A stretch of 64,000 nucleotides of DNA, from the NCBI GenBank assembly GCA_021739645.1, contig JAIPBL010000001.1, forward strand, positions 1 through 64,000, given 5' to 3'. The notes under the pieces were generated by a model. It saw nothing but the letters and a program-made list of their open reading frames with translations. It did not search any database and was not told the origin of the DNA. The translations under genes were made by a program, and so were the position numbers. Positions within the stretch are counted from its first letter, which is position 1, and each line of letters begins with the position of its first letter. Positions 1 through 64,000 of this stretch are shown here, one piece after another. This stretch comes from Saprospiraceae bacterium. GTDB lineage: Bacteria; Bacteroidota; Bacteroidia; Chitinophagales; Saprospiraceae.

Positions 1-111
1 ATAAAAGGAATTGTAGTGTCGGACGAAGCGCTTGAAAAGGTGAATTTGACAGAAGCTAAATTTCATGGGGAATGGAACTATAGTATCGCCCCAAATCAAA
101 AATATAAGTAG
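1..111 (+). CDS. C-terminal tail of a transposase (partial, ISAzo13-like)
   Basis: An open frame enters from the left edge and stops with TAG at 109-111, giving 36 residues. The tail contains the motif FHGEWNYSIAP, which resembles the ends of ISAzo13-type (Rhodopirellula DDE) transposases, where a H-x-x-WNYxIxP tail is common. The catalytic domain lies outside the window, so the family call rests on this short motif only. The stop is just four bases from the end of the convergent M48 peptidase gene, leaving no obvious room for a terminal inverted repeat; it may be a remnant rather than a complete element. Confidence 0.5.
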   Translation: MKGIVVSDEALEKVNLTEAKFHGEWNYSIAPNQKYK

Positions 112-115
112 GAAG

Positions 116-1213
116 TTATTTTTGCGCAAACCCTAAGTCGCCAAGTTCTTTTTGTGAAAGGCCGAGGAGTGCATGGGCACAACCTTCGTTGACGTGGGCG
201 ATGGGGTAGTAACTGTCGAATTGCTGGGCTTTTTTGAAAAAATCAATGGCCTCCATCAGTTTCTGCTCACGGGCTGCTTTTTTATCCTCGCCGTCTCTGG
301 AGCCGTTCAAACGGGACTTTTCATCCAATATCACGGGATAGGTAAACAGATTTTCTGTTGGAGCAAATTTTTTGATGGCAACAAGCGTGGACAAAACACC
401 AAGATTGTTGAATATCTCCCTGCTCTCAAAATCTTCCAACACCTTGAAATAATACTCAAGGGCTTCGTCATACTCCTCCATTGCCGCAAGCATATTGCCC
501 ATTTCGAACAACTCCAGCAGCTTGGTCAGTTTTACTTCTGATTGTTTTGCAAGAGTTTTGCGCTCCTCTTTTGACGGGTAGTTTGGATGTTCTATGGGTA
601 AGCCATACTCCTGATAAATTTTATCAATTAATTTATCCATGGTGCCAATTGTGCTAAACCCGGCTTGGTATGATAAGAACCCGCCGAGGTAATCCGCCTG
701 TATTTCATCGTCTTTTGCTTTGTCAACCACCTCACCGCCCAAGCTATTGTTTCTGTTATCGGAAGCAAAATAAAGTTCCCATTCATGCTTTTCGTAAACA
801 TGGATCAACTCATGGGAGAGAATAACAGCTAGTGCGTTGAGGGAATCTTTGCCCATGCTGGCACAGATGTCATAAGCCTTTTCCTCAAAATAAATCAATT
901 TGATTTTCGATTGAGCATAGGCCGGCCCAACGCCGCCGTGCTTCTTGACGAAGCGCAATGTTGGCCGCATGGAATTGAAGTCGCCCCTGGCATTTTTGAG
1001 TTGTTTGAAAACTTCCTGGATTACCTTGGCCTTGTAGGAGGTGACCAGTTCTGGGTCGGCAATTAAGTCGGTGGTACCTTTCAATTCATGTGTGCAAAAA
1101 TTCAGGCTATAATTCCCCGAATTCTCAGGTGAACTGATAACCAAGTCCGTTTTTGGTAAATAATAGAAGCCAAGGCAGGTAGTGACTAAGGCAAGCAATG
1201 CTGTTTTCATCAT
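116..1213 (-). CDS. Exported M48-type zinc metallopeptidase with C-terminal TPRs
   Basis: The start is taken at the ATG-ATG pair (1208-1213) in front of MKTALLALV, because the longer frame upstream lacks signal-peptide character. Counting from the second Met, the hydrophobic N-terminus (about residues 2-18) is a signal peptide or anchor. HELIH at 133-137 supplies the HExxH zinc site and E169 in EIQAD the third ligand, the M48 arrangement. After about residue 215 the protein turns into TPR-like helices (EEYDEALEYYFKVL, later AIDFFKKAQQFD). It probably cleaves or assembles envelope proteins, as BepA-like M48-TPR proteins do; the substrate is unknown. It is divergent from the broken caspase gene at 1394 and convergent with the transposase tail. 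The family call is firm, the role inferred. Confidence 0.82.
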   Translation of the reverse strand: MMKTALLALVTTCLGFYYLPKTDLVISSPENSGNYSLNFCTHELKGTTDLIADPELVTSYKAKVIQEVFKQLKNARGDFNSMRPTLRFVKKHGGVGPAYAQSKIKLIYFEEKAYDICASMGKDSLNALAVILSHELIHVYEKHEWELYFASDNRNNSLGGEVVDKAKDDEIQADYLGGFLSYQAGFSTIGTMDKLIDKIYQEYGLPIEHPNYPSKEERKTLAKQSEVKLTKLLELFEMGNMLAAMEEYDEALEYYFKVLEDFESREIFNNLGVLSTLVAIKKFAPTENLFTYPVILDEKSRLNGSRDGEDKKAAREQKLMEAIDFFKKAQQFDSYYPIAHVNEGCAHALLGLSQKELGDLGFAQK

Positions 1214-1393
1214 GATTTGATTTGTGAATAATTTAAAGGAAAAGTGCTCTTTGCAAAGCGTAATTATATGGTTAATACCTTTATCAACCAAAAGGGAATC
1301 ACCAAAAATGTAAATTTGTGTTAGCAGAAAACCGGAACAGCACCTATTTTTACAACAAATAGCCACCAATCAATTGCAGTCAAAACAACCGAA

Positions 1394-3376
1394 ATGAAAA
1401 TCACGACGATACTTTTTTTGTGCCTTTTGTTGCATGGTCTCTGCGCACAACCGCCCTCCACGTCTTCTAAAGGCGTCGGTGCACTTGCCGCCGCCACTGC
1501 TTGGCCAGGCATTTCAAAAGCATTGGTCATTGGCATTTCCAACTATCAGGACGACGGCATTCCCGATTTGAAATATGCAGACAGGGACGCCAAGGAATTT
1601 ATCAAGTATTTGAAATCGAAAGGCGGCGGCGGCCTAGAAGATAACCAGATTAGGCTACTTACCAATGAGCAGGCCACTTACGCGCAAATTTACGCTGAAC
1701 TGGATTGGCTGATTGAGAATTGCGGGCCTGACGACCAAGCAGTTATCTACTTTTCAGGCCACGGTGATGTTGAAACGAGAATCAAACGACAGAAGGGTTT
1801 TTTGCTCGCTTATGACACACCTCCAACTAATTATATGATTGGTGCCCTACGATTGGATGACCTAAACGGCTATCTCGAAACCCTGGTGGACCAAAAATCC
1901 AAAATCATCGTCATTACCGATGCCTGCCACTCTGGCAACCTAGCTGGTGGCATGGAGGGAGTGGGCGCAACTGCCCAGGCATTGTCTGCACAATTCCAAA
2001 ATCAAATCAAAATCATGTCCTGCCAACCCAACGAACTTTCCATGGAAGGCGAGCAGTGGGGTGGGGGACGTGGCGTGTTTTCCTACCACCTCATTGACGG
2101 CCTGACCGGCATGGCCGACGCGAACAAGGATAGCATCGTGACCCTATCCGAGTTGGAGCGATACCTCGACCAGACCGTTCCTGCAGAGACCGACCAGCAT
2201 CAATATCCAAACGCAACTGGGATGAAAGGGGCAAAACTCGTTACCGTGGACCCCGCAGAACTGATGCGCTTGATAGCCGAGCGGGCTACTCCCCAACAGA
2301 TGAAGCTAGTAGCACCAAAGGGGTTGGAAACTGCCATTCTTGCAGCTGCCGATACTTCCGTGCAGCAACTTTACGGAGAGTTTCTGGCGGCGGTGAACAG
2401 CCACTATTTCCTGCCTTCTGACGTGAAACCTGGTCGCCATTCCGGCAAGTCAGCCAGTGAACTTTACGACCGATTGTCAAAGGAAGAAGCCCTCGCTCCG
2501 ATGCACTGATTGATGAAGCGCAATTTCGCCGCTGCCCTCCAGGATGACTCGCAGCAGGCCATCAATGCTTACCTCCGTGCTGACCAAGCAGAAATGGACG
2601 CTCGCTGGAGCGATGATATAAATCGGTATAAATCCAACCCGATTTATTTGGGCAAAGCCGCATCGTTGCTGGGTGAGAAGCATGTTTTGTACAACCAATT
2701 GGTGGCCAAGCAATATTATTTTGAAGGATTGATAAAACGATTGGAGGGTGGAAAAACAGGGGATACTACGGTGCTAAACCAGGCTCTGGCGCTGGAGTTA
2801 AAGGCGCTTGAGTTGGACAGTGGTGCTGCCTATGTTTACAATGAAATCGGATTGATTTATGATGAAATAAGGAAGCCGTACAGGGCTGCTGGAAATGAGC
2901 AAAAACAATCAGAACTATTTCAGAAACAGATTGATAACTACGAAGTGGCAATGGAATTGGCACCGAAGTGGGTAATGCCATATCATAATGCTGGTCAAAC
3001 ATACAGGGAGTGGCGGCGATTAGAAAAAGCGGAAAATATGGAACTGAAAGCTATTTCATTAGATTCCAATTTGGTTGTTGCTTATAGCAATCTAATGTTG
3101 ATTTACTATTTCTCAAACAAGTATGAAAGTTGTATCAACGTCAATAAAAAACTATTGCAAATTAAATCGGATGAAAGTGCTGAGTGGAGTTTTGCTATTA
3201 CCTGTTCAGAATCGCTTTTAGGTCATTTGGAGGAGTCTTTGATATGGTTAGAAAAAGCGATTATACTTGGAGTCAATTACAATCGAATTCAAGAAGATAC
3301 AGACCTTGAGGAGCTGCGAAAAACATCAGAATTCGAGTCATTGATGAAGAAGTATTTTCCCAATAAGAAGCGTTGA
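1394..3376 (+). pseudogene. Exported caspase-TPR protein interrupted by an in-frame TGA
   Basis: Two frames in the same phase (1394-2509 and 2510-3376) together match the full layout of the intact paralogues at 15689, 23007, 26175 and 29462. There is a signal peptide ending near LCAQ and a C14 caspase domain with SGHGD (H123) and TDACHSG (C178). An EF-hand-like loop follows (D242, N244, D246, E253), then the conserved middle region and TPRs ending in LMKKYFP. A single TGA at 2507-2509 falls where paralogues read LHxxMKRN (here MH-stop-LMKRN), at the caspase-side end of the middle region. If not read through, a 371-residue caspase with its dyad is still made, and the TPR part could start at ATG 2513. 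It is the only copy of this family on the plus strand. It could be a pseudogene, a split pair or a sequencing error. Confidence 0.82.
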
Positions 3377-3497
3377 AACTGCACCTTTATTTCTCCAAGC
3401 CGTAAGTTCCTGTCCAAAGTGGGGGGCAAAACGCCCCAAGGACTTTCCTCCAGATGAATCTCCCTATAGTTCTTGGAAAAGGCTCAGATTAAATTCC

Positions 3498-3670
3498 TTG
3501 ACTTTTTACATCACGGTTGTCGTCCTAGTTGTCGCCGCTTTTGGCATCGTCGAAGACGACCTGTCCACGTATTGCGTGATAACGTGACGTGAAACGGAGC
3601 GTAGCGGGTCGCCTGCGGCGATGCCAAAAGCGGCGACAACCGTGACGACAACCATGGCGTGAAAGGTCAA
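3498..3670. repeat. Large imperfect inverted repeat, MITE-like
   Basis: Two arms of about 61 bases (3498-3558 and 3610-3670) are reverse complements of each other with about eleven mismatches. They share the core GTTGTCGCCGCTTTTGGCAT. The loop of about 50 bases contains GTGATAACGTGACGTGAAAC. It sits in the gene-free stretch 3377-3810 downstream of the broken caspase gene. Such a structure fits a miniature inverted-repeat element or a REP-like hairpin; no second copy was seen in this window and no target-site duplication was recognised. Confidence 0.6.
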
Positions 3671-3749
3671 AAGTTAAAGTGTTTAATTTTCAGTGTACTA
3701 ACGTGAATCATAGAAATAAGAGTTTATAAGAAAGCCCTTCATAATCTGG

Positions 3750-3798
3750 TAATAAAAATGGGCGGCAGGAAATAATTTCCTGCCGCCCATTTTTATTA
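3750..3798. terminator. Bidirectional hairpin terminator
   Basis: A perfect inverted repeat with 24-base arms (3750-3773 and 3775-3798) around one base. The GC core is GGGCGGCAGG/CCTGCCGCCC and the outer part is A/T-rich, giving a T-run on both strands. It separates the plus-strand caspase copy ending at 3376 from the minus-strand gene ending at 3811, and can serve both. Confidence 0.85.
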
Positions 3799-3810
3799 AA
3801 TCTAATCAGC

Positions 3811-4725
3811 TTATTTACTCATCCTATCCAAAAAGGCAGCATACATTTGAGCAGTTAATTGGTTGTTTTCGCCCATCTTCATTGCTTCTTGATACTTACT
3901 ATATGCTAGGGTATTATAATCGTTATTTTCAAACTCATAAGCTTCCATAAGCGTTTTTTGCAAACTGGAGCCTTTCATGTATTCATTATCGTTTTTCAGT
4001 GAAGTTAAGACAGTCTCCGCATTGTCAACGGGTACAAAAGTGAACTTTATGGGTTCAGAGAAAGTATGGTTGTCATTTTCAAGCGTCACTTGGGCATAGC
4101 ATGGACGCCCAGTTTCATAGGACAATTGAGAAGGGTCTAGACTAAATGAGGCGATAGAGGTTTTGACCGATAAGATTGGTGAGCCGTTTGCATTTTGATA
4201 AATTATCAAATTGTAAGTTGACCCGGCTTTCATTGATGTCCAAGTAAACGTGATGGGTTTGATTGGCACTTTGCCTTTGGCTGGATTCGAAATCAGTAGT
4301 GAATCTTTGTCGCCCCATCCCTTTTTGTTTTTGGTGGTATCTGGTGAATATCCCTTCGCTGCAAACGCCATCCTTGCAAACCTGGAAACCTCCCCTTTTT
4401 CCTGCACATTTTTTGTCAAATCAGTCATTTTGTAAATTCCTTTCTTGTTTACAGTCAGGGAGCGTTCGTCTTTTGCTAGTGTGATGGAGCCTCCATCACT
4501 TACGATTACGGTTGCATCCTCGCGGAGAACGGTGCCAGCAGTGACAGGCATGGCTGTGGTGCTTCCAGCTGCTTTGTAAGTTACCTTCCCGCTCACATCC
4601 GAAACAGCGCACGAACTGGTTGTGCCACCAAGTACGATGTCGGGGATGTCCTGTGAAAAGGAGGTGTTTTGTGAGACGGCAACCAAAAAAAGGACAGCCA
4701 TCAGTTGGGCAAACATTGCTTTCAT
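3811..4725 (-). CDS. Exported FecR-like protein
   Basis: 304 residues with a signal peptide ending near FSQDIPD. Residues about 38-100 (SGKVTYKAAG, VTAGTVLREDATV, DGGSITL) look like the beta-rich FecR periplasmic fold: a modification threshold, then a 'set too high' loop and a dose strand. The middle (about 150-235) reads like a fibronectin/Ig-type segment, and the C-terminus is helical with a TPR-like pair (SKYQEAMKMGEN). No anti-sigma N-terminal helix or transmembrane anchor is present, so it is not a standard FecR regulator. It is transcribed in the same direction as the adenylate cyclase upstream, 150 bases away. Role unknown; an envelope sensor is possible. The palindrome at 3750 terminates it. 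Confidence 0.6.
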   Translation of the reverse strand: MKAMFAQLMAVLFLVAVSQNTSFSQDIPDIVLGGTTSSCAVSDVSGKVTYKAAGSTTAMPVTAGTVLREDATVIVSDGGSITLAKDERSLTVNKKGIYKMTDLTKNVQEKGEVSRFARMAFAAKGYSPDTTKNKKGWGDKDSLLISNPAKGKVPIKPITFTWTSMKAGSTYNLIIYQNANGSPILSVKTSIASFSLDPSQLSYETGRPCYAQVTLENDNHTFSEPIKFTFVPVDNAETVLTSLKNDNEYMKGSSLQKTLMEAYEFENNDYNTLAYSKYQEAMKMGENNQLTAQMYAAFLDRMSK

Positions 4726-4875
4726 GATAATATTATTTTGATGATGAAATATTTAGATTCTTGTGCTGATTGAATTGGAAATATGCAGCGTGGGAAGAGA
4801 ATAATGGCAAATATAAAATTTATCTCAACAAAACATGGCTATTGAACGGAAGGGAGCAATCGGGCAAAATCGACA

Positions 4876-6312
4876 TTATGTGTCGCATTCGCTCACAAAA
4901 TACATGTCAACGGCTCCCTTTCCTTTGGCCTCCACTTTGCCCCTAAACTTGCAGGCGAACTGGTCCTTTACCAGTTCATAGGTTGAGCCGGAGATATTGA
5001 TGCGCCCAGGCTCGCTAGTTTGTTCCATTCGTGCGGCTATGTTCACGGTATCGCCCCAGATGTCGTAGGCGTACTTCTTGATGCCAACGATGCCCGCTAC
5101 CACGGCGCCTGTGTGAATGCCCACCCGTGCGTTGAAAGGGGGCTTTCCCAAGGCTGCCTGTCCTTGGTTGAATTCTTTCAAAAATTCTAACATCGCCTGA
5201 CCAGCTTTGATAACTTGAAGGGCATTTCGCTTGGCCATTTCCGCTTTGCTGAGGTGGTCGATTGGTCCGGGCTGTTCGGTCAATTCCAATCCGCCTGCAC
5301 AAATATAGCAGTCGCCCACGGTCTTGATTTTTTCTAGATTATGCGAGGTGATGATGTGGTCATAAGCCTCGAAGCAGGTGCCCAGGTATGCCACTAATTC
5401 CTCTGCACCTATCTGCTCCGCAATATTGGTGAAGCCCTGAAAATCGCAGAAAAGCACCGTGACCATTTCGTGCCGACGAGTGTATGAATGGCCGAACTGC
5501 TTGAGTTCAGCAGCCGTTTCGGCGGGTAGGATGTTCAGCAACAAGGCATCTGAGGCCTCCATATCTACGCCCATTTGTTTGTTTTCGCTTTCCAGTCGTT
5601 TCATTTTTTTTCGCCAAAAAAACAAGCCAACACCACCAACAGGGAACATCAAAGCGAGTAACGTTCGTGACCATCCCACCTGCCACCAAGCCGCATCTGA
5701 GGCGATGACCATGGAGCATTTCAGCACCTCGCCGCTTTCGATTTGGAAGCTGAATTTTCCGGGGTTTTCGAGGATGGAGTTCATTATTGCCGCTGCGGCT
5801 TGCTGGTACTTGGAGTCGGGGTCTTTTGAGAGTGCGGAAAACAAGCCGAGTGCCCGCATTTGGTCCACGTTGGCGGCTGCCAATGCGGTGTACCAGCGGG
5901 CATCGTCCTGCAAGTTGAAGCCGCTCAGTTGGGAGAGCGGTGAAAGGATTTTAAGTGCCTTTTCAGGGACCTTTAGGTATAAAAAAGTCATGCCGTAGTA
6001 GAACCGGGCCGTCCTGTCTTCTGGGTGGGCGTCGAGGTAGGGTTCCAGTGAAAGCTGCGCCGCCGTGTAATTGGCTGCGCCGTACAGGTCTAGTGCGTCA
6101 GCCAAACTGTCCTGTCGGTTGGCCCCAGCTCCGGCTATGCCGAAAACCTGGATTTCGTCGAGGATGCTGGCCAGCTTTTCTTTTTCAGGTTGGAACAATT
6201 CAGAATCCAAAGCCCGTGGCAGTTTTGGCTTGGTGAAAAAATAAAAGAATGCCCCCACCAGTACCAGCCCGATGGCCACCCATTGGCCGTATTTTATGAG
6301 AAACTGTTTCAT
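4876..6312 (-). CDS. Membrane adenylate cyclase (class III) with TPR-like outer segment
   Basis: 478 residues. Hydrophobic segments at about 11-27 and 214-233 bracket a segment (30-210) of paired helices resembling TPRs (YTAAQLSLEPYLDAHPEDRTARFYYG), predicted to lie outside the cytoplasmic membrane. Residues 280-475 are a class III cyclase domain: metal aspartates D290 (LFCDFQGF) and D334 (TVGDCY); K330 and D417 (YDIWGD), the pair that specifies ATP rather than GTP; and transition-state residues N424 and R428. All catalytic residues are present, so it should make cAMP in the cytoplasm in response to something bound outside. It lies between the FecR-like gene and a caspase-TPR remnant. Adenylate specificity is inferred from the K/D pair. 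Confidence 0.88.
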   Translation of the reverse strand: MKQFLIKYGQWVAIGLVLVGAFFYFFTKPKLPRALDSELFQPEKEKLASILDEIQVFGIAGAGANRQDSLADALDLYGAANYTAAQLSLEPYLDAHPEDRTARFYYGMTFLYLKVPEKALKILSPLSQLSGFNLQDDARWYTALAAANVDQMRALGLFSALSKDPDSKYQQAAAAIMNSILENPGKFSFQIESGEVLKCSMVIASDAAWWQVGWSRTLLALMFPVGGVGLFFWRKKMKRLESENKQMGVDMEASDALLLNILPAETAAELKQFGHSYTRRHEMVTVLFCDFQGFTNIAEQIGAEELVAYLGTCFEAYDHIITSHNLEKIKTVGDCYICAGGLELTEQPGPIDHLSKAEMAKRNALQVIKAGQAMLEFLKEFNQGQAALGKPPFNARVGIHTGAVVAGIVGIKKYAYDIWGDTVNIAARMEQTSEPGRINISGSTYELVKDQFACKFRGKVEAKGKGAVDMYFVSECDT

Positions 6313-6384
6313 GTTCGCATTATTAGTGCTTATTTATTCGGGAACGGGGTGGGGGTTATCAGCGCAATAACGGCCTTTTGTGTT

Positions 6385-6594
6385 TTATTCTTTGTAATGT
6401 TCAGGGAAGTATTTCTTCATCAGCGTCTTCCACCGTTCCTTTTACTCCCGCAGTGGGGCGAGGTGAGTGTACTGCTGCATCCAGCCGTAATCCTTCCAGC
6501 CATTGTTCAGCGACAGATAAAGGGACTCGAACGCCTTGTCCACTTGCCGTTGCAGGCTTTGCTCGCAGGCGAGATTGTAGTAAATCTTGGCTGC
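6385..6594 (-). pseudogene. 3' remnant of a caspase-TPR gene, with a nonsense codon
   Basis: The translation matches only the C-terminal end of the paralogues: a TPR-like helix pair (IYYNLACEQ, AFESLYLSLN), then YTHLAPLRE, stop, KERWKTLMKKYFPEHYKE. The intact copy at 23007 reads LAPLREQKERWQALMKKYFP here, so a CAA/CAG codon has become TAA (6442-6444). The caspase domain, middle region and most TPRs are missing; sequence further 5' is not homologous. It sits just upstream of the adenylate cyclase gene and in the same direction, so it marks another decayed member of the family outside the main array. Confidence 0.75.
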
Positions 6595-6694
6595 AAAATG
6601 CTTCTTCATCAACTCCACGGTTAAAGAGAAGAGAAATGACAGAGGCAGAGTGGGGACGATGATTTTGTTCACGTCGGGCAGCGTCGCTGCCGGT

Positions 6695-7381
6695 TTAGTT
6701 TTCTTTCACAACGAGCTTCACCTTCCGTTCAAAATAATTTCCAAGCATACCATCCTGTGCGTTGCCTTTCAGGCTTTCGCCCATGGTCAGCATCACCTGC
6801 AACTGCATTTCGGCATTGTTCGCATTGGTCATGGGCTGAATGGTCATAGGCAAGTTCGTGATGTTGGCATGTTCAAACCCCGGCAAGTTGTCGCCTACCA
6901 CACGGCAGGACATCGGTAGGTTTACGTCCCAGCCGGACGCAAATTTTGAAAGGGAATTCGTCCCGATGCTTGTCGGGTCAATATAGAGCCAAGCATTGCG
7001 GTAGGGAACGGGAACGGACTCGCCCTTCATGCTTCCGATGACCGTCAGAACCGTTTTTTGCGCCCATCGGTTGGTTTCAATCAAAAAAGAACCGTCCGGT
7101 TGTTTGAGCGATTGCTTGGTTTCCTTGTCGAGGATGTCAATGACAATTTTGCTTTCATCCATCCAAGGCCCATTGCTTACATGGCAACTAATACAATTTT
7201 TCGAGTTGGTGAGCACGCCCACTGTCGGCGGGTAAGCATAAGCGGCACAGATTCCAATGGGATGGTACGCACTGGCATCACCAAACTCAGGATGATGGGT
7301 GTATTCATTGGTGGTAGAAAGCTGGGCAATAAAAACTATTGCCGTGAATACTGCTAATGCGATGATTGACTTGTTTTTCAT
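6695..7381 (-). CDS. Exported monohaem cytochrome c-like protein
   Basis: 228 residues, signal peptide or anchor at about 5-20 (IIALAVFTAIVFIAQ). One haem-attachment motif CISCH (C63, C66, H67) is visible. The rest has no family I recognise; the C-terminal half (about 125-228) is beta-rich with repeated Met-containing patches (GSMKGES, LTMGESL), which could give an axial Met ligand. It is the distal gene of a minus-strand group (rhodanese, methyltransferase, DsrE, this gene) that diverges from the ArsR-rhodanese regulator, so electron transfer linked to sulfur compounds is plausible. The neighbour upstream (7425) encodes an exported DsrE protein, which would share its compartment. Confidence 0.6.
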   Translation of the reverse strand: MKNKSIIALAVFTAIVFIAQLSTTNEYTHHPEFGDASAYHPIGICAAYAYPPTVGVLTNSKNCISCHVSNGPWMDESKIVIDILDKETKQSLKQPDGSFLIETNRWAQKTVLTVIGSMKGESVPVPYRNAWLYIDPTSIGTNSLSKFASGWDVNLPMSCRVVGDNLPGFEHANITNLPMTIQPMTNANNAEMQLQVMLTMGESLKGNAQDGMLGNYFERKVKLVVKEN

Positions 7382-7424
7382 GTTTTAAGAATTTGTTGTT
7401 GTAGATAATTTGTTTTGATGCGGA

Positions 7425-7841
7425 TTAAAATGTCAGCACTATTTCGCTGGTTTTAATGATGGCATACAGTTCACTCAATGAAGAAACCGGGCAGAGCTCC
7501 GAACCTTTCGTATTCCAGATTTTCAGGCAAGTTCCGCAGGCTAATATTTTTCCTCCAGCATTCGAGTACGTTTCCATCATACCCATCACGTCAAAATCCT
7601 CGCTGACGATGGTGGGGGATTCTACCGCTTTTCCGAGAAGAAAGACAGAAACCGTGTCGCCCTGCCCAACGGAATAGTTTGCAAGGCGGAACGTGTTCCA
7701 TACCGTTTCCGGGTCGCTGGTCGAGATGACGATTCCAATCGACAGCGGATTGATTTTTTTGATGGCCTTGGGGTTGTCACTGGCGTTGGGCGTTTGTGAA
7801 TACCCAGAGAAGGCGAAAATGCTGAGGATAAACAGAAGCAT
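7425..7841 (-). CDS. Exported DsrE-family protein
   Basis: 138 residues with a signal peptide ending near SGYSQ, followed by a DsrE/DsrF-like fold: SIGIVISTSDPETVW at the start of the domain, a VSVFLLGKAVE strand-helix and the cysteine motif ACGTC (about 101-105) near the C-terminus. DsrE proteins carry persulfide on such cysteines. Export is the unusual point, since the plus-strand paralogue at 9593 is cytoplasmic and has the same ending (VLTF) and a CGSC motif. The pair may handle sulfane sulfur on the two sides of the inner membrane. It is 43 bases upstream of the cytochrome gene and in the same direction. Confidence 0.75.
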   Translation of the reverse strand: MLLFILSIFAFSGYSQTPNASDNPKAIKKINPLSIGIVISTSDPETVWNTFRLANYSVGQGDTVSVFLLGKAVESPTIVSEDFDVMGMMETYSNAGGKILACGTCLKIWNTKGSELCPVSSLSELYAIIKTSEIVLTF

Positions 7842-7872
7842 TAATTTGTTTGTGATTTTAATTTACTTATTT

Positions 7873-8508
7873 TTAAAATGGTTTAAGAATCAATTCAATA
7901 GTTTTCCTGCCCAAAACGACCGCAAAACTTCCCGTCCCTACGCCAGTGAGCGGAGTTCCGGCAGTTGCAGCGGCTTCGGCAAACAGCGTCTGTGCAAACC
8001 GAAAATCCGAAAACCCGGTCTCGGTCAACCATTCCACAATTTCTTCCGGGCTATGGAAATGGGCATTCCGGTACGACGGCGAACCGCTCCGTTCATACTT
8101 TTTGACAACCGCCCCGTTTTTGTCCAAAAAAGCCACGATGAACCTACCGCCGGGCTTCAATATCCGGTGCGCTTCGGCAAAGGCTTTTGGCACGTCTTCG
8201 AGGAAGCAGTCCACCGTTACCATGAGTGCCAGGTCGAAGCGGGCATTGGCGTAGGGCATTTGCTCCGCAACGCCTTTTGCCACTTCAATGCCCCGGCTCC
8301 TGGCGATTTCGGCGTAGTCGTCCAGCGGCTCCAACCCGTGGTGGATGCCGAGCGCAGCGGCAAACCTGCCTGTGCCTACGCCGATTTCCACGCCTTTTTG
8401 AAAGGGCGGGAGTAGTAAGCGGATGGCTGCCAGTTCCGACTGGAAGAGGGTGGGGTGGCGGTCGAACCAACTGTCGTACCCGGCAGCTTGTTTTTGAAAT
8501 ACTGGCAT
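7873..8508 (-). CDS. SAM-dependent class I methyltransferase
   Basis: 211 residues with the Rossmann methyltransferase motifs in order: motif I GVEIGVGTGRFA (about 39-50), an acidic end of strand 2 (GLEPLDDYAE), motif II/III around RFDLALMVTVDCF, and RILKPGGRFIVAFLD as the post-III loop. The N-terminus (AAGYDSWFDRHP) is typical of UbiE/COQ5-like methyltransferases. The substrate is not evident. No cysteine trio of ArsM type is present, so arsenite methylation is not supported despite the ArsR neighbour. It starts 6 bases after the rhodanese gene stops and is co-transcribed with it. Confidence 0.82.
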   Translation of the reverse strand: MPVFQKQAAGYDSWFDRHPTLFQSELAAIRLLLPPFQKGVEIGVGTGRFAAALGIHHGLEPLDDYAEIARSRGIEVAKGVAEQMPYANARFDLALMVTVDCFLEDVPKAFAEAHRILKPGGRFIVAFLDKNGAVVKKYERSGSPSYRNAHFHSPEEIVEWLTETGFSDFRFAQTLFAEAAATAGTPLTGVGTGSFAVVLGRKTIELILKPF

Positions 8509-8514
8509 GGCAAT

Positions 8515-8829
8515 TTATTTTTCATCCAACCACCCGAATGTGCCACCACACAGCCAGGTCGCACGGAAGCCCAGTCGTTGGAGTATTTCCGCCCCGGCCG
8601 CTGAGCGCCCGCCTCCTTTGCCACAGGCAGCGACAAAGATATTGTTCACGTCAAGGCCCGAAATGGAGTTTTCCAACTCTTCAAGTGGGAGGTGGAGAGC
8701 TCCCGGAATATGATTTTCGTCAAATTCTTCCCGGCTACGCACGTCAATAATCCGGATGTTTTCGCCTGCCTGTTGTTTTTTCCTTACATCGCCTGGTGTG
8801 GCGCAGCCCGTTGAAGCAAAATTTTCCAT
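8515..8829 (-). CDS. Single-domain rhodanese
   Basis: 104 residues forming one rhodanese domain: IRIIDVRSREEFDENHIPGA (CH2A-like), then the active-site loop AACGKGGGRSAA with catalytic C69, and ATWLCGGTFGW near the end. No signal peptide, so it acts in the cytoplasm, moving sulfane sulfur between thiosulfate or persulfide donors and acceptors. It is the first gene of the minus-strand group, with its ATG 66 bases from the divergent ArsR-rhodanese gene; the AT-rich inverted repeats between them are likely its control region. Confidence 0.85.
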   Translation of the reverse strand: MENFASTGCATPGDVRKKQQAGENIRIIDVRSREEFDENHIPGALHLPLEELENSISGLDVNNIFVAACGKGGGRSAAGAEILQRLGFRATWLCGGTFGWLDEK

Positions 8830-8845
8830 GATTTTTTTTTTTGTG

Positions 8846-8875
8846 AAACAATCTATTCAAGTGATTGTTTGAATA
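8846..8875. promoter_or_regulatory. Probable ArsR-family operator between divergent genes
   Basis: The 66-base gap between the rhodanese and ArsR-rhodanese genes holds two overlapping perfect inverted repeats: AAACAATC (8846-8853) with GATTGTTT (8863-8870), and TATTCAA (8854-8860) with TTGAATA (8869-8875). ArsR/SmtB-type repressors bind AT-rich 12-2-12-like palindromes in such places. Placement between a regulator and the divergent operon suggests autoregulation plus control of both directions. Inference from position and symmetry only. Confidence 0.55.
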
Positions 8876-8895
8876 CTTGAATTAAAATTTGCATC

Positions 8896-9549
8896 ATGGA
8901 AAAACGAGCTTTCAAAGACAGCATTTACACCGCCATTGCAAGCCTTACCAAAGCCTTTGGCCATGCCAACCGGCTGGAAATCCTCGACCTGTTGGCCAAT
9001 GGTGAGAAGACCGTTGAACAAATCGCTAATCAGACCGCCATCACGGTTGCCAATGCCTCGCAGCACTTACAGTTGCTGAAAAACGCCCGACTGGTGAAGG
9101 CCCGGCGGGAGGGCAATTTCATTTTTTACACCATCAACGGGCGGAAGGCTTATGCCGCCTGGCAAGCCCTTCGGGATTTGGCAATGGAGCAAGAGCCTGC
9201 CGTGCAAGTGACCTTGCAGCAATTCAGGAAAGAGGCAGGCAGTCCGCAAAGCCGCTCCCTCGAAGACCTGTCAGCCGACGACCGGGCGATTCTCCTCGAC
9301 GTGCGGCCAGCAGACGAATTTGCCACCGGGCATCTGCCGGATGCCTGTTCCATCCCCATCGAAGAGTTGCGGGAACGCCTCGGCGAACTGCCCCGCCACA
9401 GAACCATCATCGCATACTGCCGTGGGCCTTTCTGCACGCTGGCCGACGAGGCGGTGCAACTGCTCAAAGCCAACGGTTTCAATGCCGTGCGGCTGGAAGA
9501 AACTTACCTCGACCACAGGCTGCAAACTGACAAAAAATGGCAAAACTGA
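8896..9549 (+). CDS. ArsR-family regulator fused to a rhodanese domain
   Basis: 217 residues. Residues 5-100 are an ArsR winged helix (LTKAFGHANRLEILDLLANGE, recognition helix about 49-63 ITVANASQHLQLL, wing NFIFYTIN). Residues 125-217 are a rhodanese domain (ILLDVRPADEFATGHLPDA) with active-site loop YCRGPFC (C175, C180). The HTH part has no cysteine at all, so metal or persulfide sensing as in SmtB or SqrR is not available there; the rhodanese cysteines are the likely sensor, by persulfidation or a C175-C180 link. It heads a plus-strand operon (DsrE, phosphorylase, MFS). The fusion is a known architecture. Confidence 0.88.
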   Translation: MEKRAFKDSIYTAIASLTKAFGHANRLEILDLLANGEKTVEQIANQTAITVANASQHLQLLKNARLVKARREGNFIFYTINGRKAYAAWQALRDLAMEQEPAVQVTLQQFRKEAGSPQSRSLEDLSADDRAILLDVRPADEFATGHLPDACSIPIEELRERLGELPRHRTIIAYCRGPFCTLADEAVQLLKANGFNAVRLEETYLDHRLQTDKKWQN

Positions 9550-9592
9550 CCGATTGGCAAACCTCTGTTTTCAAAAACAAAACCGCTGAATC

Positions 9593-9949
9593 ATGAGCAA
9601 GATTCTTATCATCATCAATGATGCCCCTTACGGGAGTGAAAAAGCTTTCAACGCTCTTCGCATCGCAAACCAACTGGCCCGGGCGCACGAAACCGTCGAA
9701 GTCAGGATTTTCCTGATGGCCGATGCCGCAGGCTGCGCCATTGCCAACCAGACGCTGCCGAACGGCTACTACAACATCGAGCGGATGCTGAAAATATCGC
9801 TGAGAAAAGGGGCTGAGGTGAAAATATGCGGAAGCTGTGCGGAAGCGAGGGGCCTGAAGCACCTCCAATTGCTGGAAGGCACGGAACTGAGCACCATGGC
9901 GGAATTGACGGACTGGCTGGTGGACAGCGACAAAGTATTAACTTTTTGA
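9593..9949 (+). CDS. Cytoplasmic DsrE/TusD-like protein
   Basis: 118 residues with no signal peptide. The DsrE fold is recognisable from ILIIINDAPYGSEKAFNALRIA at the start, VRIFLMADAAGCA in the middle and the cysteine motif KICGSCAEARG (about 78-88). The persulfide-carrying cysteine is expected in CGSC. It lies 43 bases after the regulator gene and 6 bases before the phosphorylase gene, clearly in one operon. It likely accepts sulfane sulfur from the rhodaneses; the exported paralogue is at 7425. Confidence 0.83.
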   Translation: MSKILIIINDAPYGSEKAFNALRIANQLARAHETVEVRIFLMADAAGCAIANQTLPNGYYNIERMLKISLRKGAEVKICGSCAEARGLKHLQLLEGTELSTMAELTDWLVDSDKVLTF

Positions 9950-9955
9950 CTTACC

Positions 9956-10765
9956 ATGCAAAAGCCAATTTTCAAAAAAGCAGCTATTCTCTTGGAGAAG
10001 CATTATGCCGAGCCCTCCGTTTTCCAGCCCGAAAACCTGCTGCGGGAAGCACGCCGCCAAAGGTCAATCCCGGACTGCGAGGTGCCGTCCGTCTGCATCC
10101 TCGACCCCGACGGGGACTTGGCGGACTACCTACTTCGGAGCGGTAGGGCCGTCAAAAACGGGTGCTGGGCCTGCTACCATTCCAGCCTTTACAGCTTTGA
10201 GTTGGATGGGGTGAAAATGGGCATCGTGCCCTGTGCGGTCGGTGCACCGTATGCCGTGCTGGTGGCGGAGCAGTTGTTCGTTTCGGGCTGCCGCCTGCTC
10301 ATCAGCGTCACCTCGTCGGGCATCATCCTCCCGCCCGGCCACCACAAGCGTTTCGGCCTGATAACCCAAGCGCTGCGGGACGAAGGCACGAGCTACCACT
10401 ACCTGCCACCCGACGAACCCGCTCGCCTTTCGGACGAACTTTTTCAAAAACTGTCCCCTTCAACGGCGGCGGCAGATTGTCCCTTTTTTGAGGCAACAAG
10501 CTGGACGACCGATGCGCCCTACCGGGAAACGGCGCCGGCAATCGCTGCCATGAAAGCAAAGGGCGTGACCTGCGTGGAAATGGAAGCTGCTGCCCTCTAT
10601 GCCTTCGCCCTGGCGAAAAACAAAGCCATTATCTGCTTTGCCCACATCACCAACAGCATGGCGCAGACAGTAGGCGATTTTGAAAAAGGGGAGGCGTTTG
10701 GCAGCATTGACACATTGAACCTCCTTTCATCCATCATTCAAACAATACTGCCCAACCATGAATGA
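9956..10765 (+). CDS. Nucleoside phosphorylase (PNP/UDP family)
   Basis: 269 residues. The family is shown by AVKNGCWACYHSSLYSFEL and GIVPCAVGAPYAVLVAEQL in the N-terminal half (phosphate-loop region), ISVTSSGIILPPG, and especially the nucleoside-binding stretch TCVEMEAAALYAFA (about 203-216). Such enzymes cleave a nucleoside with phosphate; uridine-type specificity is the usual annotation for this length, but cannot be fixed here. Its place in a sulfur operon is unusual; salvage of thio-nucleosides is possible but unproven. Its last 8 bases overlap the MFS start. Confidence 0.78.
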   Translation: MQKPIFKKAAILLEKHYAEPSVFQPENLLREARRQRSIPDCEVPSVCILDPDGDLADYLLRSGRAVKNGCWACYHSSLYSFELDGVKMGIVPCAVGAPYAVLVAEQLFVSGCRLLISVTSSGIILPPGHHKRFGLITQALRDEGTSYHYLPPDEPARLSDELFQKLSPSTAAADCPFFEATSWTTDAPYRETAPAIAAMKAKGVTCVEMEAAALYAFALAKNKAIICFAHITNSMAQTVGDFEKGEAFGSIDTLNLLSSIIQTILPNHE

Positions 10766-11954
10766 AGTAAAACTCGGCTTGCGCCAAAACTGGCAACAGT
10801 TCACCCTGCTGGTTGTCATCAACGCCTTTGTCGGCGGCATGGTGGGGCTGGAGCGGACCATCTTGCCGGAAATCGCCGAGGTGGATTTTGGCATCGCCGC
10901 CAAAACCGCCATCCTTTCCTTCATCATCGTTTTTGGGGTTGTCAAAGCCATTACCAATTATTACACGGGGGCTTTAGCCAATAAATTAGGGAGGAAAAAC
11001 CTGTTGATGCTGGGGTGGTTAATCGCACTCCCCATCCCCTTTATCCTGATTTACGCCCCGTCGTGGAGTTGGATAATATTTGCCAACGTGCTGCTGGGCA
11101 TCAACCAGGGCCTGACCTGGTCGAGTACGGTCGTGATGAAAATTGACCTCGTGGGCGAAAAGGACCGTGGGCTGGCAATGGGCTTGAACGAATCGGCCGG
11201 CTATCTCGCAGTAGGTGGCGTTGCTTTCCTCACGGGCTGGATTGCCTCGGAGTACGGCGCCCGGCCATACCCTTTTTACATGGGGATTGCCTTTGCGTTC
11301 ATTGGGTTGATTTTAAGTTGGCTGTTTGTAAAAGATACCGTTCACCATGTCCATGCGGAGACGACAACGAGCGACCTGCCGAAATTGAAAAATATCTTTT
11401 GGGAAACCACCTGGAAGCATAAAAACCTGGGGTCTATTTCACAAGCGGGCCTGGTCAACAACTTGAATGACGGGATGGTCTGGGGCCTGTTTCCCATTTT
11501 GTTGGCGACCAAGAATTTCGACCTGGAACAGATTGGGAAAATCGTCGCCCTATACCCCATCGTCTGGGGCCTCGGCCAGTTGTTCACCGGGAAGATGGCA
11601 GACCATTTCAACAAAAAGAACATGCTTTTTTGGGGCATGTTGGTGCAGGGCATTGCGCTGCTGCTGATGGTCTTTGCGGATAGCTTTTTCCATTTTGCCA
11701 TCCTTTCTGTGGTGCTGGGCATCGGTACGGCCATTGTCTATCCTACTTTTTTGGCGGCCATTGCGGATTATGCCCATCCACAACAAAGGGCGGAAAGCAT
11801 CGGCATATTTCGCCTTTGGCGTGACCTGGGTTATGCTGTCGGAGCACTGCTCACGGGCATCATCGCCGACTCGCTGGGGCTGGAATGGTCGGTGGCGGTG
11901 ATTGGTGGACTAACGGTCGCTTCGGCGGGGGTGGTGTGGGCAAGAATGAAATGA
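10758..11954 (+). CDS. MFS transporter
   Basis: 398 residues with about twelve hydrophobic segments. The MFS signature between helices 2 and 3 is present as GALANKLGRKNLLMLGW (about 72-88), and its second-half echo as GKMADHFNKKNMLFWG (about 275-290). There is no obvious substrate motif. The start overlaps the phosphorylase gene by 8 bases, implying translational coupling. As the last gene of the ArsR-rhodanese operon it may export a sulfur compound or take up a nucleoside used by the phosphorylase; this is inference from context. Confidence 0.83.
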   Translation: MNEVKLGLRQNWQQFTLLVVINAFVGGMVGLERTILPEIAEVDFGIAAKTAILSFIIVFGVVKAITNYYTGALANKLGRKNLLMLGWLIALPIPFILIYAPSWSWIIFANVLLGINQGLTWSSTVVMKIDLVGEKDRGLAMGLNESAGYLAVGGVAFLTGWIASEYGARPYPFYMGIAFAFIGLILSWLFVKDTVHHVHAETTTSDLPKLKNIFWETTWKHKNLGSISQAGLVNNLNDGMVWGLFPILLATKNFDLEQIGKIVALYPIVWGLGQLFTGKMADHFNKKNMLFWGMLVQGIALLLMVFADSFFHFAILSVVLGIGTAIVYPTFLAAIADYAHPQQRAESIGIFRLWRDLGYAVGALLTGIIADSLGLEWSVAVIGGLTVASAGVVWARMK

Positions 11955-12091
11955 AAAGCAACGTTTTTATACCTGTGTTCCCGGTATTCCTGAAACCAAA
12001 TTTTGACCGCGTATGGAGTGACACAAATCATTTCTGAACGGAGGCATGTATCCGAATCTCACTATTAACTCATCTTCAAAAATTTAATCGT

Positions 12092-13246
12092 ATGGCCACA
12101 ACAATTTTAGTTTTAGGTGCAGGAACAGGAGGAATTATCACCGCTATGGAATTAAACAAAACAGTAGGTAATGATGGTGAAGTCAACCCTGTTAAAATCC
12201 TTGTCTTTGAAAAGGAAGAAAAGAACGTTTTTGCTCCTTCCCTACTTTGGTTAATGGTTGGCAAGCGAAAACCGGAACAAGTTTTCAGAAATACCCGGAA
12301 AATTGCGGGCGATGGTATTGATCTTGTAATCGGAGAAATTCAAGCAGTGAACCCCGAACAAATTTCTGTTACGGTGAAAGGACAGGAATACAAAGGAGAT
12401 TATATGGTTATTTCGCTTGGGGTGGACCAAGTTCCGGAATATAACCTGAACAGTTACGGACACGATTTTTATACCCTTGATGGAGCAACCAATTTTAACG
12501 AACAACTGCAAAATTTCAAAGGCGGGGAAATTGCCGTTTTAGTTCCTTCACTTCCATTCAAGTGCCCTGCTGCCCCTTATGAAGCCGCAATGCTTATCGA
12601 AAGTTATATCCGCAAAAAAGGGTTGGGCGACAAAACAGAAATTTCACTTTACACACCAGAACCGGGGCCAATGGGCGTGGCTGGAAAAGAGCTGTCGGGA
12701 GCCGTGCGGCAAATGGTAGAAATGAAAGGGATAAAATATTTCCCCGAACATCAATTGACATCAGCAACTGATAAAACGTTGACCTTCAGTAACGGCAAAA
12801 CTGCCGACTTCGATTTGCTGGCTTACACCCCAAAACATCAGTGCCCGTCAGTCATTAAAGCAACTTCTTTGGTTGGTAAATTGGGATGGATTGAAGTTGA
12901 CCGTCACACCATGGAGACAAATTTCCCGAATGTGTATGCCATCGGGGACATCACTTTTATTCCGCTTGAAATGGGCAAGCCATTGCCAAAAGCAGGCGTG
13001 TTTGCACATTATCAGGCAGAAACGGTTGCGCACAATGTTGCGCAAAAAATTGCAGGCAAGCCTTCTGACAAAACCTTTAACGGAGATGGACAATGTTTCC
13101 TTGAATTGGGCGGTGGAAAGGCAGGTTATGCGGGCGGAAATTTTTACGGTTCGCCCCTACCGATTGTGAAAATGAAAAAACCCGGCTATTTCTGGCACTG
13201 GACAAAAGTCTGGTTTGAAAAATACTGGTGGTTCAGGTACTTTTAA
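12092..13246 (+). CDS. Sulfide:quinone oxidoreductase-like flavoprotein
   Basis: 384 residues. The FAD-binding motif is at the N-terminus (ILVLGAGTGGIITAMEL), the second FAD motif is VYAIGDITFIPL (about 288-299), and the C-terminus is short and aromatic (YFWHWTKVWFEKYWWFRYF), typical of the membrane-associated tail of SQR/FCSD relatives. A cysteine in LPFKCPAAPYEA (about 158) is where SQR-type enzymes carry a redox cysteine; a second one is seen in KHQCPSV (about 251). Probable function: oxidation of sulfide to sulfane sulfur with quinone, feeding the rhodanese and DsrE proteins. It is 12 bases upstream of a multihaem cytochrome gene. Base composition is visibly more A/T-rich than in the operon before it. 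Confidence 0.75.
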   Translation: MATTILVLGAGTGGIITAMELNKTVGNDGEVNPVKILVFEKEEKNVFAPSLLWLMVGKRKPEQVFRNTRKIAGDGIDLVIGEIQAVNPEQISVTVKGQEYKGDYMVISLGVDQVPEYNLNSYGHDFYTLDGATNFNEQLQNFKGGEIAVLVPSLPFKCPAAPYEAAMLIESYIRKKGLGDKTEISLYTPEPGPMGVAGKELSGAVRQMVEMKGIKYFPEHQLTSATDKTLTFSNGKTADFDLLAYTPKHQCPSVIKATSLVGKLGWIEVDRHTMETNFPNVYAIGDITFIPLEMGKPLPKAGVFAHYQAETVAHNVAQKIAGKPSDKTFNGDGQCFLELGGGKAGYAGGNFYGSPLPIVKMKKPGYFWHWTKVWFEKYWWFRYF

Positions 13247-13257
13247 AAAAATGAAAC

Positions 13258-14502
13258 TTGAAGCAAAGCAACAAAGCAACAAGGGGGATAAAACGGAATC
13301 ACGTCATAATTGGCGTTTTGGCAGCCATCGGTTTTTCAATTGCATTTTACACTTGTAATATAGGTTTTGATAAAAAAGAGGCTGCCAAAAATGAGATTAC
13401 CCCTTTGACTAAACACTGGGAGAAAGCCATCCCCCATCAGGAAATCCCTGTGGGCCTTACATCCATCAGTGCAGAATCCTGTGGCGCCTGCCATCAGGAA
13501 ATCTACCAGGAATGGAAGCAATCCACCCATGCCGTTGCATTCCAGGATTTACAGTTTCAGGCAGAATGGAAAAAGGATGACATCCTCACTTGTCTAAATT
13601 GCCACACTCCCTTGCAGAATCAGCAGGAGTTTATAGTAAAAGGCCTGATTAACGGGGATTATAAAACCCCGTTAAAAGAACCCAATCCCCGTTTTGATAA
13701 AAAATTACAATTGGAAAGTATTACGTGTGCGACCTGCCATGTCCGGGGTGGGAATGTAATTGGTACTATCGGGACTATAAATGCACCACATAAAACCGTG
13801 AAAGACCCGGAATTCCTCTCAGAGAAGTTATGTGTAAGTTGCCATAATGTGATAGATGAGCTAAACCCTGTTTTGGTTTGCACCTTTGAAACGGGTGACG
13901 AGTGGGAAAATAATTGGGCAAAAAAGAGCGGAAAAACCTGTATTTCCTGCCACATGCCCGAAATAGAGCGTCCTGTTTCCACAGGAATGAAAAAGCAATT
14001 ATCGCATTTTCATAATTTCCCAGGTTCCGGTATTCCTAAATTTTTTGATACGGAAGCAAAAAAACTGGAGAGTCTGGAAATCGAAGAAAGCAGCATTAAA
14101 GAAATGTATTTGGTCGGGGAAACAATTGATTACGTTCTTAAATTAAAAAACAGTTTCGCAGGACATTCCGTACCAACTGGCGACCCGGAGCGATTCTTCG
14201 TAATCACGTTCCGGTTGATGGATGGTCACGGTAAAATGATTAAAGAGGTAGAACACCGGATAGGTGAAGAATGGCAATGGTATCCGGTTGCTAAAAAACT
14301 CTCGGATAACAACCTCAAACCATTAGAAGAAAGGGTTTACAATTTTAAATATGACATCAAAAAGCAGGGGATGCTAACTTTTACAGTTGAAATAGCGAAG
14401 CACCGAATGACAGAGGAAAATGCAAAATACAACGGCATTCTGGGCAAATATCCTTTGTCTATTGAAGTATTTAAGAAGCAGTACTGCATAAAAACAGAAT
14501 AG
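13258..14502 (+). CDS. Pentahaem cytochrome c, membrane anchored
   Basis: 414 residues starting at TTG; an ATG at 13251 is in another frame and runs into a stop. A hydrophobic segment (about 15-32) ending in FYTC could be an anchor or lipobox. Five CxxCH motifs are visible: C75, C112, C157, C192 and C228, the last as CISCHM. The first half resembles cytochrome c554-type multihaem proteins (ESCGACHQEIYQEWKQSTHA). Residues after about 270 form a beta-rich domain (VGETIDYVLKLKNSFAGHSVPTG) seen in such proteins. Together with the preceding flavoprotein it probably moves electrons from sulfide or another sulfur compound. Confidence 0.8.
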   Translation: MKQSNKATRGIKRNHVIIGVLAAIGFSIAFYTCNIGFDKKEAAKNEITPLTKHWEKAIPHQEIPVGLTSISAESCGACHQEIYQEWKQSTHAVAFQDLQFQAEWKKDDILTCLNCHTPLQNQQEFIVKGLINGDYKTPLKEPNPRFDKKLQLESITCATCHVRGGNVIGTIGTINAPHKTVKDPEFLSEKLCVSCHNVIDELNPVLVCTFETGDEWENNWAKKSGKTCISCHMPEIERPVSTGMKKQLSHFHNFPGSGIPKFFDTEAKKLESLEIEESSIKEMYLVGETIDYVLKLKNSFAGHSVPTGDPERFFVITFRLMDGHGKMIKEVEHRIGEEWQWYPVAKKLSDNNLKPLEERVYNFKYDIKKQGMLTFTVEIAKHRMTEENAKYNGILGKYPLSIEVFKKQYCIKTE

Positions 14503-14570
14503 TTTAGAAACAAAAATTACCCTGTTCGACACATTTATGCCCCGAAAAAATGCCCCAAGAAGGATAGGAT

Positions 14571-14868
14571 TCAAAACCAAAACCCAACATTGAAATACAG
14601 TTCCGAGCCTTCGTTGGATAGACCATAAGTAGTAGACACTGGCCAGAGCAATGTGCTGATGCCATAGCTTATTCCTAAGCTGTAAAATGAAGACTGCTTT
14701 TTCCCCGGCAACTCAAAAGAATTTTCAATCACCGCCGCGTGGCCGCTCAGGGTGAGGTATTAGTCTTTTAGAGGGCTAAATTGGAAGTGGGGCGAACCCA
14801 TCAACAGGTTTGTCGCTGCGGTTTTGGCAAAAGGAAGTCCAATGAACGATTTGAAATTATTGATGAAA
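14571..14868 (-). pseudogene. C-terminal remnant of an outer-membrane beta-barrel protein
   Basis: On the minus strand one frame reads AKTAATNLLMGSPHFQFSPLKD, stop (TAA at 14760-14762), YLTLSGHAAVIENSFELP, then SFYSLGISYGISTLLWPV and ends SELYFNVGFWF. Alternating hydrophobic strands and a terminal Phe are characteristic of the last strands of an outer-membrane barrel. There is no start and no 5' half, and the internal TAA breaks the frame. The parent family was not recognised. Confidence 0.5.
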
Positions 14869-14992
14869 TTTTCCCTTCTGCAAGTACACCCACAGCAACC
14901 TCGGCAAAATTGTCGAGGACATGTCTGGCGACGAGGCCGAATGGGGTCTTGCCGCCGCTGCAATACGAAGTTTTTTAATGAAACTTAGAAAT

Positions 14993-15134
14993 CCACCACC
15001 TCTGGTGGTGGTCATGTTCTGATTGGCTTTGCCTGAAAAATAATCACGTTTTCAAGTCAAAAGAGCCGTGCGGAACACCTAAATAAGTGTTGGCCCCCTA
15101 TGGGGCTTTCCAAAGCCACCTTCTAAGAAGGTGG
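14993..15134. repeat. Cluster of short perfect hairpins, possible IS remnant
   Basis: Within the gene-poor stretch 14869-15183 there are three hairpins: CCACCACC/GGTGGTGG (14993-15011), GCCCC/GGGGC (15093-15106) and CCACCTTCT/AGAAGGTGG (15116-15134). Subterminal hairpins of this form next to lost coding sequence are typical of IS200/IS605-type or derived non-autonomous elements, but no transposase remains. The rest of the stretch holds nothing I can support. Confidence 0.35.
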
Positions 15135-15183
15135 ATTCTTTACTTCTCTTTGGGCCTAATCTTCGCCAGTATCAGGCATTGAC

Positions 15184-15679
15184 TTATTGCAGCTTTGATA
15201 TGGACGTGACCAAGGTGGAAATGGCATCATAGAACATCGGAAGTGCCAATGGCCCCGCCCGCCAGATAAACCAGGGCAGGTGCATCCCAGCATAACAAAT
15301 AGATAGGTTGCGTGAGGCTTTTCCGCTCCACATCGCCGTGGCCAGAAAAGTAAACCAGTACCCGGTCATTTTCTTTGGCCACTTCCATCAGCCAATCGAG
15401 GGCGATGGCAAATTGTGCAACAGTCGCCTGCTTGTTTATCAGCACTTTGAGGTGGTCTTCATCCAATGCGCCGCCTGCGGGCGAGCGCAGAAATCCGGCG
15501 AAAGCCTCCGCATCCCGGTCGGCAAAGCGCAGGTCTGGGATGCCCTCGTCCTGGTAGTCGGAGATGCCGATGACGACGGCACGGGTGGTGTGGCCGTTCA
15601 GGTGAATAGTCTGGGTAAGGGTTCTTACAGGGTGGCAGATGCCAGCGAGGAGGACGAGGAAGGTGAGAAGATTTTTCAT
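15184..15679 (-). pseudogene. 5' fragment of a caspase-TPR gene (frameshifted)
   Basis: The frame starting at ATG 15679 gives a signal peptide (ending near TLTQ), RAVVIGISDYQDEGIPDLRFADRDA-type caspase sequence and the catalytic-His motif YFSGHGDVE. It ends at 15227 in a wrong frame. Shifting by one base restores paralogue-like sequence (MFYDAISTLVTS), which stops at 15184. The fragment therefore lacks the catalytic Cys, middle region and TPRs. It starts 9 bases beyond the stop of the intact copy at 15689 and runs in the same direction, so it is a tandem duplicate that has lost its 3' part. Confidence 0.82.
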
Positions 15680-15688
15680 TTCATTTGT

Positions 15689-18271
15689 TTAGTTTTTTGA
15701 ATAATCCTTGTACGGTGGGCTCCATCGATTCTCCCAGGCTTGGAAGGCTGGGAGGGTGCGGAGCGGGTCGAGTAGGGGGTCTTTTACCGTGCCACTCACA
15801 TACATGGCAGCTTTCGGCATCCAACCCATATTTTCTGCTTGATTTAAATATTGTATCGCCTTTTCTGGTTCGTTGGTCATGGCATAATAGCATGCGACTT
15901 TGAATGGGAACCAATAGTCAGCTGGCCTGGCGGCGAAACCCTCCTGGATTAGTGTTTCAGCCTGTTGCGGATTGCCGGTGCGTTGAAGCCCCAACAAGTG
16001 GTAAGCAAAGTAAGAATAGAAATTAAATGACTGCTTTTGCCGCATGGATTCGGTGTATTGAAGCAACTTCTGGTAAGTTGCCTGGGCTTTCTCGTTGTTT
16101 CCCATTGCTCGATGAGCTTCGGCTTGCAGAAAAAGCATATCTGCATCGGTTCCTATCCGAAACGAGAGGCTGTCGAGCATGTTGACCAACCGTAGGTACT
16201 GCCCTGATTCGTAAAGGTATTGAACCAGCATAGTTGGAATTGGCTGCGGAAAAAGCGAGATTTTTTGGGCAATTTCCCAAGCCTTCACGGTGTCATTCAG
16301 ATAGAAGTAATACAACATCACTATTGATGAGGCAGTATAATCATCGCTACCGACTTGTGCTGGTGGAGAGCCTCGGCTTGCCAGCGCCTCCTTGAATCTC
16401 CCCATGTCTGTTAGTGCCATAGCAGTTCCTCGGAATTGGCTCTTTGAGAACTGCGCTGCTTTTTCTGAGGCAATGAGAGACTCCCGGTACCGTCGCAAAT
16501 TATGCAGTGTGGAAGCCAGTGACCTGTATTCAAAAGCGTAAACTTGGCTTGAGTCAGATTGGATTTTTTCCTGCATTTTTTCAACAAAAATGGCATCATA
16601 TTTCAGACCCTCGGCTGGTTGACCCAGTATATCCAATTCTGTGGCAGCTTTGGAATAGGAGGGCAGGAAGGTGGAGTCCACTGTGATGGCTTTTTTATAG
16701 TTTTCAAAACAAACTTGGTGGTCGTAAAGCCAGTAGGCATTGGCAACAAGGTGGTAGCCCAGTGCCCAATTGGGAGCTAATTGTTCCAACTGTTTCGACA
16801 TCAGTTGCAGGCTGTCCATTGAATAGTACCCCAATAATTCTGCGAGCAGATAGGGTGCGTCGGGGTCATATTCTAGGCCTGTAAGTACAAGTTTCCGATG
16901 AGAAAAACTGATGGAGTCAATAATGGTACCTCCTATGCTAAACATCTTTGCCCTGAAATAGTATTCCTTGGCTTTGAGGGAGTTATAGAATACGTGCCCT
17001 TCACCTAGCAGTTCTGCCGCCCGTCCTAATTTCTGATAAATACCTTTGTAATCAATTTGGCCTGAACTCCAGAGGTTATTGATGATATCCGGGTCTGTCT
17101 TTAGCAATAAGTTGATAAACTGTTGCCCCTCATCTATCAGTGCCGCTGCGTAGTTTCGCTTGATGGACGCATGTAGCCTTGACAGCTTTGGTTCATCCAT
17201 CAAACGCAAGTAATATGCATCAGCGCAGGCATTTGCCGGTTCCAAGAACGTCTTTTCTTTCACTGCCTTTTTGAACAAACGGTACAGCTGAAGCGCGGTC
17301 GTGTCTACGGTAGCCAGCACATCATCTTCCATCGCACGCTGTTCGGTTGGGGCAAAAATGGGTAGTTGTTCTTGCTTGCCTTTTCGCAATCTATCCAAAA
17401 TCGTCGGTGATACCGAAGCCAGAACATCACCGTTTCCGCCAAACACTTGGGGAGATTGTTGTAGCGGTGCCACTTCAGGCGTAACATGGTCTTCTAAGTA
17501 TCGCCTAATTTCCTGAATGTTCACGACCAAGTCTTTATTGACGTCGGCCATGCCGTAGAGGCCATCCACCAGGTGGTAGGAAAAAGCGCCATGCCCGCCG
17601 CCCCACTGTTCTCCTTCGATGCTGTATTCATTGGATTGGCAGGAGAGTAATTTGATTTCATCGCCAAATTGTTTGGCAAGGTTAGCGCTGGTAAGCTGGG
17701 GCCCGTTCGAGTCGCTACCTGCCAATTTACCGGAGCGGCAAGCATCGGTGATGACCACAACACGCACCTTGTTTTCGGATGAAAGGGTAGATACGATAGT
17801 CTGCAGCATCCCCACCTGAATCGAACCTCCTCCCATATAAACTTTTGGGGGCGAGTCCCAACACAGGAGGAATCCAGGTTGTCCCATGAACTTTGCTTCC
17901 ACGTCGCCATGGCCACTGAAGTAAATGATAGCCTGGTCGCCCTCCCTGCTTTCCTCGATGAGCCAATACAGTGCGGCAGCTATCTGCCCCGCTGTGGCTT
18001 GCTCGTTCGTCAGCAGCTTCAGGTGGTCGCCGTCGAGCGAGCCGCCAGCGGGCGAGCGCAGGAAGTTGGCAAACGCCTCCGCATCCCGGTCGGCGAAGCG
18101 CAGGTCGGGGATTTTCTCGTCCTGGTAGTCGGAGATGCCGATGACGACGGCACGGGTGGTACGAGCATCTGGTAAATTGATGTTAGGAAGTGGTGTAGCG
18201 CCTTTTTCGATTTGGCTGTAGGCGAACAAAGGCAAGAGGAGCAGGATGGGAAGGATGCTGTTCATTTTCAT
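15689..18271 (-). CDS. Exported caspase (C14)-TPR protein, intact
   Basis: 860 residues. Signal peptide to about residue 20 (LFAYSQ). Caspase domain about 38-260: His dyad residue H121 in YFSGHGD, Cys dyad residue C178 in ITDACRSG, and the QWGGGHGAFSYHL stretch. An EF-hand-like loop follows (D243, N245, D247, E254). The conserved middle region (about 310-430) includes ADAYYLRLMDEPKL, IKRNYAAAL and LLGEGHVFYN. TPR-like repeats run from about 445 to the end. The C-terminus (LDPLRTLPAFQAW) is a diverged form of the family ending. Both catalytic residues are present, so it should be an active Arg/Lys- or Asp-type cysteine protease outside the cytoplasm; specificity is unknown. Fragments of sister copies lie on both sides. 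Confidence 0.88.
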   Translation of the reverse strand: MKMNSILPILLLLPLFAYSQIEKGATPLPNINLPDARTTRAVVIGISDYQDEKIPDLRFADRDAEAFANFLRSPAGGSLDGDHLKLLTNEQATAGQIAAALYWLIEESREGDQAIIYFSGHGDVEAKFMGQPGFLLCWDSPPKVYMGGGSIQVGMLQTIVSTLSSENKVRVVVITDACRSGKLAGSDSNGPQLTSANLAKQFGDEIKLLSCQSNEYSIEGEQWGGGHGAFSYHLVDGLYGMADVNKDLVVNIQEIRRYLEDHVTPEVAPLQQSPQVFGGNGDVLASVSPTILDRLRKGKQEQLPIFAPTEQRAMEDDVLATVDTTALQLYRLFKKAVKEKTFLEPANACADAYYLRLMDEPKLSRLHASIKRNYAAALIDEGQQFINLLLKTDPDIINNLWSSGQIDYKGIYQKLGRAAELLGEGHVFYNSLKAKEYYFRAKMFSIGGTIIDSISFSHRKLVLTGLEYDPDAPYLLAELLGYYSMDSLQLMSKQLEQLAPNWALGYHLVANAYWLYDHQVCFENYKKAITVDSTFLPSYSKAATELDILGQPAEGLKYDAIFVEKMQEKIQSDSSQVYAFEYRSLASTLHNLRRYRESLIASEKAAQFSKSQFRGTAMALTDMGRFKEALASRGSPPAQVGSDDYTASSIVMLYYFYLNDTVKAWEIAQKISLFPQPIPTMLVQYLYESGQYLRLVNMLDSLSFRIGTDADMLFLQAEAHRAMGNNEKAQATYQKLLQYTESMRQKQSFNFYSYFAYHLLGLQRTGNPQQAETLIQEGFAARPADYWFPFKVACYYAMTNEPEKAIQYLNQAENMGWMPKAAMYVSGTVKDPLLDPLRTLPAFQAWENRWSPPYKDYSKN

Positions 18272-18463
18272 TTTACGGGCTTTTTAAGTTCGAAATTACT
18301 CAATGTTTCCTCGAAATCCTCGATGCAATATAGCCATAGTTTGGGAAAAAACCACAAGCCAGCCTCAGTATTTACAGGGCTTTCGTGCAAAACCCCCATT
18401 TCCTTTCCATTTGGGATTTTTGTTAGGAAGCCCTGCCAAGATTTTGAAACAAGGAAGGCATGT

Positions 18464-18631
18464 TCACGCATGTTTGGCTCGGTCATAAGCCTTGTGTTCC
18501 AGCGTATTGGGGGAGATATCGACGACGACGGCACGGGTGATGTGGCCACCGAGGTTGATAGACTGGCCATAGATCCCTTCGAGATGACAAAATGCAGTGA
18601 GCAGGTCGGTGAGGGCAAGCAAAACCTTCAT
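18464..18631 (-). pseudogene. 5' remnant of a caspase-TPR gene
   Basis: From ATG 18631 the minus strand encodes MKVLLALTDLLTAFCHLEG, then QSINLGGHITRAVVVDIS. This matches the signal peptide and first caspase strand of the paralogues (LGNVTTRAVVIGIS at 22845). After that the sequence loses similarity and stops at 18464. It lies about 190 bases upstream of the intact copy starting at 18271 and in the same direction. It is another truncated duplicate; no product is expected. Confidence 0.65.
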
Positions 18632-18672
18632 TTTGGATAAAGGTAAAAAATGATTGTTTTTTAATAAAAAAA

Positions 18673-18699
18673 CCTCACCTGGCCATAAACCAGGTGAGG
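18673..18699 (-). terminator. Hairpin terminator
   Basis: Arms CCTCACCTGG (18673-18682) and CCAGGTGAGG (18690-18699) are perfect with a 7-base loop. Read on the minus strand the hairpin is followed by seven Ts. It is a back-up terminator behind the one at 18996, or belongs to a lost gene. The stretch 18632-19084 around the two hairpins contains no coding frame I can support. Confidence 0.7.
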
Positions 18700-18995
18700 A
18701 ATAAAATCACTGCTCTTTCTCGATATATTACTTTGGAAAGGATAGGCTTGACTGAAGAAACGAGGATGGTTTTATCAGGCTCCTTCCCTTACGATGATAT
18801 GTTTTCATTTGTTGGCGGTGATTTTAATTATTGCATAATGGTTATTTATTTTCGAGAGGAAAATGCTCTTTGTTAGATATGACTATATATTCCGAAAATG
18901 AGGTTTGGTTATCAGAATAATAGCTATTTACCAGCTATTATTTTCAAAATATAGGTTTAGGGAACGAAAAAGGAGCGAATATTTTGACATAAAAA

Positions 18996-19032
18996 AATAC
19001 GCCGCAGCGGTGGAACCCACTAACGGCGTATT
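18996..19032 (-). terminator. Hairpin terminator of the DUF6438 gene
   Basis: Arms AATACGCCG (18996-19004) and CGGCGTATT (19024-19032) with a 19-base loop. On the minus strand a T-rich run follows. It lies about 50 bases after the stop of the gene at 19085. Confidence 0.7.
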
Positions 19033-19084
19033 ATTGAACCTGATTTAAGCTATTTCTTTAAGGATAAAAACTGATTGAATTGTA

Positions 19085-20131
19085 TCAATTTTTATTGCTT
19101 GCGGCGCTTTTCGCTTTCTGCTTCTTCTTGTCAGGCGTCGTTCTCCAACCCTGTTTTTTGATGATATCATCAAACAGCTTTTCCAGTTCTTTCAATTCCT
19201 TCGGAGCGCCGAGTATATCTTGCACCTGGTGTTCCTTGCCGTTCAGGTTGAGGAAGATGATGGTGGAAGGTGCATCCCAGACCTGGTAATCGGGATATTT
19301 GCGGTCCATTTTGAAGAAATTGATTCTTTCGGCGACCCTGGCAATTTGGGCAAGTGTTTCTTTGTCCAAGGTGGCTTCCTTAATACCTGGGGTGCCGGTG
19401 TTCATTTTGCCTTCCCATTTTACCCGACCGTCCACGTAGAACTGCACTTCATAAATGGGACAAAATCCAAAGCAGCCAGTTTTTTTGTAAACAGCAGCAA
19501 TGGTAGGCACGGGTGCGCCCCTTGATGGTGCTGGTTCAACGTAGGTAGGCGGTGCGATGTACAGGGTGATGGTTGCGCCAGTGGATTTTTTAATGACTTT
19601 CACCTCTGCTTCTTCGGCTTGAATACAACTGACGTTGCTGTTTGAGCCAGCTTCTTTTTTGTTGATGAACCAGTGAAAGGCATAGTCCGTTTGCGATTTT
19701 TTGTCAAAACTGGCTTGGCCGTCCGACATCACAACCGCATCAAGTGATATTTTGCCTTTGCCGCAAGTTTCCTGGATAATTTCAACGGTGAAGGGTGGGG
19801 CTTCTCCTGCCTCTTCTTCACCAGATGCGTCTTTGACTACTTTTTTGGTGATGGTAGCAGATGAGCTGCAAGTTGGTTGTACGGTAACTGATTTACAGGT
19901 CTTTTGTTTTGTTATTTTATCTTGGCAAGGCACGCATTGGTGGACTGTGCGGCATTCAGCATCAGCTTGAGATTGGTTGAGTTTTTTAGCCCAGGCAATT
20001 GCATCATCGCAATATTGCAGGCTTATTTTATCTGTCTTCTTTTTTTTGGGGGCTGTTTTTTGACCAAAGGATTGGCCAGCGACAAACAAGCACACAAATG
20101 CCAGAATACAATTAAGAACTATATTTTTCAT
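19085..20131 (-). CDS. Exported cysteine-rich protein with C-terminal DUF6438 domain
   Basis: 348 residues, signal peptide to about residue 23 (GQSFGQ). The N-terminal domain (about 38-200) has the pattern YCDDAIAWAKKL, then CRTVHQCVPCQDK. It shares the pattern YCDxxxxxxxKxL and a downstream CVxC with the two genes upstream. After a spacer containing PPTYVEPAPSRG comes DUF6438 (about 218-325): KKTGCFGFCPIYEVQFYVDGRVKWEG, the C-x-G-x-C-P-x-Y signature. The C-terminal tail is Lys-rich. The function of both domains is unknown; the paired cysteines suggest a disulfide-stabilised periplasmic or surface protein. It is the only one of the three with DUF6438. Neighbours: the two smaller relatives in tandem. 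Confidence 0.72.
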   Translation of the reverse strand: MKNIVLNCILAFVCLFVAGQSFGQKTAPKKKKTDKISLQYCDDAIAWAKKLNQSQADAECRTVHQCVPCQDKITKQKTCKSVTVQPTCSSSATITKKVVKDASGEEEAGEAPPFTVEIIQETCGKGKISLDAVVMSDGQASFDKKSQTDYAFHWFINKKEAGSNSNVSCIQAEEAEVKVIKKSTGATITLYIAPPTYVEPAPSRGAPVPTIAAVYKKTGCFGFCPIYEVQFYVDGRVKWEGKMNTGTPGIKEATLDKETLAQIARVAERINFFKMDRKYPDYQVWDAPSTIIFLNLNGKEHQVQDILGAPKELKELEKLFDDIIKKQGWRTTPDKKKQKAKSAASNKN

Positions 20132-20181
20132 GATGTTTATATTTATGAAATGATAGGTTTGACACCAGCAAATGAAGCTTG

Positions 20182-20240
20182 TGCCACGAATTGGATATAA
20201 TCACCCTATTAATTCAGGCGCCTCTATTCAATTCGTGGCA
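20182..20240. repeat. Inverted repeat between cysteine-rich genes
   Basis: TGCCACGAATTG (20182-20193) and CAATTCGTGGCA (20229-20240) are exact reverse complements; with a two-base gap the match extends to CTTG/CAAG on the outside. It lies between the start of the DUF6438 gene and the end of its relative at 20260. It could be a terminator-like structure or a very small mobile repeat. Confidence 0.45.
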
Positions 20241-20259
20241 TACAAGTTCTGTCATACCA

Positions 20260-20850
20260 TTAATTCCTTATTGAATCAGTGCCTTCTGCGTTCAGTTTCA
20301 TTTCCAAAGTGACAAAATCGCCAGTTGGCCGATAGGTCACCCTAACTTTGGCGACTTTTCCAGAAGCGCAAGCCAAATTCAAGCCGCTGCCCAAAGCCTG
20401 GCCGTCAACATCCCATACGATAGACCACTCTCTGGTGGACAAATCGTTTCCGGGAGAACCAACTTCCAGGTTAGTGCCCCCCCTAAAGCAAGGGCTTTGG
20501 ATGATTTGTGCAGTAAACCTAGGCTCTACAACTGCACCACCACGGCTTAGGTTATCCGTAACTTCCTTGATATCCGTTGCGCCAGCATCTTTAGGCTGGG
20601 CTACCACGGTGGCTGAAATAACGATTTGTGTAGCCTTCTCCCTGCATTTCACACAAGTGATTTGGGTGGTGCCAGTGGCGTCTGCGTCAGCCTGAAGTTG
20701 TTTTTCAATGGCAGGCAAAACAGCATCACAGTATTTGACTTTGGAGGTGCCAATAGCCCCGACATCTTGTGCTTGAACGGAAGTCAAGCTGAAACAAAAG
20801 AGAACTGCTACTAGTGCAGCTGAAGACATAAAAAAAGCTTTGATTTTCAT
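20260..20850 (-). CDS. Exported cysteine-rich protein, paralogue 2
   Basis: About 196 residues from the ATG at 20848-20850 (MKIKAFFMSS), preferred over the upstream Met because the signal peptide starts here and ends near VQAQ. It is one globular unit with YCDAVLPAIEKQLQADADAT, then CVKC, IIQSPCFRGGTNLEV, SIVWDVDGQALGSG and ACASGKVAKVRVTYRPTG near the end. Close relative of the gene at 21205 and of the N-terminal domain at 19085. The strand-rich second half with a WxVDG motif may be an Ig-like fold. Family not recognised; function unknown. The gap 20851-21204 upstream is A/T-rich and holds only a weak inverted repeat (ACGAATTAT/ATAATTCGT). Confidence 0.68.
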   Translation of the reverse strand: MKIKAFFMSSAALVAVLFCFSLTSVQAQDVGAIGTSKVKYCDAVLPAIEKQLQADADATGTTQITCVKCREKATQIVISATVVAQPKDAGATDIKEVTDNLSRGGAVVEPRFTAQIIQSPCFRGGTNLEVGSPGNDLSTREWSIVWDVDGQALGSGLNLACASGKVAKVRVTYRPTGDFVTLEMKLNAEGTDSIRN

Positions 20851-21204
20851 AATAATTGACAATTTAAAGGTGAACTGAAATTAATTGGTTAATTACATTG
20901 CTTAATAATTTGCTTTTCTAGACCCAATTTTACTAAGCTGCTGCTGGTAATGGTGAAATACTGCTGATTTTTAAACAGTTTTTCAGCCAATAATCGCTCA
21001 GAAACAAGTTAGCAGAACATGGCTATAAATTGATAAACAATGTGGTTTGGAATTTTCGGGATAAAATAATTGAATTTTATTAAGCACGTCCATATCTCAC
21101 GAATTATTAGTTTAAGCTATGGTTTTTGCTTATCCTGATAATTCGTTGCAATTAAATATGCCCAATTTGATTCAGTAATGAAAGCGAGCTTCCATTTTGT
21201 AACC

Positions 21205-21876
21205 TTACTTGGTCTTGTTGGTAGAACAAGTTGAATTCAACTTCATCGTCAAATTGACGGATTCGCCAGTAAGCAGGTGTGTTACCCTGACTTTGGCTTC
21301 TTTGCCACAAGCACACTGAACCGAAGTTAAATGGCCTGCCTTTTTGCCGTCAACTTCCCACAAGAAGGAGAATTGTTTTTTCCTCAAGTCGTATCCCGGT
21401 ACAACGACTTCAAGGTTGGTTCCACCAGCATAGCAAGGGCTTTGCATTAGTTTTGCAACGAAACGATGTGGGGCTTGCTTGGAAGCGCCTCGGCTAAGGG
21501 CATCTGTGTTGGCAACAATGTCGGTTACGGAGTTGGCAACAATGTCGGATGCGGAGTTGCAAGCAGCTTTATTCGGTTGAACATAGAGGGTGGCGGCAAG
21601 TGTCATTTTGGAAGTTCGGTCCATACAGTCCACACAAGTGGTCTGAGTGGTACAGGTAGCATCGGCATCGGCTTGTAGTTGCTTTTCAATGGCAGGCAAT
21701 ACAGCATCACAATAATTGGCATTGGCATCAACCTTGGCATCAACCTTGGCACCGGCTTTGGCATTGGTGCGAGCCTTACCTTTAGTAGCAGCCTGTGCTT
21801 GTACTTGGTTCAGGCTGCAACAAAAGAATAAGGCCGCAAGTACAGAAACAGAAGAAAAAATGGCTTTCATTTTCAT
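21205..21876 (-). CDS. Exported cysteine-rich protein, paralogue 1
   Basis: 223 residues, signal peptide ending near VQAQ. After it comes a low-complexity Ala/Lys segment (KAGAKVDAKVDANAN), then the family core YCDAVLPAIEKQLQADADAT identical to the gene downstream, CVDCMDR, an internal duplication SDIVANSVTDIVANT, LMQSPCYAGGTNLEV, LWEVDGKKAG and CACGKEAKVRVTHLLTG. The near identity of the core to 20260 points to recent tandem duplication. The low-complexity insert and the duplicated segment are differences from the sister gene. Unknown function. Confidence 0.68.
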   Translation of the reverse strand: MKMKAIFSSVSVLAALFFCCSLNQVQAQAATKGKARTNAKAGAKVDAKVDANANYCDAVLPAIEKQLQADADATCTTQTTCVDCMDRTSKMTLAATLYVQPNKAACNSASDIVANSVTDIVANTDALSRGASKQAPHRFVAKLMQSPCYAGGTNLEVVVPGYDLRKKQFSFLWEVDGKKAGHLTSVQCACGKEAKVRVTHLLTGESVNLTMKLNSTCSTNKTK

Positions 21877-22374
21877 AATTGTCAGTTTTAAAAAGTGATG
21901 AAATTAGTAGTTGATTATTGAGAGCGGCTTTTTATCGTAGTTAGCGGTTAACTGAATGTTGTGTGTTGAGCTATAAAGGCAGTTATTTTGAATATCCGCC
22001 AAAATACGTTTTTTGTTTAGCTCAACAATTATTTCTCAAAAATCTTCGTGGTACGATAGAATATTTTCGCCTAAATAAATTTTGCAGGTGGAAGAAGTCC
22101 CGGCAGGCATTTTTCCTGCCGGAGCTTTTTCACGAAACTTCGGGTATTATGATAGAATGCTTTTTTTACACAAGCACGGTTTTCTGCTGCGCTATTCAAA
22201 ACCCATTGGCAAAAATGGAATTGTTATAACATCTATACCTCATGCTTCCAAGGGTTATCAGTGAATTTAAAAAAATAGCAAAAAATTATTTTCAGTCCCT
22301 AAAATTGAGTTCCAACCCAGCAAAATCAGCATATTTCATCCTTCAAGTGCTTGATTATTGGTTGAAATACTGGT
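21877..22374. other. Gene-free stretch with one hairpin
   Basis: About 500 A/T-rich bases between the cysteine-rich genes and the caspase fragment. The only clear structure is the hairpin CCGGCAGG (22100-22107)/CCTGCCGG (22115-22122) followed on the plus strand by AGCTTTTT, a terminator-like element with no plus-strand gene in front of it. Small frames here have no recognisable features. Confidence 0.4.
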
Positions 22375-22845
22375 TCATAAGCACATTGAATTCATCAGTT
22401 TTTCCAATTGCTGGAGGTAGTAAACAGAGAAAGCCCTTGCCATATAGGAATTTGAAGGGGAATCCCAACTGAGCAGAAAACCAAGGTTGGCCCGGGTTTT
22501 CGTTTCCACATCGCCGTGGCCAGAAAAGTAGAGAACGGCGATGTCATTTTCTTTGGATTCGCTTACCAGCCAGTCGAAAGCTGCCACCATTTGGGCCACG
22601 GTTGCCTATTCGTTGGTGAGCAGCCGCAGGTGGTCTGAACTGACGTCGCCTCCAGGAGGCGAGCGCAGGAAACTCGCAAAAGCCTTTGCATCCTTGTCTG
22701 CAAAACGAAGGTCGGGGATACCGGGGTCTTGGTAATTGGAAATCCCGATGACAACCGCTCGGGTGGTGACATTGCCCAAATCAATGATTTGGGCGCAAAG
22801 GCTGAAATTGGTCAGCAGGACGAAAAGGGCAAGCACTGTTTTCAT
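22375..22845 (-). pseudogene. 5' fragment of a caspase-TPR gene with a nonsense codon
   Basis: From ATG 22845 (MKTVLALFVLLT, signal peptide to LCAQ) the frame matches the paralogues through RAVVIGISNYQ and RLLTNE, meets TAG at 22603-22605 where paralogues have Gln (TNEQAT), and continues as ATVAQMVAAFDWLV, YFSGHGDVETKT and SVYYLQQLEKL before a natural stop at 22375. The His motif is present; the strand with the catalytic Cys is missing, as in the fragment at 15184. It lies 160 bases downstream of the intact copy at 23007. Confidence 0.82.
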
Positions 22846-23006
22846 AGTCAAGAAGTTTGGGAAGCCAATGGGGCGTTGCCGTAAATTTAGTTTTTTAAAG
22901 GTTGGAAGGGTAATAATTTCGCGGGAATGAGTAGATGCCTCGGCATTCATACACTCAAAATGCAAATCTTAAGGGAATTAATTCAAACTTGTCCGAGCAG
23001 CGTTTT

Positions 23007-25322
23007 TTAGTCTTTGGCTTGGTTGGGGAAGTATTTTTTCATCAGGGCCTGCCACCGTTCCTTTTGCTCCCTCAGCGGGGCAAGGTCGCTATCCTGTTGC
23101 ATCCAAGTGTAATCATAGCCTATGTTGATGGCCTGTTCGAGGGCTTCAAAAGCTGCTTCCAATTTGTTTAACCTAGCAAGAAGGCAGGAATAGCTGTAGT
23201 AATTTTCGTTCGACGGCTGTAACTGAATTGCTTTTGCCCCGTGGAATTCCGCTTCACTCGGCCTGTTTGTATCAAAATAAACCCAAGCCAATAGTAAATA
23301 GCCCTCTCCTTTGGTTGAGTCCAATTGGATGAATTTTCTACTAAGGTGCTCTGCTTCCTCGAATCGGCCTGCGTAGGAATAAACTGTAGCTAAGTTGGAA
23401 TAAGCATTTGAGAAAGTCGAATCCAGTCGAATAGCCCTCGTTAATGGTTCCTCCGCCTCTGCATAGCGGTTAGTTTGCAGATAAATAGCAGCCAAACTAT
23501 TGTAAATATTGGCTACTGTGGAATCTAACGCTATAGCCTGTTTGAATTGCAATTCAGCCTCTTCGTATCGGTTCGTATAGAAGTAGGTGTACCCAAGCTC
23601 ATTGTGCGCACACGGGAAGCAGATATCTTCGTTTGAACTCCCAATTACTTTTTTGAACCAATATTCAGAAATTTCAAATTTTGTTGCCCTTTGGTAAAAC
23701 CTTGCTTTTTCATACCATACAATCACGGCATTTGAATCCAATATAAAAGCCTGTTCCAAAAGCAATTCTGCCTTTTCAGGTTGTTTGTGGCTATGCTCAT
23801 AATACGATGCAAGCCGTAAATAGGGAATTACCCAACTTGGCGCAACTTCCATGGCTTTCCTGCCATAAAAGACTGCCGAATCAGCTTGTTCTGCGCCGTA
23901 TGTTTGTATCAACTCCACAAAGGCAAATGGCAAATCGGATTGCCATGCCAAGGCTTGAAAATACTTCTTCTTTCTATCGTTATTGGTTGTGCCAATTCTT
24001 CCTTCGAAATATGATTTTCTGGCCATGAGCGTATTGTACATATAGTGCTCATTGCCCAACAGTTCAGCTGCCCGGCTGAGGTTTTCTGGAAAGGACTTGT
24101 AAATTTTGCCAGCCCTTGCAGAGGAAAGTACCTCTTTCGTTAAACCTGTTTTAAGGAAAGTATTCATCATCTGTTGCGCATCATCCTGCAAAGCCGCAGC
24201 AAAGTTCCGCCGCATGGAATTGTGCAACCGGCCCATTTTTGGCTCTGCGATGAGCCGTTCGTAATAGGCGTCAGCGCAAGCGCCATCTGGTTCTAAAAAT
24301 TCCTTGTCTTTCAACGATTTTTTAAACAATCGGTACAGCTCCCGAATAGTCGTGTCCACCATCACTAGCACATCATCTTCTATACCTCTAGAATCGGTTG
24401 GGCTGAAAGTGGGCAGCTCTCCTGCCTTGTTTTTCTTCACTAGCGCCAATAAACCTGGAACTACCTGCGCCAGCTTTTCCGTGCGGTTGCCCACGGTTAT
24501 AGGCACTTGGCTTTCCGGGGCGACCTCCGTGGTCACATGGTCGTCGAGGTAGCGCCCAATTTCCATCAGGTTCACTGAGCCGTCGGCATTGCCATCTGCC
24601 ATACCGTAAAGCCCGTCCACGAGATAGTAACTGAAGGCGCCTCTGCCACCGCCCCACTGTTCGCCCTCGATACTGTACTCGTTGGGCTGGCAGGATAGGA
24701 TTTTGATTTCATTGGCAAATTGCTGTGAAAGGTTCTGGCTGGTGAGCTGCGAGCCACCGACCGAATTGCCTGCCAGTTTTCCGCTGCGGCAAGCATCGGT
24801 GATGACAACTACCTTTGCTTTGTTCTCCAAGCTCAGGGTTGATATGATTTCTTTCAGAAAAAAAATGGGATAAGCTCCCGACACATAAGCCTGCGGTGGC
24901 GAGTCCCAGCAGAGCAGAAACCCTTGCTGGCTGCGGGTTTTGGTCTCCACATCGCCGTGGCCGGAGAAGTAGATGATGGCTTGGTCGCCTTCTTTGCTTT
25001 CGTCCACCAACCAGCCGAGCGCTGCGTCGAACTGGGCCGTAGTGGCAGCCGAATCCGTGAGCAGCTTGAGATGGTCGCCATCGAGCGAGCCACCAGCGGG
25101 CGACCGCAAGAAATTGGCAAACGCCTCCGCATCTTTATCGGCGAAGCGCAGGTCGGGGATTTGCTCGTCCTGGTAGTCGGAGATGCCGACGACGACGGCC
25201 CTCGTCACAGCGGGTGAGAGCGTGAGCGGGTGAGAAGGTGAGAGGGGGGTGGCGCCTTTTTCGGTTTGGGCAAAAAGGCAGCAAGGCAAGAGCAGGTAAA
25301 ACAGGTAGATTGGCTTTTTCAT
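23007..25322 (-). CDS. Exported caspase (C14)-TPR protein, intact
   Basis: 771 residues from ATG 25322 (MKKPIYLFYLLL), chosen because it begins the signal peptide (to about 19, LFAQ); an upstream in-frame extension lacks one. Caspase domain about 40-262: H122 in YFSGHGD, C178 in ITDACRSG, and a canonical EF-hand loop D243-x-N245-x-D247-G ending E254. The conserved middle region spans about 320-425 (ADAYYERLIAEPKM, MRRNFAAALQDDAQQ, LLGNEHYMYN). About nine TPR-like units follow, with NEAELQFKQAIALDST-type helices, ending LAPLREQKERWQALMKKYFP. It should be an active exported cysteine protease with a protein-binding TPR tail. Divergent from the DUF4058 gene. Confidence 0.88.
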   Translation of the reverse strand: MKKPIYLFYLLLPCCLFAQTEKGATPLSPSHPLTLSPAVTRAVVVGISDYQDEQIPDLRFADKDAEAFANFLRSPAGGSLDGDHLKLLTDSAATTAQFDAALGWLVDESKEGDQAIIYFSGHGDVETKTRSQQGFLLCWDSPPQAYVSGAYPIFFLKEIISTLSLENKAKVVVITDACRSGKLAGNSVGGSQLTSQNLSQQFANEIKILSCQPNEYSIEGEQWGGGRGAFSYYLVDGLYGMADGNADGSVNLMEIGRYLDDHVTTEVAPESQVPITVGNRTEKLAQVVPGLLALVKKNKAGELPTFSPTDSRGIEDDVLVMVDTTIRELYRLFKKSLKDKEFLEPDGACADAYYERLIAEPKMGRLHNSMRRNFAAALQDDAQQMMNTFLKTGLTKEVLSSARAGKIYKSFPENLSRAAELLGNEHYMYNTLMARKSYFEGRIGTTNNDRKKKYFQALAWQSDLPFAFVELIQTYGAEQADSAVFYGRKAMEVAPSWVIPYLRLASYYEHSHKQPEKAELLLEQAFILDSNAVIVWYEKARFYQRATKFEISEYWFKKVIGSSNEDICFPCAHNELGYTYFYTNRYEEAELQFKQAIALDSTVANIYNSLAAIYLQTNRYAEAEEPLTRAIRLDSTFSNAYSNLATVYSYAGRFEEAEHLSRKFIQLDSTKGEGYLLLAWVYFDTNRPSEAEFHGAKAIQLQPSNENYYSYSCLLARLNKLEAAFEALEQAINIGYDYTWMQQDSDLAPLREQKERWQALMKKYFPNQAKD

Positions 25323-25403
25323 AGTTTGGATATTGATTGCTAAAAAATGCCGTATTTTTGGTTTTGAAAAATAATCCAGCAAAGCTGGGAAAACGACCTC
25401 ACA

Positions 25404-26171
25404 ATGATAGCAAAATCGCCGTTTCCGGGCATGGACCCTTTCTTGGAAGGGTATCTTTGGCCTGATGTACATACCCGGTTAATCAACGCTTTCGCAGATT
25501 TACTGGCCCCAAAAATTGCCCCGAGGTACGTGGCAAGGGTCGAAACCTACACCGTAGAAGACACCGAACCTGGCTCTGAGGTAGGCATCACCTACCCCGA
25601 CGTGGCGATTTTGAAGCGGCCAGAAGCTGCGGCATTCGTCTCTGCCTACGCAGAAACGGATGTGTTGACCGAGCCGGATATTGTCGTGACCACCGCCGTC
25701 ACCGTCCGCATCCCCGTCATCCAGATACGGGACACGGCCAAGAACCGCCTCATCACCTGCATCGAAATCCTCTCGCCCGTCAACAAGCGGTCGCCCGGCT
25801 GGCAGCCCTACCACGAAAAACGGAACGACCTACACCTCAGCGGCATCCACCTCCTCGAAATTGACCTGCTGCGCCGGGGCAAGCGGCATGTCGTTGACCT
25901 CGGCATCCCGGAACACCACTACTTGTTCAGCCTCTGGCGGGCCGGCACCGGCAGGATGCAGGTCTGGACCAACCGGGTGCGGGAACCCCTGCCCGTGCTG
26001 CCCGTACCGCTCAAAAGCCCCGACCCCGACGTGCTCCTGCCCATCAAGCCCGCCCTCGACCAGATTTACCAGCGGGGCATCTACAGCCTTTCGATTGACT
26101 ACGCAAAAGACCCTGCCCCGCCCGACTTTTCGGATGCGGAAAAGGCTTGGATGCGGGATTTGGCGAAGTGA
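25404..26171 (+). CDS. DUF4058 family protein
   Basis: 255 residues beginning MIAKSPFPGMDPFLEG, the hallmark N-terminus of DUF4058. Further family features are YPDVAILKRP, IEILSPVNKR (about 121-130) and GIHLLEIDLLRRG. No signal peptide; cytoplasmic. The SPVNKR and EIDLLRRG stretches recall PD-(D/E)xK-like folds, but I cannot assign catalysis. It is on the opposite strand to the caspase genes, 81 bases from the start of one and ending 3 bases before the stop of the next. The gene is visibly richer in G+C than its neighbours, consistent with separate origin. Confidence 0.82.
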   Translation: MIAKSPFPGMDPFLEGYLWPDVHTRLINAFADLLAPKIAPRYVARVETYTVEDTEPGSEVGITYPDVAILKRPEAAAFVSAYAETDVLTEPDIVVTTAVTVRIPVIQIRDTAKNRLITCIEILSPVNKRSPGWQPYHEKRNDLHLSGIHLLEIDLLRRGKRHVVDLGIPEHHYLFSLWRAGTGRMQVWTNRVREPLPVLPVPLKSPDPDVLLPIKPALDQIYQRGIYSLSIDYAKDPAPPDFSDAEKAWMRDLAK

Positions 26172-26174
26172 CTC

Positions 26175-28733
26175 TCACCTCCGCCCCGGCACCCTCGTGG
26201 CGATGTCGTAATACTTCGGAAAATGCTGGCGCACCAGCGCTTTGAAGGCATCGGTTTCCCGGATGGGGTTGAGCATGGGGTCGCAAAGCGTACCCGTTAG
26301 CGAAAGCAATAGATAGGGCTGCCAACCGAGTTCGATGGCTTTTTGAAGGGATTTGATAGCCGCTTCTTCCTGCCCTGATTGGGCGTAGATGCAGGTGAGG
26401 TCAAAGTAGAGCCAGGGGTCGTTCTTCAGCTTTTCCTTTGCAGTATCCAATAGTTGATGGAATTCACTTTCCATACCCAGCCTAGAATAAGCAATTGCCA
26501 CAAACAAGTAATCGAGCGGCAAATAATAAGTTCGCAAGAAATCAATCTTCGCTTTTTCGATAATTTGATGGTAAAAATAATTGGCGGTATCTGGCATCTC
26601 CATTTTGCGGGCTATCTCAGCGGCTTCATACAGGAATGTGATTTGGTCGCGCCGGGGGCCTTTCTCTATTACTTGTTTTGCCGAATCGAAAGCCTTTCCC
26701 AAAGCGCCAGATAATGCGTAAGAATTAACTTTGCCGTAACTCCATTTGGTTCCACCCATTTGGTAGGCCACCAATGCATTGACTGGATCATTCAAATAAT
26801 AGAAATAGAGGTCACCAATTAAATTGTTAAAAGCAATAGATTGAGGCGTTGCTTTTCGACACGCCTGAACGGCATTTTCGAAATCCAGCAATTCTGCATA
26901 CACAGCCCCCAAATTTTCATAAGTCCAAAACATCTTGCCTTCTGCAATCTTTTCACCTAAAAGCAAGTACTCTTTTGCCTTTTCATATTCTCTCAAAAAA
27001 CAAAATGCATTCCCGACATCGTTGCATTCAAAAGCTTTGACTGAGAGTGGGTCTGTATTCATCTTTTGTAGAAACTTTTTGACGTACAGTTCCCGCCAAA
27101 TAATAGCTGAATCTACATCTGGAAGTATATCGTAAGCAAAAGACATAGAATTATATGGCGTCAAATAATTGGAATCCAGTACAATAGCTTTTTTGAAATA
27201 GTGCATGGCATATCGTGCATCTGTGGTGTTAAACCCTAGTTCATGTTGAATCAATGCCCAGCCCGGGGCTGCTTCTGATGCTTTCTTATAAAAAGATATC
27301 CTTTCGGCAGTCAGGTATGGAAAGGTGTTTCCCATTTCATAATAAGCTACCGCCGCTGTGCTGTCCCATCCCAATGCATTTTCCAGCAGCCGTCTTTTTT
27401 CTATTATTCGCCAGTTGAAGCTGCTATCCGGGTATTTATCCTCTCGTATTGTCATTGCCCGGAAGTAATATTCCTTAGCTTTCAAATCCCGCCAGACGTA
27501 ATGCTTTTCACCCAAAATCTCCGCCGCCCGCTCAAAATAAGCAGGCAGGTGGTCGTAGTGTACCCGGTTAGCCCATATATTGTCCAGCACCTGCGGGTCG
27601 GTTTGCAGTATTTTGTTGAGGATGGTCTGCCCCTCGTCCATCAGCGCCGCTGCCAGTTTGCGCTTCATTGTGCCTTGCAGCGCCGCCATTTCCGGGTTCT
27701 CTACCAGCACTTTGAAATAGTGGTTGGCGCTTTTTCCTAGCGGTGACATGAGGTGGCCGGAATCAATCGCCGCAAGGAACTGGGCGTACAGCCGCTGCCC
27801 GCTCGTGTCCATTTTTTCAAGCAAACGGCTCTCCATGCCCTTGTTTTCGATGGCTCGGAAGGCCACCGGTTGGTTGCCTTTGGCGGCTTTCCGGGTGGCC
27901 ACTTCGCCTTCTCGCACGGTGGCAATTTTGGTCTTCACCGGGCCGGACACCATCGGCACCTGGCTTAGCGGAGCGGCTTCGGCGCTCACATGGTCTTCAA
28001 GGTAGCGGCGCAGTTCGAGCAGGTCCACCGAGGCGTCGTGGTTGTCGTCGGCAAAGCCGTAGAGGGCGTCTTCGAGGTGGTAGCTGAAGCAGCCACGCCC
28101 GCCGCCCCACTGCCCGCCTTCCAGCGAGAACTCGTCGGGCTGGCAGCTCAAGACCTTGACTTCGTTGGCAAACTGCTGTGAGAGCTGCTTGGCAGTGACC
28201 TGTGTGCCGCTCACGCCATTGCCCGCCAGCTTGCCCGCCCGGCAGGCATCGGTGATGATGAAAACCTGAACGTCGTTCTCGGAGAGCGTGCTCAGGATGT
28301 CTTGCAGGTAGTTGAGCGAGAAAGCCCCTGCGCCATAGACAGCGGGCGGCGAATCGTATCCGAGCAAATAGCCACGCTGGAACTTCGAGACCCGCTCCAC
28401 GTCGCCGTGCCCGCTGAAATAGATGAAGGCCCGGTCGCCCGGCTTGCTGGCCTCGATGAGCCAGTCGAGGTTGACGATCATCTGGGCGGTGGTGGCCTGC
28501 TGGTTGATGAGCAAACGGATGCTGGAGTCGGGCAGGGCAAGCCCCTGCGGGGAGCGCAGCCAGTTAGCGAATGCCTCGGCGTCCCTGTCAGCGAAGCGCA
28601 GGTCTGGGATGAGCGGCTCCCGGTAGTCGGAGATGCCGATGACGACGGCACGGATGGTGGTGCCGATGTCGATGGTCTGGGCGGAAAGGGTGAAACTGGC
28701 GAACATAGAAAAGACGAGAAGTAGGTATTCCAT
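26175..28733 (-). CDS. Exported caspase (C14)-TPR protein, intact
   Basis: 852 residues. Signal peptide to about 19 (TLSAQ). Caspase domain about 27-248: H109 in YFSGHGD, C164 in ITDACRAG, EF-hand-like loop D229, N231, D233, E240. Unlike the sister genes it has QWGGGRGCFSYHL with an extra Cys. The conserved middle region spans about 298-415 (MKRKLAAALMDEGQTILN, LGEKHYVWRDLKAKEYYF). About ten TPR-like units follow to the end. The C-terminus (LNPIRETDAFKALVRQHFPKYYD) is a divergent version of the family tail. Both dyad residues are present. It is convergent with DUF4058 and divergent from the MntA-like gene. Confidence 0.88.
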   Translation of the reverse strand: MEYLLLVFSMFASFTLSAQTIDIGTTIRAVVIGISDYREPLIPDLRFADRDAEAFANWLRSPQGLALPDSSIRLLINQQATTAQMIVNLDWLIEASKPGDRAFIYFSGHGDVERVSKFQRGYLLGYDSPPAVYGAGAFSLNYLQDILSTLSENDVQVFIITDACRAGKLAGNGVSGTQVTAKQLSQQFANEVKVLSCQPDEFSLEGGQWGGGRGCFSYHLEDALYGFADDNHDASVDLLELRRYLEDHVSAEAAPLSQVPMVSGPVKTKIATVREGEVATRKAAKGNQPVAFRAIENKGMESRLLEKMDTSGQRLYAQFLAAIDSGHLMSPLGKSANHYFKVLVENPEMAALQGTMKRKLAAALMDEGQTILNKILQTDPQVLDNIWANRVHYDHLPAYFERAAEILGEKHYVWRDLKAKEYYFRAMTIREDKYPDSSFNWRIIEKRRLLENALGWDSTAAVAYYEMGNTFPYLTAERISFYKKASEAAPGWALIQHELGFNTTDARYAMHYFKKAIVLDSNYLTPYNSMSFAYDILPDVDSAIIWRELYVKKFLQKMNTDPLSVKAFECNDVGNAFCFLREYEKAKEYLLLGEKIAEGKMFWTYENLGAVYAELLDFENAVQACRKATPQSIAFNNLIGDLYFYYLNDPVNALVAYQMGGTKWSYGKVNSYALSGALGKAFDSAKQVIEKGPRRDQITFLYEAAEIARKMEMPDTANYFYHQIIEKAKIDFLRTYYLPLDYLFVAIAYSRLGMESEFHQLLDTAKEKLKNDPWLYFDLTCIYAQSGQEEAAIKSLQKAIELGWQPYLLLSLTGTLCDPMLNPIRETDAFKALVRQHFPKYYDIATRVPGRR

Positions 28734-28834
28734 ACTTTTAGGATTAATCGTTGAACTTTATTCTGGCGCTATCGCTTGTCCAAGCTTGGAAAATCGTTCA
28801 TTTTTGACAAAATTTGCCAGTGAAAAATAAAATC

Positions 28835-29137
28835 ATGCAACCAAAACTGCCGGAAATATTGCGAACCATAGAACCAGTGCTTCGCAAATACGCCATCAAA
28901 AGGGCCAGTCTTTTCGGCTCCTTTGCCGACGGTACGGCAACAGCGGGCAGCGACGTGGACCTCCTGGTGGAACTCTCCAAACCCATCGGACTCCTTGAGT
29001 TCATCCACATCAAGCACGAACTGGAAGACTTGCTCGGCAGAAAAGTGGACCTCGTTGAATTCAAAGCTGTCAAGCCATCGCTGAAAAACCTTATCCTCCA
29101 CTCCGCAATCCCTATCTATGGCAAAGAGGCAGCTTAA
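28835..29137 (+). CDS. mntA: MNT-type nucleotidyltransferase (MntA-like antitoxin)
   Basis: About 100 residues from ATG 28835. The minimal nucleotidyltransferase signature GS-x10-DxD is present as FGSFADGTATAGSDVDLLVEL, followed by the usual ELEDLLGRKVDLVEFKAVKPSL. In characterised pairs MntA adds AMP units to the HEPN toxin and neutralises it. Its end overlaps the start of the HEPN gene by 20 bases, the classic arrangement. It is cytoplasmic and on the strand opposite to the caspase array. An alternative TTG start at 28814 would add seven residues. Confidence 0.87.
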   Translation: MQPKLPEILRTIEPVLRKYAIKRASLFGSFADGTATAGSDVDLLVELSKPIGLLEFIHIKHELEDLLGRKVDLVEFKAVKPSLKNLILHSAIPIYGKEAA

Positions 29138-29465
29138 CGTTTACCTCGAAGACATTCTGGAGCGCATCGAAATCATCGAAGGCTTTGTCAGCAGTGCCAC
29201 CCAACCTGCATTCGAAGCCAACCTCGAAAAGCAGGATGCCGTCATCCGCAGGCTTGCCATCATCGGCGAAGCCATCAAAAACGTCCCCAACGACGTCCGG
29301 TCCAAGTACCCCGAAGTCCCCTAGCGAGATGCCGCCGGACTGCGGGATGTGGTCGTTCACGAGTATTTTGGCGTCTCTTTGGAAGTCATCTGGGGCGTTG
29401 CCATTCGTGAACTGCCGCTGCTCAAAGAACAAATCAAGCGCATTCAGGAGGAATTGAATCCTTAA
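29118..29465 (+). pseudogene. hepT: HEPN (DUF86) toxin gene with a nonsense codon
   Basis: From ATG 29118 the frame reads a HEPN protein: LNVYLEDILERIEIIEGF, DAVIRRLAIIGEAIKNVP and YPEVP. It then meets TAG at 29322-29324 exactly where relatives have Trp (PEVPWRD). It continues in frame as RDAAGLRDVVVHEYFGVSLEVIW and stops at 29463-29465. The RNase motif R-x4-H (RDVVVH) lies after the TAG, so the truncated 68-residue product lacks the active site. A TGG to TAG change inactivated an otherwise intact toxin while its antitoxin gene stayed open. It overlaps the caspase gene at 29462 by a few bases, tail to tail. Confidence 0.88.
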
Positions 29466-32242
29466 TCTTTTACTTTCTCCGGAAAATATTTTTTCATTAA
29501 CCCCTTCCACGCCGCCTGCTCCCGCAGCGGGGCGAGGTCTTCGTCGGCTTCCAACTGCTCGAAGGTGCTGCCCTTCCCGATGGCCTGCTCCACGTAACCG
29601 ATGGCTTCCTCCGTTTTCCCCTCTGCGGCGAGGAGGTAGGCCATGCCGAGCATCGCAGCCGCATAGTTGGGGTTGAGTTCAATTGCTTTGAGGAAATTTT
29701 GCCGGGCCTCTTCGGGGCGGCTGGTTTTGAAATAGACCATGCCGAGGTGCTTGCGGGGGTTGGCAAGCGTCGGAGCGAGTGCAATGGCTTTATTGAAGAC
29801 CGGCTCCGCTTTGGCGTAGCGGCGGGTTTGGAGGTACACATACCCGAGGTTGTGCCAGGCCAAAATATTCGTCGAATCGAGCAAAATGGCTTTTTTGAAA
29901 GCCAGTTCCGCTTCGGCATACCGTTGGGTTTTGAGGTACATATACCCGAGGTTGTTCCAGACAGTGCGATTCGTCGAATCGAGCGCAATGGCTTTTTTGA
30001 AAACCGGCTCCGCTTCGGCGAACCGGCGGGTGTCGATGTACAAATTCCCGAGGTTGTTCCAGGCAAAGATATTGGTCGAATCAAGCGCAATGGCTTTTTT
30101 ATAAGCCGTTTCCGCTTCAGCGTAGCGGCGGGTTTGGTTATACATAGACCCGAATTGAATCCAAAAATCTGCAATTGTCGAATCGAGCGCAATGGCTTTT
30201 TTGAAAACCGGCTCCGCTTCGGTGTAGCGGCGGGTTTCGAGGTACATCCCCCCGAGGGTGTTCCAGGCATGGGCATACGTCGAATCGAGCGAAACGGCTT
30301 TTTTCAAAACCGGCTCCCCTTCGGCGTAGCGGCGGGTGTAGAGGTATATAACTCCGAGGATGTTCCAGGCATTGGCATTTGTCGAATCGAGCGCAATGGC
30401 TTTTTTCAGGACCGGCTCCGCTTCGGCGTAGCGGCGGGTGTGGGTGTATATATACCCAAGGTTGTTCAAGAGAGCGGCAAGCGTCGAATCAAGTGCAATG
30501 GCTTTTTTCAATTGCCGCTCTGCTTCCCTGAAGTTTTTTTTACCAAAATTAAAAACAGCCCACGCGTTCCTTACATCTACCGAACAGGAATCTATACGGC
30601 TTGCCAGCTCCAAAAACGGCCTTGCCCGGTCCTGTTGGCCGTATTTGTAAGAAAGCCAAAAAGCGGCATCGGTGCAGGGCGTTGTCCAGTTTGGATGGAC
30701 CTCAAGGGCCAGCCGGGCGTAATGCTCCAGCGAATCGGGCTGCAGGAGGTTCCAGCCGAACACCCCGCTCATCTGCCAATACACCTGCGGCTGCTCTGGC
30801 TGCCATTCGAGCGACTGGCGGAACAGTGCCAAGGCCTGTTCGCCCAGTTCCCGGTCGGGGTTCTTGTTGGAATTGGCCAAAAGGTAGCCCTCAAAAAAAT
30901 ATTTTCGGGCTTTCAGGGCGGCGTACATGTAGTGCTTTTCGCCCAGCAGCCCGGCAGCCCGGTCGAGGCAGCGGGGGTACGACCGGACCTTTTCGGTGAA
31001 CACCTTTATTGGCAGGCGCTCGCTGGCAACGGCTGTCAGGGATACGTCCTGATTGGTTTTCAGCCACTCGTTGAGGGTCTGCTGGGCGTCGTCCTGCAGG
31101 GCGGCGGCGTAGTTCCTTTTCATGAAACCGTGCAGCGGGGCCAGCCCCGGCTCGGCCGAGAGCGGGGCGTACAGTTCATCGGCGGTCGGTGCGGGGCCGG
31201 CGGTTGACGGGCCGGGGAAAAAGCGTTTTTCCGCCACGGCTTTTTTGAAGGCAAAATACTGTCTGACGATGCCCGAATCGAGTTGCGCCATCACCTCGTC
31301 CTCCAGGCCCCGGCCCTCGGTGGCGGCAAAAACGGGCAGGCCGCCGGCCTTCGATTTTTGCAGGTTCGCCAAAATGGCGGCGTCCACCGCCGCCAGCCGT
31401 TCGGTCCTGTTGCCGAGCAGCATGGGCACCTGGCTCTGCGGGGCAGCCTCGGCGGTCACGTGGTCTTCGAGGTAGCGGTCGAGTTCGCCGACCGTGACCG
31501 TGCCGTCGCCGTTGCGGTCGGCGAGGCCGAACAGCCCGTCCACGAGGTGGTAGCTGAACACGCCACGCCCGCCGCCCCACTGCTCGCCCTCGAGCGAAAA
31601 TTCGTTGGGCTGGCAGGAGAGGATTTTTACCTCGTTGGCGTACTGCTTGGCGAGGTTGGCGCTGGTCAGTTGTGCTCCGCCGATTTGGCTGCCGGAGAGC
31701 TTCCCAGTGTGGCAGGCGTCGGTGATGACGACCACCTTCGCCCTGTTCTGCACGGAAAGCGTGGAGACGATTTCCTGCAAATAAGCCAGCGAGTAAGTGC
31801 CGCCGCCCATGTACACCCGTGAGGGCGAGTCCCAACAGAGCAGGAAGCCCGGCTGCGACAGTTTTTTCCCCTCCACATCGCCGTGGCCGGAGAAGTAGAT
31901 GATGACCTGGTCGCCCTCCTTGGCCTGTTCGATGAGGCCATCGAGTGCCTCGGCGATGCGCCCGGCAGTGGCGTTTTGGTTCGTCAGCAGCTTCAGGTGG
32001 TCGCCATCCAGCGAGCCGCCAGCCGGGGAGCGCAGGAAGTTGGCGAAGGCCTCGGCGTCCTTGTTGGCGAAGCGCAGGTCGGGGATGTCAGGGCTTTGGT
32101 AGTCGGAGATGCCGATGACGACGGCCCTTACCGATTGCGGATTGCGGATTGCGGATTGCGGATTAAGCGGGGAGGCGCCTTTTTCGGTTTGGCTGTTCGC
32201 CAGAAACGGCAGCACGAAAAGGATGGCCAGCAGATTTTTCAT
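29462..32242 (-). CDS. Exported caspase (C14)-TPR protein with expanded repeats, intact
   Basis: 926 residues, the longest copy. Signal peptide to about 18 (LANSQ). A short linker (NPQSAIRNPQS) is encoded by a heptanucleotide repeat. Caspase domain about 38-262: H120 in YFSGHGD, C177 in ITDACHTG, a canonical EF-hand loop D242, N244, D246-G, E253. The conserved middle region spans about 330-440 (ELYAPLSAEPGLAPLH, MKRNYAAAL, LLGEKHYMY). TPRs follow, including seven nearly identical 34-residue units of the type ALDSTNxxAWNNLGxxYLxTRRYAEAEPVFKKAI. It ends LAPLREQAAWKGLMKKYFPE. The N-terminal half is G+C-rich. It should be an active exported protease with a variable-length binding tail. Confidence 0.9.
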   Translation of the reverse strand: MKNLLAILFVLPFLANSQTEKGASPLNPQSAIRNPQSVRAVVIGISDYQSPDIPDLRFANKDAEAFANFLRSPAGGSLDGDHLKLLTNQNATAGRIAEALDGLIEQAKEGDQVIIYFSGHGDVEGKKLSQPGFLLCWDSPSRVYMGGGTYSLAYLQEIVSTLSVQNRAKVVVITDACHTGKLSGSQIGGAQLTSANLAKQYANEVKILSCQPNEFSLEGEQWGGGRGVFSYHLVDGLFGLADRNGDGTVTVGELDRYLEDHVTAEAAPQSQVPMLLGNRTERLAAVDAAILANLQKSKAGGLPVFAATEGRGLEDEVMAQLDSGIVRQYFAFKKAVAEKRFFPGPSTAGPAPTADELYAPLSAEPGLAPLHGFMKRNYAAALQDDAQQTLNEWLKTNQDVSLTAVASERLPIKVFTEKVRSYPRCLDRAAGLLGEKHYMYAALKARKYFFEGYLLANSNKNPDRELGEQALALFRQSLEWQPEQPQVYWQMSGVFGWNLLQPDSLEHYARLALEVHPNWTTPCTDAAFWLSYKYGQQDRARPFLELASRIDSCSVDVRNAWAVFNFGKKNFREAERQLKKAIALDSTLAALLNNLGYIYTHTRRYAEAEPVLKKAIALDSTNANAWNILGVIYLYTRRYAEGEPVLKKAVSLDSTYAHAWNTLGGMYLETRRYTEAEPVFKKAIALDSTIADFWIQFGSMYNQTRRYAEAETAYKKAIALDSTNIFAWNNLGNLYIDTRRFAEAEPVFKKAIALDSTNRTVWNNLGYMYLKTQRYAEAELAFKKAILLDSTNILAWHNLGYVYLQTRRYAKAEPVFNKAIALAPTLANPRKHLGMVYFKTSRPEEARQNFLKAIELNPNYAAAMLGMAYLLAAEGKTEEAIGYVEQAIGKGSTFEQLEADEDLAPLREQAAWKGLMKKYFPEKVKD
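29766..30505 (-). repeat. Tandem 102-base repeats encoding near-identical TPRs
   Basis: Seven or so units of about 102 bases are repeated with high DNA identity. Each contains GTCGAATCGAGCGCAATGG (or a close variant) and GCTTCGGCGTAGCGGCGGGT on the plus strand. Unit length equals one 34-residue TPR, so gain or loss of whole units keeps the frame. Similarity at DNA level, not only protein level, indicates recent expansion. The other paralogues have much more diverged TPRs. Confidence 0.85.
32133..32164. repeat. Heptanucleotide repeat inside the caspase gene start
   Basis: ATTGCGG is repeated four times in a row (32134-32161) plus a partial copy on each side. It lies in codons about 27-37 of the caspase-TPR gene starting at 32242, between signal peptide and caspase domain. 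Because 7 is not a multiple of 3, loss or gain of one unit would shift the frame and truncate the protein early. Confidence 0.85.
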
Positions 32243-32269
32243 TTACATTCGATTTTAAAAAAATGAAAG

Positions 32270-32300
32270 CCAGCGGGCGGCTTGGAGTCGCCCGCTGGCC
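32270..32300 (-). terminator. Hairpin terminator between two caspase-family genes
   Basis: Arms GCCAGCGGGCG (32270-32280) and CGCCCGCTGGC (32290-32300), perfect, 9-base loop. On the minus strand TTTCATTTTTTT follows. It lies 10 bases after the stop of the pseudocaspase gene and before the start of the gene at 32242, so the two are probably transcribed separately. Confidence 0.8.
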
Positions 32301-32310
32301 GGGTTGGTTT

Positions 32311-34242
32311 TTAATCTTTAGTTTGGTCGGGGAGGTATTTCCTGAGGAGTACGTCAAACTGTTTTGTATCAATAAGTGTCGTGAGGTCTTCGTCTTTCCT
32401 GAGGTATTCAATGTCCTTGAAACCGTATTTGAAGGCAAGTTCTAGCCACTGAAAGGCTTGTGAGGTTTGGCCTTGCAGGGCTTTGAGGCAGCTCAGGTTG
32501 TAGTAAATACTTGCTTCGGTAGGGTCAATGAATGCCGCATTGTGAAGCCAAAATTCGGCTGCGGCGAAGTGCCTCAATTTCAAGTTTGCAACCCCGAGGG
32601 TTGCAACTGCTACGGGGTTCCAGGGGGTCAGGTCAGCGGCCAGTTGTGCATAGACCAGGGCGCTGTCGAACTGCTGCTGTTCATAGTGCAGCACGGCTAT
32701 GTTCAAATAAGGAATGCCCCATTGTGGGGCGAGGTTGATGGCTTGGAGGTAGAGGGTTTTGGCATCACCCGATTTTGTCAAGAAATGCAAAATGCCCAAT
32801 TCGTTGAGCACGAAAGGGGCTTCCGGCTCATACCGCAGCGCAAGCTGCTGTTTTTCCAGTGCCGTTTGCAAGAGCTGGGAAGAGTCCTTGTTTTTTTCAA
32901 AATCCAGCCTCGCCGTTAGCCCTTCGAAATAGTACCGTTTGCACTGGATGATGGTGTTCATGAAGTGCTTTTCGCCCAAAAGTTCGACCGTCCTCGCCAT
33001 GTACTTGGGGTAGGCGGCATAGTTGCCACCGTGTTTCCAGCGGCGTTGAAGTTCCCGGGTGTCGGTGCGGAGGTAGTCATTCAGTGCCTGTTGGGTTTCG
33101 TCTTGAAGGGAGGCGGCAAGTTGTCTGCGAAGATGGCTGTGCAAGGGACGGATTGAGGGCTGGGTCAATAGGCTGTCATAAAGGTCGGAAGTACATCTGC
33201 CTGCTGGCTCCATTAGTTTGCCTAATTTTTTAGTTAGCATGAAATCGAAGTACCACTGCCTTGTACGTTCATCAGCTTCTGAGAGCAGAGAGTCTTCAAG
33301 GTTCGACATGTCCCGCCTTACGATTGCTGGGAAGTCACTGTATCCTTTGCCTGTGTTTCGTAAGCCACGGGTGTCGTCCACCTTTGCTAATTCCGTGTTT
33401 TCATCAGAAAAAGCCATTAGCATGACATATCCCCCCGGGGCTTTTTTATGTTGATTGCGGAGGTGCTTGGCAACTTCCCTTGGCATTATTTTCAAATCGT
33501 CATTGAAGTCGGCCTGGCTTGTCAATCCATCAAGCAGTATGGGTGAATATCCTGAGTGATTTTTTTTGGAATTATGCGTTTTGTCAAGCGTTTCTGCCAT
33601 ATCTGCATACGGAAAGGAATTTTTAATTGCTTCGAGCCATTGACGCCAATAGTCGTCTTCCACGATTGTGGTTGAGCCCAAATAGAGGTCGAATATTAAG
33701 TTATAGCGCAGATTTTTTTTTCGTGCCATATCCTGAATCCGATAACAAAGCTTTGCCAAAGGCATACTGCCTGCCCGTCCTAAAATCAATGGAGAATCTG
33801 AAAGAAATAAGTGAGGAACAGGGCCATTGTCAGCATTGACGAGGCGGGCGTTTCCGGCAAAATAAACGGAAATTTGGTCGCCCATTTGGCTTTCTTCATC
33901 CAGCCAATCAATCGCTGCTGTAAAACTTGCAAAAGTGGCTAAATCGCCAGTCAATAAATTTAAATGGTCGGCAGGCATCAGCCCTCCTTCCCTTGATCTT
34001 AAAAATGCAGCATATAGTTCTGCGTTTTGTTGGTTGTCTGTCAGGTCTGGCAATAAACTGTCTTGATGGGTGGAAATGCCAATTACAACAGCTCGGCTAG
34101 ATTTCGAAAGGTCGATTTCAGTATCATCTCCTACCACTAATTTCAACCCCGTGCGTAATGTGTCATTTCCAAATGCATTCAGTTGAGAGTAGGTAAAAAG
34201 ACAGAAATAAATGGCAAGCGTCGATAGGAGTGAGGTTTTCAT
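32311..34242 (-). CDS. Exported pseudocaspase-TPR protein lacking the catalytic dyad
   Basis: 643 residues, an open frame with no lesions. Signal peptide to about 20 (FTYSQ). The caspase fold is recognisable (SRAVVIGISTHQDSLLPDL, DHLNLLTGDLATF, IDWLDEESQMGDQISVYF), but the His motif SGHGD is AGNAR (N131 in place of His) and the Cys motif TDACxSG is FDLYLGS (Y187 in place of Cys). The EF-hand-like loop is kept (D245, N247, D249, E256). The middle region is conserved (DLYDSLLTQPSIRPLH, LRRQLAASLQDETQQ, LLGEKHFM), as are six or so TPRs and the tail LLRKYLP. The maintained frame suggests a function without catalysis, such as a decoy, scaffold or inhibitor of the active sisters. It lies immediately upstream of the 926-residue active copy. 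Confidence 0.88.
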   Translation of the reverse strand: MKTSLLSTLAIYFCLFTYSQLNAFGNDTLRTGLKLVVGDDTEIDLSKSSRAVVIGISTHQDSLLPDLTDNQQNAELYAAFLRSREGGLMPADHLNLLTGDLATFASFTAAIDWLDEESQMGDQISVYFAGNARLVNADNGPVPHLFLSDSPLILGRAGSMPLAKLCYRIQDMARKKNLRYNLIFDLYLGSTTIVEDDYWRQWLEAIKNSFPYADMAETLDKTHNSKKNHSGYSPILLDGLTSQADFNDDLKIMPREVAKHLRNQHKKAPGGYVMLMAFSDENTELAKVDDTRGLRNTGKGYSDFPAIVRRDMSNLEDSLLSEADERTRQWYFDFMLTKKLGKLMEPAGRCTSDLYDSLLTQPSIRPLHSHLRRQLAASLQDETQQALNDYLRTDTRELQRRWKHGGNYAAYPKYMARTVELLGEKHFMNTIIQCKRYYFEGLTARLDFEKNKDSSQLLQTALEKQQLALRYEPEAPFVLNELGILHFLTKSGDAKTLYLQAINLAPQWGIPYLNIAVLHYEQQQFDSALVYAQLAADLTPWNPVAVATLGVANLKLRHFAAAEFWLHNAAFIDPTEASIYYNLSCLKALQGQTSQAFQWLELAFKYGFKDIEYLRKDEDLTTLIDTKQFDVLLRKYLPDQTKD

Positions 34243-34678
34243 AATGGCCAGTTTAGCTTTGTTTTGGGTCTTTTATACAAGGCCGCTCTTTTGTGTAGAT
34301 GTTATCTGCTGTTTATTTGAAATGCAAGATAAAAAAAAGCGGACGACCTGGGTTTCTTAGGGTAAAAACTTTGGGCGACCACTTTTTTTCTTGGTAGTGA
34401 AGGTTAAACGGGTAGGTGTCAGATGTTAAACTTGAATCTTATTATCCAAATGATTTGTATCAGAATAATGAAAAAAACGGTAATAATAAACACCCAATTT
34501 CGACAGTGAATTTGGGGTAAAATATAAGTTGGTTTATATTAGCTGAAGATAAGCTTTGAATAAGTTTGCTGAAATATTTTCTCACCATATCAATTCAACT
34601 CATTGCATGATTCTTGTTATCTCATGTTGATTTTATCAGTCAGTCAATTCAACTAATGGCAATAATCCGATGTAATAA
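34243..34678. other. Gene-free A/T-rich stretch
   Basis: 436 bases between the pseudocaspase start and the end of the outer-membrane-like gene. It presumably contains the promoter of the pseudocaspase gene, but I cannot point to a convincing TAnnTTTG/TTG pair. No hairpin, repeat or coding frame is evident. Confidence 0.4.
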
Positions 34679-36247
34679 TTACTTGCCCAGATTGAAGGAA
34701 GCACCTAAAAATAGGCCTATTTCATACTTCCCCTTGGTCGGAATATCACCTAAATTGGCGTCAAACTGGTCACCTATACTGTAACCCTTGCCTAGTCGAT
34801 GCACACGCCCACCTTTCAGGCCAAATGAGAGAACCAGCCGTTGATTGGTACCAAACATCATGCTGGGCCCAACATAGAACTCAACACTTTGTCCCTCATC
34901 GCCGCCACCCAATAAAGGAATGCCTGCACCGAAGGAACCTCCCAATGTTGCCTTTTGCCCCCTGTACCCATGGAAGTGGAGGAAAGACGTAATCGATGGT
35001 GTAAAAACGCCGTCGTTGTCACCCACTATGACACCGTCGTTCACGGTATAGCTTTGCCCAGGCTCGAAAAATTGCCCAAAACTGACGCCAGCGCTTGCCT
35101 TTACTTTTAGGCCGCCTCGGACTTCCATGCGCAGGTTTCGTTCTTTTAACAATACAGGTTCAGCTTCATCACCTTCTGCTTGTTTCCGCATCAATTTGAT
35201 GTCCAAGTTCACTTCATCAGCAGTTGGCTGAATAGTCGTGTGGTAGGTGAAATCGTTTGAAATGACCTCTGCCAATTGAAGTTGGAGTTTCGCCATTTCC
35301 TGGTTGCTGGGGATATTGGATGCCTGAATCGACCTTGAAGTGACCTCCTTCAATTGTTCCTTGACACCCCTTGATTTAATTTGAAAATCAATCATGTCCC
35401 TGGTGAATTTCTGGTAATTTTCATCCTCCACGTTATTCGCAGTAAGGTCTCGGGACAAAAGCTCTAACATGCCTATTTTGATGTTTAACTCGTTTTGTTT
35501 TGCCTTTAGTTTTTCAATAAACAACTGGTGCTCTGCTGGAAGCTTTTGCCAAGCCAACAAATCGTTGAGGCTCACTTCTTCATCGGCGTTTTTTTGGAAA
35601 ATGGCATCATAATATTCACGGCACATTTTCTTGACCAGAGACGGCCTAATGTTGGCTTGCGTTCGAAGCGGCTCCACATTCAGCAAGGCAATATTGCTAA
35701 CCTGCAATGCCCGTTCATTGGCTATGAGTTGGTTGTGAACCGAAGAGATGTCCTTCAATAAGAATTCAATCTCCCTCATCGTCTGATCGGCCTTGCTAAT
35801 TTGTTCAGCACCACGAAATTTCGACAATATAGATTTCAGCGTAATGGCACTGTCGTTCACAGTCAAAACGGGCAGGTCAAGGCTGAGCATGGGTAGCATT
35901 CCACCGCCCCCTTCGCCGTCTTGGTTCAAAAAACCACCCAATCCAGGTATCCCCGGGATCAAGCTCGCAATACCGGCCATGCCGGTCAGCCCACTGCCAC
36001 CTGAATCGTCCGTTTTCTCTTCGACTTTTAGCGCCACATCGCTCACGAATGGGTTGTACTCAGTCAAATGGACCCGAACCTCGTCACCCTTGCGTAGGCG
36101 CAACGATTTCACAGGTTTGCCCTTTTTGACATAACTCACGCTGTCGTTGTACAGGTTGTAGAAGACCTGATAATCTTGCCCAAAGGTAGTTGTGCTAACT
36201 GCTCCCAAAATGAACAAGGTTGGTAATATTAAAAGGAAGTTTTTCAT
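34679..36247 (-). CDS. Exported coiled-coil protein with outer-membrane barrel-like C-terminus
   Basis: 522 residues, signal peptide to about 23 (TTFGQ). Residues about 24-75 are beta-rich; 80-125 Gly/Leu/Pro-rich (GMAGIASLIPGIPGLGGF); 130-350 long amphipathic helices likely to form coiled coil (EISNxQEMAKLQLQLAEV type); 370-522 alternating strands ending ASFNLGK (VEFYVGPSMMFGTNQRLVLSFGLKGG), typical of an eight-strand-like barrel. No family recognised. It follows the DUF4384 caspase gene by 60 bases in the same direction, so the two are an operon and may act together at the outer membrane. Confidence 0.65.
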   Translation of the reverse strand: MKNFLLILPTLFILGAVSTTTFGQDYQVFYNLYNDSVSYVKKGKPVKSLRLRKGDEVRVHLTEYNPFVSDVALKVEEKTDDSGGSGLTGMAGIASLIPGIPGLGGFLNQDGEGGGGMLPMLSLDLPVLTVNDSAITLKSILSKFRGAEQISKADQTMREIEFLLKDISSVHNQLIANERALQVSNIALLNVEPLRTQANIRPSLVKKMCREYYDAIFQKNADEEVSLNDLLAWQKLPAEHQLFIEKLKAKQNELNIKIGMLELLSRDLTANNVEDENYQKFTRDMIDFQIKSRGVKEQLKEVTSRSIQASNIPSNQEMAKLQLQLAEVISNDFTYHTTIQPTADEVNLDIKLMRKQAEGDEAEPVLLKERNLRMEVRGGLKVKASAGVSFGQFFEPGQSYTVNDGVIVGDNDGVFTPSITSFLHFHGYRGQKATLGGSFGAGIPLLGGGDEGQSVEFYVGPSMMFGTNQRLVLSFGLKGGRVHRLGKGYSIGDQFDANLGDIPTKGKYEIGLFLGASFNLGK

Positions 36248-36307
36248 AAGAATAAATAGGTTCTATGTTTTAATTCGATTTGTTTTATTTCAATTCTTAA
36301 TCATCGA

Positions 36308-38329
36308 CTACTCAATCACGAACGTCTTTGATGCAACGTTCACGTCGGTTGCGCTCATGGACAGTGCCTTTCCGCCCCGGGTCATGGTGTCCTCATTGAA
36401 AAATGAATCTGTGAAGACTTTTTCAAAAGGATTTTTTGGAACGGACCTGCTCTGCCCCCTGTTTTTGGAAATGCTTCGCAAATCAATAGGCTGGTCGGTA
36501 GCTATCAATTTGAACACCTCCATTCCCGAAGGTGGGCCGATGACGAAGCGCTTTGGCACTTCATAGCTGCTACCAGCTGACACCACGAATTCAGAGGGTG
36601 TTTCCTTTGTTCCCTCCATGGGCATCAGCACAGTGACAACGTTATTCGGCTGTATGTCGATCAAGGTAAAATAAGCTGTTTTGTGCCCGTCATTGGTCAC
36701 TTTTATTCTGAAACCGTCATCAATATCAAAGTGTAAATTCCCGTTTTCGTCCATTTTCGCTGTAGCGGGAATGTCTCCCAAATATGCCTTTGTTTTTGGG
36801 TCGTATTTGATGGGGATGATTTCAAAACTGACTGGCAAATAGTAGCTTTCCAGTTCAAGGTTTTTCAAATACCTGGCCTGGCCGAAGGCCTTCATTTGTT
36901 TCAAAATGTTGTCGGCCAATAGTTCTGGCCGCTGGTTTTCTTTAAAAGTCTCGATGACGATACCGCCACTTGTAATCAATTGTACCGCTGCACCTCGGCT
37001 TGCGTCGTCGCTGAGGGTGAGATTGAGTTCCGCATCAGGTTCCTCTTTTACCACGGGCATTTTTTCCAGCCTGCTTCGCAAAAAAGGCAGCACAGGATGA
37101 CCTGGTGGCAGTGAGTTGGTGAAACTGACGCCCAAGTCGCCAAAACTCTGTTCCAGCACAAAAACCCACGCGGACATAGCAACCTCCTGGTCTAGTTCGG
37201 CATCCAATTCAACGGTGCTTGAGGTTGGGTCGCCATCGATTACGGTGCCTTTGGTCAATGGTGTAGCGCCAGCAATGGAGCGAGTTTCGGGTGGGTAAAA
37301 TCCGAGGATAGCACCACGCTGAAGGCCATGCAACCAACCTGCTTCCACGATAATGGAACTAGGGTCGTTCCAGCTTGCCACCCGGTAAAACTCGGGGGCT
37401 CCGACTATCCGTCCAGCCATGATCTCTTGGTCGAGCGAACCCTCAACCTGGGGGTTTTGGCTGGGTGCAATGGCAGACATTTCAAGCTTTATTTGCTCAA
37501 ACAAACCCCGATAGGTGGTGCTCTGAGCGGCCAAAGCAAATTTTTTGCTAAAAGCATAACTCAATGAGCCTACGCCGTTTTTATTTTCGTCCTTCGTCTC
37601 GAAGTTGAGCTGATGCTGTGCTGCTCCAAAAAAGGCCACCATTGGCGCTAAACTGCGCTCGTCTTTTTCACTAACTTCGAGGGCTGAGGGGTCTTTTCCC
37701 GTTTTGGAATTGCCGGTTACGTACGCAGGCGAGGCCATCTTGGTCAACGTCCCACGTGCCTTGCCAATACCTCGGGTACCTGTGCCGGAATGGCAGGCAT
37801 CTAGCACGGCCAGCATGTTTCCAGTTGGCCCTAGTTTCCGGCGTACCTCGTCCAACAACTGACCCAATTCATCATCACGTAGCAAATTTTCGCCTTCGTA
37901 AACCCCCTCCTGAAAATTCAGGGGTGAATTGATGGGTACGAGGGCTTCGTCGTAACCGTCCAATTCGTCGTTGTTGTCGTCAGCAACCTGCTGACCGTGG
38001 CCGGAAAAGTGGAAATAGGCCACGCCGCCGGGCTTGGCAGTTTCCACCAAATATTGGCGGATTGCCTGTACGATACCAACTTTTGTTGCAGCTTCGTCCG
38101 TCAGCACATGGATTTCGCTTTCGGCAAAACCCTGCTTAATCAGTGCATTCTTGATGAGCGCCACATCATTCAAAGAGCTGATTTGCGGCCATCCTGTTTC
38201 AGCAGGATAGTCCCCAATCGCTACCAAGAGGGCTGATTTTGGAGGATCGGCAGCGAGGACGTATTGGGCATTGCCAACCAAGAAAAATATGGCAAATGCG
38301 CAGATGACCAAAGAAACAAAGTTTCGCAT
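36308..38329 (-). CDS. Exported caspase family protein with C-terminal DUF4384
   Basis: 673 residues, signal peptide to about 26 (VLAAD). The caspase domain resembles true type I metacaspases more than the neighbouring array: HFSGHGQQVADDNNDELDGYDEALVP with H111, and LAVLDACHSGTG with C179. There is no EF-hand-like loop and no TPR. The middle has beta-rich segments (SIIVEAGWLHGLQRGAILGFYP). Residues about 545-650 match DUF4384 (FRIKVTNDGHKTAYFTLIDI, VTVLMPMEG, VIGPPSGMEVFKLIATDQP), which accompanies exported caspases in other bacteria. It should be active. It is divergent from the ECF sigma gene (162-base gap) and shares an operon with the barrel protein downstream. A different lineage from the caspase-TPR genes. 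Confidence 0.88.
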   Translation of the reverse strand: MRNFVSLVICAFAIFFLVGNAQYVLAADPPKSALLVAIGDYPAETGWPQISSLNDVALIKNALIKQGFAESEIHVLTDEAATKVGIVQAIRQYLVETAKPGGVAYFHFSGHGQQVADDNNDELDGYDEALVPINSPLNFQEGVYEGENLLRDDELGQLLDEVRRKLGPTGNMLAVLDACHSGTGTRGIGKARGTLTKMASPAYVTGNSKTGKDPSALEVSEKDERSLAPMVAFFGAAQHQLNFETKDENKNGVGSLSYAFSKKFALAAQSTTYRGLFEQIKLEMSAIAPSQNPQVEGSLDQEIMAGRIVGAPEFYRVASWNDPSSIIVEAGWLHGLQRGAILGFYPPETRSIAGATPLTKGTVIDGDPTSSTVELDAELDQEVAMSAWVFVLEQSFGDLGVSFTNSLPPGHPVLPFLRSRLEKMPVVKEEPDAELNLTLSDDASRGAAVQLITSGGIVIETFKENQRPELLADNILKQMKAFGQARYLKNLELESYYLPVSFEIIPIKYDPKTKAYLGDIPATAKMDENGNLHFDIDDGFRIKVTNDGHKTAYFTLIDIQPNNVVTVLMPMEGTKETPSEFVVSAGSSYEVPKRFVIGPPSGMEVFKLIATDQPIDLRSISKNRGQSRSVPKNPFEKVFTDSFFNEDTMTRGGKALSMSATDVNVASKTFVIE

Positions 38330-38491
38330 GATGATTGTTTTACTGGTTGGTTCGGATGGTGATTGAGATGGAAATGTATACAGTTTTTACCATTTGGTTA
38401 TCATCACGCTCTTTTTTTTGAAAAAAACAAACCTTGTGCAGCATAACCAAGCGATATTGCATTAACAATAACAAACCGCAGGACAAAACCT

Positions 38492-39037
38492 TTGAATTCA
38501 ACCGACGAAGATATCATCCATGGCTGCCGCAAAGGCGAACGAAAAGCACAACAGGCACTGTATGAAAAATACAAGCCCATGCTTTTCAGCATTTGCTTGC
38601 GCTATGCCTCCGGTTGGCATGAGGCCGAGGACTGGCTACAGGATGGGCTTGTGCGCATCTTCGCCAATCTCTATCAGTACCAACCAACAGGCGCATTTGG
38701 CGCTTGGCTGCGCCGGGTGATGGTCAATTCGTCGCTGGAACAGTTGCGCAAGCGCAAAAGAGCGTTCAGCACTGTCGAAATTGGCGAAGTAGCAGTTACG
38801 TTTGAGGCAGACGACAACCTCTTTGCCAAGTACCGGGAAGAAGCATTGGTGCGGATGTTGCAACAGTTGCCGGAGGGCTACCGAGCGGTTTTCAACCTCT
38901 ACGTGATGGAAGAATACTCGCACCATGAAATTGGCGAGATGCTTGGTATTGCAGAAAGTGCTTCCCGTTCACAGCTTTCAAGGGCAAAAGCCATGCTCCG
39001 TAAAATGCTGGAAAAGAGCATGAGAGCAGAAATCTAG
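38492..39037 (+). CDS. ECF-type RNA polymerase sigma factor
   Basis: 181 residues from a TTG start at 38492; no in-frame ATG fits before region 2. Region 2 is seen as ALYEKYKPMLFSICLRYASGWHEAEDWLQDGLVRIFANL (about 25-64, quoted in parts elsewhere) and region 4 as LQQLPEGYRAVFNLYVMEEYSHHEIGEMLGIAES with helix-turn-helix SASRSQLSRAKAMLRKML. It directs transcription of a regulon not visible here. 74 bases downstream is a membrane protein with a barrel domain that could be its anti-sigma partner. Divergent from the caspase-DUF4384 operon. Confidence 0.9.
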   Translation: MNSTDEDIIHGCRKGERKAQQALYEKYKPMLFSICLRYASGWHEAEDWLQDGLVRIFANLYQYQPTGAFGAWLRRVMVNSSLEQLRKRKRAFSTVEIGEVAVTFEADDNLFAKYREEALVRMLQQLPEGYRAVFNLYVMEEYSHHEIGEMLGIAESASRSQLSRAKAMLRKMLEKSMRAEI

Positions 39038-39110
39038 AACTATTCAGTCATTTGATAAATGGGGTTCTCCATTTAGAACAGATGGACAAGGATAATTATA
39101 TCGCAAAGAA

Positions 39111-40376
39111 ATGGCAGAAAATCAACATAACGACAACCTGGAACAGTTCTTCAAGGCAAACTTGGAGCGTTATTCCCCGGTGCCTTCTGACGACTTCTGG
39201 GCGAGGATGGAACCGGTGATTCCTGTCAAGCCTTCGTTTTGGGCTGGCTGGAGTTCGAGAATCGGCAAATGGGTTGGTATTGGCATGGCAGTGGCATTGG
39301 TCGTCATGGTGCTGTGGCTCTGGCAGCGGGACAGGGCGCAGTTGGCTCGGCTTTCAAAGACCGTGGAAAAACAGCAACTTCAAATTGAGCGGCTTGACGG
39401 AATGAAGCTGGAGGCAAACCCTGCTACAGAAACTCGGCCAGTGCTATCACGGCCAAATTTGAATTCCGATGCTCCGCAAAGTCCGGTTTCAGGTGAACCG
39501 CAAGCGGCAGTTGACGAGCCGATTTTTACCCCAAAAAATAGCACAACACAGCCTAAAAATGAGGCAACTAGTTTTTTACCCAGAAAGCAAAATGCTGTTA
39601 ACGGAAGTACACCAGCAGCTATTTTGAGGGAATTGCTGCCTGTGGAAATGATTGAGAATCAGTCCATCGCTAGCCAGAAAAACCCAGTGGAGGCGGTCAT
39701 ATTGTCAGAAAAGACTGCAGACAAACAGACCACCACCAGTGAATCAGAAGTGGCTTCCATGCTGCCGATTCCAAATTTCCTGACGACGAGTAATATGCCC
39801 GTGCTATCGAATTCGATAAGCAGGTCCTTGTTGGTGAAAACGCATATTAAACGGCCGCAAAACCCCTATCCAAGGTTTTCTATCGAGAGTGGCGCTACGG
39901 CATTTCGATTGCCATTGGGCCGTCTTTTTCAACAAGATACATTCTTGTCTGGACACACGGCGTTGTCAGGTGGTGCTGGGTTGTGGTTGAACTATGACCT
40001 CAATTCCAGAATTTCCGTGCAAACGGGCTACCAGTTCAAAAACCTTCGGGCAAGCAGACTGGAGCTTCGCTACAACAGCTTCCCGCTCACGATAAAACAT
40101 CGATGGTTTTGGAGCCGCAAAGTGGATTTGGAGGGCAAAGCAGGCATGAGCCTAAACAGCCTCGTCAGTGCCCTAACGGATTCTGACGGACAATCGGTGA
40201 AGGGCCTAAAAACAACTTGGGTCGGGCTGCACGGCGGAGTAGCCGCCGCTTGGTTGCTCAACGACAACCTGACGCTAGTGGCAGGTCCAAATCTAGGTTG
40301 GTCACTTACACCCATGACGACTGGGCGGCGGAGCTGGGAAATGGGAATTGGGGCGAGCTTGCGGTATCAGCTTTGA
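39111..40376 (+). CDS. Putative anti-sigma/trans-envelope protein: TM anchor plus outer-membrane barrel domain
   Basis: 421 residues. The N-terminus (1-45; DNLEQFFKANLERYSPVPSDDFWARMEP) is short and cytoplasmic in character, followed by one transmembrane helix (about 54-73, GIGMAVALVVMVLWLW). Then comes a long Ser/Thr/Pro/Asn-rich linker (about 100-255), and from about 260 a beta-barrel-like domain (FSIESGATAFRLPLGR, SGGAGLWLNYDL, SVQTGYQFKNL), ending GIGASLRYQL. Such proteins downstream of ECF sigma genes in Bacteroidota may tether the sigma factor and reach the outer membrane. No canonical zinc anti-sigma motif is present. Function inferred from position and topology. Confidence 0.65.
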   Translation: MAENQHNDNLEQFFKANLERYSPVPSDDFWARMEPVIPVKPSFWAGWSSRIGKWVGIGMAVALVVMVLWLWQRDRAQLARLSKTVEKQQLQIERLDGMKLEANPATETRPVLSRPNLNSDAPQSPVSGEPQAAVDEPIFTPKNSTTQPKNEATSFLPRKQNAVNGSTPAAILRELLPVEMIENQSIASQKNPVEAVILSEKTADKQTTTSESEVASMLPIPNFLTTSNMPVLSNSISRSLLVKTHIKRPQNPYPRFSIESGATAFRLPLGRLFQQDTFLSGHTALSGGAGLWLNYDLNSRISVQTGYQFKNLRASRLELRYNSFPLTIKHRWFWSRKVDLEGKAGMSLNSLVSALTDSDGQSVKGLKTTWVGLHGGVAAAWLLNDNLTLVAGPNLGWSLTPMTTGRRSWEMGIGASLRYQL

Positions 40377-40424
40377 TATTGGGGTAAGTAATTGATTTTC
40401 AAAATCTTATAAAACTACTTTGAC

Positions 40425-41126
40425 TTGAAAAACTTTACGATTTTCCTTTTGATTACCCTTCCAATAATTGTTTTCGGTCAAAAAAACGCCAACTTGGAAA
40501 TAACCTCCAGCCTCAATTTTACCGACTATTCCAACAAAATCGGAAAAACAGAAGGCCGTTTAAACTACGATTTTGGAATGGCGATGTCACTTCCAACGAA
40601 GCACTCTAACAGGGAATGGGTGTTGGGCTTGCGTTTCATGGCTTATGGCGACAAATCAAAAAGTGGTGGCCTGCGCTGGGGCAGCCAGCATGACGGAATG
40701 GGTGGTTTTGACCCCAATGCACCAAGCCTGGAAAATGTATCAGGCTTTGAATCCAAATCAAATTTATTTTATGTCGAGGTGCCTGTAGCCTATCGCCTTT
40801 ACCTGCTGAATGGCAGAACAAGGCTATTCGTACAAGCAAATGCTGGCCCTTCCATTTACCTCACCTATCGAAACGCAAACACCACCTCTTATGGCGATGG
40901 TACAAGCCAAACTTATGTCCAAACAGGTTATGATGACAATTTTAGGAAGCTAAATGCGGTTGCTGGGCTTTCCATGGGAATAGAAATTCCAGTCAGCGAT
41001 AAGCTGGGAATACAGTTACAGCCGCATGGCCAGATGCAACTTTTAAGTATCGCCTCCAATTCGGAGACTGGCGCAAAATGGTATGCCTTCGGTCTCCGAA
41101 CAGGCCTCCGTTACCGATTATTTTGA
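40425..41126 (+). CDS. Outer-membrane beta-barrel protein
   Basis: 233 residues from a TTG start (LKNFTIFLLITLP), signal peptide to about 18 (IVFGQ). The rest is alternating strands typical of PorT/OmpW-like barrels (YVEVPVAYRLYLLNG, LFVQANAGPSIYLTY, NAVAGLSMGIEIP) and ends in TGLRYRLF with the terminal Phe expected for barrel assembly. Third gene of the sigma-factor operon, 48 bases after the previous one; terminated by the hairpin at 41149. Function unknown. Confidence 0.72.
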   Translation: MKNFTIFLLITLPIIVFGQKNANLEITSSLNFTDYSNKIGKTEGRLNYDFGMAMSLPTKHSNREWVLGLRFMAYGDKSKSGGLRWGSQHDGMGGFDPNAPSLENVSGFESKSNLFYVEVPVAYRLYLLNGRTRLFVQANAGPSIYLTYRNANTTSYGDGTSQTYVQTGYDDNFRKLNAVAGLSMGIEIPVSDKLGIQLQPHGQMQLLSIASNSETGAKWYAFGLRTGLRYRLF

Positions 41127-41148
41127 ATAAACAACCTATCTAAAACTC

Positions 41149-41187
41149 AGCGCTGACAGCAACCAACAAGCTGTCAGCGCTTTTTTA
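41149..41187 (+). terminator. Hairpin terminator of the sigma-factor operon
   Basis: Arms AGCGCTGACAGC (41149-41160) and GCTGTCAGCGCT (41170-41181), perfect, followed by TTTTTT on the plus strand. Confidence 0.9.
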
Positions 41188-41264
41188 TTGGATAAAATCA
41201 AAAACCTCATCTTTGCCCCAGCAGTCGAAATTATCCAACCTAGACACCGACTGCGCCTGTTGAT

Positions 41265-42284
41265 ATGCCAACTATGCCAATCTCCATCCTCCTGCCAACG
41301 TTCAACACTGCCCCATACTTGGCGGAGTGTCTCGATAGCATATTGGCGCAGACGGAACAGGACTGGGAACTCATCGCCGTCAACAACTTCTCCACCGACA
41401 CCAGCCCTGAAATCCTGCAAGCTTATGCCGCCCGTGACCACCGTATCCGCTTTTTTCACAACGACGATATTTTGGGTAAAACGGGTGTGTCGCCCGCCAT
41501 GCGCTTCGCTTTTCGTCAGGCCACTGGGCAATTCATCACCCGGATGGACAGCGACGACATTATGCCGCCTGACCGCCTTTTTTTGATGAAAAAGCTGCTG
41601 CTGCAACATGGCCTTGGGCATGTTGCCACAGGCGCCGTACAGTTTTTTGGAGAAGATGGAGTGGGGGAGGGCTTTCGCAAATACGAGGCTTGGCTGAATA
41701 GGCTCGCAGCATCTGGCGGTCATTTCGAAGTAATTTATCGGGAAAACGTGCTGCCTTCGCCCGTCTGGATGGCTTGGCGGGAGGATTTGGAGCGGGCAGC
41801 TGCCTTTGCTGAGGACATTTACCCCGAAGACTACGACCTTACCTTCCGCCTGCGTCATGCGGGCTGCCAAATCGTGGCCACTACCGAGCTGCTCCACCAC
41901 TGGCGGGAGCGTCCCGACCGCACTTCCCGCACTGACCCCAAGTACCTTGACAACAACTATCTCGACCTGAAAACGCAGTGGTTTCTTCGCACCGACTACG
42001 ACGATTCACGCCCCCTCGTGCTCTGGGGAGCTGGGCGGAAGGGCAAGCGGCTGGCTGCGTTGTTGCGCACCTGCGACGTACCATTCCGGTGGGTCTGCGA
42101 CCAGCCCAGCAAATGGGGGCATGTGGTAAGCGGCGTGGCGATGGAGGATTTTGAAATCTTGTCAGAATTGCCTGATTGCCAAGTGATTGTGGCGGTGGCA
42201 GCGGTGGATGGACAGGCGTTTATCCTTGATTTTTTTGAAAAAAATAGGATGAAGGCGGGTCGGGATTTTTGGTTTTTTTGTTGA
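41265..42284 (+). CDS. Family 2 glycosyltransferase with C-terminal Rossmann-like region
   Basis: 339 residues. The GT2 N-terminus is ISILLPTFNTAPYLAECLDSI, with the nucleotide-sugar DxD-type motif RMDSDD at about 93-98 and VWMAWREDLERA, EDYDLTFRLRHAG in the acceptor half. After about 240 comes LVLWGAGRKGKRLAALL and VIVAVAAVDGQAF, which resembles a small Rossmann or TrkA-like domain joined to the transferase. Sugar and acceptor cannot be told; likely cell-surface polysaccharide. Alone between the sigma operon and the convergent NTPase gene (3 bases apart). Confidence 0.82.
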   Translation: MPTMPISILLPTFNTAPYLAECLDSILAQTEQDWELIAVNNFSTDTSPEILQAYAARDHRIRFFHNDDILGKTGVSPAMRFAFRQATGQFITRMDSDDIMPPDRLFLMKKLLLQHGLGHVATGAVQFFGEDGVGEGFRKYEAWLNRLAASGGHFEVIYRENVLPSPVWMAWREDLERAAAFAEDIYPEDYDLTFRLRHAGCQIVATTELLHHWRERPDRTSRTDPKYLDNNYLDLKTQWFLRTDYDDSRPLVLWGAGRKGKRLAALLRTCDVPFRWVCDQPSKWGHVVSGVAMEDFEILSELPDCQVIVAVAAVDGQAFILDFFEKNRMKAGRDFWFFC

Positions 42285-42287
42285 ATT

Positions 42288-42836
42288 TTAGATAGATGAA
42301 ACAACACGCATAACTTGCTCCACCAAATCTAGCACTGATAATTCCTCTTCCATTTTAAGCACAGGGCATTCCAACTGTTCCAACCATTTTTGCTCTTGTT
42401 GTTTGCTCCGCAATCCGCCACTTTCGTAGTCACAGTTTGCAGCCCAGACTTTGAATTTCTCAAAAACTACCTGCAAATTCCCCCCAGGTTCAAGTTGGGA
42501 ACTGCCATAGCGTAGCCGCTCCCGCTTTTCGATACGGGGAATACGGATTTCGGCGGGCAACCACAGCCAAACCACGAGGTCGAATTGCGGAGCAAAAAAA
42601 TCTCCCCAGCCGCAGAGCGAGCCACTGAGCACCCAAGATTCAGAGGAGGCAAGCCGTTCGGTGAGCAACTTCCGGCGGTGGTCGGGGTTGCGCTTCCGGC
42701 GGTAGGGTAGGGCGTCTTCCGTGAACCAATAAACATCGTCTGTGTCGAAATGCGGGCAGCCAAGCCGCTCCGCAAGAGCTTTGCCGAGGGTGGTGGTCCC
42801 TGCGCCGGGGGCGCCCATGATGTGGATTTTTAGCAT
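42288..42836 (-). CDS. P-loop NTPase/kinase-like protein with variant Walker A
   Basis: 182 residues from ATG 42836 (MLKIHIMGAPGAG). The P-loop reads GAPGAGTTT, with Thr where the Walker A Lys normally sits; this GxGTTT form occurs in a known group of adenylate-kinase-like proteins. Other features are CPHFDTDDVYWF and RRKLLTERLASSESWVLSGSLCGWGDFF (lid-like region). Probably a small-molecule kinase of unknown substrate. The 35 bases before the start contain four copies of a GAGGATTT-like direct repeat, of unknown meaning. Confidence 0.68.
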   Translation of the reverse strand: MLKIHIMGAPGAGTTTLGKALAERLGCPHFDTDDVYWFTEDALPYRRKRNPDHRRKLLTERLASSESWVLSGSLCGWGDFFAPQFDLVVWLWLPAEIRIPRIEKRERLRYGSSQLEPGGNLQVVFEKFKVWAANCDYESGGLRSKQQEQKWLEQLECPVLKMEEELSVLDLVEQVMRVVSSI

Positions 42837-42900
42837 GAGGATTTGAGGATTTGAGGATGCGAGGATTTGGGAGGGCGCTGGTCGAATCTTCAGATCCTCA

Positions 42901-44655
42901 TCAGTCAAGCGGAAGCCCTCCCAATTTCATCACTCGACCAACTGGATAGCGATTCAGCGTTGGCTCGAAGTACGGAGTCTGTTTGTACACAAAGAACAAT
43001 TGCGCCCATTGGCTTTTGGCAAACACCGGGTCGGCTGCTTTTTTTGTTTCCAATTCGGCCTTCACGCTTGGGTTTTCCTGTAAGAAAGCCGCTGCAATAT
43101 CCTCGAAGACATACGGCGAGAAATACTCTTTTTGCCCCAAAATGCCATCGAAATAGTTCCATGCAAAATAGCTGTCCATGGCTTGCGGCTCCATTGTTTC
43201 CATCAGGAAACGAACGGCAGGTTGGTTGGTCAGTGCCACATAGTCGCCTTCGTGGTAAGGCCATGTTGCTGTTTCCTTTTCCACCTCAACGTTGTAGTGG
43301 AGATAATGGCCTTCGTATGCCAGGCGAGTCTCGTATTTGCCGATGCGGTATAGTTCGACCTCCGGCGTAGCGTCGGCAGTGAGACGGAGCAGCTGTACGC
43401 CGTTCATTTGCAACATTTCAATGACCGTTGAGTAAGCCTGCGGGATGATGTATGCCTTCGGTTTTTTTATTTTAAGGCTAGGTTCGAAGTGATTCCAGTA
43501 GGGTATTTTTTTGGTAAACGGCGCTTTTCGGTCGTACCAGAGGCGGTCTAGGCCGGTGACTTCACTGGGCTTGTATTTTCCCTCGTAACCTTTGAAAACG
43601 ATACTGTCCACCTGCTTTTCATCAAGTTTCCAATCGAGGTTTGCATACTCGTTGGACATGGCCTCAGCAACGGCCTGTTTGCGCAAATCTTTGATTCTGC
43701 TATGCTCGATGCTCAGTTCTTTCAGCAGCACTTCCATGAAATCATAGGTGGCTTTCACCCGCAGCGGGAAGGGTTTTAGCATGTGCGTCTCAGGCACAAA
43801 AGCGATGCAGTGGTGCAATGCCGCATAACCGGAACTGTACCTCGGCGAGTCGTAAAAACCATTGATGCCATCAAGTGGCGTCTCTTTGAACTCATTCACG
43901 TAGGGTGCCATTTCTTGGCCACGCTGGCTCATCAGTGTGTTGAGGCGAGGTGACAGGGTGTAGCGCAAATAGCTGCCCAGTACAGTGCCTAGCTTGTCGG
44001 GCTGGGTGGCGAGCATGGTGATGGTGTACTGGTAGTCGGCGCCGTTGGAGGTGTGGTTGTCCACCAGCACATCTGGCTGCCATTGGTTGAAAATTTGGGC
44101 AAAACTGCGGGCGTTCTTGGTGTCACATTTGATAAAATCCCGGTTGAGGTCGAGGTTTTGGGCATTGCCCCGGAAGCCGTAATCCTGCGGGCCGTTCTGG
44201 TTGGCACGGCTGCAGCAGCCCCGGTTCAGCGCCCCGTCTATGTTGTACATCGGGATGATGACGACGACGACATTGTCTAACAACGACTGAAGTTCCTGCC
44301 GTTGCAACATGTCCCGACACAGTACCATGCTGGCGTCCACGCCTTCCGGCTCACCTGGGTGGATGGCGTTGTTGATGAGTAGGATGAGCTTGCCTTGCTC
44401 CCGGAGTTTGGCAGGGTCGAACTCTCCAGATTTTGACACAACAGCGACATGGAGTGGTTTTCCTGAGTCCGTTGGGCCAGCTTCAATGAGTCGCATTTGC
44501 AAGTAGCCAGCATCCAGTTTTTTGTAAAAATCGATGACCTCATTGTAGGTGGCTGTGACGTGGTTGTTTTCCTCAAAAGGGGTTGTGTAGGTGGCTGTTT
44601 GTGCAAAAATTGCAGCGCAAAAAAGGCAAAAAGCGGCAGTACAGAGGTGGTGCAT
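42901..44655 (-). CDS. Exported M14 zinc carboxypeptidase
   Basis: 584 residues, signal peptide to about 19 (AIFAQ). The zinc motif HxxE is present as AIHPGEPEG (H99, E102); the third ligand is expected in VDNHTSNGADYQ, and LDLNRDFIK carries the substrate-binding Asn-Arg. The second half (about 330-584) has no recognised domain. It acts in the periplasm or outside the cell on peptides. The gene's end is 64 bases from the start of the NTPase gene. Confidence 0.85.
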   Translation of the reverse strand: MHHLCTAAFCLFCAAIFAQTATYTTPFEENNHVTATYNEVIDFYKKLDAGYLQMRLIEAGPTDSGKPLHVAVVSKSGEFDPAKLREQGKLILLINNAIHPGEPEGVDASMVLCRDMLQRQELQSLLDNVVVVIIPMYNIDGALNRGCCSRANQNGPQDYGFRGNAQNLDLNRDFIKCDTKNARSFAQIFNQWQPDVLVDNHTSNGADYQYTITMLATQPDKLGTVLGSYLRYTLSPRLNTLMSQRGQEMAPYVNEFKETPLDGINGFYDSPRYSSGYAALHHCIAFVPETHMLKPFPLRVKATYDFMEVLLKELSIEHSRIKDLRKQAVAEAMSNEYANLDWKLDEKQVDSIVFKGYEGKYKPSEVTGLDRLWYDRKAPFTKKIPYWNHFEPSLKIKKPKAYIIPQAYSTVIEMLQMNGVQLLRLTADATPEVELYRIGKYETRLAYEGHYLHYNVEVEKETATWPYHEGDYVALTNQPAVRFLMETMEPQAMDSYFAWNYFDGILGQKEYFSPYVFEDIAAAFLQENPSVKAELETKKAADPVFAKSQWAQLFFVYKQTPYFEPTLNRYPVGRVMKLGGLPLD

Positions 44656-44841
44656 GAACTTGTAATTTGTGAAAAATAGGGGGTGAAGGTAGCTTATTGC
44701 ACTGGACTATTCTTTGTTTATCGTGATTGAAAAACTGTCGCCAAAATGCTTTGTCGCCATTCTTCTCAACCAATATTGTTGGCGGTTTAGATGCCGTTGA
44801 GGTGTTGATTTGCCGCCTGTTGGCAAGGGATGTTATACAAA

Positions 44842-44873
44842 AAAGGCCATCGGGGAACCCCCAATGGCCTTTA
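44842..44873 (-). terminator. Hairpin terminator
   Basis: AAAGGCCAT...ATGGCCTTT with an inner CGGGG/CCCCC pairing; on the minus strand seven Ts follow. It lies just after the stop of the beta-helix gene at 44896. Confidence 0.85.
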
Positions 44874-44895
44874 TATCCTTGCTAATGAAAATCAC

Positions 44896-45909
44896 TCAAA
44901 TCTTAGTTGAAACATTTACTGCCAATTTGTTCAGCAGACGCTGCGGCACGGTACTCTCCGAGCATAAAAATACTTCATCGTCATCACGGTTATCATTGTT
45001 CAAATAATCACAAAGGAAAAAATCAGGTTGGAAAACATCCTCTAAAGCAAGTGTGAAAAGCACACTGCCAGCGGTAGATTTGTTGGCTACAAAATTTGTG
45101 GAAACTATCTGGTTTTTACCGGCGCCACCGTTCTGTGTGATGAAAATAGCTCCACCGAAGGCTGCCTCGTTTTTCACGAATTTACATTTTTTTAGCTGAA
45201 TATTGCCAAGGCCGAGGTCATTGTTGCTGAAAATACCACCACCGCCTTTGCCTGCCTTATTTGCCACAAAAGTGCAGTTGTCAAATTCAATCATTGCCTC
45301 GCCTTCTTGGCCATGATTGAAAACTGCACCGCCTTCCGCTGCATAATTTTCTAGGAAAACACAGTTTTTGATGATGACGCTGGAGCGACCATCCTTGCCT
45401 GAACCATCGTTGAAAATACCGCCGCCAGAACGATTGCGGCTCCCTACTGGACCCCAAGCATCAGATTGGCCTCCTGTGATGACAAAGCCATCAATTAGGG
45501 TACCGGAACCCGCATTTTTCAAATAAACCACAGTAAAAGAGTTGTCGGCGACTTCCTCAGTACCTATCTCCCCGCTTAGTTTAGTTGGGTGGGAGAACCA
45601 TTTACGCTGGCCAAGACTGTTCTCCATGCCACTGAAACCTCCGTAAAGTTTGATTCCACTGGGAATGTTAAAGGTCATTTCTCGCTGTGAAACACTGCAG
45701 TAATCACAGCGGACTGGAACATAGGTGCCCTCTGCCACCCATACTTCATTGCCAAAGCTAGCAACTGCCAAGGCTTCTTTGAGTCCGCCAAAGGCATTTG
45801 CCCAGCTCGTGCCGTCGCCTGTTCCACCTTGTTTTACATAAATAGTTTTTGCTGCGGATTGAATCGCAAAGCTGGCCATAAGCAGCAAGGAAAGGATAGT
45901 GCTTTTCAT
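44896..45909 (-). CDS. Exported right-handed beta-helix protein
   Basis: 337 residues, signal peptide to about 20. It starts with KTIYVKQGGTGDGTSWANAFGGLKEAL and VWVAEGTYVP, the opening typical of Bacteroidota choice-of-anchor/parallel beta-helix proteins. Repeating turns follow (CVFLENYAAEGGAVFNHG, CTFVANKAGKGGGGIFSNN, CKFVKNEAAFGGAIFITQNG). No T9SS sorting tail is visible at the C-terminus, which ends NVSTKI. Probably a polysaccharide-binding or lyase-like surface protein; catalytic residues are not recognised. Confidence 0.78.
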   Translation of the reverse strand: MKSTILSLLLMASFAIQSAAKTIYVKQGGTGDGTSWANAFGGLKEALAVASFGNEVWVAEGTYVPVRCDYCSVSQREMTFNIPSGIKLYGGFSGMENSLGQRKWFSHPTKLSGEIGTEEVADNSFTVVYLKNAGSGTLIDGFVITGGQSDAWGPVGSRNRSGGGIFNDGSGKDGRSSVIIKNCVFLENYAAEGGAVFNHGQEGEAMIEFDNCTFVANKAGKGGGGIFSNNDLGLGNIQLKKCKFVKNEAAFGGAIFITQNGGAGKNQIVSTNFVANKSTAGSVLFTLALEDVFQPDFFLCDYLNNDNRDDDEVFLCSESTVPQRLLNKLAVNVSTKI

Positions 45910-46672
45910 CTAATGTTGTGTTTGTTTTGGTTAATAACGTAAGCTGAAAGAATCAAAAAAGGGGGAAAATCAATAAGGGGGGACAAAATTTTGTGTTGGT
46001 CGGAGAAGGAGATGAAATGCACTGCAAAGATAAGGGCTAAAACATGTGACAAACAACCGTAGATAATAAGTGCAGGGCTTTTATTTTTTAAAAGCCTCCA
46101 AGATGCCTGATTTTCCTGCCTTCCTTGCTTTTAATTCCAAAAACATTTTTTTTATAATAAACTATGAAACAGCCCTTTTTTAACTGTTTTGGGAATTGAA
46201 GGAACCAAGCAGGACTGGTCGTTCGAGCCACAATAGCTAAACGTGAAAAACTGTGACGTACAAAAAGTGCTAGCTTGACGCCAGAAAGGCTTGGAATTAG
46301 TCTTATCCCGTATGTTAGACCGGCTTTGGACTGTTATCCATGAAATTGATAGACGTAAAGAATTAGACAAATGGACAGTTTGCTCAACATATCCTTCAAG
46401 TGCGGCTTATTTTTGGCAAATTATAAAGGTTGAAGTTCATTGCCAATTAGTCAGTTATTGAATTGATGCCGATAATCAATTGGTTTTTCGTTCAATTGAA
46501 CAACAAAAAGGGACCAAGTCACCTTTTGACTGTAAGTATTCCATTTGCGCTGCCAGGGCTAATGACAACCTCCGCACCGTGAAACCATTGTGAAGAGAAA
46601 CCCGTACCATTAATTCTACTAATTTTGCCTTTTCTCTCAAAAACAGGTATTCTTAAAATCAATCATCAGCAA
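45910..46672. other. Gene-free stretch before the large adhesin
   Basis: About 760 A/T-rich bases between two divergent genes. No frame here has a recognisable domain or signal peptide. The control regions of the beta-helix protein and the adhesin must be here, but I cannot identify a specific promoter or repeat. Confidence 0.4.
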
Positions 46673-49600
46673 ATGTTTTATCGTTACTTCCCATTGTTCG
46701 TCCTCCTCTTTTTGGTGAAAAATGCTGCTGCTCAAGTCCCACTTCCCATCCAGTTAGAAAAGGGCGGCAAACTTGGCAAGCAAGAAAAAAGGATGGCATG
46801 TGCCGACCAATTTGCGGGCACAATCTCTTTTTCCAACTTTATTGGACAAAGCAATGACATAGACCTTGACACCATTTATTTCTGTTACGGGGATGAGATA
46901 AAGATAGTGCACAACGGAAATGCCAACCTAACGGGTGACCCAAACCCACTCTCCGTGCCGGGCATCACCTATGGCTACTTCAATTGTCCGCCAACTACCA
47001 CCGGCCCTAATTTGACCGCAATCCTCACTGACCCCTGTATCATAACTAACCCAGCACCAATCAACGATTTATGGATTACAGGCGGCGGTCAGCCAAATGG
47101 CAATATTACTTTTAGCAACACTGGTGTTTCACAAAATGTGTTCAACAATGGCAATCCGGTCTTGCTTTGGTTTGCGCCGATTACCCTAGATGCATTCCCA
47201 AACACCTACGAAGCAGACCCCAATACGGGAGAAGTTGGCCCTTGCGTCAACCTGAATGTGGATGAAGCATTCGCCGTAGTTTACCTCAACGAAATCAAGA
47301 CCTCTGCGCTCAATACAAATACCGGTATTAGTGGTTGCAAAGGCAGTTTTAAGGTGGAAGGAGGATTGCCCGAATTTGACGGCGGCAACTACAATATCGC
47401 CATTACACTAATCGGCAACAATTCCGTTCACGGAACGATTCTGAACGGGCCTGCAACAGAAGGCTCCACGGTTTCATTCCAAGTTCCAGTGCCCGGTGTT
47501 TACACCATTACCATTGAAGATGGAAAAAGTTGTGGTGCCTCTTTGCTGGCCAACATGAGTAGCTGTGTCAATGTATCTCAAAGCATTCAGTCTGTTTCGG
47601 CAGCACCAACTGACATGATTTGCCTGGATGTAACCAACGAAGGCGGTTTTACGAACCTTGTTTCCATGCAATACGGCCTTACCTGGGACGAAACCGTTTT
47701 GCAGTACACTGGCGTTCAGAACCTTACAGGGTTGCTTCCCGGATTTACGCAGGCTACTAGTTTTAACCTTATTGGTGACACGTTGATTTTTTCTTGGGCA
47801 AGTCTATCTGGAGTTGGGTTTAATGTTCCCGCTGGAACTGTTTTATACCAAATTTGCTTCACCGTCATTGGAGACGATGGTGAATGTACGGATATAGATT
47901 TTGTTTCGCCTCCGTCCCCCTTAATGATAGAAGTTGTCAATGAAGCTGGCTCACAGCTTGGCTTTAATGGAATTGATGGGCAAGTCTGTGTTTCCAATTC
48001 GGCCATTGTCATCAATTTCACCACCACACCGGTCAATTGCCCCAGCGGCATGGACGGCAGCTTTACGGCAACTGTGAACGGAGGCACTGCGCCGTATCAG
48101 GTCACTTGGCAGAATACCAATGGCGGCCCGATTGGCGGACCTGGCGTCATCAATATTGATGGCGGTAATTTTACTGCCAACAACCTTGCCGTTGGCACCT
48201 ACGGCGTCACGGTATCTGATAGCCAAGGCCAACCACTTGTTTCAAGTGAACAGGTCACTGTAACTGGTCCTCCATCGCTCAATATCGTTTTTCAAAATGT
48301 CCAACCGACCTGTAACGGAGACGCTGATGGTTCCTTCTGTGCCCAACTTATTTCAGGTGGCTTGCCGGTTAGCAACCCGCTCAACAATTACTCATTTGCA
48401 TGGAGCGTAGCTGGCGCTGGGAACACAACCTGTGTTTCAGGATTGATTAGTGGAAGTTATTCGGTTACAGTAACCAACATATCAAGTGGTTGTAGTCAAA
48501 CCTCATCCAATATTTTAGGCCAACCAACGCCGCTTGTAGCCAATGTCACCTCTAGTCCTGCCTCTTGTTCCGGAATGGGAGACGGCACACTCGGCGTTGT
48601 AATTTCAGGTGGTACGCCAGATAATCTTGGCGACTACCTTATCGAATGGCCCAACATTGGCGCCGGCCTGACAATTAATGGCGATATGTCGAACGTCATC
48701 GGCTTGATTTCCGATTCGTACCAACTGATCGTAACGGATGATAACGGATGCCAGATAGACCAAAATATTTGGCTATCTGCCATCAAAGTGCTACATGCCA
48801 ACGTTGTCATTACTCCTATCAATTGCAACAGTGCTTGCAGCGGTGGCATATTCCTCACAGCCTTTTCGACAGGTGGTACTATCGATACGCAGTTCAATTT
48901 TGATTGGTTCGGCACACCAGTGCCGCCACCCCCAATTGCTGAAACAAATACAACTACCACCCTCGGGGGCCTATGCGAGGGCACTTATACCGTGGTTATT
49001 GAAAACTTGGACGGCTGCGAAATCGACACGACTTTCACCTTCACCGAGCCAACTGGACTCAACGTCGCACTGGCAAATTCCCAAAATGAGTCCTGCCAGC
49101 CTGGCAACGATGGTAGTATCTCCGTCAGCGTGATGGGCGCCACTGGCGCTACCACGTTTGTTTGGGACAACTCGCCATCCACGGGTTCAACTGCTGCCAA
49201 CCTTAGTGCTGGCACCTACACGGTAACGGTTACGGACGCTGCAATGTGTACCGGTTCGTTGACTACTTCAATCATAGCTCCAACACCTCCAATCATCACT
49301 TCTTTGCCCGATGACATCGTCTCCTGCACAAGTAATGATGGCAATTTAACCGTGACGGCTTCGGCGGGCAGTTCGCCCATTGTTAGTTATAACTGGTCAA
49401 ATGGACTGACCGGCCCCACCATCTCCAACTTGGCAGTGGGAACTTACTGGGTATCGGTGGTGGACGCTGGTGGCTGTGTCTCAATTGATACTGCTCAAGT
49501 TCTTGCATCCTCCCAAATCACAATTGATAGTTTCCAAATAAGCCCCCCACAATGCCCAGGCCTTAGCGGCGGCAACATCATCGCTTTTGTCAGCGGCGGA

Positions 49601-51277
49601 GCGACACCTTATTTTTTCAATTGGTCAAATGGCCTTGTGGGAAACAATATTTTCGTCAACAGCAACTTGACCGCTGGCACCTACGCACTCACAGTTACCG
49701 ATGCTGATGGCTGCCCACCTGCCATTGATTCAGTCACCTTAATTGACCCACCATCTATTGTTGTAAATTTCACGGGGATTGATTCTGTCAGTTGTGCCAA
49801 TACTGGCCAAACCTGTGATGGCACTGCGCTTGCTTTTGCCATGTACAGCGATGGGACAACTGGACTCTTCGACTTTATCTGGATTAGTGGGGAAACGGAA
49901 AATAATATTGATTTTAGTACCGCCGTTCAGCTCTGTGCGGGCTCCCAGCGGCTTATCGTTTCTGACGGTATTTGCAACGATACATTTTTTGTAAACATAC
50001 CTGCACCGCTCCCCATCACGCCGGGTCAGGATATCAAAAACGTGAGCTGCAACGGACTTGCTGACGGCGAAATCACCCTACTTCCAAGTGGTGGAACGCC
50101 TCCGTACAGCATTCTTTGGCAAAACGGGACACCTGGCCCTACGCTCACAGGATTGGCTGCTGGCAACTACACCGCTGTCATTACTGATGACAACAATTGC
50201 AATTTTACCCACACGGTAACCATCATAGAGCCAAGTCCTTTCGTGGTAAATTTGAACCCGACACAAACAGCGGACATCAGCTGCCCCAGCGAGTCGGATG
50301 GCATCATCACGGTGGTGCCGCAAGGCGGCAATTTGAACATCGGGCCAGCGATATTCCAGTGGCAAAATGGCGTGGCTGGCACCAACCAAGCATCGGCTAC
50401 TGGCTTGGCCGCTGGCACCTACTCCGTCACGGTCATTGACCCCAAAGGCTGTATAGACTCGTTGACACAGACCATCACGGAGCCGCCACCGATTCAGTTT
50501 ATTTTGGGTGAAATAACGCCAGTTCAGTGTTTTGGGCAAACAACTACGATTACCGTAGATTCCGTTTGGGGCGGCAATCCAACTGCGACCTACGTATTCT
50601 CCACAGGTGCCTGCATCGGTAGGTTGCCGGGGCAACTATGCCCAGTCGTGGGCGGAATGCATGTCATTGAAATTGAAGACACCTTCAATAACTGCGTGGT
50701 GGACACGACTATCACCGTGTCTGAGCCGCAAGAAATCAGTGTGACCTTACCCGCTATTGTGGTGGTTGAACTTGGCGATTCGCTCACAATGCTCAACCCG
50801 ACCATCGTGTCCTCGCTACCAATTGACACCTTCATCTGGGAGCCTGCCGAAAACCTCTCTTGTGCCAACTGCAAAAACCCCAGGGTTAACGGCATCACGC
50901 CCATGACCTATACGCTGACGATTATTGACATCAACGGTTGTGTAGCCACGGCTCAGGTTTATGTGGACATTGACCGCAACCGCAATGTTTACGTTCCCAA
51001 TGTCTTTTCGCCGAACGGTGATGGCATCAATGACAAGTTCCAAGTGTTTACGGGAATTGGCGTACAACGAATCAACTTCGTTCGGCTTTACGACCGCTGG
51101 GGTGAGAAGATTTTTGAAGAAAAAGACCTGCCACCTTCGCCAGATGGTACGCCTGGCTGGGACGGCATCTTCCGTGGGCAGGAGATAAACCCCGCTGTTT
51201 TCCTCTATCTTATCGAAGTCGAATTCGTGGACGGCAGGATTTTGGTCTATCGGGGCGACGTGACGCTTTTAAAATGA
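46673..51277 (+). CDS. Giant SprB-repeat surface protein with T9SS type B sorting domain
   Basis: About 1,534 residues from ATG 46673 (MFYRYFPLFVLLF), preferred over an upstream TTG because the signal peptide (to NAAAQ) begins here. After a beta-rich N-terminal region there is a cohesin-like segment (about 300-425: SMQYGLTWDETVLQYTGV, GTVLYQICFTVIGDDG). About ten SprB/PKD-like repeats follow, each with a form of PxxxGxxDGxIxVxVxGGTxPYxxxWxNG and AGTYxVTVTDxxGC. The last 90 residues are the gliding-motility/CHU C-terminal domain: VPNVFSPNGDGINDKFQVF, LYDRWGEKIFE and YRGDVTLLK. It is secreted by T9SS and probably acts as an adhesin. Confidence 0.92.
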   Translation: MFYRYFPLFVLLFLVKNAAAQVPLPIQLEKGGKLGKQEKRMACADQFAGTISFSNFIGQSNDIDLDTIYFCYGDEIKIVHNGNANLTGDPNPLSVPGITYGYFNCPPTTTGPNLTAILTDPCIITNPAPINDLWITGGGQPNGNITFSNTGVSQNVFNNGNPVLLWFAPITLDAFPNTYEADPNTGEVGPCVNLNVDEAFAVVYLNEIKTSALNTNTGISGCKGSFKVEGGLPEFDGGNYNIAITLIGNNSVHGTILNGPATEGSTVSFQVPVPGVYTITIEDGKSCGASLLANMSSCVNVSQSIQSVSAAPTDMICLDVTNEGGFTNLVSMQYGLTWDETVLQYTGVQNLTGLLPGFTQATSFNLIGDTLIFSWASLSGVGFNVPAGTVLYQICFTVIGDDGECTDIDFVSPPSPLMIEVVNEAGSQLGFNGIDGQVCVSNSAIVINFTTTPVNCPSGMDGSFTATVNGGTAPYQVTWQNTNGGPIGGPGVINIDGGNFTANNLAVGTYGVTVSDSQGQPLVSSEQVTVTGPPSLNIVFQNVQPTCNGDADGSFCAQLISGGLPVSNPLNNYSFAWSVAGAGNTTCVSGLISGSYSVTVTNISSGCSQTSSNILGQPTPLVANVTSSPASCSGMGDGTLGVVISGGTPDNLGDYLIEWPNIGAGLTINGDMSNVIGLISDSYQLIVTDDNGCQIDQNIWLSAIKVLHANVVITPINCNSACSGGIFLTAFSTGGTIDTQFNFDWFGTPVPPPPIAETNTTTTLGGLCEGTYTVVIENLDGCEIDTTFTFTEPTGLNVALANSQNESCQPGNDGSISVSVMGATGATTFVWDNSPSTGSTAANLSAGTYTVTVTDAAMCTGSLTTSIIAPTPPIITSLPDDIVSCTSNDGNLTVTASAGSSPIVSYNWSNGLTGPTISNLAVGTYWVSVVDAGGCVSIDTAQVLASSQITIDSFQISPPQCPGLSGGNIIAFVSGGATPYFFNWSNGLVGNNIFVNSNLTAGTYALTVTDADGCPPAIDSVTLIDPPSIVVNFTGIDSVSCANTGQTCDGTALAFAMYSDGTTGLFDFIWISGETENNIDFSTAVQLCAGSQRLIVSDGICNDTFFVNIPAPLPITPGQDIKNVSCNGLADGEITLLPSGGTPPYSILWQNGTPGPTLTGLAAGNYTAVITDDNNCNFTHTVTIIEPSPFVVNLNPTQTADISCPSESDGIITVVPQGGNLNIGPAIFQWQNGVAGTNQASATGLAAGTYSVTVIDPKGCIDSLTQTITEPPPIQFILGEITPVQCFGQTTTITVDSVWGGNPTATYVFSTGACIGRLPGQLCPVVGGMHVIEIEDTFNNCVVDTTITVSEPQEISVTLPAIVVVELGDSLTMLNPTIVSSLPIDTFIWEPAENLSCANCKNPRVNGITPMTYTLTIIDINGCVATAQVYVDIDRNRNVYVPNVFSPNGDGINDKFQVFTGIGVQRINFVRLYDRWGEKIFEEKDLPPSPDGTPGWDGIFRGQEINPAVFLYLIEVEFVDGRILVYRGDVTLLK

Positions 51278-51292
51278 TGAATTAAAAGGTTG

Positions 51293-51346
51293 CCACAATA
51301 AAAAATCCCGTTCTGCAAATCTGCAGAACGGGATTTTTTATTGTGG
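51293..51346. terminator. Long perfect bidirectional terminator
   Basis: Perfect 25-base arms (51293-51317, 51322-51346) around a 4-base loop; GC core CCCGTTCTGCA/TGCAGAACGGG flanked by AAAAAA/TTTTTT. It lies between the convergent adhesin and M28 peptidase genes and serves both. Confidence 0.92.
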
Positions 51347-51358
51347 AGAAATTTGAGC

Positions 51359-52915
51359 TTATTGCACGGCTACCCTCACTATCTTGCTGCCGGTTTTACC
51401 TTCCATTTTTAAAAAATAAATTCCGCTTGCCAACCCGCTTAGGTTCAGTTCGTGCTTGCTTCCAATTGGGTCGATGGTCAATACCGTTAGACCAAATCCA
51501 TCCAGCAGCGTCAGGCGTTGAACCCTGGTTTCACAATCCGACCAATCAATCAAAAGCAGGTCTTGCGTTGGGTTTGGTGAAATTTTCACCCCACAACCAA
51601 ATGCCTCTTTGGTTTGGGTAAAAAAGTCGGTGTCCACCCACCAAGTATCGGCGTGCTGCACCTCGGCCAGTTCGGCAAGAGTTGCGACAGCACCTTTAAC
51701 TACATTGGCCATAAAGGTGAAATTGATGGTGCCTAGGCTATCGCCGGGTGTGTGGTAGTTGGGGTTGCGGAAGTTGGCCCCATCAGTGAGCATGATGGCC
51801 GGACGGTTGGTCACCCAAAACGGGGCGTGGTCGCTGCGGCCGAGGTCAGGGGTCAGGGCCTGCCAAGCGGAAGGGGCTTCTACTGAAACAACCCGAAGTG
51901 CTGGAACATAGGTTTGTGAGGCAGTTTGGTATGCTTGCATCAAGGTTGCAGAGTCACCCACTTTCCCAACGTTTGTGATGAAATTGCCCTTAAATTCTTG
52001 CGAAGCAACATCGTTGTAGGCATCAGGAAATAACAAGTTGAATCCAGTAGGCAAGGTTTGCGAATTGGGTGCTTCAGAGTAGTAGCCAATCATTTCAAAA
52101 TCAACCATGCCTGCCACGACCTCCCCGTTTAAGATGCCGGTTGAAACGTATCTCGTGCTACCAATGAGGTTAGCTTCTTCTAGGTCAAAACCCACAAATT
52201 TTAGCGTTTTCTTGGTGGGATATTGTGAGAGGATGCGCATGGCCTCCAACATTCCAGCGATGGCAGAGCCGTTATCGTCTGCGCCAGGGGCATCATCCAC
52301 AGTATCAAAGTGGCCTCCAAGAATGTAGGTATCTCCTGATATTTCGGCGCCAGGATGCCTGCCAATGATGTTTTGTGCATTGTAGTTGCCGAATGTGAAG
52401 GGCTGCTCGTAGGTATCCAGTCCTCGGTCGAGGAATTGGGAATAAATGAAATCCTTGGTTTCTTGGAGGTGCACAGCGCCGGTTGTGCGATGCCGAATGC
52501 CTTCAATAAATGTTAGGTCGCCTATCAGGCGGGTACTATCCACCAAGTCAACAAGTGATTGAATGTCAACGGGTTGCAGGTCATCGGCAACTAGCATGAT
52601 GCGGAAATCGTTCATGGCAGATGCGCTGTAGGCACTGAAGTCCCAGCTTATTTGCTTGCCGGTTCCAGGCATAATTCCTGCACCGATGTCCCCAGTTGCA
52701 TTATTTGTATCGTAGTCAAGAGAGGAGGAGCCAAATGACCCTGCTCTTAGGCTGACCGAAATAAGGTCGGACTCTGCATCGGCAAGGTCATAATTGATGA
52801 TGAAAATATTGTTTCCAACCAATTGAAGCGCAACATTGGAAAGGAAAGGAGCTTGATTTTGAGCAAATAAAAGATTGCTTAAGAGCAAACAGAGTGGTAA
52901 AAATGATTTAATCAT
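51359..52915 (-). CDS. Secreted M28 aminopeptidase with T9SS type A tail
   Basis: 518 residues, signal peptide to about 19 (LLFAQ). Residues 20-110 are a beta-sandwich. The M28 domain (about 115-415) shows the two-zinc set: GGHFDTV (H202), PGADDNG (D213), DLEEANLIG (E246, E247), VDFEMIG (D272) and NYHTPGDS (His near 391). The last 75 residues are a T9SS type A sorting domain (ISPNPTQDLLLIDW, LNLSGLASGIYFLKM, KIVRVAVQ). It therefore leaves the cell and removes N-terminal residues from peptides. Confidence 0.92.
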   Translation of the reverse strand: MIKSFLPLCLLLSNLLFAQNQAPFLSNVALQLVGNNIFIINYDLADAESDLISVSLRAGSFGSSSLDYDTNNATGDIGAGIMPGTGKQISWDFSAYSASAMNDFRIMLVADDLQPVDIQSLVDLVDSTRLIGDLTFIEGIRHRTTGAVHLQETKDFIYSQFLDRGLDTYEQPFTFGNYNAQNIIGRHPGAEISGDTYILGGHFDTVDDAPGADDNGSAIAGMLEAMRILSQYPTKKTLKFVGFDLEEANLIGSTRYVSTGILNGEVVAGMVDFEMIGYYSEAPNSQTLPTGFNLLFPDAYNDVASQEFKGNFITNVGKVGDSATLMQAYQTASQTYVPALRVVSVEAPSAWQALTPDLGRSDHAPFWVTNRPAIMLTDGANFRNPNYHTPGDSLGTINFTFMANVVKGAVATLAELAEVQHADTWWVDTDFFTQTKEAFGCGVKISPNPTQDLLLIDWSDCETRVQRLTLLDGFGLTVLTIDPIGSKHELNLSGLASGIYFLKMEGKTGSKIVRVAVQ

Positions 52916-52983
52916 GGCCGAATGGTTTGTGATTTGATGACAAAGCTAATCAAATCAAACCATCTGGTTCCGGTCAGACAACA

Positions 52984-53541
52984 TCATTTGCCTTGGTTCG
53001 AATTTGTTTTTGCAGTAGTTTTCAAGTTTTCAGGATTTGGCTGGAGTTGCACAATCGGGAAGGAAAAACTAGAATAGTGGGAAAAATTCTTGGAATATTT
53101 CAACGGCAGTTTGTATTGCTGCGTAAATCCTTCGAGGAAATTTTTCATCACAATCGGATTTACGTTTCGGGAGTTGGGTTTAAGGTAAAACCCAATATGG
53201 CCAATGCTACCGTCCGCTCGCCAAAAGAAATGTATCCAAGCATTGATGCCTTTTAAATCAAAATCAACAAGTGAGGCATAGGCTTCCATCTCCTTCATCA
53301 TGCCCATCAGCTTGCCATAAGCTAGGTTCATGTCATTGTTGCAAACATCTAGCAGGGTTGTTTGCTCAGACATCATTTCCTCGTAAAGTTTGTTGTATTC
53401 TCCTAAAAGGAACACGGTGGGCATTTCCTGTTTCAAAGTGAGAGGTATGATTTTGGAACTACTTTGTGACCAAAGTTTTCCATTACTCCAACAAAAAATC
53501 ACACCAGATAGAGCAGCGAACAACAAAAATCTCTTCATCAT
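52984..53541 (-). CDS. Exported protein of unknown function
   Basis: 185 residues with a signal peptide to about 26 (KLWSQSS). The mature part is mixed helix and strand (EYNKLYEEMMSEQTTLLDVC, ALVDFDLKGINAWIHFFW, HIGFYLKPNSRN); the C-terminus ends in a Lys/Asn-rich tail. No family recognised. Monocistronic by spacing; 68 bases after the M28 gene start. Confidence 0.6.
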   Translation of the reverse strand: MMKRFLLFAALSGVIFCWSNGKLWSQSSSKIIPLTLKQEMPTVFLLGEYNKLYEEMMSEQTTLLDVCNNDMNLAYGKLMGMMKEMEAYASLVDFDLKGINAWIHFFWRADGSIGHIGFYLKPNSRNVNPIVMKNFLEGFTQQYKLPLKYSKNFSHYSSFSFPIVQLQPNPENLKTTAKTNSNQGK

Positions 53542-53807
53542 TTCAACAGCTTTAATAATGTTTCAACAAAGCGGCGCCTAATATTTCACGAATAGGTTAG
53601 TTGGAGGTAATTTGACTAAGGGGCGTTTCCGAAGAAGTAAATTCTGAGAAATGGGGAATGAAGTGAGTAAAACCTAAGTACCCTACAAAACTACGGATAG
53701 AATCTGAGTTATCCATGCGTTCGTCTAAAAATAAGCCAACAAATTTCATAACACCTTATCTTGCAAGCTTTTACGGGAAATCATTTGAGGAAACTATCTT
53801 TTGAAAT

Positions 53808-54416
53808 ATGATTATTGACGTTATCTTTTTGATTATTGCGGGGTGGGGCTTTTACCAAGGGTTTTCTAAAGGCATCATTAAAACGGTTTTTACCGTCTTC
53901 TCTATTGTGTTTGGGCTGATGGTAGCCTTCAAGTTTTCGCCAGCCGCTACCCGTTTCATAGAGACGGCTTTCCACTCCAACAGCCCGCTGAATTTTGCTG
54001 CTGGCTTTTTGTTGTCGTTTGTACTCACAATGATTATCATCCGAATGGCGTCGCAATTTTTAGAGAAAACGCTCCAAGCTGCCAACATCAATGTCATCAA
54101 CAAGTTTGCTGGCGGTATTCTATTGGGCTCACTTTACACGTTGGTTTTCAGCTTGTTGCTTTGGTTTGGCGATCAAGCACACATCGTTACTCCCGAAAAC
54201 TCCAATGGCTCAATGACCTACCAACATCTAAAGGCTTTTCCCAGCAAGATGAAAGGCGTTTACGAATACATCAAACCGGGGTTCAAGGATTTTTGGAACG
54301 AATCGGTACGGTTTATTGACCAAATGGAAGAGAAAAGTTTGGAAAAAACGGAATCGCAACCGACTATTTTTGATATTCCCGACGAAAACAACACGGAGAA
54401 AAAGCCAAATAAGTAA
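53808..54416 (+). CDS. CvpA family membrane protein
   Basis: 202 residues. The N-terminus IIDVIFLIIAGWGFYQGFSKGI is the CvpA signature, and four hydrophobic segments follow (about 3-20, 25-45, 62-85, 102-122). The C-terminal 70 residues are soluble and acidic/basic. CvpA proteins are inner-membrane proteins linked to envelope homeostasis and, in some species, colicin V production; here the role is unknown. 48 bases upstream of the YkgJ-like gene. Confidence 0.82.
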   Translation: MIIDVIFLIIAGWGFYQGFSKGIIKTVFTVFSIVFGLMVAFKFSPAATRFIETAFHSNSPLNFAAGFLLSFVLTMIIIRMASQFLEKTLQAANINVINKFAGGILLGSLYTLVFSLLLWFGDQAHIVTPENSNGSMTYQHLKAFPSKMKGVYEYIKPGFKDFWNESVRFIDQMEEKSLEKTESQPTIFDIPDENNTEKKPNK

Positions 54417-54464
54417 CCTGATTCTTCCATGTTGGTTTGAATAACTTTGAGCAAAATATTATAC

Positions 54465-54962
54465 ATGCCATCTCCGCTCATTGAGGATTGGAAACGCAAA
54501 AAAGAAAAGGCCTCCACTGAAAATCGGGAAATCATCAAGCGCCTGAGTCGAAAAAAAGGCAAGCAACTCGATGTGTTGGCCGACGAAGTGCATGATGCTG
54601 TTTTCAAAAAAATAGATTGCTTAGATTGTGCTGGTTGTTGTACTGGCATTCCGCCAATCGTCACCAAAGCGGATGTCACTCGAATTAGTAGGGATTTCAA
54701 CATGAAGCCTGCTGATTTTGAGCGGCAACACCTCACCGAGGACGAGGATGGCGACACCGTGATGAATGCCACGCCTTGTCCTTTTCTTCTCAACGACAAC
54801 AAATGCAGTATCTATGAAATCCGCCCGAAAGCCTGCCGTCAGTATCCGCATACCAATTACCTTGATTTTTCAAAAAACATGCGCCTTCACTTGCCGAATG
54901 CCAGCGTTTGCCCTGCGGTATTTTATATCCTCCGTGAAATTGAAAAACGGTTGGAAAAGTGA
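54465..54962 (+). CDS. YkgJ-family cysteine cluster protein
   Basis: 165 residues from ATG 54465 (a TTG at 54447 is possible). The cysteine cluster is DCLDCAGCCTG (C52, C55, C58, C59), with CSIYEIRPKACRQYPH further on, the pattern of the YkgJ/UPF0153 zinc- or iron-binding family. Function unknown. Probably co-transcribed with the CvpA gene. Confidence 0.85.
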   Translation: MPSPLIEDWKRKKEKASTENREIIKRLSRKKGKQLDVLADEVHDAVFKKIDCLDCAGCCTGIPPIVTKADVTRISRDFNMKPADFERQHLTEDEDGDTVMNATPCPFLLNDNKCSIYEIRPKACRQYPHTNYLDFSKNMRLHLPNASVCPAVFYILREIEKRLEK

Positions 54963-54999
54963 CTGGTGACTTACTTGTTCAGTCACTAGTCATCATTCT

Positions 55000-56010
55000 T
55001 TAGCTTAATTCAGCACCAATTTTATCCAATAGCGCCTTGGTAAGCCGGATGCCCTCGTCCTCCGGTTTTGTCCCTTCGAACTCGATGCCGATATAATCGG
55101 TGTAGCCAGCATCCTTCACTATTTTTAGCATTTTCCGATAGTCCGTTTCCAAGCAATTTCCCTCAGCGTCGAACTCGTTTGACTTGGCGCTTACGCCTTT
55201 TGCGAAAGGCATCATTTGAGCAACGCCTTTGTACCGGTCGTACTCGTCAATACACTTGCCGTTCCATGGGTCGCCGTCCCTGTTTTCACGCTTGACACAG
55301 AAATTGCCGAAGTCCGGCAGGCAACCGACATTTGGCTTGCTGATTTGCTTCATCACCCCAGAAAGCCAGTCGCCGTTGGAGGAGAACCCGCCGTGGTTTT
55401 CGACGATGACGTTGATACCAGCCTGTGCGCCATATTCTCCCAGCTTGCCTAGTCCCTCAACGGCAGCTTTGGCGGCCTCCGCAGGATTTTTGTTGCTGCT
55501 GAATGCGTTCACCCGAATGCTCTTGCAGCCGAGGGTAGCGGCTGCATCTACCCATTTTTTGTGATTTTCGATGGCCTCATTCAGTAGCTTCTTATCCGTT
55601 TCTGCCATCCCGCCTTCGCCGTCAATCATGATGAGGTTTTGAAAAACACCATTGTCGGCGGCCCGTTTGTTCAGTTCGGCCAGGTAGTCGGCGTCCTTGG
55701 CTTTGTCCTTGAACATCTGGTTGACGTACTCGATGGCCTCAATACCAAACTTGTTGCGTGCTGTGGCTGCAAAGTCGAGGTTGTCGAGTGCCTTTTCGTC
55801 CAAAATAGTTTTGTGCAGTGACCATTCTGCCAACGAAATCTTGAAAAATAGCGGCTTGGGTGTTCCACTGGCGGTGGCTGTCGTGTCAGCCAGTTCGCCC
55901 TCAGCGTCGCTTGTTGTGCCACTGTTGGGTCCGCAGCCGTAGAGCCAGAGTGCGCCTGCACCCATTGCCATACTAGAATATTTCAGGAAGTTTCTTCTCG
56001 AATCTTTCAT
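55000..56010 (-). CDS. Tat-exported sugar isomerase/epimerase-like TIM-barrel protein
   Basis: 336 residues. The N-terminus has a twin-arginine signal (DSRRNFLKYSSMAMGAGALWL) followed by YGCG, so it may be a Tat-exported lipoprotein. The rest is a xylose-isomerase-like TIM barrel: IEAIEYVNQMF, LGCKSIRVNAF, INVIVENHGGFSS (metal-binding region), GCLPDFGNF and DYIGIEFEGTKPEDEGIRL. Typical of Bacteroidota periplasmic sugar isomerases/hydrolases of unknown substrate. Confidence 0.85.
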   Translation of the reverse strand: MKDSRRNFLKYSSMAMGAGALWLYGCGPNSGTTSDAEGELADTTATASGTPKPLFFKISLAEWSLHKTILDEKALDNLDFAATARNKFGIEAIEYVNQMFKDKAKDADYLAELNKRAADNGVFQNLIMIDGEGGMAETDKKLLNEAIENHKKWVDAAATLGCKSIRVNAFSSNKNPAEAAKAAVEGLGKLGEYGAQAGINVIVENHGGFSSNGDWLSGVMKQISKPNVGCLPDFGNFCVKRENRDGDPWNGKCIDEYDRYKGVAQMMPFAKGVSAKSNEFDAEGNCLETDYRKMLKIVKDAGYTDYIGIEFEGTKPEDEGIRLTKALLDKIGAELS

Positions 56011-56624
56011 TTTGTTGAAATGTTAGGTGGTAAAATAAGTGGTTTAGAGTGGATTGCCAAAGGTAGCAGAAAGTCTGAAATTTCAAATTTCAGCAAAATT
56101 TGTTCAAAAAAATCTGAACATTGAAAAATGCGCTAGCTGTCAAATTAGCAAGGATGTTTACGGATTAAAATGACCTATCTGGTTTTGAGCTAAAATTTCT
56201 TATTTTGATGATAAAAGGCCTCCATTGTTCCAGATTTTCCAAACGGAATATTGGAGCTTTGTTTATTTGCGAATATTTATTCCCAAAAAACATTGTACAT
56301 TTTTGCAGAATATCCTGATGGCCATTACATTTGTCAGTAGTAGAAAATAATTGCTCCACAGGTCATCAGACACCTAAACAACGAAAATCAAAAACCCTAT
56401 TTAAAACCACGCTTCACTTTAGATTTTTTGAATGAGGAATTTTTTTCGGCGGTTTTCCAATCGGTTGCCAGATGAACTTAGGTAGTTTTGGTTGAGTATC
56501 ACCTACATTAGGTTTTTTCATTTTTGGCAAACAGAAATACTCGAATTATTTGGAGAACAAACCGCCCACCTTTTTGGTAGATTGAATACCTATTGCCACC
56601 AAGTATTTTTCAAAATAGACCAAG
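56011..56624. other. Gene-free A/T-rich stretch
   Basis: About 610 bases between the divergent isomerase and AraC genes. Small frames here lack any recognisable feature; no hairpin or repeat of note. Confidence 0.4.
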
Positions 56625-57326
56625 ATGAAACAGTACTCCCCTGCATTTCAGCCGAATCCATTTTCTTCCAGGCATGAGAAGAAAGCGCCTTTCTTTGATG
56701 CACAACCTTTTTTTAGGAATGCAAAACCAGATGCCAGAGAAAGCATCCAATTAAAATGGTTCGCACCGGACTCCAAAAACGTTTTCCTGCTTGCGATGAA
56801 AGGTATTGACGCCCAAATGGCCAGAGAAATCGTGCTGCTAATTAAATCTAAAGCAAGACTGAATCCCAAAGAAACCGAGGCGGATTCCCTTGATGAAATG
56901 ATGACCGTTGTGACTGAATTCATGGAGGGAGATACTTGCTCCCTTCCTGATTTTGTGAGTATTGGGGAAGAACCTACCGGAATTTCAAAGCCAGCAGAAC
57001 AGCCAGCTCTTTTGGAAACCATTGACGAAAAAATTGAAGAAAACCTTTCTAACGAGAAATTCCGGGGCAGTGATTTGGCGAAGCTTCTTTGCTGCTGCGA
57101 AATGCAACTTTACCGCAAAATCAAACAACTTTCCAACCTGTCCCCCGCCAATTATATCCGCAGGTACCGCCTTCGTCGTAGCCTCGGGAGCCTAGAACTG
57201 ACCGACCTCCCCATTTCACAAATTTGTTTCAATGTTGGCTTTCGGTCGTTGGAATATTTCAGCCGTAGTTTCAAAAAAGAGTTTGGGGTTTGTCCATCAG
57301 CCTTCCGGGCGGGGCAAAATGTTTGA
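56625..57326 (+). CDS. AraC-family transcriptional regulator with unusual N-terminus
   Basis: 233 residues. The last 100 are an AraC DNA-binding domain with two helix-turn-helix units (GSDLAKLLCCCEMQLYRKIK; DLPISQICFNVGFRSLEYFSRSFKKEFG) preceded by a two-component-output-like helix (LLETIDEKIEENLSNEKF). The first 50 residues are unlike a sensor domain: PNPFSSRHEKKAPFFDAQPFF has the PFF repeats seen at the start of DUF4157 proteins from contractile-injection loci. No receiver or ligand domain. The next gene is a decayed DUF4255 gene of that same type of locus. Confidence 0.75.
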   Translation: MKQYSPAFQPNPFSSRHEKKAPFFDAQPFFRNAKPDARESIQLKWFAPDSKNVFLLAMKGIDAQMAREIVLLIKSKARLNPKETEADSLDEMMTVVTEFMEGDTCSLPDFVSIGEEPTGISKPAEQPALLETIDEKIEENLSNEKFRGSDLAKLLCCCEMQLYRKIKQLSNLSPANYIRRYRLRRSLGSLELTDLPISQICFNVGFRSLEYFSRSFKKEFGVCPSAFRAGQNV

Positions 57327-57434
57327 ATAGTTCAAATGAATTTTGGATTAGGTCAAATTGGACCTTTTGTTCGGGTGTAGATTTGAGCCGACAAAAACAC
57401 CTAACTCCTCAGGTTAGTACCCAATACCCGGAAA

Positions 57435-57789
57435 ATGATAATCCATGCGCTGCAAATACTCCGTAAAGAACTGGAGGAGTTTCTCAAACCAGTTGCCGCT
57501 AACGACGACCGTTTAGTTGAGTTGGGCAATGTAGCCCCGCTGGACAAAATGCAGGGTGAAGCCATCGGGAACGATTCCAACAAAGTGCTCATCACCTTGA
57601 TAAATGTCTGGGAAGAAAAGGCCCTGAAAAATGGTCCGTTCAGCCGTTGAAACGATGCGACGCTGCAAACGGGTGTATTTTAACCCTCCGGTGTTTTTGA
57701 ACCTGCACGTACTAATAAGTGCAAATCAGGTGAGCTACGTGAATGCCTTGATATACCTGTCAAGAATAGCCGCTTTTTTCCAGTCTTAG
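57435..57789 (+). pseudogene. Decayed DUF4255 (Pvc16-like) gene of a contractile injection system
   Basis: From ATG 57435 the frame reads MIIHALQILRKELEEFLKPV, DDRLVELGNVAPLD, KVLITLINVWEEKALKNGP, the N-terminal half of DUF4255, then stops at 57648-57650. In another frame (from about 57673) it continues as VYFNPPVFLNLHVLISAN, SYVNALIYLSRIAAFFQS and stops at 57787-57789, the next part of the same domain. A stop and a frameshift therefore break the gene, and its 3' end is missing. Pvc16 caps extracellular contractile injection particles; no other complete gene of such a locus is in the window. Confidence 0.7.
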
Positions 57790-57886
57790 ATTCAAGCTGC
57801 AAAGACAACAAAGCCTTAGCAAACATAATCCAAAAATTACGATTCGGCGTCACTTCACCATTTATCTTCAAGCGACAGTAACCGCC

Positions 57887-58447
57887 TCACGGCGTCGCCA
57901 CCCCATACTTCAAATGCAGCACCGTCGCCTTGCCTTTTTCATAGACCGAGACGATATAGAGGTTGTCGAATTGCGAGTCGGGGATATCCGGGTAAGCGTT
58001 CGTTCCTGTCAGGAAGTTGAGCAGGCCGGGTATTGTGTTGGAGTGCCCGACCACGAGCACTGCGCCACCCGGGTGGTTTTGCAACACCCCGTCCACCAAT
58101 GGGTCGAGGAGAGCGGGGTCGTAGGATTGTACGCTCAAGCCTTGGTCATTGGCGGTGGGCAGGGCGGTTTGTTGTGTGCGGTTGTAATTGGTGGAAAAGA
58201 CTGCACTGAGTGGTATGTTTTTCAGCACCCGCATGAGTGCTTCGGCACGGGCATGGCCATCAGGCGTGAGGTTGGGGTCGCTGCCGATGCTTTCTTTCTC
58301 CGCATGGCGCACGAGGAGGAAGGTCGTGGCGGTATCTTGTAGGAGCTGCGGCAAGGTCAGCGTATCGGTGGACACCACGGTATTCGTGACTATTTGTGGG
58401 GCTTTTTCGCAACTGAAAAAGCTGGAGATTAGGAGGAGAAATAGCAT
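57887..58447 (-). CDS. Exported histidine phosphatase (SixA/PGAM-like), lipoprotein
   Basis: 186 residues. The N-terminus LFLLLISSFFSCEKAP is a lipoprotein signal with C at the lipobox. The phosphatase motif is FLLVRHAEKE (RHA in place of RHG, as in SixA-type members), with AVFSTNYNRTQQTA and VLVVGHSNTIPGL giving the second Arg and His. Substrate unknown; a periplasmic phosphatase is likely. Confidence 0.82.
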   Translation of the reverse strand: MLFLLLISSFFSCEKAPQIVTNTVVSTDTLTLPQLLQDTATTFLLVRHAEKESIGSDPNLTPDGHARAEALMRVLKNIPLSAVFSTNYNRTQQTALPTANDQGLSVQSYDPALLDPLVDGVLQNHPGGAVLVVGHSNTIPGLLNFLTGTNAYPDIPDSQFDNLYIVSVYEKGKATVLHLKYGVATP

Positions 58448-58655
58448 ATTGGGTAGGTTTATTTGTAATGGCCAAGACTTGACCTAGCGGTTGCAGTAAT
58501 GACAGATGGCTACTTAAAGGCAGCAATATAAGCACTTGGCAGGAAAATCAATTGTACCATGTGGTAAGTTTGGCACAGCCAAAATGGCCCCTTTGTCAAA
58601 ATGCTGCCATTTTCCCAAACCCCACCCCTATCTTTCACCCATAAAAAGTGCCGAC

Positions 58656-59699
58656 ATGGAAAACGAAACGCCAGTACAAATTTGCCGCAACTGCCAGTCT
58701 CCGCTGCCAGAAGGCGCTAAGTTCTGTCCAATTTGCAGCCAGCGCAACCACGATGGGCGGGTCACCTTCCGGGAGTTCATTGCCGGGGCATTGGAAAATC
58801 TGCTCAATTTAGACAATCGTATTTTTAGCACTCTAAAGGCATTGCTCATTCCCGGCAAGCTCACAGTGGACTATTTCGAGGGGAAACATGTGCGTTACTA
58901 CCATCCGCTGCGACTGTTCTTTGTGACGGGTTTGGTGCTGATTTCTATTCTTACCATGCGATATCGGCAGGGCGAAGTATATGCTCAAACTGAACGGACA
59001 ATCAAGCGCTTTGAGGAAAGCCAGTTTCTCCAAAAACAAATTGCGAGCTTGGATTCCGTACGGTTGGCCTTGCAGCCTGAACTTGGGAGTGCAGTAGAAA
59101 GACAGGCATTGGATACTTTTTTTCTACGGGCGGATATCATGGGCGATACAATGGATACGGACAGTACCCATTTTAATGTGGGGTTGAACCACAAGGGCGT
59201 AAAAGTTGCCACTAAAGACTTCATGGAGCTTTCAGCAGACTCCTTACTTAACAAATACAAAGTACAGGGATTTGGTACCCGGATATTAATCTCCCAACTG
59301 ATGCGTATGGCCCATGGCGCCAATGATTTCTTCCTTTCCCTGTTTGGCAACGCTATCTGGATGATGCTCGTGATGATGCCGCTGCTGGCCTTGTTCCTCC
59401 TTTTGCTATACTATCGAAAACATTATTTCTATTATGAGCATTTGGTGTTTTCGCTGCACGTACACTCAGCTGCCTTTTTATTGGCCGCATTATTGGCTAT
59501 TTTTTATAAAATGTCCGTAGGCGTAGTAATTATAAGCATGTTGCTCATGATTATTTACCCATTCCTTGCCATGTTGCGAGTGTATAAACAAGGTATTTTT
59601 AAAACACTTTTGAAATATATCATCCTAAGTTTCGCCTATCTCTTTCTGGCCATAGGCTCCGTGTTCTTTTTGCTTTTCGTGAGTTTTGTATTGTTTTAA
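58656..59699 (+). CDS. DUF3667 membrane protein with zinc ribbon
   Basis: About 347 residues from ATG 58656 (MENETPVQICRNC). A zinc ribbon (CRNC...CPIC) opens the protein, followed by TFREFIAGALENLLNLDNRIF, SLKALLIPGKLTVDYFEGKHVRYYHPLRLF, the DUF3667 core, and five or so transmembrane helices (three clustered at the C-terminus). Function unknown. Common in Bacteroidota. Confidence 0.85.
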   Translation: MENETPVQICRNCQSPLPEGAKFCPICSQRNHDGRVTFREFIAGALENLLNLDNRIFSTLKALLIPGKLTVDYFEGKHVRYYHPLRLFFVTGLVLISILTMRYRQGEVYAQTERTIKRFEESQFLQKQIASLDSVRLALQPELGSAVERQALDTFFLRADIMGDTMDTDSTHFNVGLNHKGVKVATKDFMELSADSLLNKYKVQGFGTRILISQLMRMAHGANDFFLSLFGNAIWMMLVMMPLLALFLLLLYYRKHYFYYEHLVFSLHVHSAAFLLAALLAIFYKMSVGVVIISMLLMIIYPFLAMLRVYKQGIFKTLLKYIILSFAYLFLAIGSVFFLLFVSFVLF

Positions 59700-59713
59700 A
59701 AAGGCCAATAATA

Positions 59714-59748
59714 AAGCCCCGTCCGCAATTCACTTGCTAACGGGGCTT
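59714..59748. terminator. Hairpin terminator between convergent genes
   Basis: AAGCCCCGT (59714-59722) and ACGGGGCTT (59740-59748) with a 17-base loop, between the DUF3667 gene end and the sucA end. T-richness is modest, so strength is uncertain. Confidence 0.7.
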
Positions 59749-59793
59749 CTCTCACACGATCACCTCTCTCACTCCGCTCACCCCGCTCGCCCG

Positions 59794-62556
59794 CTACTCA
59801 AAAGCCTTCATTACCACCTCCGCTTGCTGCATGTCGTGCAACTTCTTGAAGCCGACAGCGGGAGAAGCAGCCGCTTCCCGTGAAGCAAGTTCCAGCGAGC
59901 GTTTGCCGTTCAATTGAAAAAGCAGGTATGTCCAGGCGCCCATGTTGGCGGGTTCTTCCTGTACCCAGCGGATTCTGGCGTTTTTGTATTTTTTGAAAAT
60001 GGTGTCCAACTGTTTCTCCGGCAGCGGGTAAAGTTGTTCGAGGCGGACGATGGCCACATCCTCCCGCTTATCGGTACGCTGCTTATCGAGCAGGTCGTAA
60101 TAGATTTTCCCGGTGCAGAGCAGCAGGGTTTTCACCTTGGCTGAGTTAGCACTTGGGTCATCCATCACTTCTTGGAAACGGGTTCCGGTGTGAAATTCTT
60201 TCAGTTCGGACACAAACTCCGGGTTTCGGAGGCCGCTTTTCGGCGTCATCAAGACCAGTGGCTTGCGGAAGGGTCGAATCAATTGGCGGCGAAGCAGGTG
60301 GAACAAGTTGGCTGGCGTGGTCACATTGGCCACCGTCACGTTGTTCCGGGCGCAGCCCTGTAGAAAACGCTCCAAACGGGCGCTGCTATGCTCAGGCCCT
60401 TGGCCTTCGTAACCATGCGGGAGGTACATGCACAGGCCACTCATCCGTTGCCATTTCCGCTCGGCAGACATGATGAACTGGTCCACCATCGTCTGCGCAC
60501 CGTTGAAAAAGTCCCCAAACTGGGCCTCCCAAATCACCAACGCATCGGGGCGGGCCAGGGTGTAGCCATACTCGAAGCCCAGCACCCCATACTCGCTCAA
60601 GAGTGAGTTGTAAATATGAAACTTGCCCTGATTCTCGGACAAGCCATCCAATCGGTTGTATTCCTGGCTGGTATCTTCCTCATGCAGCACGGCATGGCGA
60701 TGGGAAAACGTGCCCCGCTTCACGTCTTGTCCGCTGAGCCGCACATCGTTGCCTTCGAGTAAAAGCGAGCCGTATGCAAGAAGCTCACCGAGCGCCCAGT
60801 CCAACTTATCCGCTTCCCAAAGCGCTTTCGACCCTTTCAAAATCCGGCTGAACTTGTTGATCGGTTTGAAATTTTTCGGGTACTCGTGCAGGTGCTTGAG
60901 GATTATATCAACTGTCTTTTTGTCGATGCCCGTCAAGGGCGACTCATCAAAATCCTCCGGTGTGGTAGTCTTGCGGAGGCTCTTCCAAGCCAGTTCACTT
61001 TCTTGGTATTCGTATGGCAGTTTGTGTTGTTTCTGATTGTCGAGCCGCGCTTGCATTTGATTCCAGTAGTCTTTTTCCATTCGCTCAGCAAGTTCCTTTT
61101 GCACGTCGCCCCTCTCGATTAGGCGCTTGCTGTAAACCTCGCGTGGGTTCGCATGGGCATTGATGAGGTCGTACAAAAGCGGCTGCGTAAACTTCGGGTC
61201 GTCGCCTTCGTTGTGCCCATGTTTGCGGTAGCAAACCATATCAATGAAGACGTCAGCATTGTACTCCTGTCGGTATTCCATCGCCAATTTACAAGCATAA
61301 ATGACGGCCTCTGGGTCGTCACCGTTCACATGGAATACAGGCGCCTGAACCGTGGCGGCCACGCTTGTGCAGTAGGTCGAAGAACGGGCGTCCTCCCAGT
61401 TGGTCGTGAAACCGATTTGGTTGTTGATGACAAAATGCAGTGTTCCGCCTGTTTCATAGCCTTTCAAAAGGCTCATTTGCAGGCATTCGTACACAATTCC
61501 CTGCCCGGCCACTGCCGCATCGCCATGTATCAAAACCGGCAAAATACGGTCGTACTCGCTTGCGTAGAGTACGTCGGCTTTGGCCCTTGCGAAACCTTCC
61601 ACCACGGGGTTCACAGCTTCGAGGTGGGAGGGGTTTGGCACTAGTTTCAAGTATATTTGCTTGTCGTGGGGCGTTGTCACTTGCGAAGAAAAGCCAAGAT
61701 GGTACTTCACGTCACCGTCGCCAAAGCTCTGGTCTTCGGGCATTTCACCCTCGAACTCCGTAAAAATCTGCTCATAGGTTTTGCCCAAGATGTTGGCCAG
61801 CACGTTCAGCCTTCCCCGGTGCGCCATGCCAAATACCACTTCCACAACGCCAGCATCGGCTGCTTCCGTGATGATGGCATCAAGGGCAGCTATGGTGGTC
61901 TCGCCGCCTTCCAACGAGAACCGCTTTTGACCAATGAATTTTTTGTGCAAAAACTGTTCGAACACGGTCGCCCCGTTGAGTTTCTGCAAAATGCGCTTCT
62001 TCTCGTCGAGTGTCAGCCCCCACTGGTGCTCAGGATGTTGTGCCTCTATCCTTTGCCGCAACCAACGCCGGCGGTCCCTGTCCTGAATGTGCTGGAACTC
62101 AAAGCCGATAGTGCCGCAATAGACCTTTTCCAATTGCACAATGATTTGGCGGAGGGTCGATTTTTCCAGACCGATTTCTTTTCCTCCAACATAAAATTTA
62201 TCAAGGCTCGCCTCGGTCAAGCTGAAGTCGGAGAGGTCGAGTGATGGCTTGCGGTTCTTACGGGGTTTGAGTGGGTTCGTGGTACTTTTTAGGTGCCCCC
62301 GATTGCGGTAACCGATGATGAGTGCCAGCACCCGTAATTCGTCGAGGTCAACTTCGCTGGGTACGGTGCGTGCCGTTCCGTTACTACCAGTGGCGATGCC
62401 GTTTGTGGCTGCGCCATTTTGGTTGAAGCCATAGTCGAAGCCCTTGAAAAACAAGCGCCACCCCTCATCCACGGTGGCTGGATTGGCAGTGTATTGCTCG
62501 TAGAGCGAGTCAATAAATGTAGGATGGGCATTGGCAATGAACGAGAAGTCAGTCAT
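59794..62556 (-). CDS. sucA: 2-oxoglutarate dehydrogenase E1 component
   Basis: About 920 residues from ATG 62556 (MTDFSFIANAHPTFIDSLYEQY), the usual N-terminus. It uses thiamine diphosphate to decarboxylate 2-oxoglutarate in the TCA cycle and passes the succinyl group to E2. Family motifs: EGGETTIAALDAIITEA, GMAHRGRLNVLANI, HGDAAVAGQGIVYE, NNQIGFTT, EYGVLGFEYGYTL and SSARLERFLQ. Full length, no lesion. The E2 gene (sucB) is not adjacent within the window. Confidence 0.95.
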   Translation of the reverse strand: MTDFSFIANAHPTFIDSLYEQYTANPATVDEGWRLFFKGFDYGFNQNGAATNGIATGSNGTARTVPSEVDLDELRVLALIIGYRNRGHLKSTTNPLKPRKNRKPSLDLSDFSLTEASLDKFYVGGKEIGLEKSTLRQIIVQLEKVYCGTIGFEFQHIQDRDRRRWLRQRIEAQHPEHQWGLTLDEKKRILQKLNGATVFEQFLHKKFIGQKRFSLEGGETTIAALDAIITEAADAGVVEVVFGMAHRGRLNVLANILGKTYEQIFTEFEGEMPEDQSFGDGDVKYHLGFSSQVTTPHDKQIYLKLVPNPSHLEAVNPVVEGFARAKADVLYASEYDRILPVLIHGDAAVAGQGIVYECLQMSLLKGYETGGTLHFVINNQIGFTTNWEDARSSTYCTSVAATVQAPVFHVNGDDPEAVIYACKLAMEYRQEYNADVFIDMVCYRKHGHNEGDDPKFTQPLLYDLINAHANPREVYSKRLIERGDVQKELAERMEKDYWNQMQARLDNQKQHKLPYEYQESELAWKSLRKTTTPEDFDESPLTGIDKKTVDIILKHLHEYPKNFKPINKFSRILKGSKALWEADKLDWALGELLAYGSLLLEGNDVRLSGQDVKRGTFSHRHAVLHEEDTSQEYNRLDGLSENQGKFHIYNSLLSEYGVLGFEYGYTLARPDALVIWEAQFGDFFNGAQTMVDQFIMSAERKWQRMSGLCMYLPHGYEGQGPEHSSARLERFLQGCARNNVTVANVTTPANLFHLLRRQLIRPFRKPLVLMTPKSGLRNPEFVSELKEFHTGTRFQEVMDDPSANSAKVKTLLLCTGKIYYDLLDKQRTDKREDVAIVRLEQLYPLPEKQLDTIFKKYKNARIRWVQEEPANMGAWTYLLFQLNGKRSLELASREAAASPAVGFKKLHDMQQAEVVMKAFE

Positions 62557-62814
62557 CTTAATAAGTAAAAAGTACAAAGGGAAAAGGAAAAAGTGGGGCG
62601 TTGCTCATCTTACCTGTTCGGAAGTCGGATAATTGCTTGCCACACCGTTTTTGCCATATGCCCTTGTGGATTTTGTAATTTTTTTTTGTTAAACACCCCA
62701 ATCAATTGGAGGTTTCTCAAAATGGGCGCTAATATCGGTAAGATGGATTGTTTGATTGTTGAATTGTTCAATTGTTTTTTTGATACGCCTCATGAGAAGC
62801 ATCAATTTTATTCA

Positions 62815-63417
62815 TCAAAACGACAGCTGCGGCTCCCCCGCTGGCAGGAGTCGAAACGACCGCCGATGCTCAGGTGTTGCGCCATGCTGCCGAATAGCTG
62901 CTCGGTGAAACTTGGTCGGGTAGCCTTTGTTCTGCTCCCAGCCGTACTGCGGATATTTGATAGACAAGGAAAGCATGTATTCGTCACGATATGTTTTGGC
63001 CAACACTGAAGCTGCGGCGATGCTGAGGAAGCGGGCGTCTCCCTTCACCATGCATTGGTGCGGGATGCCGGGGTAAGGTTTGAAGCGGTTGCCGTCAATC
63101 AACAGCGAGGTAGGCGCAAGCTCCAGCTTGCGCACCGCCCGGTGCATCCCCTCCACGGAGGCCCAGAGGATGTTGAGTCGGTCAATTTCTGTGGGTTCGA
63201 GCTGTGCGACCGCCCATGCCAGTGCCGCCGCTTCAATGATGGGCCGCAGTTCAACCCGTTGATTCTCTGTGAGTTGCTTTGAGTCGTTCAGAAATGGGTG
63301 GGCGAAATCCTTGGGCAAAATGACAGCTGCCGCAAAGACAGGCCCGGCGAGGCAGCCACGGCCAGCTTCGTCGCAGCCGGCTTCGGTTTCGTTTTTGTTG
63401 AAAAAAGGTAATAGCAT
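62815..63417 (-). CDS. rnhB: Ribonuclease HII
   Basis: About 200 residues from ATG 63417 (a TTG 12 bases earlier is possible). It removes ribonucleotides and RNA from RNA/DNA hybrids. Catalytic motif CDEAGRGCLAGPV (D16, E17), FLNDSKQLTENQR, and KGDARFLSIAAASVLAKTYRDEYM. Complete. Between it and sucA there is about 240 bases without coding frames. Confidence 0.93.
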   Translation of the reverse strand: MLLPFFNKNETEAGCDEAGRGCLAGPVFAAAVILPKDFAHPFLNDSKQLTENQRVELRPIIEAAALAWAVAQLEPTEIDRLNILWASVEGMHRAVRKLELAPTSLLIDGNRFKPYPGIPHQCMVKGDARFLSIAAASVLAKTYRDEYMLSLSIKYPQYGWEQNKGYPTKFHRAAIRQHGATPEHRRSFRLLPAGEPQLSF

Positions 63418-63474
63418 CGTTCGCTTCAATTTTGGGGTAAAAATGTCCTTTTTTTCAAAAATAAACTTTCAAAA

Positions 63475-64000
63475 TCAAAGGCAGTAAACCATACCAGCAG
63501 CCAGCTTGTAATATTTGCCCTCAAAAGGTACGCCGAGGGAGATGGTGATATATGGTGTTTGCCCATTTAAGCCTTCCAAGCCTTCTTGCATCTGGTCAAA
63601 GAAGTTGACATCCGTCATGGGCAGGTCGTAGCTGGTATTGCTAAGTTTGAATTTCACCCTAGGCTTGGTATTATATGGCGTGGTGAAATAGGGTTGCACT
63701 TCATTCGGTTTCACCAGTACAAGAGAACGGTTGGCCTTCGAAATTTCATCCAAAGCCAAACTCCGACCACGGTTGCCTAACAGTGCATCCTCCTGATTTT
63801 CAACGAGTTGGTCGAGGTGCGGAACGGTCAGCACGGCTGGCCGCACCTTTTGAACGCTGCCTGCAGCAAAAAGGCAGTTTTCGATTTGGTACTCGCTGGG
63901 GCACGGTCGCAGCAGGTCAAACTGGAGGATGTCGCCCACAGCAAAATCTCTTACAAGATGGGCGGGAACTTGGCCGTGCTCGGAATCAGAAACAGGCCGC
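63475..64000 (-). CDS. Dual-OB-like domain protein (5' end outside window)
   Basis: The frame runs off the right edge; the visible C-terminal 174 or so residues begin VSDSEHGQVPAHLVRDFAVG. Features: GDILQFDLLRPCPSEYQIEN, which fits the first OB-like unit of dual-OB (DuOB) proteins (WIRPVS...GDxxE...QxEN); LVKPNEVQPYF; and ITISLGVPFEGKYYKLAAGMV at the end, where the second unit usually has xGxxYKLxAxI. DuOB proteins accompany nucleic-acid-related conflict genes. The match is by motif only. Confidence 0.45.
   Translation of the reverse strand, partial: RPVSDSEHGQVPAHLVRDFAVGDILQFDLLRPCPSEYQIENCLFAAGSVQKVRPAVLTVPHLDQLVENQEDALLGNRGRSLALDEISKANRSLVLVKPNEVQPYFTTPYNTKPRVKFKLSNTSYDLPMTDVNFFDQMQEGLEGLNGQTPYITISLGVPFEGKYYKLAAGMVYCL

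Follow-up and report, generated by a model that had tools for sequence, protein, structure and literature searches.

A conserved locus of exported-looking caspase-TPR proteins with a catalytically dead paralogue and a linked ECF sigma factor in Saprospiraceae-type bacteria

Introduction

The role of many bacterial caspases is largely open, and that of exported ones more so. According to the available part of one survey (PMC3501461), bacterial C14 homologues have the C14 fold, a His-Cys dyad, TPR fusions and possible signal-peptide N-terminal helices; 28 metacaspases are reported for Haliscomenobacter hydrossis, and operons of up to three metacaspases for four groups including Bacteroidetes. 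The family analyzed here, from a 64,000-nucleotide stretch of a Saprospiraceae genome (the window), shares the fold, the dyad and the TPR fusions with these metacaspases and orthocaspases, whereas that part of the survey does not describe nine active genes in one array, a conserved dead copy next to them, a link to ECF control or the exchange of tails. Pseudo-orthocaspases, as covered in the part of PMC6426788 at hand, keep the caspase fold but lack the dyad, and some of them bear TPRs; Bacteroidetes account for 10 of 1078 sequences. The dead copy of the window differs from them in that it is a syntenic partner of active paralogues, looks exported and has kept its middle region while losing the catalytic site.

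In the CASP/Craspase system (type III-E Csx29, Csx30 and CASP sigma), the TPR-CHAT protein Csx29 cleaves Csx30, which inhibits an ECF sigma factor (PMC10028731, in part), and the likeness to our locus lies in a TPR caspase-like protease that is coupled to an ECF sigma by way of an inhibitor. Craspase is RNA-guided and has a Cas7-11 effector, whereas in our locus the proteases look exported and the anti-sigma candidate is a membrane TPR protein; Pfam matched no Cas family in the 39 window proteins scanned. The same excerpt describes RseA/DegS, in which an envelope protease acts on a membrane anti-sigma factor and thereby on an ECF sigma; we propose the same route, with a presumed cleavage, for a locus that differs by its variable battery of caspase-TPR proteins. 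The EACC1/EACC2 caspase systems with ECF sigma and DUF1822 resemble it in a variable C-terminal region, an ECF sigma and a neighbouring TPR protein (PMC8195603, in part). P0003, P0007 and P0010 fall outside the EACC1-associated caspase model (NF047832), scoring 78.7, 27.5 and 27.6 bits against a curated threshold of 140.

The caspase-TPR family of the window

A first-pass annotation had described a ten-member family, and family sequence is indeed present at all ten places. Its tally also holds, with four intact genes carrying the His-Cys dyad, one full-length gene without it, one gene with an in-frame TGA and four remnants:

1394..3376, plus strand: short caspase-TPR, in-frame TGA at 2507-2509
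6385..about 6600, minus strand: remnant, C-terminal tail left by internal deletion
15227..15679, minus strand: remnant, N-terminal 150 aa, His present, no Cys
15689..18271, minus strand: active caspase-TPR, SGHGD and DAC(R/H)xG, 860 aa, intact
18464..18631, minus strand: remnant, degraded N-terminus
22375..about 22851, minus strand: remnant, N-terminal caspase fragment with TAG
23007..25322, minus strand: active caspase-TPR, SGHGD and DAC(R/H)xG, intact, signal-peptide-like Met at 25322 (longest ORF begins at 25472)
26175..28733, minus strand: active caspase-TPR, SGHGD and DAC(R/H)xG, 852 aa, intact
29462..32242, minus strand: active caspase-TPR, SGHGD and DAC(R/H)xG, 926 aa, intact
32311..34242, minus strand: dyad-less (dead) caspase-TPR, 643 aa, full length, 5' of the array

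With a cut-off of 21.4 bits, Pfam C14 recognizes P0001 and P0003-P0006 at 60.2-72.7 bits and the fragment P0009 at 41.0 bits; the proteins belong to C14 and have the caspase fold. The dyad is kept in 130 of 151 family ORFs, the other 21 being 12 members of the dead clade and 9 truncated sequences, and another genome carries nine active genes in one array. The gene at 29462-32242 contains a 102-bp TPR tandem of 7.3 copies (29762-30508) and has a GC3 of 0.74 vs. 0.52 (sd 0.05) in eight core genes. A further C14 gene at 36308-38329, with DUF4384, was absent from the first-pass list; it is a distant relative that lies in the same conserved locus.

By a crude rule, 122 of 136 scorable members have a signal-peptide-like N-terminus (15 of the 151 were left out). 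The exceptions include 26175-28733, because no Lys or Arg precedes its hydrophobic stretch. The rule is weakly specific, since it also fires on 114 of 197 ORFs of at least 250 aa in the locus contigs, although family members and true exported proteins are among these ORFs. T9SS sorting domains (Por_Secre_tail or CHU_C) were not matched on P0001-P0007 and P0009 (Pfam, E 0.001); domains of this type are present on the neighbours 46625-51277 and 51359-52915.

A conserved dead lineage

In P0007 (32311-34242), AGNARL replaces the His site and the Cys segment is missing. Pfam C14 gives no match at E 0.001, and the protein is tied to the family by tblastn, profile and fold; with a caspase fold and lost catalytic residues it is a pseudo-orthocaspase. 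The dead copies form a single clade (12/12, support 100), which holds when the catalytic columns are removed (13/13, SH-aLRT 99). Six congeners have one dead copy per genome. Seven congeners have full-length active members above 400 bits; six of them carry the dead gene, and none of the remaining seven congeners does. At 8 of 14 loci an active gene follows it within less than 1 kb. Of six domain comparisons, five yielded a dN/dS value, and these values were 0.07-0.15. The dead lineage is conserved. In the genome of the window (G000) its inheritance has not been strictly vertical, because the dead gene there carries a recombined tail, and in G095 the dead gene is broken.

Turnover and exchange of the active members

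The supposed lineage-specific expansion found no support. Of 114 active copies, 29 have their nearest copy within the same genome, a number above the shuffled mean of 5.8 (maximum 15) and still a minority, and two of the ten window members, 32311 and 1394, have syntenic counterparts in congeners, so the array is not a recent expansion of one lineage. Single-copy syntenic orthologues in relatives, which the first-pass annotation had named as evidence against its reading, exist within the genus for these two alone. The genes at 26175 and 29462 pair with copies from G006 and G008.

Between G006 and G008, active copies differ by a dS of 0.46, compared to 1.43 for the dead gene, 1.50 for C14-DUF4384, 2.39 for the M48-like gene, 2.79 for p304, 3.29 for P0008 and 3.32 for the short caspase; a conserved 957-aa control gene is also low at 0.74. 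With synonymous divergence below that of their locus-mates, the active array genes look horizontally exchanged. Some tails have recombined as well: in 5 of 45 unsaturated pairs the tail was lower at p<0.001 and in none higher, and none of 13 controls fell below 0.001. Pairs with similar heads have tails less alike than the heads, and 26175-28733 has a head near a G006 copy and a tail far less near. Active caspase-TPR genes thus turn over and cross species, some with recombined tails. The multi-copy, diversifying family with signal-peptide-like N-termini that had been described is supported. For the suggested contingency or self/non-self array there is support from turnover, horizontal exchange and, in part, tail recombination, but the dN/dS values of 0.07-0.34 obtained across the caspase, middle and TPR parts do not point to positive selection. 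A search for phase variation, confined to tandem repeats, found no such mechanism.

The conserved locus and its regulatory genes

The locus is syntenic in G003, G006, G008 (on two contigs), G009 and partly G013. Besides the dead and the short caspase, its core comprises the TPR-cyclase, the HExxH-TPR proteins, C14-DUF4384, P0008, the small exported-looking proteins, the anti-sigma candidate and the ECF sigma; together with p304 and the DUF6438 protein, these are:

116..1213, minus strand: HExxH (M48-like, tentative) TPR protein, divergent from 1394
3811..4725, minus strand: p304, exported-looking, 304 aa, convergent to 1394 (synteny)
4876..6312, minus strand: TPR-nucleotide cyclase, Pfam Guanylate_cyc 169.7 bits (synteny)
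19085..20131, minus strand: DUF6438 protein, exported-looking (Pfam, synteny)
20260..20862, minus strand: small cysteine-containing exported-looking protein (sequence, synteny)
21205..21876, minus strand: small cysteine-containing exported-looking protein (sequence, synteny)
34679..36247, minus strand: P0008, exported-looking, C-terminus beta-barrel-like by eye only
36308..38329, minus strand: P0010, exported C14-DUF4384 caspase-like protein, first gene after the motif at 38374
G000:C25:4135-4710 and orthologues: ECF sigma factor
G000:C25:4724-5536 and orthologues: anti-sigma candidate, membrane TPR protein

P0010 (Pfam C14 68.8 bits, DUF4384 29.7 bits) has counterparts in kept order in G003, G006, G008, G009 and G013. 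P0008, for which Pfam, PADLOC and NCBIfam gave no match at E 0.001, was found in 8 of 14 congeners and in 8 of 8 other genomes with a dead gene. The short caspase 1394-3376 is the syntenic counterpart of a caspase kept in other genera, and the position of its TGA reads open in G003, G006, G008 and G013. For 116-1213 Pfam gives TPR only, the HExxH being seen in the sequence, and the M48 match of a paralogue stays below cut-off (17.2 vs. 20.3 bits); a neighbour of the HExxH-TPR type occurs at 13 of 20 family loci and p304 at 11 of 20. G009 has the core with no active caspase at the locus, and in G005 the sigma factor and P0008 are present and the dead gene was not found.

The G003 orthologue of the sigma factor has regions 2 and 4, with Sigma70_r2 and r4 above cut-off and TIGR02937 at 63.9 bits vs. 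42.9. Beyond the genus, a sigma gene lies near a caspase at 3 of 20 loci. All five orthologues of the adjacent protein have a single hydropathy peak at about residues 91-115, followed in two orthologues by TPRs; no known anti-sigma domain was matched, with only TPR families found by Pfam in the G003 and G009 orthologues and only TPR-type families by NCBIfam in the G003 orthologue. Position and the one peak suggest an anti-sigma role. The N-terminal part of the TPR-cyclase is about 33% identical to this candidate, and the cyclase is probably membrane-bound: two of four orthologues have two peaks, the 4876-6312 protein has one, and in G003 none exceeds the threshold. G006 has no full-length TPR-cyclase. 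The dead lineage, the linked sigma factor, the anti-sigma candidate, the cyclase and the promoter-like motif described below go beyond the first-pass annotation.

A candidate promoter motif

An ECF-like motif, TGATAACC-N14-16-GWATRNAT, was derived from the locus and has four sites in the window:

6332..6361, minus strand: 20 bp ahead of the cyclase gene
18885..18914, minus strand: separated from the remnant 18464-18631 by a terminator-like repeat (by eye)
22231..22260, minus strand: 355 bp ahead of 21205-21876
38374..38403, minus strand: 45 bp ahead of C14-DUF4384

These are all four strict matches of the genome. Across 14 congeneric genomes there are 17 strict matches, and 14 of them lie inside the module (G000 4/4, G008 3/3, G006, G009 and G013 2/2 each, G005 1/2, G004 and G012 0/1 each); because the motif comes from the locus, matches within it are by construction and only the scarcity elsewhere is independent. 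The reversed pattern gave no match. The strict motif is thus nearly confined to the module, and G003 has the module with no strict match. Strict or looser sites precede the sigma operon in G000, G003, G005, G006, G008 and G013, the cyclase in G000 and G008, C14-DUF4384, the dead gene in G009 and an active caspase in G006 (contig C38). A first dyad scan gave 4 by gene groups, not above shuffles (at most 4), and 6 by sequences (shuffles at most 4). The looser pattern has 4 of its 9 sites in G000 outside the locus, and the locus contigs contain 30 loose sites, among which four represent one conserved place within the HExxH-TPR coding region. In G000 no motif lies directly ahead of the array and a 436-bp gap precedes the dead gene; we assume co-transcription of the array from 38374. 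The locus sigma may be what reads the motif. That we are dealing with a conserved locus for exported caspases which has an ECF regulon of its own is, in our assessment, quite probable.

Proposed mechanism and alternatives

Alongside the computed synteny, exchange and motif, we infer localisation, trigger, substrate and sigma control as follows. Sec export would bring the caspases to the periplasm or the cell surface, where the TPR tails would bind a target or ligand and this binding would free the caspase. The freed caspase may then cut the TPR part that the membrane anti-sigma candidate exposes outside, the TPR-cyclase or both, and cleavage of the former would release the ECF sigma. Reading the motif, sigma would raise its own operon, the cyclase and the small exported proteins, and also the unit of C14-DUF4384, P0008, dead gene and array. 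The dead caspase would be an invariant partner by which the active copies are held or tuned, a role which we take to be like that of cFLIP. That Saprospiraceae-type bacteria possess such an ECF-regulated module, signalling through extracytoplasmic proteolysis for envelope surveillance, with an inactive partner and exchangeable sensor-proteases, is our tentative preference, held at somewhat short of an even chance. The fuller claim of a distinct surveillance system, in which extracytoplasmic caspases with exchangeable TPR tails and one conserved pseudo-caspase check act through a TPR anti-sigma and cyclase on a locus-private sigma, is possible but rather doubtful. If true, a bacterium would have, beyond its cytoplasm, a caspase circuit that includes an inactive regulator, an outside-the-membrane analogue of the receptor, caspase and pseudo-caspase circuit, with a defined regulon to assay. 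The locus offers its own test: its sigma is predicted, there are candidates for the promoter motif and the membrane substrate, the dead copy is a natural control and the tails are exchangeable.

In Bacteroidota, SusC/SusD loci are usually under ECF/anti-sigma control, and the locus could likewise serve protein or peptide utilisation, controlled in the manner of polysaccharide-utilisation loci, with secreted proteases whose TPR tails bind polymeric food. A SusC/SusD-like pair (named by eye) does lie inside the G008 array and separates the dead from the active genes in G013, and the window has M14 and M28 peptidase genes at 42901-44655 and 51359-52915. We nevertheless think this unlikely: blastp finds no counterpart of the pair in the G000, G003, G006 and G009 contigs of the locus, the family pieces tested bear no T9SS sorting domain, and a food hydrolase is a poor fit for a locus with a cyclase, TPR-CHAT proteins and a dead paralogue that is conserved.

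A set of executioners that respond to phage, predators or envelope toxins, their tails varying for recognition, would fit the divergent tails, horizontal exchange and copy turnover. Caspase/ECF neighbourhoods are described as conflict systems (PMC8195603, in part), and PADLOC gives weak caspase matches (44.8-47.4 bits) and, for the cyclase 4876-6312, a match to the PycC model of the Pycsar system (PDLC00734, 50.4 bits). Such a defence or cell-death role has, in our view, a similarly low chance, as the signal-peptide-like N-termini place the proteases outside the cytoplasm, Pfam found neither a STAND NTPase nor a transposase among the 39 window proteins (short ORFs left out), and PADLOC gave no match at E 0.001 for the dead caspase, P0008, the sigma factor or the anti-sigma candidate.

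Kin or self/non-self recognition between cells by strain-specific sets of tails is improbable, although the less similar tails of head-similar pairs would fit it. So would the closest congeners by core genes, G000 and G013: they share no close active member among those compared (closest array pair dS 2.43), whereas dS is 0.41-1.07 for the cyclase, P0008, the dead gene and two pieces of the short caspase. G013 is, however, 78% complete, the comparison covers only two of its array actives, both cut by contig ends, and no pairing with immunity genes was seen. Decay of a paralogue family into functionless relics, suggested by the four remnants and the nonsense codon of the window and by the broken dead gene of G095, is hardly credible and already largely refuted by selection (the computable dN/dS values of the caspase, middle and TPR parts being 0.07-0.34) and by the dyad in 130 of 151 ORFs, to which the nine-gene active array of another genome can be added.

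The caspase family in the window

We read the locus as a variant of the bacterial caspase systems, probably ECF-regulated and extracytoplasmic, in which the active copies are exchangeable and a single inactive paralogue is conserved. All ten caspase-TPR family members counted in the first-pass annotation were located in the window: four are intact with the His-Cys dyad (15689, 23007, 26175 and 29462; “actives”), one is full-length and dyad-less (the “dead” gene), one is interrupted by TGA at 2507-2509, and four are remnants. The genes of the locus referred to below are:

1394-3376: short caspase, the TGA-interrupted member
3811-4725: p304
4876-6312: TPR-cyclase
32311-34242: dead caspase-TPR
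34679-36247: P0008
36308-38329: C14-DUF4384, an extra C14 gene of the same locus, distantly related to the family

The window covers the opening 64 kb of contig C132 in a genome (G000) of 6.16 Mb and 147 contigs, and it holds 8 of that genome’s 14 C14 places.

Of 160 pattern candidates on genome contigs, 119 were confirmed by a family profile spanning signal peptide, caspase and middle region; the best 80 of these, from 67 loci, were kept. Together, the fetched loci and the window gave 151 distinct family ORFs above 150 bits, of which 130 carry the dyad, 12 are full-length and dyad-less (L040 among them retains the histidine) and 9 are truncated. With at most four candidates scored per genome, 20 of the 36 family genomes having a match at E 1e-80 have one match; the biggest contiguous array, on JAEUUO010000020.1 (L056 and L044), has one dead and nine active genes head to tail. 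The relatives are labelled Saprospiraceae, Saprospirales or Bacteroidetes, which together with the T9SS-type genes of the window assigns the genome to Bacteroidota, as Saprospiraceae-like. Three family contigs (L048, L051, L074) carry the MAG label Thermoanaerobaculia and one (L058) Leptospiraceae, probably through mis-binning. The signal-peptide rule used is crude and its specificity poor. T9SS export of the family was rejected, the eight family pieces scanned having no sorting domain at E 0.001.

Conservation of the locus

Blastp of ORFs between the locus contigs of congeneric genomes revealed a broad common order: C14-DUF4384, P0008, the dead gene, variable actives, small exported-looking proteins with DUF6438, and TPR-cyclase, followed by p304, the short caspase (convergent), an HExxH-TPR protein and a caspase-TPR of ~1100 aa, and then by a small exported-looking protein, an ECF sigma, a membrane TPR anti-sigma candidate and a second HExxH-TPR protein. 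The last part lies in G000 at the start of contig C25, which we infer from the gene order in G006 and G008 to adjoin C132. G006 is without a full TPR-cyclase and its small proteins precede the dead gene, G009 has the core on a single contig without an active caspase there, and TPR-CHAT and SusC/D-like genes interrupt the order in some species. Because G013 and G005 are 78% and 80% complete, absences in both are weak.

Other genera retain a caspase next to an HExxH-TPR protein and p304, and gene 1394 corresponds to it by synteny; across 20 loci the neighbours of this caspase include HExxH-TPR (13), p304 (11), P0008 (7) and sigma (3). P0008 was found in all eight other genomes that carry the dead gene, and also near caspases at loci with no visible dead gene.

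A plus-strand block at 8896-14502 (ArsR-rhodanese, DsrE, phosphorylase, MFS, sulfide-dehydrogenase-like and multihaem cytochrome genes) has no blastp counterpart on the locus contigs of the compared relatives and looks like an insertion into the locus. A DUF4058 gene (25404-26171, plus strand) lies between two minus-strand caspase genes. TPR-CHAT-type proteins, ~930-1110 aa when full-length, occur in or beside caspase arrays (L035:8655-11975, G006:C15:48871-52173, L042, L053, L054, L070, L073, L083); G003 retains a piece only. A SusC/SusD-like pair, named by eye, lies inside the array of G008 (C4:17235-21812) and in the dead-active interval of G013 (L035:3607-8205). L070 (G006:C12), a second locus with HExxH-TPR, anti-sigma-like, sigma, TPR-CHAT and active caspase-TPR genes, is a paralogous module.

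Origin of the array copies

The first-pass annotation had proposed a lineage-specific expansion. Among genomes with two or more active copies, only 29 of 114 copies are closest to another copy from their own genome. This is above chance (shuffled mean 5.8, maximum 15) yet a minority, and on the tree a recent lineage-specific expansion is rejected. The 140-row tree was made with FastTree; a 73-row check used quick IQ-TREE, whose support is less trustworthy with long rows according to the tool’s own warning.

Synonymous divergence (NG86, values above ~1.5 being near saturation) was lower for array pairs than for their locus-mates in three genome pairs: 0.46 versus 1.43-3.32 in G006/G008, 0.71 versus 1.26-1.98 in G000/G008, and 0.97 versus 1.69 and 2.68 in G000/G006. 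A conserved 957-aa control gene gave 0.74 in G006/G008, and two sigma comparisons yielded no estimate. Both members of 66 genome pairs carry a dead gene; in 63 of these pairs by amino acid, and 55 by third position, the two most similar actives are more identical than the two dead genes. Picking the best of many favours the actives here, and faster evolution of dead genes may add to the difference, so the short caspase, which belongs to the family but lies outside the array, makes the better control. Core genes make G000 and G013 the closest pair (dS 0.41-1.07); their closest actives differ by a dS of 2.43, with G013 only 78% complete. Gene 29462 has a GC3 of 0.74; eight core genes average 0.52 (sd 0.05), and the other three window actives have 0.55-0.62.

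TPR tails and selection

In 112 pairs with heads at least 80% identical, the tails are mostly far less similar. When only codons for identical amino acids were counted, 102 pairs were testable, 45 of them with unsaturated heads; the tail was significantly more divergent than the head in 5 of these 45 (p<0.001) and the reverse held in none, while control comparisons gave 0 of 13 at that threshold (lowest 0.014). General recombination between heads and tails was rejected: the claim is restricted to these five pairs, which are mutually non-independent, and the remaining tails differ mainly in amino acids. Two of the five include window genes, 26175 (p 1.7e-10) and the dead gene (p 3.9e-13), the latter with a head 90% identical to that of G013 and a tail 79% identical to that of G008, whose head matches at 58%. 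Array genes move and change tails. The earlier observation is confirmed and its interpretation partly supported.

Positive selection was also rejected: across the caspase, middle and TPR parts dN/dS lies at 0.07-0.34 (14 of 15 comparisons gave a value). The signal-peptide stretch gave 1.20 for 26175 and its G006 partner (19 codons) and 0.05 for G006/G008 (13 codons), and is too short to use. At the DNA level, the TPR part of 29462 consists of 7.3 tandem copies of a 102-bp unit. Two adjoining caspase-TPR genes at L106:514-7766 have heads 97% and tails 45% identical.

A promoter-like motif

The regions upstream of 67 genes, sorted into 13 groups, were scanned for dyads. The signal was weak (at most 4 groups, which shuffles also reach; 6 sequences versus at most 4 in shuffles) and led to GATAACC, which is absent from 20 control upstreams. 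On locus contigs, a loose pattern has 30 sites where shuffles give 5.2 (at most 10); a single conserved place within the HExxH-TPR coding region accounts for four of the 30. Across 14 whole genomes of the genus, the strict pattern TGATAACC-N14-16-GWATRNAT occurs 17 times, 14 of these inside the module (the conserved locus), and the reversed pattern does not occur. Because the motif was derived from the locus, its scarcity elsewhere is the informative part of this count.

Strict motif matches inside the module, of all matches in the genome
G000: 4 of 4, all in the window
G008: 3 of 3
G006: 2 of 2
G009: 2 of 2
G013: 2 of 2
G005: 1 of 2

G004 and G012 have one strict match each, outside the module, and G003, which carries the module, has no strict match. 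A looser pattern has further sites before sigma operons, the G008 cyclase and an active caspase in G006:C38; it matches elsewhere too (4 of 9 sites in G000).

No claim is made for the motif beyond the genus, where it has 11 matches versus 0-7 in shuffles and a second pattern 7 versus 0-2, several of the loci being congeners themselves; in L084 a site lies 58 bp before a C14-DUF4384 ORF. An outside site, G000:C94:21571-21599, has a conserved counterpart in G013:C679; it lies ahead of a proline-rich TonB-like gene (named by eye). At ~18660-18710 of the window, a terminator-like inverted repeat with a T run was seen by eye between the motif site at 18885 and a caspase remnant.

A proposed circuit

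A known defence system was considered and rejected, PADLOC matches being only weak. Published work offers precedents in Csx29/Csx30/CASP sigma (PMC10028731), EACC2 caspases with ECF sigma (PMC8195603), CHAT proteins in ECF54 contexts (PMC8999054), caspase abundance in Haliscomenobacter (PMC3501461) and pseudo-orthocaspases (PMC6426788). No recognised description of the combination, Saprospiraceae caspase arrays with an ECF sigma, was found in the open-licence literature searched, and no claim of novelty is made for the middle-region fold.

We propose that the exported caspase-TPRs could act as sensor-proteases, that the membrane anti-sigma candidate and the TPR-cyclase would relay the signal inward, and that the ECF sigma would then raise both the operon it belongs to and the one that C14-DUF4384 heads. 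In this circuit the dead caspase may be the fixed partner, for which cFLIP is the comparison; the ECF/anti-sigma habits of Bacteroidota form the general background. We infer which motif the sigma reads, as well as cleavage, trigger, localisation and what the dead protein does. Hydropathy peaks in the TPR-cyclase number none over threshold in G003, one in the window’s own protein and two in 2 of 4 orthologues, and the anti-sigma candidate has one peak in all five orthologues.
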